The notes under the pieces were generated by a model that saw nothing but the letters and a program-made list of their open reading frames with translations, was not told the origin of the DNA and made no database searches. Below, piece after piece: positions 1 to 35,288 of a stretch of DNA of 35,288 bases; positions within the stretch are counted from its first letter, which is position 1, and the number at the start of each line of letters is the position of its first letter. Source of the DNA: Oscillospiraceae bacterium (lineage in GTDB: Bacteria > Bacillota > Clostridia > Oscillospirales > Oscillospiraceae); NCBI GenBank assembly GCA_017429325.1, contig JAFRPC010000024.1, positions 1 to 35,288 on the forward strand, given 5' to 3'. Made by a program: the position numbers and the translations under genes.

Positions 1-372
1 AGAGGCGCTCATTGAGCGCCCGCCGTCCCCCGCCCGGACGAGGCAACAGGCAACAGGCAACAGGCAACAGGCAACAGGGGACGGGGGACGCGGATTACCA
101 CGGCCCTCCGGGCCCGCTGTAGGGGCGCTCATTGAGCGCCCGCCGTCCCCCGCCCGGACGAGGCAACAGGCAACAGGCAACAGGCAACAGGCAACAGGCA
201 ACAGGGGACGGGGGAAGCGGATTACCACGGCCCTCCGTCTCCGCTGTAGGGGCGCTCATTGAGCGCCCGCCGTCCCCCGCCCGGACGAGGCAACAGGCAA
301 CAGGCAACAGGCAACAGGGGACGGGGGAAGCGGATTGCCACGGCCCTCCGTCCCGCCGTCCCAGCCCTACGG
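1..372. repeat. Triplicated composite repeat (hairpin plus CAACAGG heptamer array)
   Basis: Three head-to-tail copies of one composite unit begin near 1, 121 and 248. Each has a hairpin GGCGCTCATTGAGCGCC, a C-rich linker, a CGGACGAGG spacer, a run of CAACAGG heptamers, and a GGATTRCCACGGCCCTCCG end. The heptamer number differs: 5 copies, then 6, then 4. This fully explains unit lengths of 120, 127 and about 113 bp, so the array behaves like a minisatellite. The long apparent reading frames here, on both strands, arise because the heptamer has no stop codon in any frame. I see no gene in this stretch. Confidence 0.93.
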
Positions 373-376
373 AAAA

Positions 377-406
377 TTGACAAATATCGCCCTGTCTGCA
401 TAGACT
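377..406 (+). promoter_or_regulatory. Promoter of the mazF-like gene
   Basis: TTGACA at 377-382 and TAGACT at 401-406 are 18 bp apart, just downstream of the repeat array and about 70 bp upstream of the toxin gene. The -35 is perfect and the -10 matches four of six consensus positions. Confidence 0.55.
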
Positions 407-475
407 GACACAAAGTATATTTTCCCCCGCTCTGTGGAAGAATAGGGAGGAAATCATTACCGGAGTGTGAGTTGT

Positions 476-829
476 ATGGATCCCAACGTCAGACGGGGCG
501 ATATTTATTTTGCGGACCTTAGCCCGGTGGTGGGCAGCGAACAGGGCGGGACCAGGCCCGTGCTCATCATTCAGAACGACACCGGCAACCGCCATTCTCC
601 CACAGTCATCGCCGCGGCCATTACCAGCCAGCTGGGGAAGGCCAGGCTGCCCACCCATATCACCGTGCCCGGTCGGGAGGTGGGGCTGGCAAAGGATTCT
701 GTGGTCCTGCTGGAACAGATCCGGACCCTGGATAAACGCCGTCTGCGGGAGCACATGGGCCGCCTGTCCGACGAACAGATGTCTCAGGTGGATAATGCCA
801 TCGCCGTGTCCTTTGGTTTGGAGCGGTAA
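476..829 (+). CDS. mazF: Type II toxin, MazF/PemK-family endoribonuclease (NdoA-like)
   Basis: A 117-aa protein closely resembling Bacillus NdoA/MazF, a sequence-specific mRNA-cleaving toxin. The family N-terminus is complete: [20 protein letters not shown] followed by [10 protein letters not shown]27 and T50 sit where the B. subtilis catalytic R25 and T48 lie, allowing for a two-residue offset. I chose ATG 476, preceded by GGAG at 462-465; a GTG at 467 in the same frame would add three residues. In Bacillus the antitoxin gene lies just upstream. Here the 450 bp upstream hold only repeats and a promoter, so the toxin looks like an orphan unless the antitoxin lies beyond the window edge. The gene ends directly in a heptamer array. 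Confidence 0.93.
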
Positions 830-830
830 A

Positions 831-899
831 AAACTTCTTACCTCTTACTTCTTACCTTGTCTGTGCAGGAAAAGGCGGACAAGCGATGCTTGTCCCTAC
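831..899. repeat. Heptamer array (TTCTTAC/CTCTTAC) plus hairpin module
   Basis: Directly after the mazF stop come about three heptamers of the TTCTTAC/CTCTTAC family (834-857). A hairpin follows with arms GGACAAGC and GCTTGTCC at 877-895, ending in CCCTAC. It is the inverted relative of the hairpin at 28573-28598. Confidence 0.8.
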
Positions 900-911
900 A
901 GGAATAAAACG

Positions 912-947
912 CACTCCCCCTCGCATAGACTTGTGCGAGGGGGAGTG
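912..947 (+). promoter_or_regulatory. Perfect 14-bp hairpin whose 3' arm contains the next gene's ribosome site
   Basis: CACTCCCCCTCGCA at 912-925 pairs perfectly with TGCGAGGGGGAGTG at 934-947 across an 8-nt loop. The 3' arm holds the GGGGGAG that serves as the ribosome binding site of the gene starting at 955. No T-tract follows. It could be the terminator of mazF or a structure that hides the ribosome site; the sequence alone does not decide. Confidence 0.7.
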
Positions 948-954
948 GATTTCT

Positions 955-1503
955 ATGGATGAACAGATTTATTTTCGGGGAACAGCCCTGGGGCAGTGGA
1001 CCGCGGCGGCGGAGGGGCTCTATTGGCGCTTCTCGGCCCGCTGTGAGGACCCGGAGCCGGGCGTCTGGCGCCTCTGGGCCTGCTTCGGTGAAGGAGACCG
1101 CCCAGCGGACGAAACCGCCTGTAGCGCCGACAATCTGTCGGCAAATTCGGCCCGCCCCGTGGACGGCTCCGTTCCCGAAACCCGCCTGCTGGGGGTCTGT
1201 TTCCCCGGTGCGGGAGGCCTGCGGCTGGAGCGCCGGGTTTCCCGGCAGAGCTGGCCGCTGCTGCCGGAGGCTGTGGTCCTGGGCCGGGAGGCCGAGGGCT
1301 TCCGCCCCTGGCGGGGCCGTCTGGCGGGCTGCGAGCTCCCGGACGCTATGCTCCGGGAGAACGGGGACGGCACCCGGACCCTGGCGCTCTTCGCCCCGCC
1401 CGAGGGCCCGGTGCCCCTGGCGGAGCAGGTCAGCCAGATGCGGGAGGCGGAGCTGGACGGACGCCCCTGCCTCCTTCTGGACTGGCCGCCGCAAATTCCG
1501 TAG
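955..1503 (+). CDS. Hypothetical protein, 182 aa, with a small in-frame repeat
   Basis: I do not recognise the family. The protein is soluble, rich in Arg, Pro, Gly and Trp, with no signal peptide or membrane segment, and begins MDEQIYFRGTALGQW. ATG 955 is chosen because GGGGGAG lies 9 nt upstream; a longer frame from 886 would start inside repeat sequence. Codons 55-63 are a cassette hairpin (1121-1142, arms GCCGAC and GTCGGC), nearly identical to the intergenic hairpin at 19529-19550. The stop TAG at 1501-1503 is the head of the next repeat. It converges with exoA. That it is a real gene is inferred from the ribosome site and codon composition. Confidence 0.65.
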   Translation: MDEQIYFRGTALGQWTAAAEGLYWRFSARCEDPEPGVWRLWACFGEGDRPADETACSADNLSANSARPVDGSVPETRLLGVCFPGAGGLRLERRVSRQSWPLLPEAVVLGREAEGFRPWRGRLAGCELPDAMLRENGDGTRTLALFAPPEGPVPLAEQVSQMREAELDGRPCLLLDWPPQIP

Positions 1504-1574
1504 GGGGCGGCCCCTGGACGCCCCGTGCCGACGGTTCAAAACGGGAAACGGGCCGTCCAGGGGCCGACCCCTAC
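1500..1574. repeat. 75-bp palindromic repeat between convergent genes, giving both stop codons
   Basis: The element begins GTAGGGGG and ends CCCCTAC. Its two terminal TAG triplets are the stop codon of the upstream plus-strand gene (1501-1503) and of exoA on the minus strand (1571-1573). A close relative lies at 33427-33502 and half a copy lies inside the plsC gene at 34260. Confidence 0.88.
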
Positions 1575-2326
1575 AGATCAAGCACCAACTCCACCGGGCA
1601 GTGGTCCGAGCCGAAGATCTCCTGGTGGATGTCCGTGGAGACCAGCCTTTCCCGCAGCCGGTCGGAGACGACGAAGTAGTCGATGCGCCAGCCCACGTTC
1701 TTTTCCCGGGCCCGCATCCGGTAGCTCCACCAGGAGTACTGGTCCACGGCGTCCGGGTGCTGGAAGCGCCAGGAATCCGTGAAGCCCGCCGCCAGCAGCT
1801 CCGAGAACTTGCCCCGCTCCTCGTCGGAGAAGCCCGCGTTGCCCCGGTTCTGCTTGGGGTTCTTGAGGTCGATCTCCTGGTGGGCCACGTTCAGGTCGCC
1901 GCAGTAGATCAGGGGCTTCTCCGCGTCCAGCCGCACCATGTAGGTGCGCAGGGCGTCCTCCCAGACCATCCGGAAGTCGAGGCGTTTGAGCCCGTCCTGG
2001 GCGTTGGGGGTGTAGCAGGTCAGCAGGTAAAAATCGGGGTATTCCAGGGTGATGAGCCGCCCCTCGTGGTCCAGCTCCTCCACCCCCAGGCCGTACCGGA
2101 CGGACAGGGGCTCGTGCCGCGTGAAGACCGCCGTGCCGGAATAGCCCTTCTTCTCGGCGGAGTACCAGAATTGGCGATAGCCCGGCAGCTCCAGCTCCAA
2201 CTGGCCCGGCTGCATTTTCGTCTCCTGCAAGGAGAAGAAATCCGCGTCTAAGCTCTGAAAGGCTTCCAAAAAGCCCTTCCCCATACAGGCCCGCAGACCG
2301 TTGACGTTCCAGGAGATGAATTTCAT
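1571..2326 (-). CDS. exoA: Exodeoxyribonuclease III (AP endonuclease, ExoA/XthA)
   Basis: This 251-aa enzyme cleaves DNA 5' to abasic sites in base-excision repair and has 3'-5' exonuclease and 3'-phosphatase activity. All exonuclease III motifs are visible: WNVNGLRA (N7), LQETK with the metal ligand E35, GDLNVAH with D144 and N146, RIDYFVVSDRL, and the terminal GSDHCP with D241 and H242. The length is normal for the family. A GGAGG ribosome site precedes the ATG. It is transcribed alone, divergently from uppP, and its stop codon lies in the terminal inverted repeat of a palindromic element. Confidence 0.96.
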   Translation of the reverse strand: MKFISWNVNGLRACMGKGFLEAFQSLDADFFSLQETKMQPGQLELELPGYRQFWYSAEKKGYSGTAVFTRHEPLSVRYGLGVEELDHEGRLITLEYPDFYLLTCYTPNAQDGLKRLDFRMVWEDALRTYMVRLDAEKPLIYCGDLNVAHQEIDLKNPKQNRGNAGFSDEERGKFSELLAAGFTDSWRFQHPDAVDQYSWWSYRMRAREKNVGWRIDYFVVSDRLRERLVSTDIHQEIFGSDHCPVELVLDL

Positions 2327-2365
2327 AGTAAAAACCTCCGGTTTCAGTGGTTAGTGGTCAGTCAA

Positions 2366-2394
2366 ATTTTATCATAAGCCTTCCATGATTGCAA
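2366..2394 (-). promoter_or_regulatory. Promoter of exoA
   Basis: Read on the minus strand, TTGCAA (2394-2389) and TAAAAT (2371-2366) are separated by exactly 17 bp. A TG dinucleotide just before the -10 gives an extended -10 form. Confidence 0.55.
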
Positions 2395-2417
2395 CGAAAA
2401 ACCGCAAAAAATAACGG

Positions 2418-2446
2418 TTGTAAAAACGCGAGCCCTGTGGTATAAT
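2418..2446 (+). promoter_or_regulatory. Promoter of uppP
   Basis: TTGTAA at 2418-2423 and a perfect TATAAT at 2441-2446 have a 17-bp spacer. TGTGG precedes the -10, giving an extended -10. The arrangement closely matches the -10 region of galK (TGTGGTATAAT). Confidence 0.75.
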
Positions 2447-2479
2447 AATAAGACATGGATTCGGAAAGGGGGAACACGC

Positions 2480-3316
2480 TTGACCTTATCCTTCCTGGAA
2501 TATCTGAAGGTCGTCTTCCTCGGCATCGTCGAGGGCGTTACCGAGTGGCTGCCTGTGAGCTCCACAGGTCACATGCTGCTGGTGGACGAATTCCTGCGCA
2601 TCGACGCCTCCGACGCCTTCAAGGAGATGTTTTTCGTCGTCATCCAGCTTGGCGCCATTCTCGCCGTGGTGGTCCTGTTCTGGAACCAGCTCTGGCCCTT
2701 CGCCAGAAAGCCGGGGGGCGGCGTGCTGCTGAAGCAGAAGACTGTCTCCCTCTGGTGCAAGGTCATCGTGGCCTGCATCCCCGGCGCCGCGGCGGCCCTG
2801 CTGCTGGACGACTACATAGACGCCCATCTCTCCACTCCCACGGTCATCGCGGCGGCCCTGATCGTTTACGGCCTGGGCTTTTTGATCGTGGAGCGCTGGA
2901 ACAAGACCCGCAGGCCCCGGGTGGATACCGTGGAGGAGATCTCCTATCCCACCGCCCTGGGCATCGGCCTGTTCCAGGTCCTGTCCATCATCCCCGGCAC
3001 CTCCCGCTCCGGCGCCTGCATCATCGGCGCCCTGATCTTAGGCGTGGCTCGGCCCGCCGCCGCGGCCTTCACCTTCCATCTGGCGGTGCCCGTGATGTTC
3101 GGCCTGAGCTTTCTGAAGCTGCTGAAATTCGGCCTGCACTTCACCAGTCCGGAGCTGGTCATCCTGCTGGTGGGCATGGCGGTGGCCTTTGCGGTGTCCA
3201 TGGCCGTGATCCGCTTCCTGATGTCCTACATCCGCAGGCACGATTTCACCGCCTTCGGGATCTACCGCATCGTGCTCGGCGCCATCATCCTTCTGTATTT
3301 CCTTCTGCTGAAATAA
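2480..3316 (+). CDS. uppP: Undecaprenyl-diphosphatase (bacitracin resistance protein)
   Basis: This membrane enzyme removes a phosphate from undecaprenyl diphosphate so that the lipid carrier of peptidoglycan synthesis can be reused; high activity gives bacitracin resistance. Both active-site motifs are present: EGVTEWLPVSSTGH at residues 18-31 and PGTSRSG at 172-178. The rest is strongly hydrophobic with seven or eight segments, and 278 aa is the usual length. The start is TTG at 2480, placed by GGGGG 7 nt upstream; no in-frame ATG gives a better start. It has its own strong promoter and is followed by a hairpin repeat. Confidence 0.96.
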   Translation: MTLSFLEYLKVVFLGIVEGVTEWLPVSSTGHMLLVDEFLRIDASDAFKEMFFVVIQLGAILAVVVLFWNQLWPFARKPGGGVLLKQKTVSLWCKVIVACIPGAAAALLLDDYIDAHLSTPTVIAAALIVYGLGFLIVERWNKTRRPRVDTVEEISYPTALGIGLFQVLSIIPGTSRSGACIIGALILGVARPAAAAFTFHLAVPVMFGLSFLKLLKFGLHFTSPELVILLVGMAVAFAVSMAVIRFLMSYIRRHDFTAFGIYRIVLGAIILLYFLLLK

Positions 3317-3320
3317 CACT

Positions 3321-3346
3321 GTAGGGACGGCTCTCAGCCGTCCGCT
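3321..3346. repeat. Hairpin module, GGACGGCTCTCAGCCGTCC type
   Basis: GTAGGGACGG followed by CTCTCAGCCGTCCG forms an 8-bp stem with a 3-nt loop between uppP and mrp. Other copies lie at about 11060, 17613 and 17815. There is no T-tract, so this is not a canonical terminator. Confidence 0.85.
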
Positions 3347-3374
3347 GCCATCACATCCGAAAAGAGGTAACAAC

Positions 3375-4193
3375 ATGAGCGAATGCACCCACAACTGTTC
3401 CACCTGCGGTCAGGACTGCGCTTCCCGGACGGAAGAGAGCCTGCTGGCCCAGCTCAATCCCAAATCCAAGGTCCGCAAGGTCTATGCCGTGGTCTCCGGC
3501 AAGGGCGGCGTCGGCAAATCCACCGTCACCTCCATGCTGGCGGTGGCGATGCAGAAGCGCGGCTTCCGCACGGCCATCCTGGACGCCGACATCACCGGCC
3601 CCTCCATCCCCAAGGCCTTCGCCCTGGACTCCACCGACGCCTACGAGGACGGCCTGCTGGCTCCCGCCGTCACCCGGACCGGCATCCAGGTCATGTCCCT
3701 GAACCTGCTGCTGGAGGAAGAGACGGCCCCCGTGGCCTGGCGCGGCCCTGTGCTGGCCGGCGCGGTCAAGCAGTTCTGGACCGACGTGTTCTGGGACAAC
3801 GTGGACTATATGTTCGTCGATATGCCTCCCGGCACCGGAGACGTGCCCCTGACGGTCTTCCAGAGCCTGCCCATCGACGGCATCATCCTGGTGACGACTC
3901 CCCAGGACCTGGTCTCCATGATCGTCTCCAAGGCCATGGGTCTGGCGAAGCTGATGCACATCCCCATGATGGGCATCGTGGAGAACTACGCCTGGCTCAC
4001 CTGCCCGGACTGCGGGAAGAAGATCGAGGTCTTCGGCAAATCCCACGTGGAGGAGATGGCCGCGAAGTTCGACCTGCCCATCCTGGCCCGCCTGCCCCTC
4101 GACACCATGGTGGCCGGCTTCATGGACGCCGGTGAAGCCGAGAGCGTAGACACCGCCGACTTAGAGGACGCCATCAACCTGCTGGCCCGCTGA
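3375..4193 (+). CDS. mrp: Mrp/NBP35-family ATP-binding iron-sulfur carrier
   Basis: This 272-aa P-loop ATPase belongs to the Mrp/ApbC/NBP35 family, which holds and transfers [4Fe-4S] clusters to apoproteins. The N-terminus has a ferredoxin-like cysteine set (C4, C8, C11, C15) as in NBP35-type members. The deviant Walker A GKGGVGKST is at 42-50, the switch DADITGPSIP follows at 70-79, and the CPDC pair that binds the bridging cluster is at 210-213. AGAGG lies upstream of the ATG. It stands downstream of uppP with a hairpin repeat between; co-transcription is possible but not shown. Confidence 0.94.
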   Translation: MSECTHNCSTCGQDCASRTEESLLAQLNPKSKVRKVYAVVSGKGGVGKSTVTSMLAVAMQKRGFRTAILDADITGPSIPKAFALDSTDAYEDGLLAPAVTRTGIQVMSLNLLLEEETAPVAWRGPVLAGAVKQFWTDVFWDNVDYMFVDMPPGTGDVPLTVFQSLPIDGIILVTTPQDLVSMIVSKAMGLAKLMHIPMMGIVENYAWLTCPDCGKKIEVFGKSHVEEMAAKFDLPILARLPLDTMVAGFMDAGEAESVDTADLEDAINLLAR

Positions 4194-4278
4194 CCCCGCC
4201 GTTTCCCGCCCGGACGAGGCAACCCAAAGCCTTCCGAGCTGCTGAGCAGACATCAAAATAGAAACGAGGCGATCCGAG

Positions 4279-4839
4279 TTAAAACGTATCCTCTCTCTGC
4301 TCCTGGTTCTCCTGCTGCTGGCGGGCTTGAGTGCCTGCGCATTGCAGACCACCCGGGAGTCCAACTATGACATCTCCATTGTCACAAGGGCCGAGACGAA
4401 GGCCCCGGAGACGAAGGAGGCCCCTCCGGAGACGAAGGAGACCCCCACGGAGACGACGGAGGCTCCCACGGAGCCCGGTCTGACCGTCACCGAGGACGGC
4501 GTCTATGACAGCAAGGAGGAGGTGGCCCTCTACATCCACCTCTACCGCCACCTGCCCTCCAACTACATCACAAAGAAGCAGGCCGAGGACCTGGGCTGGC
4601 CCGGCGGCTATCTGGAACCCTACGCGCCGGGCAAGTGCATCGGCGGCAGCTACTTCGGCAACTACGAGGGTCTGCTGCCCAAGGCCAAGGGCCGGGAGTG
4701 GACCGAATGCGACATCGACACCCTGGGCAAAAAATCCCGCGGGGCGAAGCGCATCATCTTCTCCAACGACGGCCTGATCTACTACACCGGCGACCACTAT
4801 GAGAGCTTTGAGAAGCTCTACGACGGATGGGAGGACTGA
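4279..4839 (+). CDS. Secreted barnase-type ribonuclease with a lipoprotein signal
   Basis: The C-terminal ~110 residues match barnase. The general base E (in WTECDI), the two arginines of SRGAKR and the histidine of DHYESF align with E73, R83, R87 and H102, and NYITKKQAEDLGW and APGKCIGG match conserved barnase blocks. Ahead lies a Thr/Glu/Pro-rich linker. In the same frame upstream is a lipoprotein signal, KRILSLLLVLLLLAG then lipobox LSAC with C20, so the enzyme is probably membrane-tethered outside the cell. No ATG, GTG or TTG is found where the signal should begin: the codon before KRIL is TTA (4279). The first standard start in frame is TTG 4327, which would delete the signal. The start is therefore uncertain. 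Its inhibitor gene follows. Confidence 0.82.
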   Translation, partial: LKRILSLLLVLLLLAGLSACALQTTRESNYDISIVTRAETKAPETKEAPPETKETPTETTEAPTEPGLTVTEDGVYDSKEEVALYIHLYRHLPSNYITKKQAEDLGWPGGYLEPYAPGKCIGGSYFGNYEGLLPKAKGREWTECDIDTLGKKSRGAKRIIFSNDGLIYYTGDHYESFEKLYDGWED

Positions 4840-4841
4840 AC

Positions 4842-5105
4842 ATGCGAGCGACCATCAACGGCAAGCGGGTGACGGACCGGGAGAGCCTGTTCGCACTGCT
4901 GCAGCAGAAGCTGAATCTCCCCGCGGACTACGGGAAAAACCTGGACGCGGTCTATGACGTGCTGACGGACCCCGGCAAGGACCGCATCATCACCATCAAG
5001 CACGAGGACCTGCTGCGCCAGCGCCTGAACGACTACGCCGACGCCCTGCTGCAAATGCTGGAAGACGCCCAGCGCAGCGGACACGTCAAGGTCATACGGA
5101 AGTAA
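4842..5105 (+). CDS. Barstar-family ribonuclease inhibitor
   Basis: This 87-aa protein binds and blocks the adjacent barnase-like RNase in the cytoplasm, protecting the producer. The DYGKNLDAVYD block matches barstar YYGENLDALWD and keeps the aspartates equivalent to D35 and D39 that plug the barnase active site; W38 is replaced by Tyr. ATG 4842 is chosen because GGGAGG (4829-4834) lies 7 nt upstream. An ATG at 4827 is also in frame but has no site. The gene starts 3 bp after the RNase stop, so the two are translationally linked. Its TAA stop lies in the first degenerate heptamer of the next repeat block. Confidence 0.93.
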   Translation: MRATINGKRVTDRESLFALLQQKLNLPADYGKNLDAVYDVLTDPGKDRIITIKHEDLLRQRLNDYADALLQMLEDAQRSGHVKVIRK

Positions 5106-5490
5106 AAAGGTAAGAAGTAAAAAGTAAGAGGTAGGAAGTGCTGTACTTCTTACCTCTTACCTCTTACTTCTTACTTCGCCCGTGCGGGGAACCGCGGACG
5201 GTTGATGACCGCCCCTACAGGCGGGATAGCCTTCCCCCTGGGGGGAAGGTGGCATCGGGCGTCCCCCGCAAGCCCGATGACGGATGAGGGGGCGCCCGTG
5301 CGGGAGACGGCGGGCGGTCGATGACCGCCCCTACAAGCGGGAACGTCCCGTTTTTGTCATTGCGAGCCAGTGCGCACACTGGCGCGGCAATCCGCATCCC
5401 CCGTCCCCTGTTGCCTGTTGCCCGTTGCCTGTTGCCTTGTCCGTGCGGGAGACGGCGGGCGGCCAATGACCGCCCCTACAGGCGGGTCGG
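5106..5490. repeat. Composite repeat block between barstar and galK
   Basis: From left to right: GTAAGAA-type heptamers (5110-5137) facing their reverse complement (5142-5172) as a long hairpin; hairpins ending GACCGCCCCTAC near 5219, 5334 and 5480; a module beginning AGCCTTCCCCCTGGGGG and ending GGATGAGGGGGCG (about 5227-5293); a GTCATTGCGAG to CGGCAATCCG hairpin (about 5357-5394); and reversed CAACAGG heptamers (about 5404-5438). I see no gene. Apparent ORFs here are repeat read-through. Confidence 0.88.
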
Positions 5491-5530
5491 ATGCCTCTCT
5501 CCCGAAAATATTTCAAGAAATATTCCAAAA

Positions 5531-5540
5531 TTCGACAAAA
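5531..5540 (-). promoter_or_regulatory. Candidate Spo0A box upstream of galK
   Basis: Read on the minus strand this is TTTTGTCGAA, an exact match to the 0A-box core TGTCGAA in its usual T-rich context. It sits just upstream of the galK promoter. Function is inferred from sequence only. Confidence 0.45.
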
Positions 5541-5545
5541 AACCC

Positions 5546-5574
5546 TATGAAAGCACAAGAATTTGTGGTATAAT
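5546..5574 (+). promoter_or_regulatory. Promoter of galK
   Basis: A perfect TATAAT at 5569-5574 is preceded by TGTGG (extended -10). The -35 position, 17 bp upstream, is the poor TATGAA (5546-5551), so activation or the extended -10 may compensate. Confidence 0.6.
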
Positions 5575-5605
5575 ACCGCAAGAAACACAAAATAAGGGGT
5601 ATCGT

Positions 5606-6832
5606 ATGAAATACAGCTTTGAAGAGATCACACGCCGGGCCGAGGATCGGGCCCGGCTGACGGGCCTGCGGGACCAGGTCCTGGCCCTGGGCCACCGCCC
5701 GGAGGAGCTGCGCTGCTTCACCGCGCCGGGCCGGACCGAGCTGGGGGGCAACCACACCGACCACCAGCACGGCCTGGTGCTGGCCGCTGCCGTGGACGTG
5801 GACACCCTGGCCGTCGCCGCGCCCAACGCCGACGGGGTGCTGCGGCTGCATTCCCAGGGCTTCCCGCCCTGCGAGATTTGGCTGGACCCGGCGAAAAATT
5901 CGCCCGCGCCGAAGGAGAGCGCCCTGTCCCTGCTCCAGGGCCTGGCGGAGCTCTGCGCCCCCTTAGGGGAGCCCGTGGGCCTGGATATCTGCGCCGCCTC
6001 CACAGTGCTGCCCGGCGGCGGTCTGTCCTCCTCCGCCTCTTTTGAGGTGGTGCTGGCCGAGGTCTTCAACGCCCTCTGGTGTGGGGATCGCCTGACACCC
6101 CTGGAGCTGGCGAAGCTGGGCCAGCGGGCGGAGAACGAGTACTTCGGCAAGCCCTGCGGCCTGCTGGACCAGGCGGCCTCCGCCGTGGGCGGGGCCACCT
6201 TCATGGACTTCACGGACCCCGCTGCGCCCAGGGTGGAGAAGCTGGAGCTGGACCTGGACGCCGCGGGCTATGCCCTGTATATCATCAACTGCGGGGCCAG
6301 CCACGCGGACCTCACCGGAGAGTACGCGGCCATCCCGGGGGAACTCCGGCAGCTCTGCGCCGTCTTTGGCAAGCAGGTCCTGGCCCAGGTCCCCGAGGCA
6401 GAGTTCCTGGCCCGGCTGCCGGAGCTGCGGCAGCGCTGCGGAGACCGGGCGGTGCTGCGGGCGATGCACATCTACGCCGAGAACCGCCGGGTCCCCAGGA
6501 TGCGGGAGGCCCTGCGGGCCGGGGACTTCGACGCCTGGCTTGCTCTGGTGCGGGAGTCCGGCCTCTCCTCCTGGCGCCTGCTCCAGAACGTGACCCCCGC
6601 GGGGGCGGCGGCGGAGCAGCCCATGGCCCTGACCCTGGCCCTCTGCGAGCGGCTGCTGGAAGGGGAGGGGGCCTGCCGGGTCCACGGCGGCGGCTTCGCC
6701 GGGACGGCCCAGGCCTACGTGCCCCTGGACCGGGCCGAGGCCTTCCGCCGCGGGGTGGAGGCCGTGCTGGGCGAAGGCGCCTGCCAGCGCCGCAGCGTCC
6801 GCGCTGTCGGCGCCGCGGAGATCCTTTTATAA
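5606..6832 (+). CDS. galK: Galactokinase (GHMP kinase family)
   Basis: This 408-aa protein phosphorylates galactose at C1 with ATP, the first step of the Leloir pathway. GHMP motif 1 is GRTELGGNHTDHQHG at about 42-56, with the galactose-contacting acidic and His residues. Motif 2, the phosphate loop PGGGLSSSAS, is at 136-145, and motif 3, HGGGFAGT, is at about 360-367. ATG 5606 follows AAGGGG; a longer frame from 5321 would only read repeats. It stands alone, without galT or galE nearby. The LGGNHTD form departs from the classical IGEHTD, so specificity for galactose rather than another sugar is likely but not certain. Confidence 0.88.
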   Translation: MKYSFEEITRRAEDRARLTGLRDQVLALGHRPEELRCFTAPGRTELGGNHTDHQHGLVLAAAVDVDTLAVAAPNADGVLRLHSQGFPPCEIWLDPAKNSPAPKESALSLLQGLAELCAPLGEPVGLDICAASTVLPGGGLSSSASFEVVLAEVFNALWCGDRLTPLELAKLGQRAENEYFGKPCGLLDQAASAVGGATFMDFTDPAAPRVEKLELDLDAAGYALYIINCGASHADLTGEYAAIPGELRQLCAVFGKQVLAQVPEAEFLARLPELRQRCGDRAVLRAMHIYAENRRVPRMREALRAGDFDAWLALVRESGLSSWRLLQNVTPAGAAAEQPMALTLALCERLLEGEGACRVHGGGFAGTAQAYVPLDRAEAFRRGVEAVLGEGACQRRSVRAVGAAEILL

Positions 6833-7054
6833 CGCGAACTGCGGTAATTTGTCCTTTCGGCGATAAATATGTGACATAATTCGACCAACATCGGCAGGGT
6901 TCGTCACGGAAGCACGGAAAAGCGCGAAAAACCTCGGAAAAATCAGGGATTTCCGGCGTTATTTCTCCTTGAAATACCCTCGGTTTTATGCTAAATTTAT
7001 TTTGCTGAAGATAGATAGAACAGCAAGAATCCACACAGGTTAGGAGAGGAAACT
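6833..7054. other. galK-spo0A intergenic region
   Basis: These 222 bp contain none of the cassette repeats, which is unusual here. The region is AT-richer towards spo0A and ends in the ribosome site AGGAGAGG upstream of the spo0A ATG. TTCGACC at about 6877-6883 is one mismatch from a 0A box on the minus strand and could reflect autoregulation. No clear terminator or housekeeping promoter stood out. Confidence 0.4.
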
Positions 7055-7822
7055 ATGGAAAAACGCACAACCGTCCTGATTGCGGACGGAAGCGAGGATT
7101 TTTGCGCACAATTGTCTGCGGCGCTGCAAAACGGCGGCTATCAGGTCATCGGCACGGCCATTGACGGGAATTCGGCGATAGAACAGCTCAAGGCCGTCCT
7201 GCCGGAGGTCCTGGTCCTGGACCTGATGCTGCCCAAGGCGGACGGGCTGGCCGTTCTGAACTCCCTGCCCCGGGAGAAGCGGCCCAGGGTCCTGCTGCTG
7301 TCCGCCCTTGCCACGGATTACGTCGCCTCGGCAGCCGCGGCGGCGGGCGCGGACTATCTGATGCTCAAGCCCTGCCGGGCCCAGACCGTCGCCATTCGGG
7401 TGGGGGAGATCCTCGAGGCAGAGCGCTCCGCCGCCAAAAAGCGGCAGAGCCAGGAGCCGGACATCGAGACGCTGGTGACGAACGTGATCCACGAGATCGG
7501 CGTCCCGGCCCACATCAAGGGCTATCAGTATCTGCGGGAGGCCATCATCATCGCCGTGGGGGACATGGAGGTCATCAACGCCATCACGAAGGTCCTCTAT
7601 CCCCAGGTGGCGAAGACCTTCTGCACCACCCCCTCCCGGGTGGAGCGGGCCATCCGCCACGCCATTGAGGTGGCCTGGGACCGGGGCGACCTGGACACCC
7701 TCCAGCGCTTCTTCGGCTACACGGTCTCCAACACCAAGGGAAAGCCCACAAACAGTGAGTTCATCGCCCTGATCGCAGACCGCCTCCAGCTCCAGCTCCG
7801 AAACACCGCCCTAAGGGCGTGA
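7055..7822 (+). CDS. spo0A: Stage 0 sporulation protein A, master response regulator
   Basis: This 255-aa phosphorylated transcription factor commits the cell to sporulation. The receiver domain (about 1-120) has the phospho-acceptor D56 in VLDLMLP, S83 and K105. The acidic pair at the start is ADGSED rather than the usual ADDN, so one metal ligand is altered. The DNA-binding sigma-A-interacting domain (about 140-255) is highly conserved: [38 protein letters not shown], and the C-terminal [11 protein letters not shown]. It has its own ribosome site and is followed by a long hairpin. Its presence implies an endospore former. Confidence 0.97.
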
Positions 7823-7864
7823 CGCAGAAAGACGCACTGCAAAATGCAGTGCGTCTTTCTGCGT
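7822..7864 (+). terminator. Terminator-like hairpin after spo0A
   Basis: A perfect 20-bp stem with an AAA loop begins on the last base of the spo0A stop codon (arms 7822-7841 and 7845-7864). No T-tract follows the stem, although its 3' arm is T-rich. A bidirectional terminator shared with the minus-strand genes downstream is plausible. Confidence 0.75.
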
Positions 7865-7905
7865 AAAGAGGTTATAAAACGTCAAGCTCTGGGAGTTCTT
7901 CCAGA

Positions 7906-8133
7906 TCAAGGCTGCACAAGGTGTGCAAAACGCTTTTTAACTTCTTCACGGTTTTCGGAGTTGGGTTGGAATTCATCAAAATATCTCGCGATAATATCAG
8001 AGTCCGGTGTGCCGGTATAGGTTCCAATACCAAATCTCCTCCGCAGCATCGGGCGATACCTGCGCGGGGCAATATGCATTCTGTAAGAACCCCGCCTGCT
8101 GTTGAATCTTTTTAGCTTTAAAGCCTTATTCAT
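7906..8133 (-). CDS. Small hypothetical protein, 75 aa, in an AT-rich island
   Basis: A basic small protein beginning MNKALKLKRFNSRRGSYRMH and ending KKRFAHLVQP. I do not recognise it. Its ribosome site AGGAGGAG overlaps the end of the kinase-like remnant upstream on the same strand, so the two formed an operon with a 3-bp gap between stop and ATG. Base composition is clearly lower in GC than the flanking genes, which suggests transfer. It may be the small partner of the kinase-like gene, but that is a guess from adjacency. Confidence 0.6.
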   Translation of the reverse strand: MNKALKLKRFNSRRGSYRMHIAPRRYRPMLRRRFGIGTYTGTPDSDIIARYFDEFQPNSENREEVKKRFAHLVQP

Positions 8134-8136
8134 TTC

Positions 8137-8540
8137 CTACTCCTCCTTTTGCCATACACAATCGCGCCAAGACAGAATTGGGCTGTCTCCCTCAGCTTCC
8201 GTGATTATTTTTGGCTGATCAATTTCGACATCCGTTGAAATTTGGGAAAAGCTCGAAAAGCTGCGATGGTTTTTATATTTACGTTTCAATAAAAAGTAAA
8301 TACGTTCCGGTTCATTTCCAACCTCATCGAAGATATAGGATAAGGGAACATAGCGTTTAGACTTCTTATACCTGTTATAGGCCCTGAGCGTACACTGAAA
8401 TCTATCTAAGCATACATTGATGATATGAATATGATAACCGGCAGAAATCAACGGGTTGGTGATTCGTTCAACGGATTCTACAGACTTTCCTACCAACGGG
8501 ATCACAATATTGTTGTAGTTAATGGTACAATAAAAATTCG
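8137..8540 (-). pseudogene. 3' remnant of a kinase-like gene (zeta-toxin/AAA type), 5' part lost
   Basis: About 134 codons end in WQKEE and contain ISAGYHIHIINVCLDR, then RYVPLSYIFDEVGNEPERIYFLLK. This recalls the C-terminal half of zeta-toxin-like P-loop kinases. There is no Walker A and no start codon in the AT-rich part. The frame runs without a stop into the antisense-shifted shadow of the GC-rich membrane-protein gene, and composition changes abruptly at about 8541. I read it as a truncated gene whose 5' end was lost at this junction. The family assignment is tentative. Confidence 0.5.
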
Positions 8541-8969
8541 TTATTCTTTTTCTTGCTTCCGCCAGCGGGCGGCGGCCCAGAGGCCCAGGAGGTCCAGACC
8601 TGCCAGGCTTCCCAGGTCCCAGAGGAGCTGGACCCGGTTGCCGGGGTCGGAGGCGACGGTGGGGACCAGGGCGAGGGCCTCGGACATGGTGCAGCCGAAG
8701 GCCTCGTTCTCCCGGAGGATCAGCTCGGCGTAGCCCCACCAGAGGCCGCACAGGGCCGCCAGCAGGCTGAACACCGCCGCCAGGGCCAGGCCGAAGCCGG
8801 AGCTCCGCCCGGCGAAGAGCCGGTAGCCCGCCGCGCTCAGCAGCAGGCCTGTCAGGGCCGCCAGCCCCAGGAAGACGCCGCTGCGGGTGAGCTGCCAGGC
8901 AATGGGGGCCGCGGGCAGAGCGAAGAGCAGGGCCCCCAGGCAGCCCGGAAGCCGCCGTTCCGGTCTCAT
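8541..8969 (-). CDS. Small multi-pass membrane protein, function unknown
   Basis: This 142-aa protein has about four hydrophobic segments (roughly residues 10-28, 33-52, 58-80 and 115-130). A loop before the last segment carries the only polar stretch, and the tail is basic (RWRKQEKE). I do not recognise the family. ATG 8969 has GGCGG about 8 nt upstream; a GTG at 8978 would add three residues. It lies 23 bp downstream of the LCP gene on the same strand, so it is probably the last gene of the sortase-LCP operon. The stop codon falls exactly at the border with the AT-rich island. Confidence 0.65.
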   Translation of the reverse strand: MRPERRLPGCLGALLFALPAAPIAWQLTRSGVFLGLAALTGLLLSAAGYRLFAGRSSGFGLALAAVFSLLAALCGLWWGYAELILRENEAFGCTMSEALALVPTVASDPGNRVQLLWDLGSLAGLDLLGLWAAARWRKQEKE

Positions 8970-8992
8970 CTCCGTCACCGCCTTTGCGCCGC

Positions 8993-10129
8993 TCAGTCCA
9001 CCTGGACGTAGAACATCTGGAGCACGGCTTCAAACAGGTCGATCTCGTCCAGATAGAGGACCGTGCTGCCGTTGAGCTTGTCCGGGGTGCCTTCGATGGT
9101 GCGGAAGTCGAACTCCGCGCCGTGGGAGATAAAGGTGGAGCTCAAAAAGGCCACGTCAGTGATGTCCAGATCCGTCACGGTAAAGGGAGACAGGGCGGAG
9201 AAGAGGTCCACCGGGAAGCTCAGATTGTCCTGGGCCTTGGCGACGGCCAGCTTGGAGAACTCGGTGAGGTACTGCTTCTGCCGCTCCATACGCCGCTGGT
9301 TGGCCTCCAGGTCGTAGCCGCGGGTCCGGATATACCACTCCAAGTCGTGGCCGTGGAGTTCAATCACGTCGCCCTCATGGAGCTCGGTGCCGCTGGGCAG
9401 GGTCATGCTGACCAGGGATTTCACCGTGACGCCGCCCACGGCCTCGTTGGCCTCCTTGATGCCGTCCATGTCCACCGCCAGATAGGAGCTGATGGGCAGG
9501 CCGTAGAGCAGGCGGGAGACGGAGCGGAGGGTGTTTTCACAGCTGGTTTCCCGGGCGTTGCCGTAGGCGTAGGCCAGGGTGATCTGCTCCGGGACGATGC
9601 CAATGTAGGCGCCGCTGGGGTCGTAGACCTCCACTTCAGCATAGGCTTCACGGGAGATGTTGAGCAGGGTGGTCTTGCCGTTGGAGGTGTCCAGTCCCAC
9701 CAGCAGGATGGCGTCGGACTGGCCGCCGTTGCCCACCACCTTTTCCGTCTGGATCTTGTGGTCGATGCCCAGGACCAGGACGGTAGTGAGGTTCCGGTTC
9801 AGCTCGTAGGTGTGGCCCTTGTAGATGATGGTGGTGCCGTCGTTGAGCTTGATGATGTAGTCGCCGTCGGGGTTTTCCGGCTCCTCGGTGTAGATGGGGA
9901 TGGCGGAGAGGTTGAGGTCCACGTTGTTCACATCGCCGTAGATCAGCATCCGCCCGCCGCCGATGAAGACGTCGGCGTAGGCCAGCAGCTTGAAGGCCTC
10001 GGCGCCGAGGCGAGTCACGCTCAGCAGCAAAATCACCAGGGCCAGAATGCCGCCGGTGAGGCGCTGAACGGGTTTTGCGGGGCGGGCCTGGAAGCGGCCC
10101 TCGTAGCGTCCGTTAGTATGTGAGCTCAT
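8993..10129 (-). CDS. LytR-CpsA-Psr (LCP) family cell-wall glycopolymer ligase
   Basis: A 378-aa type II membrane protein with a cytoplasmic N-terminus, one membrane segment (about 25-40) and an extracellular LCP domain. LCP enzymes attach teichoic acids or capsule from undecaprenyl carriers to peptidoglycan. The domain starts at VLVLGIDHK (about 115), has LLNISREAY where the family has its SIPRDTY block, and carries the arginine-rich RTRGYDLEANQRRMERQKQY helix that binds the pyrophosphate. The Asp of PRD is replaced (SREAY), a modest deviation. The start overlaps the end of the sortase gene by 17 bp. Confidence 0.9.
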   Translation of the reverse strand: MSSHTNGRYEGRFQARPAKPVQRLTGGILALVILLLSVTRLGAEAFKLLAYADVFIGGGRMLIYGDVNNVDLNLSAIPIYTEEPENPDGDYIIKLNDGTTIIYKGHTYELNRNLTTVLVLGIDHKIQTEKVVGNGGQSDAILLVGLDTSNGKTTLLNISREAYAEVEVYDPSGAYIGIVPEQITLAYAYGNARETSCENTLRSVSRLLYGLPISSYLAVDMDGIKEANEAVGGVTVKSLVSMTLPSGTELHEGDVIELHGHDLEWYIRTRGYDLEANQRRMERQKQYLTEFSKLAVAKAQDNLSFPVDLFSALSPFTVTDLDITDVAFLSSTFISHGAEFDFRTIEGTPDKLNGSTVLYLDEIDLFEAVLQMFYVQVD

Positions 10130-10991
10130 CGCTGATCAGCACTCCTTGAATCAGATAACGGCTGGCGCCGTGCTCGAGGCAGGTGCTCAGGACGACGATT
10201 TTGTCCTCGATCGTCACCTCGATGTCCTCCCGCACGTTTCGGATCATGGTCCTGGGCTCTAAAATGTAGCTCTGGATCCAGCTCTCAAAGACCCGGTCGT
10301 CGGCAAAGTTGAAGCAGTTGAGCAGGTGCCGGGTGTCGAACTGGATGGCTGAGGCGATGCGGTAGGTGAGAATGTGGCCCGGCGTGTAGATGTAGAAGAA
10401 CTCGTGGGTCTCGAAGAATTTGGCGTCCTGGAAGCAGGGCAGGTTGGAGAACATGGTCCCGTCCAGCATATTGTGGCCGTAGATGACCGTCATGCGGTCC
10501 GAGAAGTCCTTGTGGTTGGCCTTCTGGGTGTAGAGGCAGCCGGCGTAGAGGTAGTTCCGGTGGATGTCCCGGTGGAGGTAGTAGTTGTCGTCGTCCTCCG
10601 GCCTGGACTGGAGCACCGGCAGGTCGATGTCGCGCTTTTCCGGCTCCATGGGGATGTAGAGCCAGGCGTAGACGTCGGAGTTGACTTCCGCCAGGGCGTC
10701 AAAGTCCACCGGATTGTCCACCAGCGGGACCTGAGTGATGGTCTCGGCGGGCTGGGTGGTCTCCGTCTCGCCGCTGGGCAGGGGCTCCGCCTGCGTCACC
10801 GTGGGGGTCTTGGGCGAAGTGGGAGAGACGGTGTGGTAGTCGCTGGGATCCAGCGGCGGGGTCAGACTGACGTGGGTAGCAAGATACCAGATGGCGGCGC
10901 CCGCCAGCAGCAGCAGCGACAGCAGCAGCACGATCAGCCAGACGCGGTTGGATCGCTTCTGTTCATTTTGGGCTTGGAATTTTCCGGCCAT
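10113..10991 (-). CDS. srtB: Class B sortase
   Basis: A 292-aa membrane-anchored transpeptidase that cleaves a sorting motif and links proteins to the cell wall. It has one membrane segment (about 17-36), a Pro/Thr-rich stalk and a sortase domain from about 95. The catalytic triad is visible: H173 in VIYGHNM, C271 in VVLSTC and R278 in ASRYLIQG. WLYIPMEPEKRDIDLPVLQ with the long helix before the Cys fits class B. ATG 10991 is chosen because AAAGGAG precedes it. It overlaps the LCP gene, so wall anchoring and glycopolymer attachment are co-expressed. No substrate with a sorting signal is visible here. Confidence 0.93.
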   Translation of the reverse strand: MAGKFQAQNEQKRSNRVWLIVLLLSLLLLAGAAIWYLATHVSLTPPLDPSDYHTVSPTSPKTPTVTQAEPLPSGETETTQPAETITQVPLVDNPVDFDALAEVNSDVYAWLYIPMEPEKRDIDLPVLQSRPEDDDNYYLHRDIHRNYLYAGCLYTQKANHKDFSDRMTVIYGHNMLDGTMFSNLPCFQDAKFFETHEFFYIYTPGHILTYRIASAIQFDTRHLLNCFNFADDRVFESWIQSYILEPRTMIRNVREDIEVTIEDKIVVLSTCLEHGASRYLIQGVLISDELTY

Positions 10992-11029
10992 AGCAGAAGT
11001 CTCCTTTCGTTTGTTATGATAGGCAACAG

Positions 11030-11098
11030 GCAACGGGCAACAGGCAACAGACCCGCCCGTAGGGACGGCTCTCAGCCGTCCGCAGTTCCCCGCATGTG
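11030..11098. repeat. Heptamer array plus GGACGGCTCTCAGCCGTCC hairpin
   Basis: Four CAACAGG-type heptamers run directly into CCCGCCC and GTAGGGA, keeping the 7-bp register into the hairpin head. The hairpin then follows (about 11060-11083). This separates trkH from srtB. Confidence 0.85.
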
Positions 11099-11111
11099 GG
11101 GCGGCCCGCCG

Positions 11112-12557
11112 TTATTTCTTCAGCCAGGTGGACGGTGAGAGGGAGATCAGCATGGGATAGATCTCCAGCCGTCCGAAGAGCATGGCGAAAGCCAGAATGA
11201 TTTTGATGAAGGGCGTATAATGCCAGTAGCCGAGGGTGGGGCCCACAAGGTTCAGGCCGGGGCCGATGTTGTTGTAGCAGGCGGCCACGGCGCTGAAGTT
11301 GGAGACGCCGTCAAAGCCCGGCTGGAAGGAGACCAGGAACCAGAAGAAGGCGAAGAAGCCGATGTAGATGGCAAAGTAGCTGCCCACGCTGATGAGGGTG
11401 GCGGGATCCACTGGCTTGCCCTCGAAGCGGACCGAGGTGACGGCCCGGGGGTGGAGCATGTGGCGGACCTCCCGGCGGGAGGTCTTGAAGAGCAGGACCA
11501 CCCGGGAGACCTTGAGACCGCCCGCGGTGGAACCGGCGCAGGCGCCGATGAACATCAGCAGCACCATGATCATCCGGGACAGGGTGGGCCACTCGTCAAA
11601 GTTGACGGTGGAGAAGCCGGTGGTGGAGGAGATGGTGTTCACCTGGAAGAAGGCGTGGCGCAGGGCGTCGCCGAAGTGCTCAAACAGGGGCAGGACGTTC
11701 CAGCAGATCAGGGCCGTGGAGGCCAGAATGATGCCCAGGTAGGTCCAGAGCTCCTCGCTGCGCAGGGCGGACTTGAAGCGGCGCATGACCAACAGGAAAT
11801 AGAGGTTGAAATTGACGCCAAAGAGCATCATGAAGGTGGCGACTACCCACTGCAGGTAGGGACTGTAACCGGCCAGGGAGTCGGCCTTCAGGCTGAAGCC
11901 GCCGGTACCGGCGGTGCCGAAGGTGTGGATGCAGCTGTCAAAGAGGGGCATCCCGCCCGCCACTAAGAGGATGAGCTCTACCAGGGTCAGGCCGATGTAG
12001 AGCAGATAGAGGATCTTGGCGGTGTCCCGCAGCTTGGGGGAGAGCTTGCCCATGGTGGGGCCGGGCATCTCCGCCCGGAGCACGTGGATGGTCCGGCCCG
12101 AGAGGTTCGGCATCACGGCCACCATCAGCACCAGCACGCCCATGCCGCCGATCCAGTGGGTGAAGCTCCGCCAGAAGAGCATGGACCGGGACATGGCCTC
12201 CACGTCCCGCAGGATGGAGGCGCCGGTGGTGGTGAAGCCGGAGACGGTCTCGAAGAAGGCGTCCACGAAGCTGGGGATCTCGCCGCTGAGAATGAAGGGC
12301 AGGGCCCCCAGGACGGACACGCTGAGCCAGGCCAGAGCCGTGCTCAGAAAGCCCTCCTTGGCGAACATGACGTTGTTGTCTGTCCGGAAGATCCGGCAGA
12401 GCAGGAGGCCGATGCCTTCGCAGAGGCCGATGGTGATCAGGAAGGGGACCAGGCCGTTGTCCCCATAGTAGAGGGAGACGCCCAGGGGCAGGAGCAGGAG
12501 CCCGCCCTCCAGCAGCAGGATCCGGCCCACCAGGAAATAGACCATTTTTCGGTTCAT
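11112..12557 (-). CDS. trkH: Potassium uptake channel subunit TrkH
   Basis: This 481-aa membrane protein forms the K+-translocating pore of the Trk system. The four pore loops with selectivity glycines are recognisable: SGFTTTGAS, FGTAGTGGFS, SSTTGFSTVNF and YNNIGPGL. The C-terminal half contains GACAGSTAGGLK, conserved in TrkH/KtrB proteins. The start has GGAGG 5 nt upstream. It begins 9 bp after the trkA stop, so the two form one transcription unit and probably one complex at the membrane. Confidence 0.96.
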   Translation of the reverse strand: MNRKMVYFLVGRILLLEGGLLLLPLGVSLYYGDNGLVPFLITIGLCEGIGLLLCRIFRTDNNVMFAKEGFLSTALAWLSVSVLGALPFILSGEIPSFVDAFFETVSGFTTTGASILRDVEAMSRSMLFWRSFTHWIGGMGVLVLMVAVMPNLSGRTIHVLRAEMPGPTMGKLSPKLRDTAKILYLLYIGLTLVELILLVAGGMPLFDSCIHTFGTAGTGGFSLKADSLAGYSPYLQWVVATFMMLFGVNFNLYFLLVMRRFKSALRSEELWTYLGIILASTALICWNVLPLFEHFGDALRHAFFQVNTISSTTGFSTVNFDEWPTLSRMIMVLLMFIGACAGSTAGGLKVSRVVLLFKTSRREVRHMLHPRAVTSVRFEGKPVDPATLISVGSYFAIYIGFFAFFWFLVSFQPGFDGVSNFSAVAACYNNIGPGLNLVGPTLGYWHYTPFIKIILAFAMLFGRLEIYPMLISLSPSTWLKK

Positions 12558-12566
12558 CGGGCCCTC

Positions 12567-13925
12567 CTACAGCAGGATCTCTTCTAAGGTATTCAGGCGG
12601 CGATGCCCCGCGATGACCACGACCCGGTCGCCGGGGAGGATCACGTCGTCACCGGAGGGGATGATGGCCTTTCGACCGCGGAGGATCCCGCCAATGAGGA
12701 TGTTTTGCTTCAGCCGCAGCTCCTTCAGCGGGACGTTGGTATAGGAGCTCTCGTTCTGCACGATGAACTCCAGGGCCTCTGCCCGACTGTCCATGAGCTG
12801 ATAGAGGTTCTCAATGGAGGAGCCCATGGAGGACTGGATGGCGCGGACGTAGCGCAGGACCACGTTGACCATGATGGTCTTCGGCATGATAACGCTTTCC
12901 AGACCCATTTGTTCCGCCATGACGGCCATTTCGTCCCGGTTGACCTTGGCAATGACCTGGCTGACCCTCTGGGACCGGGCATAGTAGGCCACTAAAATGT
13001 TCTCCTCGTCCATGCCCGTCAGGGTGACGAAGGCGTTCTGGTCCAGCAGGCCCGCCTCCTGGAGCAGCTCCCGCTGGGTGCCGTCGCCGTGATAGGTGCG
13101 GATTCCCGGGAGCAGGTCGCTGAACTTTCGGCAGATGGCCCGGTCCGTGTCGATCAGGGTCACGGTGGTGCCGGAGTTCAGCAGCATTTTCGCCAGATAG
13201 AAGGCGATGCGGCTGCCGCCCATGAGGGTGACGTTTTTGGCCTGACGCTTGGCCAGGCCCGTGGCCTTCAGGAGCTTCCAGAGCTCGGCCCGGTCGGCGG
13301 TGAGGCCGATGCGGTCCCCGGCCCGGAGGACGAAATCGCCCCGGGGGATGATGACCTCGCTGCCCCGCTGGACCACGCAGATCAGGAAAATGGCCTTGAA
13401 GTGATTGCGCAGGTCCATGAGCTTTTCGCCCACTAAGGGGGAGTCCTCCCGCAGCCGCAGCTCCACCATTTCAAAGCTCCGCCGGGAGAAGGTCTCCACC
13501 TTGGAGGCCGCCGGAAGCTTCAGCAGATGGTAGAGCTCCTGGGCCGTCAGCAGCTCGGGATTGACAGCCATAGAGAGGTCCAGCTGCTCCCGCAGGAAGC
13601 TCATGGTCTTTTCGCTGTACTGGGGATTGCGGATTCGGGCGATGGTGTGGCCCGCGCCTAAGCGCTTCGCCAAATAGCACATCAGCATATTCAGTTCGTC
13701 CGAGCCAGTGCAGCCGATGAAAAGATCGGCCTTGGCAATGCCGGCCTCCTGAAGGGTTTCGCAGTCGGCGCCGTTGCCCTCCATGCACATGATGTCGTAT
13801 TGGTTGGTCAGCTCGTCCAGGACCTCCCGGCGGCTGTCCATCGCCAGCAGCTCGTGGCCTTCTGCCGTCAGAGCTTCAATCAGGGCCACGCCGACCTTGC
13901 CGCAGCCCACAAGGATGATTCTCAT
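12567..13925 (-). CDS. trkA: Trk system regulatory subunit TrkA
   Basis: This 452-aa peripheral protein gates TrkH in response to nucleotides. It has the double RCK architecture: a first NAD-binding fold with VGCGKVG (about 6-12), a first RCK_C domain (about 140-225), a second nucleotide fold after NVTLMGGSRIAFYLAK (about 232-247), and a second RCK_C domain near the end. The length is typical for TrkA. In the second fold the glycine motif is degenerate (GGSRIA), as often seen. CGGAGGA precedes the ATG. It lies downstream of a separate KtrA gene, with a repeat between them. Confidence 0.95.
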   Translation of the reverse strand: MRIILVGCGKVGVALIEALTAEGHELLAMDSRREVLDELTNQYDIMCMEGNGADCETLQEAGIAKADLFIGCTGSDELNMLMCYLAKRLGAGHTIARIRNPQYSEKTMSFLREQLDLSMAVNPELLTAQELYHLLKLPAASKVETFSRRSFEMVELRLREDSPLVGEKLMDLRNHFKAIFLICVVQRGSEVIIPRGDFVLRAGDRIGLTADRAELWKLLKATGLAKRQAKNVTLMGGSRIAFYLAKMLLNSGTTVTLIDTDRAICRKFSDLLPGIRTYHGDGTQRELLQEAGLLDQNAFVTLTGMDEENILVAYYARSQRVSQVIAKVNRDEMAVMAEQMGLESVIMPKTIMVNVVLRYVRAIQSSMGSSIENLYQLMDSRAEALEFIVQNESSYTNVPLKELRLKQNILIGGILRGRKAIIPSGDDVILPGDRVVVIAGHRRLNTLEEILL

Positions 13926-13948
13926 TGGTTCCTCCGGTTTTGTATTCT

Positions 13949-13992
13949 GCAGGGGCGGTCATTGGCCGCCCGCTCCGCCGCAGGCGGAGATC
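13949..13992. repeat. Two small hairpins between ktrA and trkA
   Basis: A GGCGGTCATTGGCCGCC hairpin (about 13955-13971) is followed by CTCCGCCGCAGGCGGAG (about 13973-13990). They occupy the gap between the two K+ systems. Confidence 0.75.
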
Positions 13993-14002
13993 GCGTGTGA
14001 TG

Positions 14003-14650
14003 CTATTTGATGTGGAAACACCTTTGGACGTTCTTCATCTCGCCCACGACGTAGACCACGTCGCCCGCCTGGAAGGGGTCGTTGGGGCGGGGAATGGAGA
14101 CCTGGGTGTCCCGGCGCAAAGAGATGATGTTGATGTCGTATTTTCGGCGCACGTCCAGCTCGGGCAGGGTCTTGCCGTGCCAGAGCTCAGGCACCATGAT
14201 TTCGTAGATGGAGTAGCCCCCGTCGAACTGCAAAAAGTCGAGGATCTGCTCCGAGGCGTACTTGGTCGCCAGCCGGACGGCCACCTGCTTTTCGGGGTAG
14301 ACCACCTCGTCGGCGCCGTTGCGGAGCAGGAACTTCTCCTGGATCTCGTTCTTGGCCCGGGAGATGACCTGCTTGGCTCCCAGGTCCTTCAGCAGGGAGG
14401 TGGTCTCCAGAGAGGTCTGGAAGTTTTCGCACATGCTCACCACGCAGAGGTCGTAGTTGTCCACGCCGAGGGACTTCAGGAAGGTGGGGTTCGTGCAGTC
14501 GCCGATCTGGGCGTCGGTGACGTAGGGCATGACCGCGTTGATGAGGTTCTCCCGCACGTCCACGATCATGATCTCATAGCCCTGGGTGTTCATCTGCCGG
14601 GCCAGCATCGCGCCGAAATTCCCGGCGCCTAATATCAGGACAGATTTCAT
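14003..14650 (-). CDS. ktrA: Potassium uptake regulatory subunit KtrA
   Basis: This 215-aa single RCK protein forms the cytoplasmic gating ring of the KtrAB potassium transporter. It has the dinucleotide-binding motif GAGNFG (8-13), the acidic residue IVDVREN at the end of beta-2 that contacts the ribose, and a C-terminal RCK_C domain ending FQAGDVVYVVGEM. Length and single-domain structure distinguish it from the TrkA protein encoded next door. GGAT lies ahead of the ATG. It follows ktrB by 47 bp on the same strand. Confidence 0.94.
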   Translation of the reverse strand: MKSVLILGAGNFGAMLARQMNTQGYEIMIVDVRENLINAVMPYVTDAQIGDCTNPTFLKSLGVDNYDLCVVSMCENFQTSLETTSLLKDLGAKQVISRAKNEIQEKFLLRNGADEVVYPEKQVAVRLATKYASEQILDFLQFDGGYSIYEIMVPELWHGKTLPELDVRRKYDINIISLRRDTQVSIPRPNDPFQAGDVVYVVGEMKNVQRCFHIK

Positions 14651-14697
14651 GGCGTTATCCTCCGAAAGGTGTTAGGTTTTAGGGGGTAGGGTTCATA

Positions 14698-16047
14698 TCA
14701 ACCAACCGTCACCGTCTCCAGCGGCTTCCGACCGGGGGGATTCTTTCCGCCGGGCAGCAGGGCGTAGACCAGGGTCAGGGCCCCCACGCGGCCCAGGAAC
14801 ATCAGGACCATCAGCACGACGCGGGAGGCGGTGTGCAGTCCCGGCGTGATGCCCAGGGTCAGGCCCACGGTGCCCACGGCGGAGGCAGTCTCAAACATGC
14901 AGGTCAGCAGGGGCAGGCCCTCCGTCCGACAGAGGATGGCGGAGCCCACGGTGAAGAGGGCCAGGTAGAGGAATAAAATCGTACCGGCGTTGCGGATCAC
15001 GTCCTGACCGATGCGGCGGCGGAAGCACTCCACGTCGTCCCGGCGGCGGAAGACGGTCAGGCCCGCCAGGAAGAGCACCGTGATGGTGGTGGTCTTCATG
15101 CCGCCTGCGGTGGAGCCGGGGGAGCCGCCCACCAGCATCAGGAAGATCATCTGGAGCTGACCCGGCTCGGAGAACTGATTGAGGTCCGTGGTGTTGAAGC
15201 CCGCGGTGCGGGTGGTGACGGACTGGAAGAGGGAGGCCAGGACCCGCTCCCCCAGGGGCAGCTCCCGGTATTCCAGCAGGAAGTTCAGGGCCGCCGGGAC
15301 CAGGATCAGCACGGCGGAGGCGGCCAGCACCAGCTTGGTCTGGAGCCGCAGGCGGCGGGGCCGGAGCCCGGTCTTCCGCAGGTCCTCCCACACCAAAAAG
15401 CCGATGCCGCCCACCACGATCAGGGCCATGACCACCAGATTCACCGGGGCGTTGTCGGCGAAGGAGCTCAGGGAGGAGTACTTCTCCCGGACGCCCATCA
15501 GGTCGAAGCCCGCGTTGCAGAAGGCGGAGATGGAGTGGAAGAGACTGTACCACAGGCCCTTGGCGAGGCCGAAGTCCCGGATGAAGACCGGGGCCAGCAG
15601 GACCGCGCCGCCCAGCTCGATGCAGATCGAGCCCTTCAGCAAAAAGCCCATCCGGCGGATGATGCCGCCCACCTGGGGGGCGGAGATGGACTGCTGCATC
15701 ATGTTCCGCTGAGCCAGGCTGATGCGCCGTCCCCAGAGCCGGAAGAAGGTCAGGGCCACGGTGATGACCCCCAAGCCGCCGATCTGGATCAGGATCAGAA
15801 TGACGAGCTGGCCGAAGGGGGACCAGTGGGTGGCAGTGTCCCGGACCACCAGGCCCGTGACGCAGGAGGCGGAGACCGCCGTAAAGAGCGTGTCCCCGAA
15901 GGGCGTCACGCTGCCGTCCCGACTGCAAAAGGGCAGCATCAGCACCAGGGCCCCCAGCAGGATCAGCGCCAGAAAGCCCAGCAGGATGACCTGAAAAGAA
16001 GAAGTCGTGCGGTTCTTGGACCGCAGCCGGAGGAAGCCGATATTCAT
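14698..16047 (-). CDS. ktrB: Potassium uptake membrane subunit KtrB
   Basis: This 449-aa pore protein belongs to the Trk/Ktr superfamily, typically Na+-dependent in KtrAB. Pore loops are visible at VSASCVTGLV, SAFCNAGFDL, SVTTRTAGFNTTD and ASAVGTVGLT, and the GGSPGSTAGGMKTTT segment forms the intramembrane gate region. ATG 16047 is chosen because AGGAGG lies 5 nt upstream; the frame could extend upstream by 19 residues but without a site. It begins 25 bp after the MATE gene, suggesting co-transcription from that promoter. Confidence 0.95.
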   Translation of the reverse strand: MNIGFLRLRSKNRTTSSFQVILLGFLALILLGALVLMLPFCSRDGSVTPFGDTLFTAVSASCVTGLVVRDTATHWSPFGQLVILILIQIGGLGVITVALTFFRLWGRRISLAQRNMMQQSISAPQVGGIIRRMGFLLKGSICIELGGAVLLAPVFIRDFGLAKGLWYSLFHSISAFCNAGFDLMGVREKYSSLSSFADNAPVNLVVMALIVVGGIGFLVWEDLRKTGLRPRRLRLQTKLVLAASAVLILVPAALNFLLEYRELPLGERVLASLFQSVTTRTAGFNTTDLNQFSEPGQLQMIFLMLVGGSPGSTAGGMKTTTITVLFLAGLTVFRRRDDVECFRRRIGQDVIRNAGTILFLYLALFTVGSAILCRTEGLPLLTCMFETASAVGTVGLTLGITPGLHTASRVVLMVLMFLGRVGALTLVYALLPGGKNPPGRKPLETVTVG

Positions 16048-16072
16048 AAAAGCCTCCTTAGATGAAATTTGC

Positions 16073-17464
16073 CTACACAAGCTGCTTTTGTTTATCAAAC
16101 CCATGCACCCAATCTGATTTCAGGTAGTAGATCAGATAGATGACCGAGCTGATAAACCAGGTCAGGGGATAGGCGCAGAAGAGCAGGACGATGTTGTGGT
16201 CGATCTGCATCGCCACGGTGATGTAGGCGATGCGGAAGACGCACCAGACCGCCAGCATGATGAACATGGGCACAAAGGCCTTGCCCGCCCCCCGGCAGAT
16301 GCCGGCCACCAGATGGGAGAAAGCCAGCAGACAGTAGAACAGGGTCTCCACATGGGCCTGCCGGACGCCGATGGCGATGGATTCCGGGTCGTCGATGAAG
16401 AGGGAGATCAGCGGCTTGGCGAAGAACCAGAAGAGCAGGCCCACGCTCTCCGCCAGCAGCACCCCGGAGAGGATGCCGAAGCGGGCGCCCTGCTTCGCTC
16501 GGTCATGGAGCTTCGCCCCGAGGTTCTGGCCGATGAAGGTGGTCAGGGCCATGGAGAAGGAGGTAATGGGCAGGAAGGCAAAGCCCTCGATCCGGGAGTA
16601 GGCGCCGCAGGCGGCGGTGCCCACTTTGCCGAAGGTGTTGATGTTGGACTGGACCATGACGTTCGCCAGGCCGATGACGGAGTTCTGGACGCCGGTGGGC
16701 AGGCCGTAGCGCAGGATCTCCCGGAGGGACCAGCCATCGATCCGCAGCTTCGACCACTGGAGGGCATAGACCGTGTCCTTTTTGGCGAGCTGCCGCAGAC
16801 AGAGCAGGGCGGAGAGGGCCTGGGAGAGGGCCGTGGCAATGGCGGCCCAGCGGATGTCCAGCCCCATGGGCCCCAAAAAGAGCCAGTCCAGGAAGACGTT
16901 GGTGACGGAGGAGACGATCAGGAAGTAGAGAGGCCGTTTGCTGTCGCCTACGGCGTTCATGATGCCCTTGAAGGTGTTGTACATCACCAGGGCCACAGAG
17001 CCCATGAAGTAGCAGCGCAGGTAAGGAATGGCGTAGGGCTGCACCGCCGGGTCGAGCTGCATCCAGACGGGGATGCGGGGGGCCAGCAGGACCCCCATGC
17101 CGGTCAAAAACAGGCCGCAGAGCAGGCTCACCGCCACGGAACTGTGGACGGCTTTGGACATGCGCTCCCGATTCCCGGCCCCGAAGTAGCGGCTGATGAC
17201 CACGCCCGCGCCCATGGAGGCCCCCACGAAGAAGCTGATCATCAAAAAGATCAGGCTGCCCGAGGAGGTGACGGCGGCAAAGGCCTCGTCCCCCAGGTAG
17301 GTGCTGACAATCCAGGCGTCGGCGGTATTGTAGAGCTGCTGGAAGAGCTGGCTCAGAAAAATCGGAAACGCAAACGCCGTGATGACCTTTTTGGGGCTGC
17401 CCTCCGTCAGCAGAGTGGAGTCCCGGTGCTGCGGCGCGTGCATGTGAAGGAACTTGTAAGGCAT
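16073..17464 (-). CDS. MATE-family multidrug/metabolite efflux transporter
   Basis: A 463-aa membrane protein of the MATE family (NorM/DinF superfamily), which exports drugs or metabolites using Na+ or H+ gradients. It has twelve hydrophobic segments in two related halves. Characteristic stretches are SPKKVITAFAFPIFLSQLFQQLYNTADAW near the N-terminus, GDSKRPLYFL and the second-half counterpart GICRGAGKAFVPM. GAAAGAGAG precedes ATG 17464. It is first in a minus-strand run that continues into ktrB and ktrA, with a strong promoter upstream. The substrate cannot be told from sequence. Confidence 0.93.
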   Translation of the reverse strand: MPYKFLHMHAPQHRDSTLLTEGSPKKVITAFAFPIFLSQLFQQLYNTADAWIVSTYLGDEAFAAVTSSGSLIFLMISFFVGASMGAGVVISRYFGAGNRERMSKAVHSSVAVSLLCGLFLTGMGVLLAPRIPVWMQLDPAVQPYAIPYLRCYFMGSVALVMYNTFKGIMNAVGDSKRPLYFLIVSSVTNVFLDWLFLGPMGLDIRWAAIATALSQALSALLCLRQLAKKDTVYALQWSKLRIDGWSLREILRYGLPTGVQNSVIGLANVMVQSNINTFGKVGTAACGAYSRIEGFAFLPITSFSMALTTFIGQNLGAKLHDRAKQGARFGILSGVLLAESVGLLFWFFAKPLISLFIDDPESIAIGVRQAHVETLFYCLLAFSHLVAGICRGAGKAFVPMFIMLAVWCVFRIAYITVAMQIDHNIVLLFCAYPLTWFISSVIYLIYYLKSDWVHGFDKQKQLV

Positions 17465-17501
17465 ACCGATGCTCTCTTTCTAAACATAAAACAGTCGATA
17501 T

Positions 17502-17530
17502 ATTATACATTATAAAAACAGATTTGTAAA
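17502..17530 (-). promoter_or_regulatory. Promoter of the MATE-ktrB-ktrA transcription unit
   Basis: On the minus strand TTTACA (17530-17525) and a perfect TATAAT (17507-17502) are 17 bp apart in AT-rich DNA. It is one of the strongest promoters in the window. Confidence 0.75.
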
Positions 17531-17573
17531 GCCCCCGGCGGAAGAAAAGCTGACAGGCGGGGAGAAAAGGGGG

Positions 17574-17850
17574 AGGCAACAGGCAACGGGCAACAGGCAA
17601 CAGACCCGCCTGTAGGGACGGCTCTCAGCCGTCCGCGGTTCCCCGCCTGTAGCGGCGCACAGTGTGCGCCACGGAACCCGCCCGTAGGGGCGGTCATTGC
17701 GTCGCCCCCGTCCCCCGCCGTAGGGGCGCTCATTGAGCGCCCGCCGTTCCCCGCCCGGACGAGGCAACAGGCAACAGGCAACAGGCAACGGGCAACAGGC
17801 AACAGACCCGCCTGTAGGGACGGCTCTCAGCCGTCCGCGGTTCCCCGCCA
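17574..17850. repeat. Composite repeat block between MATE and DUF1846 genes
   Basis: CAACAGG-type heptamers and the GGACGGCTCTCAGCCGTCC hairpin occur twice (about 17576-17640 and 17763-17842) as a near-exact direct duplication. Between them lie a GCGGCGCACAGTGTGCGCC hairpin (about 17649), an imperfect GGCGGTCATTGCGTCGCC hairpin and a GGCGCTCATTGAGCGCC hairpin (about 17724). No gene is seen. Confidence 0.9.
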
Positions 17851-17856
17851 GGGACA

Positions 17857-17866
17857 ATCGACAAAA
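17857..17866 (-). promoter_or_regulatory. Candidate Spo0A box upstream of the DUF1846 gene
   Basis: The minus strand reads TTTTGTCGAT, one base from the TTTTGTCGAA seen upstream of galK. It lies immediately after the repeat block and about 70 bp upstream of the predicted transcription start. Confidence 0.35.
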
Positions 17867-17882
17867 TACAGTAAAATCAAAA

Positions 17883-17927
17883 TCCCGGCAGAAACATCTT
17901 GCGTCTGCCGGGAAAGTATGCTACAAT
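17883..17927 (+). promoter_or_regulatory. Promoter with an inverted repeat across the -35, DUF1846 gene
   Basis: TTGCGT (17899-17904) and TACAAT (17922-17927) are 17 bp apart. The -35 falls inside an inverted repeat with 10-bp arms, TCCCGGCAGA at 17883-17892 and TCTGCCGGGA at 17904-17913. A dyad at this place is typical of a repressor operator. A leftover terminator is the alternative. Confidence 0.5.
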
Positions 17928-17955
17928 ATGCGGGTGTGAAAAGGAGGGGTGCCCT

Positions 17956-19443
17956 ATGCGGAAGTTTATCGGTTTTGACAATCAGATGTATCTGGAGACC
18001 CAGTCCGCCCGCATTCGCGAGCGCATCGAGCAGTTCGGCGGCAAGCTCTATCTGGAATTCGGCGGCAAGCTCTTCGACGACTTCCACGCTTCCCGGGTCC
18101 TGCCCGGCTTCGCACCGGACAGCAAGATCCGGATGCTCCTGGAGCTGAAGGAATCCGCCGAGATCGTCATCCCCATCAACGCCTCCGCCATCGAGCAGAA
18201 CAAGGTCCGGGGCGACTTAGGCATCACCTATGACGAGGACGTGCTGCGGCTCATCGACGCCTTCCGGGCCGAGGGCCTCTACGTGGGCAGCGTCGTCATC
18301 ACCCAGTATGCGGGTCAGGGCGCGGCTGACGCCTTCCGCCGCCGTCTGGAGCACCTGGGCGTCAAGGTCTACCTCCACTATCCCATCGAGGGCTATCCCC
18401 ACAACATCGCCCGCATCGTCTCCCCCGAGGGCTACGGGCGCAACGACTACATCGAGACCAGCCACCCCCTGGTGGTGGTCACGGCCCCCGGTCCCGGCTC
18501 CGGCAAGATGGCCACCTGCCTGAGCCAGCTCTACCACCACTACGAGCTGGGCGAGACGGCGGGCTACGCCAAGTTTGAGACCTTCCCCATCTGGAACCTG
18601 CCGCTGAATCACCCGGTAAACCTGGCCTACGAGGCCGCCACCGCGGACCTCAACGACGTGAATATGATCGACCCCTTCCACCTGGCCGCCTACGGGGAGA
18701 CCACGGTGAACTACAACCGGGACGTGGAGGTCTTCCCGGTCCTCCAGGCCATCTTCGAGAAGATCATGGGCAAGTGCCCCTACAAGTCCCCTACGGACAT
18801 GGGCGTCAACATGGTGGGCAACTGCATCGTGGACGACGACATCGTCTGCGAGGCCTCCCGCCAGGAGATCGTGCGCCGTTACTACGCGGCCCTCTGCGAC
18901 CAGCGCAAGGGCACCGGCAAGGACGACACCGTCTACAAGCTGGAGCTGCTGATGAAGCAGGCCTCCGTGACCCCGGCCATTCGTCCCGTGGTGGCCCGGG
19001 CGACCCAGGCCGAGGAGGAGACCGGCGAGCCCGCCGTCTGCATCCACCTGCCCAACGGCGAGCTGGTCATCGGCGGCATGTCGGAGCTCATGGGCCCCGC
19101 CGCCGCGGCCCTGCTGAACGCGGTGAAGTCCCTGGCCCACATTGAGCACCCCCGCCACCTGGTAGCCCGGGAGGCCATCGAGCCCATCCAGAGCCTCAAG
19201 ACCAAGTACTTAGGGGGCCGGAACCCCCGCCTCCACTCCGACGAGATCCTCATCGCCCTGGCCATCTCCGCCGCCACCGACGAGTTCGCCGCCAAGGCCA
19301 TGAAGAAGCTGACCCGCCTGCGGGACTGCGAGGTCCACTCCACCGTCATCCTCGGCGAGCAGGACGCCGCCACCTACGCCCGCCTCGGAATGCGCGTCAC
19401 CTGCACCCCCAAGTATCAGAGCAAGAATTTGTTCCATAAATAG
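17956..19443 (+). CDS. DUF1846 (UPF0371) family protein
   Basis: A 495-aa protein that I assign to the DUF1846/UPF0371 family, widespread in Firmicutes and of unknown biochemical role. It is cytoplasmic, with no membrane segment. Landmarks are the N-terminal [16 protein letters not shown], a nucleotide-binding-like loop [23 protein letters not shown] (about 176-198) and the conserved [23 protein letters not shown] precedes ATG 17956. The TAG stop is formed where the coding sequence meets a heptamer array. It is monocistronic, with its own promoter and terminator. Confidence 0.88.
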
Positions 19444-19512
19444 GGGCTAGGGGCTAGTTGCTAGGGGCTAGGGGCTAGTTGCTAGGGGCTAGGGGCTAGT
19501 AGCCAGGGGCTA
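19443..19512. repeat. Heptamer array of GGGGCTA and GTTGCTA in a 21-bp pattern
   Basis: Ten consecutive heptamers follow the DUF1846 stop codon. GGGGCTA (A) and GTTGCTA (B) are ordered A A B A A B A A B' A, where B' is GTAGCCA. The higher-order period is therefore 21 bp. Confidence 0.95.
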
Positions 19513-19528
19513 GGGGACGGGATCGCCT

Positions 19529-19550
19529 GTAGCGCCGGCAATCTGCCGGC
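19529..19550. repeat. Hairpin module, GCCGGC-AATCT-GCCGGC type
   Basis: Head GTAGC, 6-bp stem and AATCT loop. It is nearly identical to the copy inside the gene at 955-1503 (1121-1142). The two differ only by a paired change in the stem. Confidence 0.85.
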
Positions 19551-19572
19551 CATCTTCCTGCTTATCAATAAT

Positions 19573-19627
19573 GATCCCGTGCGTCCGCGGTGCTTTTGCC
19601 CATGGACGCACGGGATCGTTGTTTTCT
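19573..19627 (+). terminator. Rho-independent terminator after the DUF1846 gene
   Basis: A perfect 14-bp stem (GATCCCGTGCGTCC at 19573-19586, GGACGCACGGGATC at 19604-19617) with a 17-nt loop is followed by GTTGTTTTCT. Confidence 0.85.
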
Positions 19628-19724
19628 CACGCTTCGGGGTCCTGCATACCGCTTTGCTGCATTTGTATTATCCAGATCATACGTTTCCGATCCCCCCCGG
19701 GTCTGTCCGCAGCCGCGTCCCCCT

Positions 19725-20795
19725 TCATCGGAAGGGCCGCAGGTCCGCGTCGTAGATCTCCAGGCGGCGGCACAGGACGCGGTCGGGCTTGTACTGGGGC
19801 AGATACGTCTCAATGGCCGTGACCAGCAGCAGGGGATTCAGCGTCGGATTCTGGGCGGCGACGACGGCTTCGACGATTACGACGGACGAATGCGCGGCCT
19901 CGCTGAACGCATTTGCGACAGACGGAAGGCACCCCTCCACCGGCCTTGAGGCCGGTCCCCTGCCGAAGGATGCCAGTTGCTTCAGCGTAGCTGGCGCAAC
20001 GGCGATGAAATCCACAACAGTCCCCCGGACTGTTGTGCCCCTGCAAGCAGGGGAGGTTTCCGCTGCCCGAACAGTGATCTCCCGGATCATGGGGGCGATG
20101 TCCGTTTCCACGGGGCCCTTTTTGCTGTGCTTTTCCACCACCAGCGAAGGCCTGGCGAAGAGGGCCTGGATCGCCTCAACCCTGTCATTGCGAGGCCCGG
20201 AGGGCCGTGGCAATCCGTTTCCCCCGTCCCCTGTTGCCTGTTGCCCGTTGCCTGTTGCCTCGTCGCTGGCGGGGAACGACGGGCGGCCAATGACCGCCCC
20301 TACAAGCGGGTCTGGTGACTGGTGACTGGTGACTGATGCCTGATCCCCGTCCCCTGCTGCCTCGTCGCTGGCGGGGGACGACGGGCGGCCAATGACCGCC
20401 CCTACAAGCGGGTCTGTTGCCTGTTGCCTGTTGCCTGTTGCCTCGTATTCCAACGTCAACCGCGCCCGCAGCCAGGCCAGCTTTCCGGCCTTCTGGCCGC
20501 CTTCGTAGCTTTCAATGGCCCGGATGCCCGCGGGCAGCACCGGGTCCAGGCGGGCGGCGATCTCCGCCGCGGGGACCTGGCAGCCCTCCGCCAGGGCGAA
20601 CTCCGCGAGCTCGCACTGGCTCTCCACCCCCACGGACAGGGGCATCAGGATGGACAGCTCCGGGTGGGGCGTGAAGCCCTGGCTGTGCTTCAGCTCAATT
20701 CCCGCCCGGCGAAAGCTCCGCATCAGCGCCCGCATCAGGTCCAAATGGGAGGACCAGACGGCTGGGCCTTCTTTTACGAATAACAATCTGCTCAT
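19725..20795 (-). CDS. DUF2344/TIGR03936-type radical-SAM-associated protein, expanded by repeats
   Basis: A 356-aa protein; the family is normally about 230 aa. The start is typical of DUF2344: LLFVKEGPAVWSSHLDLMRA, then RRAGIELKHSQGFTPHPELS. The family pairs with the radical SAM protein encoded just upstream. Two stretches are not family sequence. Residues 119-205 are in-frame cassette repeat (TGNRQQATDPLVGAVIGRP, repeated in part), and residues about 247-315 come from DNA with three perfect hairpins. Without them about 200 residues remain, including the C-terminal NPTLNPLLLVTAIETYLPQY. The frame is intact through both, so a full protein may be made, but it may also be non-functional. GGAGG precedes the ATG. 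Confidence 0.85.
   Translation of the reverse strand: MSRLLFVKEGPAVWSSHLDLMRALMRSFRRAGIELKHSQGFTPHPELSILMPLSVGVESQCELAEFALAEGCQVPAAEIAARLDPVLPAGIRAIESYEGGQKAGKLAWLRARLTLEYEATGNRQQATDPLVGAVIGRPSSPASDEAAGDGDQASVTSHQSPDPLVGAVIGRPSFPASDEATGNGQQATGDGGNGLPRPSGPRNDRVEAIQALFARPSLVVEKHSKKGPVETDIAPMIREITVRAAETSPACRGTTVRGTVVDFIAVAPATLKQLASFGRGPASRPVEGCLPSVANAFSEAAHSSVVIVEAVVAAQNPTLNPLLLVTAIETYLPQYKPDRVLCRRLEIYDADLRPFR
19851..20057. repeat. Inserted element with three hairpins inside the DUF2344 gene
   Basis: Perfect dyads lie at 19939-19956 (ACCGGCC and GGCCGGT), 20013-20037 (CACAACAGTC and GACTGTTGTG) and 20038-20053 (CCCCTGCAAGCAGGGG). The block interrupts the family sequence just before the conserved PTLNP. 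Exact borders are uncertain, and I did not find a second copy in the window. Confidence 0.6.
20186..20446. repeat. Cassette repeats inside the DUF2344 coding sequence
   Basis: In order on the plus strand: a GTCATTGCGAG to GGCAATCCG hairpin; reversed CAACAGG heptamers; a GGCGGCCAATGACCGCC hairpin ending CCCCTAC; three TGGTGAC heptamers (about 20314-20334); a second copy of the GGCGGCCAATGACCGCC hairpin; and more reversed CAACAGG heptamers. All are read in frame on the minus strand without a stop. Confidence 0.9.
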
Positions 20796-20822
20796 TTCGT
20801 TTCCTCCGACAGAGTCTTGATT

Positions 20823-20948
20823 TGTGAAGAGTGAAGAATGCAGAGTGAAGAGTTGAGGTGTCGCTGCGCGACGGATTGAATATCATTTTTCAAATCGGAG
20901 ATTTGAAAAATACCGAAACTATTCACTATTCACTCTACACGATTCACT
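20823..20948. repeat. MITE-like inverted element: GAGTGAA heptamers around an AT-rich palindrome
   Basis: Left heptamers GAGTGAA, GAATGCA, GAGTGAA. The centre is TTTTTCAAATC facing GATTTGAAAAA. The right arm is ATTCACT heptamers, the complement of the left arm. The close relative is at 35005-35141. It separates the radical SAM gene from the DUF2344 gene. Confidence 0.85.
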
Positions 20949-20949
20949 T

Positions 20950-22797
20950 TTACGGCTCGCACACGCCTCCCTGCAATAAGTGATTCGCCCCGCAGCCGGC
21001 GCAGCCGCGGCGGCAGTCCGGGGTGATCTGCGAGCGGTAGGCCCGCTCCCGCTCCCGGAGCAGGAAGTCCTTCCTGACCCCCGGGTCAATGGTATCCCAG
21101 GCCAGGACCTCCCCGGTCCCGAAGCCCCGGGTGGTGTAGAAGCGCCGGTCCACGCCGCAGTCGGCCAGGGCCGCGATCCACTTGTCGTAGTCGAAGTACT
21201 CCATCCAGCCGTCTAACTTGGCGCCACGCCGCCAGGCGGCCTCGATGACGGCCCCCAGCCGCCGGTCGCCCCGGGCCAGCACGGCTTCCAGCTCCGAGAG
21301 CTGGGCCTCGTGGTAGTTGAACTCCACGCTTTTGTTGTTCAGATGCTCCTTCAGCAGGCGGCAGCGCCGCAGGTACTCCTCCGGCGGGAGCTGCTGCTCC
21401 CACTGGAAGCCCGTGAAGGGCTTGGGGACGAAGAAGGCCACGGCCACGTGGATGCGGACGCCCCGCTTTTTGTTGGAGGCGCAGGCCTTCCAGGTGTTGT
21501 AGATCTTGTAGACCAGCTCCGCGATGCCCAGCACGTCCTCGTCGGTCTCCGTGGGCAGGCCTAACATGAAGTAGAGCTTCACGTTGTTCCAGCCCCCCGC
21601 GAAGGCGATCTCGCAGGTCTTCAGCACATCCTCCTCCGTGACGTTCTTGTTGATGGCGTCCCGGAGCCGCTGGGTCCCCGCCTCGGGGGCGAAGGTCAGG
21701 CCGCTCTTGCGGACCTTCTGGAGCTTCAGCATCAGCTCCCGGGAGAAGTTGTCTGCCCGCAGGGAGGGCACCGACATGTTGATGTTCCGGGCGGCGCAGT
21801 ACTCCGTCAGCCGCTCCGTCAGGGGCTCCAGATACTTGTAGTCCGAGGTGGAGAGGGAGGAGAGAGTGATCTCGCTGTCCCCGGAGAACTCCAGGGAGCG
21901 GACCGCCTGCTCGTAGAGGGTCTCGGGGCTCCTGGGCCGGACGGGCCGGTAGGTGTAGCCCGCCTGGCAGAAGCGGCAGCCCCGGATGCAGCCCCGCATG
22001 ACCTCCAAATTTTGCCGGTCGTGGACGATCTCGGTGGACTGCACGATGGGCTCCACCGGATAATACGCCTTGTCCAGGTCCTGGACGATGCGCTTCGTCA
22101 CCTTCTCCGGCGCGCCGGGCAGGGGCACGATGGCCTCTAAGGTCCCGTCGGCGTTGTAGCGGTGCTCGTAGTGGGTGGGCACGTAGACCCCGGGGATCTT
22201 CCCGACCTCCCAGAGAAATTCCTCCTTGCTCAGCCCCCGGCGCTTGGCGCTGCGGTAGCACTCCAGGATCTCCACCGTGCTCTCCTCGCCCTCGCCTAAG
22301 GAGAAGAAGTCCACAAAGTCCACTAATGGCTCCGGGTTGTAGGTGCAGGCCCCGCCTGCAAAGACAATATTATGTAAACTTTCCCGCTCCGCGGCGTGGA
22401 GGGGCACCCCGGCCAGGTCCAGCATGGTGAGGATGTTGGTGTAGCTCATCTCGTAGCCCACGGAGAAGGCGATCAGGTCGAAGTCCGCCACGGGGTCGTG
22501 GCTCTCCAGGGCGTAGAGGGGCAGGCCCGCCGCCCGCATTTCGGCCTCCATGTCCCCCCAGGGGGTGAAGACCCGCTCGCACCAGACGCCGGGCATCTGG
22601 TTCATGATCCCGTAGAGGATGCGGATGCCCAGGTTGGACATGCCGATCTCGTAGGTGTCCGGGAAGCAGAAGGCCACCCGGAGCTCCACCTGGGACAGCT
22701 CCTTCACGGTCTGATTGTATTCGCCGCCCACGTACCGGGCGGGCTTCTGCACCCGCGGCAGGATCCGCGGCAGCAGGGCTTCGATGCAGTCGTTCAT
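20950..22797 (-). CDS. Radical SAM protein of the TIGR03960 family
   Basis: A 615-aa protein with an N-terminal B12-binding-like domain (GMSNLGIRILYGIMNQ, then FSVGYEMSYTNILTMLD) and a radical SAM domain whose cluster cysteines are C270, C274 and C277 in GCIRGCRFCQAG. A Cys-rich C-terminus (CRRGCAGCGA) may hold another cluster. Family members are encoded next to, or fused with, DUF2344, as here. The substrate is not established. ATG 22797 fits the family start; the frame extends upstream only through repeat sequence. The ribosome site is weak. A MITE-like repeat separates it from DUF2344. Confidence 0.93.
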   Translation of the reverse strand: MNDCIEALLPRILPRVQKPARYVGGEYNQTVKELSQVELRVAFCFPDTYEIGMSNLGIRILYGIMNQMPGVWCERVFTPWGDMEAEMRAAGLPLYALESHDPVADFDLIAFSVGYEMSYTNILTMLDLAGVPLHAAERESLHNIVFAGGACTYNPEPLVDFVDFFSLGEGEESTVEILECYRSAKRRGLSKEEFLWEVGKIPGVYVPTHYEHRYNADGTLEAIVPLPGAPEKVTKRIVQDLDKAYYPVEPIVQSTEIVHDRQNLEVMRGCIRGCRFCQAGYTYRPVRPRSPETLYEQAVRSLEFSGDSEITLSSLSTSDYKYLEPLTERLTEYCAARNINMSVPSLRADNFSRELMLKLQKVRKSGLTFAPEAGTQRLRDAINKNVTEEDVLKTCEIAFAGGWNNVKLYFMLGLPTETDEDVLGIAELVYKIYNTWKACASNKKRGVRIHVAVAFFVPKPFTGFQWEQQLPPEEYLRRCRLLKEHLNNKSVEFNYHEAQLSELEAVLARGDRRLGAVIEAAWRRGAKLDGWMEYFDYDKWIAALADCGVDRRFYTTRGFGTGEVLAWDTIDPGVRKDFLLRERERAYRSQITPDCRRGCAGCGANHLLQGGVCEP

Positions 22798-22824
22798 TTT
22801 TCGCTCATTCTTTCGTTGGTTGTA

Positions 22825-22934
22825 TCTATTCAGTAGCCCCCTTCGTCGTAGGGGCGGATGCCCACATCCGCCCTCGCTTGCAGGCAAAAATCGGTAGGTA
22901 GGGCCGATGTAGGCATCGGCCCCTACGGGCGACT
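22825..22934. repeat. 110-bp double-hairpin element, perfect inverted copy of 35148-35257
   Basis: The element contains two hairpins, with arms GGCGGATG/CATCCGCC and GCCGATG/CATCGGC, joined by an AAAAATCGGTAGG linker. Every base matches the reverse complement of 35148-35257, and identity stops abruptly at both ends. Confidence 0.95.
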
Positions 22935-22962
22935 GAACAATTACCGTTGGTTTTTTTCTATT

Positions 22963-23535
22963 TTACCAGTCAAACGCCGATTTCGCAAGGGGGTAGGGCA
23001 GCTTCCAGAGAAAAAATCCTGCCGCCAGCAGGGGCAGCAGGCCCCAGTGCAGGACGCAGGAGGCCCAGACGCAGCTCACGACCATCGCCGCCAGGGTCCC
23101 CCAGTGGAGAAGTTGACATAATATCTCCCCAGACCGGCCCAGCCAATGGGGCAGCAGCAGGGCGCAGAGCCGCCCGCCGTCCAGATGGGCCAGAGGCAGG
23201 AGGTTGGAGCAGCCTAAGGCCAGATTGCAGAGGCCGAAGAGGGGCCAGGCCCGCCAAAAGAGCAGGGCCAGCAGCAGATTCGCCGCCGGACCTGAAGCCA
23301 AGGCCCAGGCCTCCCGAGGCTCTCCCCGCAGCTCCGTCCGCAGGACCGCACCCGTGGCGCGGAGCTCCAGCCCATAGACCGGAATCTCCAGCAGGGCCAG
23401 GGCCGCTATGTGTGCGGCCTCGTGGAGCCCCGCCGCCAGCAGAAAGGGGGGCAGCAGCCCCCAGTCGTCCAGGAACCAGAAGATCGCCAGCACGGCCCAG
23501 AAGCCCCCGTCCGTCGTCACCCGCAGCCCCTTCAC
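22963..23535 (-). CDS. M50 site-2 metalloprotease, SpoIVFB-like
   Basis: A 190-aa polytopic membrane protein with the zinc motif HEAAH (H38, E39, H42) in the first helical region, ASGPAANLLLA, and the third ligand motif LPLAHLDGGR (D119). These are the marks of intramembrane site-2 proteases. The compact size and the position after a small membrane-protein gene resemble the spoIVFA-spoIVFB operon, whose protease releases sigma-K in the mother cell. That role is inferred. GTG 23535 is chosen: GGGAG lies 8 nt upstream, and the GTGA overlaps the upstream stop. A longer frame reaching 23691 only reads repeats. Confidence 0.85.
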   Translation of the reverse strand: MKGLRVTTDGGFWAVLAIFWFLDDWGLLPPFLLAAGLHEAAHIAALALLEIPVYGLELRATGAVLRTELRGEPREAWALASGPAANLLLALLFWRAWPLFGLCNLALGCSNLLPLAHLDGGRLCALLLPHWLGRSGEILCQLLHWGTLAAMVVSCVWASCVLHWGLLPLLAAGFFLWKLPYPLAKSAFDW

Positions 23536-23981
23536 GGCGCGAGCTCCCAACAGACTGCCGCGCCACCGTTCCCCGCCTGCGACGAGGCAACAGGCAACAG
23601 GCAACCGGCAACAGGGGACGGGGGATGCGTAGGGGCGATCATCGACCGCCCGCCGTCCACCGCCTGCGACGAGGCAACAGGCAACAGGCAACCGGCAACA
23701 GGGGACGGGGGATGCGTAGGGGCGCTCACTGAGCGCCCGCCGTCCACCAGCCCGTCCTCCCGGAAGACCGAGATCGCTCCGTCATCTTCCCAGCCGTTCT
23801 CTTCTGCATTCACAAAGGCCACGCAGGCCGCCACGGCCTCCCGGCCCGCCCGGTCCAGCAGCAGACTTCGCAGGGCCTCCGCTCGCCCCGGCGCCAGCAG
23901 CCGCAGCAGCGCCGCCGCCCCAAACACCAGCACCCCGCCCCAGCGCCGGAGCCTTATTCCGTTCCTCTTCGTTTCACGCAT
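23532..23981 (-). CDS. Membrane protein in the SpoIVFA position, C-terminus made of repeats
   Basis: A 149-aa protein. The first ~80 residues look native: a basic start, one membrane segment (about 15-30) and a soluble part ending GAISVFREDG. Then come two nearly identical in-frame cassette copies, each encoding DGGRSxxAPTHPPSPVAG followed by CLLPVASSQA, and a short tail AVCWELAP. The stop overlaps the protease GTG start by 4 bp, so coupling to the next gene survived the insertions. I cannot assign a family; SpoIVFA is suggested by position only, and no peptidase domain is present. ATG 23981 is chosen; GTG 23990 is possible. Confidence 0.65.
   Translation of the reverse strand: MRETKRNGIRLRRWGGVLVFGAAALLRLLAPGRAEALRSLLLDRAGREAVAACVAFVNAEENGWEDDGAISVFREDGLVDGGRSVSAPTHPPSPVAGCLLPVASSQAVDGGRSMIAPTHPPSPVAGCLLPVASSQAGNGGAAVCWELAP
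23580..23752. repeat. Two cassette copies within a coding sequence
   Basis: Two units of about 87 bp (from 23584 and 23671) each contain four CAACAGG-type heptamers, a GGGGACGGGGGATGC linker and a hairpin. The first hairpin is GGCGATCATCGACCGCC, the second GGCGCTCACTGAGCGCC. Otherwise the units are almost identical, so the hairpin changed while the rest did not. Confidence 0.93.
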
Positions 23982-24035
23982 TTCGATCACCGAAACAGCC
24001 TATGTCGGGCCAGCCTGTCCTATGCCTCCGTCTCC

Positions 24036-24312
24036 CGCCTGTAGGGCGGCCAGACCCTGGCCGCCGTCCTCGACGGCCCGCTGTGCCTGCCTGTAGCGCG
24101 GGCAATCTGCCCGCTGTACCCCGCCTGGGAACAGTTGAAAGTTGAAAGTGAAAAGTTGAAAGTTGTGGAGTTTTTCAAATTGCAATTTGAAAAACACATT
24201 CAATTCTCAATTCTTACTTCTCAATTCTCAATTCCGAAAGGAGACGGGGGATGCGGATCCTTCGCTGCGCTCAGGATGACCCGCCCGTAGGGCGGCCAGA
24301 CCCCGCCCGCGG
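24036..24312. repeat. Composite repeat block with a MITE-like element (24133-24235)
   Basis: A GGCGGCCAGACCCTGGCCGCC hairpin (about 24041) and a GCGGGCAATCTGCCCGC hairpin (about 24096) lead into GTTGAAA heptamers. A 24-bp perfect palindrome with half-site TTTTTCAAATTG (24171-24194) follows, then CAATTCT heptamers. After a linker comes a diverged GTAGGGCGGCC hairpin (about 24289). The first 160 bp are nearly identical to 26309-26469. No gene is seen in 23991-24551. Confidence 0.9.
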
Positions 24313-24347
24313 TCCCTCGCCGTTGGGGACAAGCCCAAAATCCATGC

Positions 24348-24357
24348 TCGACAAAAA
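24348..24357 (-). promoter_or_regulatory. Candidate Spo0A box upstream of the second M50 protease
   Basis: The minus strand reads TTTTTTGTCGAG, one base from the TTTTGTCGAA core. It is about 65 bp upstream of the predicted transcription start and outside the repeats. Confidence 0.35.
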
Positions 24358-24383
24358 ATGTTCCAAATCCATGGTTGACAGCC

Positions 24384-24412
24384 TTGCGAAACGGGGAAAA
24401 CTATGATACAAT
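24384..24412 (+). promoter_or_regulatory. Promoter of the second M50 protease gene
   Basis: TTGCGA (24384-24389) and TACAAT (24407-24412) are 17 bp apart, with TG one base before the -10. A perfect TTGACA at 24375-24380 is too far from either -10 candidate. Confidence 0.5.
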
Positions 24413-24551
24413 AAACTGTAATCATATACGCTGTAATCTATCGCTGTGATCCATACGCTGCGGGCGGACGGACGGGGGACGCCGCTTCCGGGCCTGCCGC
24501 GGGCGATTTGCCGCGGTCCGCGCTGCGGGCCGGGGCGGAGAGGGAGGCGCC

Positions 24552-25268
24552 ATGTCCGGACTTTCCAACTGGTTTCAGGGGATCGACCTGAGCCGAATCA
24601 TTCAATGGCTGATGTTTGCAGGCGCGGCGCTGATCGCCATTTCCGTCCACGAGAGCGCCCACGCCCTGTCGGCCCTCTGGCTGGGGGACGACACCGCCAA
24701 GCGTATGGGCCGCATCAGCCTCAACCCTCTGCGCCACCTGGACGTGACGGGCTTTCTCATGATGGTCATCGCCCACTTCGGCTGGGCGAAGCCCGTGCCC
24801 GTGAACCCCTACCGCATGACCAAGATCAAAAGCCCCAAGGTCGGCATGGCCCTCACCGCCGCAGCGGGCCCCGTCTCCAACGTCCTGCTGGCCTTTCTCT
24901 TCGGCATCGGCTACGAGATCGCTATGGGCTTTTTGGTCAAAGGGCTCGTGGCGGGCAGCGTCAGCCCGGAAGGTCCGCTCTATTATCTGATGCAGTTTCT
25001 CTACGTCTGCTTTGTGCTGAATACGGGCCTGGCGGTCTTCAATCTGATCCCCATTTCGCCCCTGGACGGCTCCAAGATCCTGGCCATCTTCCTGCCGGAC
25101 AAGGCCCACGCCTGGCTCATGCGCTACGAGCGCTACGGCATGTTCCTGCTGATCGCCCTGCTGCTCTGGGGGAAGCTGGACGGCCCGCTGGACCTCCTGC
25201 GCGGCGGCCTCATGGACGCCGTCACCGCCGTCGCCCGCCCCCTGGCGCAGCTTTTGATCGGCGCGTGA
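24552..25268 (+). CDS. M50 site-2 protease family protein
   Basis: A 238-aa polytopic membrane protein. Zinc motif HESAH (H33, E34, H37) lies in the first membrane segment, AAAGPVSNVLLA in the middle, and the third ligand D172 is in IPISPLDGSKIL. It has the compact architecture of Rv-type/YwhC-like site-2 proteases common in Firmicutes, without PDZ or CBS domains. The substrate is unknown. AGGGAGG precedes ATG 24552. It has its own promoter, a leader of about 130 nt, and lies ahead of scpA, as in several clostridial genomes. Confidence 0.92.
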   Translation: MSGLSNWFQGIDLSRIIQWLMFAGAALIAISVHESAHALSALWLGDDTAKRMGRISLNPLRHLDVTGFLMMVIAHFGWAKPVPVNPYRMTKIKSPKVGMALTAAAGPVSNVLLAFLFGIGYEIAMGFLVKGLVAGSVSPEGPLYYLMQFLYVCFVLNTGLAVFNLIPISPLDGSKILAIFLPDKAHAWLMRYERYGMFLLIALLLWGKLDGPLDLLRGGLMDAVTAVARPLAQLLIGA

Positions 25269-25284
25269 GACCCGCCGCATCCCG

Positions 25285-25476
25285 CCTGTAGGGCGGCCAG
25301 ACCCTGGCCGCCGTTCCCCGCACGGACAAGGTAAGAAGTAAGAGGTAAGAAGTAAGAGGTAAGCCGTAGGGGCGCTCACTGAGCGCCCGCGGTCCCCGCA
25401 CGGACAAGGTAAGAAGTAAGAGGTAAGAAGTAAGAGCTAAGCCGTAGGGGCGCTCACTGAGCGCCCGCGGATGCGG
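25285..25476. repeat. Hairpin plus a 78-bp tandem duplication of heptamers and hairpin
   Basis: A GGCGGCCAGACCCTGGCCGCC hairpin is followed by two copies, from 25321 and 25399, of a unit made of CACGGACAAG, four GTAAGAA/GTAAGAG heptamers, GTAAGCC, and GTAGGGG starting a GGCGCTCACTGAGCGCC hairpin. The hairpin head stays in the 7-bp register of the array. Confidence 0.93.
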
Positions 25477-25515
25477 AGCATCCATTGAAATTCTAACAGG
25501 ACAAACGAAGAAAAA

Positions 25516-26313
25516 ATGAACGAACCGAACTATCACCTCACAGGCGTATTGAAGACACGCGACGAGGCCGCTGAGGATTTTGACGGCCCGCTGGACGTGA
25601 TTTTGCTCCTGCTGAGCAAGAATAAAATCGAGATCCAGGACGTGTCCATCACCGCCATCCTGGAGCAATATTTAGGCTATCTGGACGAGATGAAGCGGAT
25701 GGACATGGAGATTGCCAGCGAGTTCATCGCAATGGCCTCCCATCTGATGCTCATTAAGACCAAAATGCTCCTCTCTGCCGCCGAGCAGGCGGAGGCCCAA
25801 TCGGAGATGGAGCAGTTGATCCAGTCCCTTCAGGAGCGTCAGCGCCAGGAGGCCCTGGAGAAGCTGCGCAGCGCAGCCCAGGAACTGGACCGGCGCAGCG
25901 AGCTGGGCCTGGGGCTCTTCCCCAAGCAGCCGGAGCCCTTCGAGCGGGATAAAACCTACCGCTACCGCCACGAGCCCTCCGACCTGCTGCGGGCCTTCGA
26001 GACCCTCTCCGAGCGGAGCAGCAAGCGGCTGCCCCCGCCCCGGAGCAGCTTCGAGGGCATCGTGGGCCGGGAGCCCTATCCCGTCAGCAAAAAGACCGCC
26101 GAGCTGGTGAAAAAGCTGCTGCTGCGGGGCTGGAGCAGCCTGCGCCGCCTCTTCGCGGGCAGCCGCAGCCGCTCCGAGATCGTGGCCGCCTTCCTGGCCC
26201 TGCTGGAGCTCTGCCGGACTGACGCCATCGCCTTAGAGGAGCGGGACGGCGAGACGACCGTCCGCCTGCTCCGGACCCCGGAACCGGCAGGCGAGCCGAC
26301 ACCCCGCCCGTAG
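25516..26313 (+). CDS. scpA: Segregation and condensation protein A
   Basis: This 265-aa kleisin joins ScpB and the SMC ATPase to form the bacterial condensin. The N-terminal part has the family signature FDGPLDVILLLLSKNKIEIQDVSI, and EIASEFIAMASHLMLIKTKMLL follows. The C-terminal winged helix that contacts the SMC head is represented by SRSEIVAAFLALLELCRTDAIALEERDGE. ATG 25516 follows a weak site. The last residues TPRP and the TAG stop (26311-26313) come from the head of the following cassette, so the C-terminus has been set by repeat DNA. Its partner scpB lies 350 bp on, separated by repeats. Confidence 0.95.
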   Translation: MNEPNYHLTGVLKTRDEAAEDFDGPLDVILLLLSKNKIEIQDVSITAILEQYLGYLDEMKRMDMEIASEFIAMASHLMLIKTKMLLSAAEQAEAQSEMEQLIQSLQERQRQEALEKLRSAAQELDRRSELGLGLFPKQPEPFERDKTYRYRHEPSDLLRAFETLSERSSKRLPPPRSSFEGIVGREPYPVSKKTAELVKKLLLRGWSSLRRLFAGSRSRSEIVAAFLALLELCRTDAIALEERDGETTVRLLRTPEPAGEPTPRP

Positions 26314-26640
26314 GGCGGCCAGACCCTGGCCGCCGTCCTCGACGGCCCGCTGTGCCTGCCTGTAGCGCGGGCAATCTGCCCGCCGTCCCCCGCCTGGGAA
26401 CAGTTGAAAGTTGAAAGTGAAAAGTTGAAAGTTGTGGAGTTTTTCAAATTTCAATTTGAAAAACACATTCATTTTCAACTTTCAACTTTCAATTTTCAAC
26501 TACACAAGGGGACGGGGGAAGCGGATTGCCGCGCCAGTGTGCGCACTGGCTCGCAATGACAAAAACGGGGTGTTTTCGCCTGAAAGGGCACGCCCCCATA
26601 ACTTTCAACTTTCAATTTTCAACTTTCAACTATATTGCAC
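26308..26640. repeat. Composite repeat block between scpA and scpB
   Basis: GGCGGCCAGACCCTGGCCGCC and GCGGGCAATCTGCCCGC hairpins lead to a complete MITE-like element at 26403-26502: GTTGAAA heptamers, a palindrome with half-site near TTTTTCAAATT (26440-26463), and TTTCAAC heptamers that are the true complement of the left arm. Then come a GGATTGCC to CGCAATGACA hairpin (about 26522-26562) and a further one-sided TTTCAAC array (26601-26630). No gene. Confidence 0.9.
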
Positions 26641-26665
26641 ACTGTTCAATAGGAGGAGGAAGCCC

Positions 26666-27268
26666 ATGGAACGCAGCGAGCTTGCCCGCATCTGCGAGGC
26701 CGTTCTCTTCGCCGCCGGGGAGCCGGTGGAGACGGAGCGGCTCAGCTTCGCCACGGAGACGGACCCCGACGAGGTCCGCGCCGCCCTGCGGGAGCTCATG
26801 GACCGCTATGCCTTCGAGCGCCGGGGCATCCGCATCCTGCGGCTGGAGGACAGCTGGCAGATGTGCTCCCAGAACGACCTGGCCCCCTGGGTCACAAAGG
26901 CCCTGGAGACCCGGAGGCCCCCCAAGCTCTCGGCCTCCCAGCTGGAGACCCTGACCATCATCGCCTACTACCAGCCCACCACCAAGGCCTTTGTGGAGAA
27001 GATCCGCGGGGTGGACAGCTCCTACTCCGTCTCCGCCCTGCTGAACAAGAAGCTGATCGAGGAGAACGGACGCTTAGAGGCCCCGGGCCGCCCCATCCTC
27101 TACCGCACGACCCCGGACTTCCTGCGTACCTTCGGTCTGGAATCCCTGGAGGACCTGCCGGAGATGGAGAAGATACAGTTTTCGACAGAGCCCGTAGGGA
27201 GCGATGCCCACATCGCTCCTGGGTCGGAAAACGCATCCGATGACCAGAAAAAGGAGACAGAAGGATGA
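26666..27268 (+). CDS. scpB: Segregation and condensation protein B
   Basis: A 200-aa protein with two winged-helix domains that dimerises and binds ScpA in the SMC complex. The signature CEAVLFAAGEPVETERLS is at the N-terminus, and LSASQLETLTIIAYYQPTTKAFVEKIRGVDSSYSVSALL is at about 92-130. ATG 26666 follows a near-perfect AGGAGGAGG. Residues 177-185 (VGSDAHIAP) are encoded by a cassette hairpin (27194-27219, arms AGCGATG and CATCGCT) inserted in the non-conserved tail in frame. The stop overlaps the next start (ATGA). Confidence 0.95.
   Translation: MERSELARICEAVLFAAGEPVETERLSFATETDPDEVRAALRELMDRYAFERRGIRILRLEDSWQMCSQNDLAPWVTKALETRRPPKLSASQLETLTIIAYYQPTTKAFVEKIRGVDSSYSVSALLNKKLIEENGRLEAPGRPILYRTTPDFLRTFGLESLEDLPEMEKIQFSTEPVGSDAHIAPGSENASDDQKKETEG
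27194..27219. repeat. Hairpin module inside scpB
   Basis: Head GTAGGG with arms AGCGATG and CATCGCT. It belongs to the family of GCCGATG/CATCGGC at about 29921 and GCGGATG/CATCCGC at about 22852. It is read as GTA GGG, so the TAG in the head is out of frame. Confidence 0.8.
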
Positions 27269-28023
27269 AGGTCCTGATCATTATTGTATTGATACTCTTT
27301 CTGATCGGCTGCATCCCGGTGGGCGTTCTGTTCCGCTATTGCAGCGGGGTCGAACTGAAGCTCACGGTCCTCTTCTTCAAGATCGGCATCCTGCCCAAGA
27401 AGCCCCTGTCCCGCAAAAAGCAGGAGAAGGCCGACGCCAAGAAGGCCGCCAAGGCCGCCAAAAAGGCCGAGGCCAAGGCAAAACAGAAGAAGAAAAAGCA
27501 GGCCCAGAGCCTGATCGCCAAGCCGAAGCCCGAAGAGCCCGCCAAGCCGCCCAAGCCCCTGGGGGACAAGCTGGCGGAGCTGATCCCCTGGGCAAAGTTA
27601 GGGGCAAAGTTCGTGGGCGAGTTCTTCCACCGGAAGCTGACCGTCACCCGGCTGTATATCCGGGCCGTGCTGGCCGGAGGCGACCCCGCCAAGACGGCTC
27701 TGACCGTGGGCCGGGCCTGGGAGACCATCGGGATCGCCCTGCCCATCTTGGAGCAGGCCTTCCGCATCCGGGACCGGAAGCTCGCGGTCTACCCGGACTT
27801 CACTGCCAAACGCACCGACTTAGAGGCGGAGCTCCGCATTCGCCTCCGCATCGGCGGCGTGGTCCTGCTCGCCCTGAAATTCGCAGCCAAGGCCCTCGCG
27901 CTTCTCCTTCGCCAGAAGCGGGAAGCGAAGCATAAAAACTCCGCAAACGAACCGGAAGGATCCCCCGTGAACGAATTGGAAGAAACTTCCGCAAACGAAA
28001 TTGAAAAGGAAAAGGCAGGTTAA
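27265..28023 (+). CDS. DUF2953 membrane-associated protein (YtfI-like)
   Basis: A 252-aa protein with an N-terminal membrane segment (MKVLIIIVLILFLIGCIPVGVLF), a long Lys/Ala-rich charged stretch (about 48-90) and a conserved domain after it. In Bacillus, ytfI (DUF2953) precedes ytfJ (gerW), and the same order is found here, which supports the assignment. The function is unknown; linkage to sporulation genes suggests a spore or forespore role. The ATG overlaps the scpB stop by 4 bp, so it is translationally coupled. The C-terminal tail repeats a degenerate SANE/VNE pattern. Confidence 0.82.
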   Translation: MKVLIIIVLILFLIGCIPVGVLFRYCSGVELKLTVLFFKIGILPKKPLSRKKQEKADAKKAAKAAKKAEAKAKQKKKKQAQSLIAKPKPEEPAKPPKPLGDKLAELIPWAKLGAKFVGEFFHRKLTVTRLYIRAVLAGGDPAKTALTVGRAWETIGIALPILEQAFRIRDRKLAVYPDFTAKRTDLEAELRIRLRIGGVVLLALKFAAKALALLLRQKREAKHKNSANEPEGSPVNELEETSANEIEKEKAG

Positions 28024-28027
28024 ACCC

Positions 28028-28420
28028 ATGACGAACATTTCTGATATGCTGACCAGCTCCATGGAGAAGATCCAGAAAATGGTGGACGTGAACACCATCA
28101 TCGGCCAGCCCGTGAACCTGGGCGACGGTGTTACCATTGTGCCCATCACGAAGATCCACATCGGCATTTACGGCGGCGGCACGGACTACGCCACCAAGAG
28201 CGCTCTGTCCTCCAAGAAGGAACCTTTTGGCGGCGGCCTCGGAACAGGCGTCAACATCGACCCCGTGGCCTTCCTGATCATCAAGGGCGACTCCGTGCGG
28301 ATGCTGCCCGTGGCGGAGCCCGCCTCCACCACCGTGGACCGCATCGTGGAGCAGGCCCCGGACCTGATCGACAAGCTCTCCGACTTCCTGGAGGGCAGAA
28401 AGACCAAGGAAGAGGCGTAG
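28028..28420 (+). CDS. gerW: Spore protein GerW (YtfJ family)
   Basis: This 130-aa protein of the YtfJ/GerW family is required in Bacillus for proper response to L-alanine during spore germination. Family marks are clear: MLTSSMEKIQKMVDVNTIIG, GVTIVPITKIHIGIYGGGTDY, the GGGLGTGVNIDPVAFLII core and a C-terminal amphipathic helix. ATG 28028 lies 4 bp after the DUF2953 stop and has AAGGCAGG upstream; an earlier in-frame ATG (28001) overlaps that gene. The TAG stop abuts the next cassette head, giving TAGTAG. Confidence 0.94.
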   Translation: MTNISDMLTSSMEKIQKMVDVNTIIGQPVNLGDGVTIVPITKIHIGIYGGGTDYATKSALSSKKEPFGGGLGTGVNIDPVAFLIIKGDSVRMLPVAEPASTTVDRIVEQAPDLIDKLSDFLEGRKTKEEA

Positions 28421-28715
28421 TAGGGCGGCCAGACCCTGGCCGCCGTACCCCGCCCGGACAAGGTAAGAAGTAAGAGGTAAGAGGTAAGAGGTGAGCCGTA
28501 GGGGCGGTCATTGACCGCCCGCGTTCCCCGCCGTAGGGGCCGGCGCCCTCGACGGCCCGCTGTTCCACGCCTGTAGGGACAAGCATTGCTTGTTCGCCTT
28601 ACCCCGCCCGGGAACAATTGAAAGTGAAAAGTTGAAAGTTGCGGAGTTTTTCAAATTGCAATTTGAAAAACACATTCAATTCTCAATTCTTACTTCTCAA
28701 TTCTCAATTGTCCCT
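28421..28715. repeat. Composite repeat block with a MITE-like element between gerW and dac
   Basis: In order: GGCGGCCAGACCCTGGCCGCC hairpin; GTAAGAA/GTAAGAG heptamers (about 28463-28494); GGCGGTCATTGACCGCC hairpin (about 28502); a GTAGGGGCCGGCGCCC module; a GGACAAGCATTGCTTGTTC hairpin (about 28576); then GTTGAAA heptamers, the perfect 24-bp palindrome with half-site TTTTTCAAATTG (28647-28670), and CAATTCT heptamers to 28711. A short ORF at 28590-28772 is read-through of this block. Confidence 0.9.
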
Positions 28716-28778
28716 TGTCTATTCGGCACGACTGCATATTATCCGTCGCCTTGGGAAAACTACCCCCGGTGATGTGAT

Positions 28779-29804
28779 ATGAAACGACTGTTTTCTGCGC
28801 TGACGGCAATCATTCTGGCCGTCGGCTGTCTCTGCCTGCCTGCTGCCGCTTCTGCTGTGCCTGCGGTCTCTGCCGGGCGGGGCGTTCTGATGGACGCCGA
28901 CACCGGGGAGCTCCTCTGGTCCCGGCACCCGGACGACCCGGGCCTCTTGGCCTCCACCACGAAGATCATGACGGCCTTCCTGGTCTGTCAGGCCGGGGAT
29001 CTGGACCGGCCCGTGGCGATCCCCGCCGAGGCCGTGGGGGTGGAGGGCACCTCCCTCTATCTGAAGGCGGGGGAGACCCTGACCCGGGAGGAGCTGCTGC
29101 TGGGGACTCTGCTCCAGTCCGGCAACGACGCCGCCCTGGCTCTGGCCCTCGACGCGGCGGGCAGCGAGGCCGCCTTTGTGGCGCGGATGAACGAGACCGC
29201 CCGGGCCATAGGCCTGCAAAACACCCACTATGCCAACCCCCACGGCCTGGACGCCGAGGGGAACTACGGCAGCGCCAGGGATTTGGCCCTGCTGACGGTC
29301 CAGGCCCTGAAAAACCCGGACTTCCGCCGGATCGCCGCCACCCGTGCCGCCGTCGTCTCCGGCGGACGGGTCCTGACCAACCACAACAAGCTGCTCTGGC
29401 GGGTGGAGGGCTGCATCGGCGTCAAGACGGGCTACACCAAGGCCGCCGGACGGCTGCTGGTCAGCGCGGCGGAGCGGGACGGCCGGACCCTGATCTGCGT
29501 CACGGTGAACGACCCCGACGACTGGCGGGACCACGCGGCCCTGTTGGACTGGGGCTTCGGGCAGTACGAGCTGCGGTCCGTGGCCGCCAAGGGAGCGCCG
29601 CTCCTGACGGCCCCCGGCGGCGTTCCGCTGCTGGCGGGAGCCGACCTGCGCCTGCGCCTCCGCCCCGGCGAGGAGCCCCGGCTGGCGTACCTGCCCGGCC
29701 TGGCCTCGGACCTGCTTCCCGGCGCCGACGCCGGGACCGTGAAGGTCTACCTCAACGGCAGCCCCGTTGCGGAGCTCCCCGTCACCTGGGGCACGTCCCC
29801 GTAG
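28779..29804 (+). CDS. Serine-type D-Ala-D-Ala carboxypeptidase (DacB/DacF-like)
   Basis: This 341-aa secreted penicillin-binding protein trims the terminal D-Ala from peptidoglycan stem peptides. It has a signal peptide (KRLFSALTAIILAVG, cleavage near ASA-VPA at about 26), the catalytic SxxK S59-TTK62, SGN 114-116 and KTG 216-218. Its place after gerW and before the pseudouridine synthase matches the Bacillus scpAB-dacB-rluB neighbourhood, where DacB/DacF act on spore cortex. Which of the two it equals cannot be decided. The TAG stop (29802-29804) is supplied by the next cassette, so the natural C-terminus may have been shortened. Confidence 0.92.
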   Translation: MKRLFSALTAIILAVGCLCLPAAASAVPAVSAGRGVLMDADTGELLWSRHPDDPGLLASTTKIMTAFLVCQAGDLDRPVAIPAEAVGVEGTSLYLKAGETLTREELLLGTLLQSGNDAALALALDAAGSEAAFVARMNETARAIGLQNTHYANPHGLDAEGNYGSARDLALLTVQALKNPDFRRIAATRAAVVSGGRVLTNHNKLLWRVEGCIGVKTGYTKAAGRLLVSAAERDGRTLICVTVNDPDDWRDHAALLDWGFGQYELRSVAAKGAPLLTAPGGVPLLAGADLRLRLRPGEEPRLAYLPGLASDLLPGADAGTVKVYLNGSPVAELPVTWGTSP

Positions 29805-30145
29805 GGGCCGGCGCCCTCGACGGCCCGCCGCACCCCGCCCGTAGGGCGGCCAGACCCTGGCCGCCGTCCTCGCCCGTAGCGCGGGCAATCTGCCCGCTGC
29901 TCCCCGACTGGACCAGCCCGTAGGGGCCGATGCCTACATCGGCCCTACGTTCCCCGCCCGGACAAGGCAAGAAGTAAGAAGGAAGAAGTAAGAGGTAAGC
30001 CGTAGGGGCGCTCATTGAGCGCCTGGTCCGCCTTGGCGGACTATTTGCCCCAGGCAAATCCAGCGCGGTCCCGAAACGGAAACCCGGCTGGATCGTTTGC
30101 TCCGCAAACCGGGCGGCTCATCCGCCTGCGGCGGATAAGAGCCGC
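29801..30145. repeat. String of consecutive different hairpin modules
   Basis: At least seven distinct hairpins follow each other: GTAGGGGCCGGCGCCC (29801); GGCGGCCAGACCCTGGCCGCC (29844); GCGGGCAATCTGCCCGC (29880); GCCGATG/CATCGGC (29920-29948); heptamers of the AAGTAAG type (29966-30000); GGCGCTCATTGAGCGCC (30006); GTCCGCCTTGGCGGAC (30026); ATTTGCCCCAGGCAAAT (30043); and GCGGCTCATCCGCC with its partner to 30144. No gene is seen in 29805-30243. Confidence 0.9.
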
Positions 30146-30243
30146 ACCCTACAGCGCAAACCGGGGGCATCTGGGGATGCCTCACAACGGCGCGATACCG
30201 CCTCGGACCTGTTACCGCTCATCACGATTCACTGACCACTAAA

Positions 30244-30954
30244 ATGAAAGAACGTCTGCAAAAACTGATCTCCGCTGCCGGGCTTTGCTCCCGGCGCAGG
30301 GCGGAGGAATGGATCGCCCAGGGCAAGGTCACGGTGAACGGGGACCTTGCCCGCCTTGGCGATTCGGCGGACCCGGAGACCGACGCGATCCTGGTAAGCG
30401 GCGAGCCCCTGCCCGCCGCTCCGGGGAGGACCACCACCATCCTGCTCTACAAGCCCCGGGGTGCGGTGACGACCCTCTCCGACGAAAAGGGCCGGTCCAC
30501 TGTGGCGGAGCTGCTGCCCCCGGAGCTGGGGCGGCTCTATCCCGTGGGGCGGCTGGACCGCTTCTCCGAGGGCCTGCTGCTGATGACCAACGACGGGGCC
30601 CTGGCCCAGCGCCTGACCCACCCCGCCGAGGAGGTGGACAAGACCTACCGCCTCTGGGTCTCCGGCTGGACCGACGAGGCCCTGCCCCTGCTGCGCCGCC
30701 CCCTCGTCCTGGACGGAAAGAAAATCCAAGCGCCGAGGGTGGAGCTGCTTTGGCAGCGGAACGGGGTTTGTGAATTGGAGATCACCATCCACGAGGGCCG
30801 AAACCGCCAGATCCGCCGCATGGCCCAAGCCGCGGGGCTGACGGTCACGCGGCTGAAGCGCGTCGCCGAGGGCCCCCTGCGCCTGGGAGACCTGAAACCG
30901 GGCCAATGGCGGCGGCTCACCGAGGCGGAAGTTGCCGCGCTGAACGAATCCTGA
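30244..30954 (+). CDS. RsuA/RluB-family rRNA pseudouridine synthase
   Basis: A 236-aa enzyme that isomerises a uridine in ribosomal RNA. The N-terminal S4 RNA-binding domain (about 1-60) begins RLQKLISAAGLCSRRRAEEWI. The catalytic loop GRLDRFSEGLLLMTNDG has the nucleophile D105, and HEGRNRQIRRM is the conserved motif III. Position near dac and scpAB suggests RluB (23S rRNA), as in Bacillus, but RsuA-like specificity cannot be excluded. No good ribosome site precedes the ATG; the sequence upstream is repeat-like with GACCACTAAA. Confidence 0.93.
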   Translation: MKERLQKLISAAGLCSRRRAEEWIAQGKVTVNGDLARLGDSADPETDAILVSGEPLPAAPGRTTTILLYKPRGAVTTLSDEKGRSTVAELLPPELGRLYPVGRLDRFSEGLLLMTNDGALAQRLTHPAEEVDKTYRLWVSGWTDEALPLLRRPLVLDGKKIQAPRVELLWQRNGVCELEITIHEGRNRQIRRMAQAAGLTVTRLKRVAEGPLRLGDLKPGQWRRLTEAEVAALNES

Positions 30955-30965
30955 CCGGAGGAACG

Positions 30966-31060
30966 TAAAGTAAGAAGTAAAAAGTAAGAGGTAAGAATGG
31001 AATAACGAGCGACACACCCGTGTTTGTTACTTCTTACTTTTTACTTCTTACCTCTTACAT
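30966..31060. repeat. Inverted GTAAGAA heptamer arrays with a 35-bp centre
   Basis: AAGTAAGAAGTAAAAAGTAA and further units on the left face the complementary TTACTTCTTACTTTTTACTT on the right, about 35 bp apart. The transcript would fold into a long imperfect hairpin. It fills the gap between the pseudouridine synthase and the FAD enzyme. Confidence 0.88.
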
Positions 31061-31068
31061 GAAGTGAA

Positions 31069-32514
31069 ATGCCTATGAATGAATACGACGTGATCGTGAT
31101 CGGCGGCGGGGCCGCGGGGATGTTTGCCGCCGTCCAGGCGGGCTATGCCGGGGCGAAGGTCCTGCTGCTGGAGCCCAACGAGCGCCTGGGAAAAAAGCTG
31201 TACATCACCGGCAAGGGCCGCTGCAATCTGACCAACGACTGCCCCTGGCAGGAGGTCCTGAAGAACGTCCCCAGGAACCCCCGCTTCCTCTACTCCGCCC
31301 TGTCCGGCTTTACGCCCGCCGACGCCATCACCTTCTTTGAGAGCCACGGCTGCGAGACCAAGACCGAGCGGGGCAACCGGGTCTTTCCGGTGACGGACAA
31401 GTCCGCCTCCGTGGTGGACGCCCTCAAGACCGCCCTGCAATATGCAGGAGTGGAGATCCTTCGCGTTCGGGCAACGGAATTGCTGACCGAAGCTGCCGTA
31501 GGGGACGGGTCTCCCGTCCCGCGCCCCGCGGGAGGCGAAACGCCTCCCCTACGAGAAACGAAACGCCGCATCTCCGGCGTCCGCACGGACCGGGGAAGCT
31601 TCGCGGCGCCCGCCGTGATTTTGGCGACAGGCGGGAAGTCCTACCCCGCTACCGGCTCCACCGGCGACGGCTACCGGCTGGCGAAGGCCTTAGGCCACAG
31701 CATCGTCCCCCCGGTGGGCTCCCTGGTCCCCCTGGTGGAGGACGGCCCCTGGTGCGCCAAAATGCAAGGGCTGGCCCTTCGCAACGTCAGCGTCCGACTG
31801 TTTGAAAGCCTTCCCCCTGGGGGCAGAGCTGTCCAGGGGACAGCGAGTTTTTATTCCCAGTTGCGCAGCTCTGCTGCGGAAATGGGTTCCTCCGCACAGG
31901 TGTCGGCGCAGCCGACGGATGAGGGGACGCCCCGGACGGCAGCCGTTGGAAAGCCCGTGTATGAGGACTTTGGCGAACTTCTCTTCACCCACTTCGGTCT
32001 CTCGGGGCCGGTGATCCTCTCGGCCTCGGCCCACATGGAGCAGGAGAGGGCCTACACGATCTCCATCGACCTGAAGCCCGCCCTGGACGAGGCCACCCTG
32101 GACGCCCGCCTCCTGCGAGACTTCGCCGCCCAGCAGAACCGCAGCTTCGAGAACGCCCTGGCGGGCCTCTATCCCAAGACCATGATCCCCGTGATGGTAG
32201 AGCGCTCCGGCATCCCCGGCGACACCAAGGTCCATTCCGTGACCAAGGAGCAGCGCCGCCGACTTTTGGAGCTGACCAAGCATTTCCCCGTGAAGATCGC
32301 CGGGCTTCGGCCCGTGGAGGAGGCCATCATCACCTCCGGCGGCGTGTCGGTCAAGGAGATCGACCCCAAGACCATGGAGAGCAGGCTGGTCCCCGGCCTC
32401 TACTTCGCCGGAGAGGTCCTCGACGTGGACGCCTATACCGGCGGCTTCAACCTCCAAATCGCCTGGTCCACCGCCTACGCCGCCGCCCAGGCCGCCGCCG
32501 TGCCCCGCCTGTAG
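31069..32514 (+). CDS. HI0933/YhiN-family FAD-dependent oxidoreductase, with two in-frame repeat insertions
   Basis: A 481-aa flavoprotein; family members are usually about 410 aa. The FAD-binding IGGGAAGMFAA motif is at 11-21, LGKKLYITGKGRCNLTN at 40-56, ATGGKSYPATGSTGDGY at 186-202, and the C-terminal GLYFAGEVLDVDAYTGGFNLQ. The reaction is not well established for the family (aminoacetone oxidase activity has been reported for one branch). Two segments are extra: residues 144-163 (a GTAGGGG to CCCCTAC hairpin element) and about 247-290 (a module beginning AGCCTTCCCCCTGGGGG and ending GGATGAGGGG). The stop TAG at 32512 is the head of the next cassette. ATG 31075 is an alternative start. Confidence 0.88.
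   Translation: MPMNEYDVIVIGGGAAGMFAAVQAGYAGAKVLLLEPNERLGKKLYITGKGRCNLTNDCPWQEVLKNVPRNPRFLYSALSGFTPADAITFFESHGCETKTERGNRVFPVTDKSASVVDALKTALQYAGVEILRVRATELLTEAAVGDGSPVPRPAGGETPPLRETKRRISGVRTDRGSFAAPAVILATGGKSYPATGSTGDGYRLAKALGHSIVPPVGSLVPLVEDGPWCAKMQGLALRNVSVRLFESLPPGGRAVQGTASFYSQLRSSAAEMGSSAQVSAQPTDEGTPRTAAVGKPVYEDFGELLFTHFGLSGPVILSASAHMEQERAYTISIDLKPALDEATLDARLLRDFAAQQNRSFENALAGLYPKTMIPVMVERSGIPGDTKVHSVTKEQRRRLLELTKHFPVKIAGLRPVEEAIITSGGVSVKEIDPKTMESRLVPGLYFAGEVLDVDAYTGGFNLQIAWSTAYAAAQAAAVPRL
31497..31557. repeat. Palindromic element within the FAD oxidoreductase gene
   Basis: It begins GTAGGGGACGGG and ends CCTCCCCTACGAG, with internal dyads GACGGGTCTCCCGTC and GGGAGGCGAAACGCCTCCC. It is read as GTA GGG, avoiding the TAG. 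Confidence 0.85.
31805..31940. repeat. AGCCTTCCCCC...GGATGAGGGG module within the FAD oxidoreductase gene
   Basis: The borders match the intergenic module at about 5227-5293: both begin AGCCTTCCCCCTGGGGG and both end GACGGATGAGGGG. The interior is longer here and contains GCGCAGCTCTGCTGCG. It is in frame with the coding sequence. Confidence 0.82.
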
Positions 32515-32655
32515 CGCGGGCAATCTGCCCGCCGTACCCCGCCTGGGAACAGTTGAAAGTTGAAAGTGAAAAGTTGAAAGTTGTGGAGTTTTTCAATTTG
32601 CAAATTGAAAAACACATTTACTTCTTACTTCTTACTTTTCAATTCTCAATTCCTT
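32511..32655. repeat. Hairpin plus MITE-like element with mixed right arm
   Basis: A GCGGGCAATCTGCCCGC hairpin is followed by GTTGAAA heptamers (32552-32586) and a perfect 24-bp palindrome with half-site TTTTTCAATTTG (32589-32612). The right arm begins with ACTTCTT units and ends with CAATTCT units, so two heptamer families meet in one arm. Confidence 0.9.
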
Positions 32656-32758
32656 CTGGCCTCGCAATGACAGAATTGGGACACTCCCACCCGCAGGACC
32701 GGCCCTTTCTCCCTCCTGGGAGAAAGAATTGCTCTATGAATATCGCTTGATCTTACAC

Positions 32759-33085
32759 TTACACGAACCCTAACCCTTCCTCTGACCCTACTTGCGACCG
32801 GCGGGTGGAAGACAGACGGGCGGCGGCTTTGCCCCGGGCGGAATCCAGGACGGGCTGGACGGCGGTGAACACCACCAGCGGTCCGCCGGTCAGGGTCGGC
32901 AGCACCCCGTTGAGAGCGTAGTCGATGATGGCCCGGTAGGTCTCCAGCTGGCGGCTCCTGGGCAGGCGGTCCACGGCCTCAAAAAACGAGGCGTAGAAGG
33001 TAAATTGGCCTCTGCGGAGCCCCTCGGCGCTTGCGTCGGCCTCGCCGCGGCGGACGGGCTCGTCAAAATACATCGAATGGTTCAT
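32759..33085 (-). CDS. Hypothetical protein, 108 aa, resembling DUF6291-type accessory proteins
   Basis: It begins MNHSMYFDEPVRRGEADASA and contains FTFYASFFEAVDRLPRSRQLETYRAIIDYALNGVLPTLTGG, then VVFTAVQPVLDSARGK. This recalls small DUF6291-like proteins of phages and integrated elements; I hold that loosely. ATG 33085 has AGGAGA upstream. It is the only minus-strand gene in 24552-35003 and has its own promoter with repeated operator-like sites. It separates the FAD gene from cmk, which suggests a later insertion. Confidence 0.65.
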   Translation of the reverse strand: MNHSMYFDEPVRRGEADASAEGLRRGQFTFYASFFEAVDRLPRSRQLETYRAIIDYALNGVLPTLTGGPLVVFTAVQPVLDSARGKAAARLSSTRRSQVGSEEGLGFV

Positions 33086-33122
33086 GGTCGGTTCTCCTTT
33101 CCGGTATCGGGCGATAATCGCC

Positions 33123-33173
33123 TTGTTAAGATACATACATGATACCACGATACAATAATTTTGTCAAGATACA
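33123..33173 (-). promoter_or_regulatory. Promoter with direct-repeat operator candidates
   Basis: On the minus strand TTGACA (33167-33162) and TATCAT (33144-33139) are 17 bp apart. TGTATCTTGACAA (33173-33161) covers the -35 and TGTATCTTAACAA (33135-33123) lies at the start site; they differ by one base and are 38 bp apart. A third TTGTATC (33157-33151) lies between. This looks like an autoregulated promoter. Confidence 0.6.
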
Positions 33174-33175
33174 AA

Positions 33176-33395
33176 ATCCTGAAATTTTCGATTTTTTTGA
33201 AAATATTTGAAAAAGAATCATAAAAACAAGATACAAATTTAGCGGGGCAGGGAAAAAACCGGGCAAAAGTATCCCGGAAACACCGGGAAAACCCGGCAGC
33301 CGTCTCCCAAAACCGGGAAAAGCCCGTCGGGAAAGCCGCGTCGCGTTTCGATTTCCACAGCTGTCCCCACAGCTTTCCCACAGGGTTTTCCACAT
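33176..33395. other. AT-rich stretch, CCGGGAAAA repeats and four DnaA-box-like sites
   Basis: 33176-33240 is extremely AT-rich for this genome. 33258-33335 holds several CCGGGAAA/CCGGGAAAA direct repeats. 33351-33394 has four sites ending in CCACA or CCCACA (ATTTCCACA, TGTCCCCACA, TTTCCCACA, TTTTCCACA). The CACA steps are 12, 11 and 12 bp apart, on one face of the helix. TTTTCCACA is one base from the DnaA box TTATCCACA. This arrangement resembles a replication origin or a DnaA-binding cluster. Confidence 0.5.
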
Positions 33396-33426
33396 CGCGG
33401 CACCGACGGCGGATGCCTGGAAACCC

Positions 33427-33538
33427 GTAGGGGGCGGCGCCCTCGACGCCCCGTGCCATCGTGACGAAACGGAAAACGGGCCGTCCAGGGGCCGGCCCCT
33501 ACGACGGAAACCGTGGCGCACACTGTGCGCCGCTACAA
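33427..33538. repeat. 75-bp palindromic element plus GCGCACACTGTGCGC hairpin before cmk
   Basis: 33427-33502 is the second copy of the element at 1500-1574, again bounded by GTAGGGGG and CCCCTAC. It is followed by GTGGCGCACACTGTGCGCCGCTAC-type hairpin sequence (about 33512-33535), the inverse of the copy at about 17649. Confidence 0.88.
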
Positions 33539-33558
33539 TCATACAGGAGCGTGATCGT

Positions 33559-34245
33559 ATGAACGAACCGAAGTACATCTCCGTCGCCATCGACGGGCCC
33601 GCCGGGGCGGGGAAGAGCACCATCGCCAAGCGGGTTGCAAAGGACCTGGGCTACCTCTACGTGGACACCGGGGCCATCTACCGCACCGTGGGCTATCACA
33701 TGAGCCTCATGGGCATCGGGCCGAAGGACAAGGACGGCATCGAGCGCTGCATCGACGACGTGAACATTGCCATTGAGTACCGGGACGACGGCCTGCAGCA
33801 CATGATCCTCAACGGCCAGGACGTGACGGACCTGATCCGCAGCCCGGAGATGTCCATGATGGCCTCCGGCGTCTCGGCCCAGCCCTGCGTCCGGGCCTAT
33901 CTGCTGGACATGCAGCGGGAGCTGGCCCGGACCCACAACGTGGTCATGGACGGTCGGGACATCGGGACCGTGGTGCTGCCCGACGCCCAGGTGAAGGTCT
34001 ATCTCACGGCCTCCGCCGAGGTCCGGGCGGACCGCCGCTGGCGGGAGCTGACAGCCAAGGGCGAGCTGGTCCGCTATGAGGACGTCTACACCGACGTGGT
34101 CAAGCGGGACGAGCAGGATATGAACCGTGCCATTGCGCCTCTCAAGTGCGCCGACGACGCCGAGGTCCTGGACTGCTCCTATCTGAGCATCGAGCAGGTG
34201 GTGGCCGAGATGAAGGCCATCATCCGAAAGAAGGCGGGCGTATGA
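33559..34245 (+). CDS. cmk: Cytidylate kinase
   Basis: This 228-aa enzyme transfers phosphate from ATP to CMP or dCMP, needed for nucleotide recycling. The P-loop GPAGAGKS is at 13-20, DTGAIYRTVGYHM follows at about 36-48, and the signature DGRDIGTVVLPDAQVKVYLTA is present, as is the lid RADRRWRE. AGGAG lies about 10 nt before the ATG. The gene overlaps the plsC-like gene by 4 bp (ATGA). The usual clostridial order is cmk, plsC, ispH. Confidence 0.97.
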   Translation: MNEPKYISVAIDGPAGAGKSTIAKRVAKDLGYLYVDTGAIYRTVGYHMSLMGIGPKDKDGIERCIDDVNIAIEYRDDGLQHMILNGQDVTDLIRSPEMSMMASGVSAQPCVRAYLLDMQRELARTHNVVMDGRDIGTVVLPDAQVKVYLTASAEVRADRRWRELTAKGELVRYEDVYTDVVKRDEQDMNRAIAPLKCADDAEVLDCSYLSIEQVVAEMKAIIRKKAGV

Positions 34246-35003
34246 GCGGGGAGAAAACCGTAGGGGGCGGCGCCCTCGACGCCCCGCAGAGCGCCGCCGT
34301 TGAGGCAACAGGCAACAGGCAACCGGCAACAGGGGACGGGGGAAACGGATTGCCACGGCCCTCCGGGCCTCGCAATGACAGGGGCAGGGCGAAATCGGAG
34401 CCGGGACGTGGTTTTGCCACGCGGTTCTTTTATCCGATTATCTACGGGATCCTGCATGTGGCGCTGCGGCTCTATCACTGGCCCAGCTTCCGGGGGCGGG
34501 AGAACCTGCCGGAGGGGCCCTGCGTGATCTGCGGCAACCACTCCGGCTTCGCGGACCCGCTCTGGATCTTCCAGCTATTGGGGTGGAAGATTTTGCCCTG
34601 GACCATGGCGAAGAAGTCCGTCATGGAGACCCCCGTCTTAGGGCCCTTCCTGCGGACCTTCCGGGCCTTCCCGGTGGACCGGGACAACCCGGACATGGCG
34701 GCCATCAAGAAGTCCCTGGCGGTGCTGAAGCTGGGGGAGAAGCTGCTGATCTTCCCCGAGGGGACCCGGGTCAAGAACGGCAAGAAGTCCGAGCCCAAAT
34801 CCGGCGCGGTGCTGCTGGCCCAGCGGGCCGGAGTGCCCCTGGTGCCGGTCTACGTCACCCACGGGCGGAAGCCCTTCCAGCGCATCAAAATCGTCATGGG
34901 CGAGGCCTATGCCCCCGCGTTTCCCACACGCCGCCCGTCCAATGAGGAACTGGAGCAGGCGACGGCGGAGCTGATGGCGAAGATCTATGCGCTGGGAAAG
35001 TAA
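34242..35003 (+). CDS. plsC: 1-acylglycerol-3-phosphate acyltransferase (PlsC family) with a repeat-derived N-terminus
   Basis: A 253-aa membrane-associated enzyme that makes phosphatidic acid by acylating lysophosphatidic acid. The acyltransferase motifs are intact: NHSGFAD with H100 and D105, FPVDRD at about 143-148, and FPEGTR at 171-176. The native protein seems to begin near residue 57 (GFATRFFYPIIYGILHVAL). Residues 7-50 are a translated cassette: a GTAGGGGG half-element, CAACAGG-type heptamers and a GGATTGCC to CGCAATGACA hairpin. ATG 34242 overlaps the cmk stop; no better internal start is obvious. The extension would put about 50 soluble residues before the membrane helix. Confidence 0.9.
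   Translation: MSGEKTVGGGALDAPQSAAVEATGNRQPATGDGGNGLPRPSGPRNDRGRAKSEPGRGFATRFFYPIIYGILHVALRLYHWPSFRGRENLPEGPCVICGNHSGFADPLWIFQLLGWKILPWTMAKKSVMETPVLGPFLRTFRAFPVDRDNPDMAAIKKSLAVLKLGEKLLIFPEGTRVKNGKKSEPKSGAVLLAQRAGVPLVPVYVTHGRKPFQRIKIVMGEAYAPAFPTRRPSNEELEQATAELMAKIYALGK
34259..34382. repeat. Cassette repeats in the 5' part of plsC
   Basis: Order: GTAGGGGGCGGCGCCC half-element (34260), CAACAGG-type heptamers (about 34304-34331), GGGGACGGGGGAAAC linker, and a hairpin from GGATTGCC to CGCAATGACA (about 34348-34380). The whole stretch is open in the plsC frame. Confidence 0.9.
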
Positions 35004-35004
35004 A

Positions 35005-35141
35005 AAAGTGAAGAGTGAAGAGTGAAGAGTTATGGAATTCTGCAATTTGAAAATTGCAGAATGAAAAAAGAATTACTTTTTCAAATTGAAAATTTGAAAA
35101 ACACCGAAACTATTCACTCTTCACTCTGCATTCTTCACGAA
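35005..35141. repeat. MITE-like inverted element: GTGAAGA heptamers around AT-rich palindromes
   Basis: Three GTGAAGA heptamers follow the plsC stop. Two AT-rich dyads come next: TTCTGCAATTTGAAAATTGC with AGAA (about 35037-35062), and TTTTTCAAATTGAAAATTTG with AAAAA. CGAAACTATTCACTC and further complementary heptamers close the element. It is related to 20823-20948. Confidence 0.88.
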
Positions 35142-35147
35142 ACTAAG

Positions 35148-35257
35148 AGTCGCCCGTAGGGGCCGATGCCTACATCGGCCCTACCTACCGATTTTTGCCT
35201 GCAAGCGAGGGCGGATGTGGGCATCCGCCCCTACGACGAAGGGGGCTACTGAATAGA
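35148..35257. repeat. 110-bp double-hairpin element, perfect inverted copy of 22825-22934
   Basis: Identical in every base to the reverse complement of 22825-22934. The remaining 31 bp to the window end hold no feature I can name. Confidence 0.95.
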
Positions 35258-35288
35258 CAATATGAAGTGACTCCCGACTTGCAAAACG

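What the first reader, a model, noticed from the sequence alone, without database searches (positions are those of the whole stretch)
1..35288. All tandem arrays share a 7-bp unit although their sequences are unrelated
At least seven heptamer families occur: CAACAGG, GTAAGAA/GTAAGAG, GTTGAAA, GTGAAGA/GAGTGAA, GGGGCTA/GTTGCTA, TGGTGAC and CAATTCT. Examples are at 46-80, 5110-5172, 19443-19512, 20314-20334, 25327-25362, 26403-26437 and 35009-35030. Chance slippage would not fix one unit length across unrelated sequences. The hairpin head GTAGGGG often continues in the same 7-bp register, for example at 25363. The analogy I know is the heptanucleotide STRR repeats of heterocystous cyanobacteria; I know of no account in Firmicutes. 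A dedicated copying mechanism with a 7-nt step is one explanation.
Basis: partly seen in the sequence, partly recalled or inferred. Interest (0 to 1): 0.88.

Follow-up and report, generated by a model that had tools for sequence, protein, structure and literature searches.

The report
Seven-letter DNA repeats that change words
A group of uncultured gut-type bacteria carries many short DNA repeats with a seven-letter unit; comparing related species suggests that the spelling of these repeats is rewritten over time while the seven-letter step and the place in the genome are kept.

Summary
Confirmed: 35 of 40 window arrays with at least 2.9 copies have period 7; four of the other five are multiples of 3 inside predicted genes. 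The peak recurs in own and most related samples. 'Unrelated' is wrong: the genus's 46 words are linked by single substitutions beyond chance, mix in register within arrays, and differ at orthologous places. In DUF2344, six species hold exactly four heptamers beside a similar palindrome, with different words. At the 3' end of baiN, arrays read AGTAATA, AGTGACA or AGTAAGA. Period therefore looks inherited while words turn over. Arrays sit beside REP-like GTAG hairpins or form inverted arms around palindromes (44 converging, 2 diverging pairs); some lie in frame inside genes. Best explanation: a slippage-prone satellite carried with palindromic repeats and homogenised in register by template switching or gene conversion (inferred). 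No dedicated 7-nt copying enzyme is indicated; reverse transcriptase and Y1 transposase do not track abundance. Heptamer excess in bacteria is already published; the lineage, in-gene insertion and in-register word replacement were not seen in the listings searched. New variant of a known kind.

The parts
4..356 (+). three tandem copies of a 127-bp composite (hairpin + GGCAACA array + GGGGACGGGGG); arrays 41-78, 161-205, 288-318 with 5.4, 6.4, 4.4 units
   Evidence: TRF; sequence
5100..5177 (.). inverted pair of AAGTAAR-type arrays folding as one long hairpin, starting at a gene stop codon
   Evidence: z -7.1
5407..5437 (-). GGCAACA array between two REP-like palindromes
17574..17805 (+). two GGCAACA arrays (17574-17603, 17762-17805) with GTAG hairpins between them
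19441..19516 (+). GGGGCTA/GTTGCTA array with 21-bp higher-order unit
20230..20443 (-). GGCAACA and TGGTGAC-type arrays plus GTAG hairpins in frame inside the DUF2344 gene 19725-20795 (-)
20824..20948 (.). inverted pair GTGAAGA / GTGAATA around a double palindrome core
23585..23702 (+). two GGCAACA arrays in two tandem 87-bp composites, inside and at the edge of an M50-type peptidase frame (-)
24133..24234 (.). inverted-arm element: GTTGAAA left arm, palindrome TTTTTCAAATTGCAATTTGAAAAA, right arm CAATTCT/TACTTCT
25331..25441 (+). two GTAAGAA/GTAAGAG arrays (14-bp higher-order unit), each running in register into GTAGGGG
26402..26501 (.). similar inverted-arm element, right arm AACTTTC
   Evidence: z -9.6
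26600..26631 (-). GTTGAAA array
28461..28492 (+). GGTAAGA array running in register into GTAGGGG
28612..28724 (.). similar inverted-arm element with shorter left arm, right arm CAATTCT/TACTTCT
29964..29999 (+). GTAAGAA array before a GTAG hairpin
30968..31058 (.). inverted pair of GTAAGAA-type arrays between rsuA and baiN
   Evidence: z -6.4
32551..32646 (.). similar inverted-arm element, right arm TACTTCT then CAATTCT
34303..34333 (+). GGCAACA array near the start of the acyltransferase (plsC-type) frame
35007..35138 (.). inverted pair GTGAAGA / GTGAAGA-GTGAATA around palindromes, just after the acyltransferase stop codon

Best explanation
These arrays are one evolving population of heptamer satellites carried with REP-like and MITE-like palindromic repeats. 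SHOWN: period 7 is kept across words; words are linked by single substitutions and mix in register inside arrays; at orthologous sites the words differ while unit number (DUF2344) or array start (baiN) is kept; converging arrays fold into long hairpins and usually share words on both arms; copies of one composite differ by whole units. INFERRED: arrays spread with palindromic repeats; slippage changes unit number; template switching or short gene conversion between arrays, and between the two arms of one hairpin, copies a current word over an older one. Because donor and recipient can only align in the 7-bp register, the period is locked in by descent while the sequence drifts. Why the founding unit was 7 is not explained here; a general 7-nt slippage bias proposed in the literature may have supplied it.
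For: Word network: 58 one-step pairs against null mean 25.2 (max 39); 43 of 46 words with a one-step neighbour against 28.6 (max 37). DUF2344 site: four heptamers, one GGGGACG-type unit, then a CGGATT...AATGAC-type palindrome in six species, with words GGCAACA (own, G019), GGSATCA-like (G006) or four mixed units (G003, G007, G012); the word matches the genome's more frequent word where that is clear (GGCAACA-pattern and GGSATC-pattern hits: own 82 and 3, G019 106 and 48, G006 2 and 87). baiN 3' end: AGTAATA in G006 and G002 and AGTGACA in G016 begin at the same codon, AGTAAGA mixed with AGTAATA or AGGAATA in G005 and G012 within one codon of it. Four window copies of one element have similar left arms and cores but three right-arm word patterns. 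Adjacent arrays within 150 bp: 44 converging, 2 diverging, 62 same direction; 34 of 44 converging pairs share a 6-mer, within-genome shuffles mean 19.3, max 29 of 500. Hairpin z-scores -3.9 to -9.6 in the 5 regions folded. Arrays before a GGGGACG-type unit: clean fraction 0.56, 0.58, 0.44, 0.33, 0.50 in array-rich own, G016, G019, G006, G004; 0 of 7 qualifying windows in seven array-poor genomes (small, see against).
Against: No strain pairs were available (other genus pairs are at most 89.5% identical in the compared blocks), so no conversion event was caught. Independent insertion of standard composites at one tolerant site could mimic in-place rewriting; baiN site 2 holds unrelated repeat types in different species. 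In G003, G007 and G012 the units stay in register although nearly every unit differs, which homogenisation alone would not produce. One search is weak: about 5% of random windows pass its threshold, two of the seven poor-genome windows overlap and two look like chance, and array-rich G005 gave none. G004, rich in GGCAACA by pattern count (75), shows only 4 of 16 period-7 arrays in its sample. One period-8 array (L119 near 2300) lies outside the scheme. Origin of 7 is left open.
Confidence: 0.58

Rival explanations
1. General polymerase slippage bias: the replication machinery slips preferentially by 7 nt, so arrays of any sequence arise with period 7 everywhere.
For: Heptamers are reported as over-represented among bacterial simple repeats, with polymerase contact length offered as the cause (PMC4692102 passages). 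In 79 loci of mostly other Clostridia genera period 7 is the commonest period that is not a multiple of 3 (15 arrays against 12 for all other such periods). One genome of another family (G216) is rich in 7-mers in the three stretches chosen for them (15 of 15 arrays), less so in nine spaced stretches (3 of 11).
Against: Words are not arbitrary but a connected, mostly purine-rich network; arrays lie mostly between genes, often in converging pairs; same-genus genomes range from 0 to 106 GGCAACA-pattern hits.
Confidence: 0.22
2. Separate mobile elements: each palindromic element family simply carries its own heptamer arms, and the different words at one site reflect repeated independent insertions.
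For: baiN site 2 and the rsuA loop carry different repeat types in different species; own GGCAACA composites recur with nearly constant array-to-hairpin spacing (partial listing).
Against: At DUF2344 eight genomes share the same right-hand junction after an AATGAC-type palindrome end, and six share the unit number with different words; that needs the same breakpoint and length several times over.
Confidence: 0.14
3. A dedicated enzyme copies 7 nt per step, for example a reverse transcriptase with an RNA template or a REP-associated transposase.
For: Fixed unit length; GTAG heads run in register with GTA-type arrays in 11 of 18 cases (not all independent).
Against: Y1_Tnp in 12 of 23 and RVT_1 in 13 of 23 genus genomes; both are found in G001 and G009, which have no GGCAACA-pattern hit, and RVT_1 was not found in G005 and G018, which have arrays; drafts are incomplete, so absences are soft. 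Some 46 words would need many templates.
Confidence: 0.06

Closest known systems
Short tandemly repeated heptanucleotides (STRR) of filamentous cyanobacteria
   Same: 7-bp unit, several words in one genome (three heptanucleotides in Calothrix PCC 7601 as cited in PMC4692102, passages; the rest recalled)
   Different: Host is a Clostridia lineage; arrays are coupled to GTAG hairpins and inverted-arm palindromes and occur in frame inside genes; word differences at orthologous sites shown here
G-rich heptamers GGGAATC of Xanthomonas and GGGGA(C/T)T of Nostoc (PMC4692102, passages)
   Same: heptamers between genes, length and sequence vary between close relatives, inverted repeats noted; GGGAATC itself occurs in G005 and G019
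   Different: the study follows one word family per organism; here some 46 linked words; no quadruplex requirement here
TAACTGA direct repeats of marine Beggiatoaceae (PMC4679880, abstract)
   Same: intergenic heptamer repeats recurring in distant phyla
   Different: single word there, mostly just before start codons; here many words, with the purine strand just after same-strand stops in 103 cases against 30 on the other strand, of 301 intergenic arrays
REP / BIME elements with GTAG foot (PMC2817692, passages)
   Same: GTAG followed by a palindrome, dispersed, composites
   Different: heptamer arrays as linkers and arms; RAYT partner not demonstrated in own genome
Rickettsia palindromic elements in coding genes
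   Same: palindromic repeats inserted in frame in genes (recalled; only a search listing seen)
   Different: other sequence, here accompanied by heptamer arrays
Quasipalindrome-associated template switching (abstract openings of PMC7202029, PMC8604942, PMC8794818)
   Same: would homogenise two arms of an imperfect hairpin
   Different: here proposed also between dispersed arrays; not demonstrated

Membership tests
cyanobacterial STRR | tandem heptanucleotide arrays, several copies | tested here: met
cyanobacterial STRR | host is a filamentous (heterocystous) cyanobacterium | tested here: not met
   Clostridia: genus member G020 is 100% identical over 19.4 kb to RUG104, titled uncultured Clostridiales bacterium
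REP/BIME | GTAG at the foot of a short palindrome, dispersed | tested here: met
   hairpins visible; GTAGGGGCG 74 times in 624 kb of own sequence against 22 for the reversed control
REP/BIME | cognate RAYT (Y1) transposase in the genome | tested here: inconclusive
   own genome: one Y1_Tnp match below cut-off; 11 of 23 genus genomes over cut-off; own draft is 72.8% complete
MITE | terminal inverted repeats | tested here: met
   44 converging array pairs, 34 sharing a 6-mer between arms
MITE | target-site duplication and parental transposon | not tested
   not measured
tandem simple sequence repeat | length changes in whole units | tested here: met
   5.4, 6.4, 4.4 units in three copies of one composite within the window; between strains not tested
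in-frame palindromic element in coding genes | insert length a multiple of 3, frame open | tested here: met
   rsuA inserts of 396, 183, 201, 201, 93, 75 and 126 nt over a 63-nt empty site in seven genomes; DUF2344 segments of 9 of 9 measured filled genes have the same length modulo 3 as the two empty ones measured with that anchor

The most novel reading that the evidence does not exclude
Dispersed heptamer arrays are rewritten in place, genome-wide, to the genome's current word by a template-directed process that moves in 7-nt register, possibly with a specific protein tied to the GTAG hairpins. That would be a concerted-evolution system for bacterial satellite DNA.
Probability: 0.2. Interest if true: 0.85.

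Novelty: new variant of a known kind. Interest (0 to 1): 0.58.

Why it matters
Why bacteria favour 7-bp repeats has been open, with polymerase contact size offered as a guess (as cited in PMC4692102). Here one orthologous array can be followed through six species: place, unit number and step are kept while the letters change. That turns the question into two testable ones, how a word spreads between arrays and why the founding unit was 7. It also shows heptamer arrays and palindromes inside conserved genes in frame, so they are predicted to be translated into peptide repeats (such as GNRQQAT).

Tried and rejected
Dedicated reverse transcriptase or RAYT: neither family tracks array abundance in 23 genus genomes. 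Spread of the double-palindrome core beyond the genus: none of the 290 other class genomes searched (that draw held no other member of the genus, while a similar core is seen in G016). Shared words across families: GTGAAKA arrays in 8 of 291 class genomes including own, reversed control in 2 of 291; suggestive, but one word only. Words in other genera lying near the genus list: 2 of 15 exact, 10 one step away, 3 two steps; with 46 words, one step covers a large share of all heptamers, so I draw nothing from it. A function as transcription terminators: hairpins fold well and arrays often sit after stops, but no U-run test was made. A stop-codon cassette (a 7-bp step puts a stop in all three frames): many words hold TAA, TAG or TGA (by eye), but GGCAACA, the commonest, holds none, so rejected as a general reason.

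Failed or faulty steps: one search translated minus-strand loci on the wrong strand and was redone; one search used a wrong anchor and was redone; one search stopped with an error after printing its main table, so the list of non-GTA arrays is incomplete. In one search the automatic segment for G016 fell at the wrong place, and G005 and G010 were not matched; five of the empty genes matched a slightly shifted anchor. G008 (not given; its hit ends in unrelated sequence) is also left out of the frame count. The 309 rows include overlapping rows (297 arrays after merging). Paper search found nothing; the listings (several of them capped) show no account of heptamer arrays in Clostridia; that holds for that library and those terms only.
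Full report
1. OBSERVATION. The window is contig C32 of an unnamed draft genome of 2.03 Mb in 68 contigs, 72.8% complete. Related loci identify it as a Clostridia/Oscillospiraceae-type lineage: genus member G020 is 100% identical over 19.4 kb to RUG104, recorded as an uncultured Clostridiales bacterium. All quoted repeats are present. Self-match runs of at least 12 peak at lags 7, 14 and 21 with 16, 18 and 11 runs; other lags have 0 to 3, and Markov simulations average at most 0.05. 35 of 40 window arrays with at least 2.9 copies have period 7.

2. GENOME AND RELATIVES. Arrays of at least 2.9 copies: own unselected stretches 17 of 39 with period 7, 15 multiples of 3, 7 others; window plus 20 own stretches (13 chosen for GGCAACA) 106 of 134; G016 55 of 83; G019 44 of 67; G006 33 of 45; G005 11 of 18; G004 4 of 16, with 10 multiples of 3; sixteen blocks of other genus members 27 of 39; 79 loci of mostly other genera 15 of 80. 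GGCAACAGGCAACAGG occurs in 16 of 39 genomes searched, own included: 16 of 23 in the genus, 0 of 16 outside it; genus counts run from 0 to 106.

3. WORDS ARE RELATED. 309 period-7 rows (297 arrays after merging overlaps) give 46 words, both strands and all rotations merged. 58 word pairs are one substitution apart; shuffling the letters of each word gives mean 25.2, maximum 39 in 200 trials. 43 of 46 words have a one-step neighbour (null 28.6, maximum 37); 34 words form one component. Words mix inside arrays, for example AGGCATC with AGGGATC, and AGTGAAG, AGTGAAT, AGGTAAG, AAGTAAA side by side in G047 of a distant family. Species amplify different words: GGCAACA-pattern and GGSATC-pattern hits are 82 and 3 in own, 2 and 87 in G006, 3 and 110 in G018, 91 and 81 in G016.

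4. DIFFERENT WORDS AT ONE PLACE. (a) DUF2344 gene (window 19725-20795, minus; PF10105 at 7.7e-39). A relative was found in 22 of 23 genus genomes; 20 were displayed. The insert after LTLxY[DE] is absent in G001, G009, G010, G014, G015, G017, G018 and G020; present in own, G019, G005, G006, G007, G022, G021, G012 and G003; G002 and G016 hold short or other inserts, and the G008 hit is cut. In six genomes the array is GA + four heptamers + one GGGGACG-type unit + a CGGATT...AATGAC-type palindrome. The four units are: own GGCAACA GGCAACG GGCAACA GGCAACA; G019 GGCAACA four times; G006 GGGATCA GGTATCA GGCATCA GGCATCA; G003 GGCGGCA GACAGCA GACGGCA GGCAGCA; G007 GGGATCA GGGAGCA AGGATCG GGGATCA; G012 GGAATCA GAGGCCA GGGATCC GGGATCT. 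In G006 and G007 further palindromes follow before the gene resumes. Inside the palindrome the own copy also differs from the others. (b) 3' end of baiN: AGTAATA (G006, G002) and AGTGACA (G016) arrays begin at the same codon, AGTAAGA-type arrays of G005 and G012 within one codon of it. (c) In the window, four copies of one element have similar left arm and core, while right arms read CAATTCT/TACTTCT (24171, 28647), AACTTTC (26440) or TACTTCT then CAATTCT (32589). In array-rich genomes a third to a half or more of the arrays before a GGGGACG-type unit are clean; in seven array-poor genomes 0 of 7 windows are. That sample is small, about 5% of random windows pass its threshold, and G005 gave no qualifying window.

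5. ANATOMY. Two settings recur. In the first, an array stands beside a GTAG-headed hairpin, often linking it to a second palindrome. In the second, two arrays point at a central palindrome or short loop: converging pairs 44, diverging 2, same direction 62; 34 of 44 converging pairs share a 6-mer (within-genome shuffles mean 19.3, maximum 29). Five such regions, chosen by me, fold with z from -3.9 to -9.6. Even where arm words differ (24131-24240) the arms pair along their length with short interruptions. By my own gene caller, 146 of 173 own arrays lie between genes although only 14% of the sequence is non-coding; in five genomes the purine strand lies just after a same-strand stop in 103 cases against 30 for the other strand, of 301 intergenic arrays.

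6. ARRAYS INSIDE GENES. In rsuA the loop is 63 nt in own and eight other genomes; it carries 75 to 396 extra nt in G004, G005, G006, G007, G008, G012 and G019, every insert a multiple of 3; clear heptamer arrays are in the inserts of G005, G006, G007 and G019. baiN has two such sites with different repeat types in different species. The open DUF2344 frame of the window reads ...EYEATGNRQQATDPLVG..., and rsuA of G019 reads ...VRQATGNRQQATGD.... So the sequences are tolerated, and presumably filtered, by the reading frame.

7. MECHANISM. Shown: fixed step, linked words, different words at orthologous places, hairpin arms, whole-unit length differences (5.4, 6.4, 4.4 units in three copies of one composite). 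Inferred: slippage for unit number; template switching within hairpins and between arrays for word spread. Template switching that homogenises inverted-repeat arms is described in PMC8604942, and related template switching in PMC8794818 and PMC7202029 (only the abstract openings in the listing were seen). A register-locked population of arrays explains the one fact that slippage alone does not, the same period under changing words, without a new enzyme. It does not explain why the first unit was 7. The published suggestion is polymerase contact length (PMC4692102, passages, citing a 2007 study I did not see).

8. RIVALS. A general 7-nt slippage bias may add to this, since 7 is also the leading non-triplet period in the loci of other genera. 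Independent insertion of ready-made composites cannot be excluded at DUF2344. A 7-nt copying enzyme has no candidate: Y1_Tnp is in 12 of 23 and RVT_1 in 13 of 23 genus genomes, without matching abundance; the genomes are drafts.

9. KNOWN OR NEW. Known: heptamer excess in bacteria, cyanobacterial, Xanthomonas and Beggiatoaceae heptamers (PMC4692102 passages, PMC4679880 abstract), REPs with GTAG (PMC2817692 passages). Not seen in the listings of searches: heptamer arrays in Clostridia tied to REP-like palindromes, in-frame gene insertions of them, or word replacement at orthologous arrays. These searches cover one open-access library, and several listings were capped.

Noticed in passing
window 19908-20060: A second, different repeat lies in frame in the same DUF2344 gene; similar stretches occur elsewhere in the own genome (C46, C63, C12, C42, C61).
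   Followed up: partly
window 22963-23990: An M50-type peptidase region holds two 87-bp composites and its open frames lie in two registers, so the gene may be interrupted; only the 22963-23691 frame has a Pfam match.
   Followed up: no
L119 near 2300: One inverted-arm element has an arm of period 8 (TATGAAAA) instead of 7 (by eye).
   Followed up: no
L285-L287 against L276-L284 (G216): In a 5.5-Mb single-contig genome of another family, three stretches chosen for GTGAATA hold 15 arrays, all period 7, while nine spaced stretches hold 11 arrays, 3 of period 7; arrays may be clustered on that chromosome.
   Followed up: partly
L161 12294-12752: rsuA of G006 carries several tandem copies of a GTAGGGGGCGGCG palindrome within an in-frame insert.
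   Followed up: no
baiN site 2 (window 31789-31968 and relatives): One site of baiN, read in 16 genus genomes, has received at least four different repeat types in different species, an insertion hotspot.
   Followed up: partly
window 24416-24460: The only intergenic non-heptamer array of at least 2.9 copies in the window has period 13.
   Followed up: no
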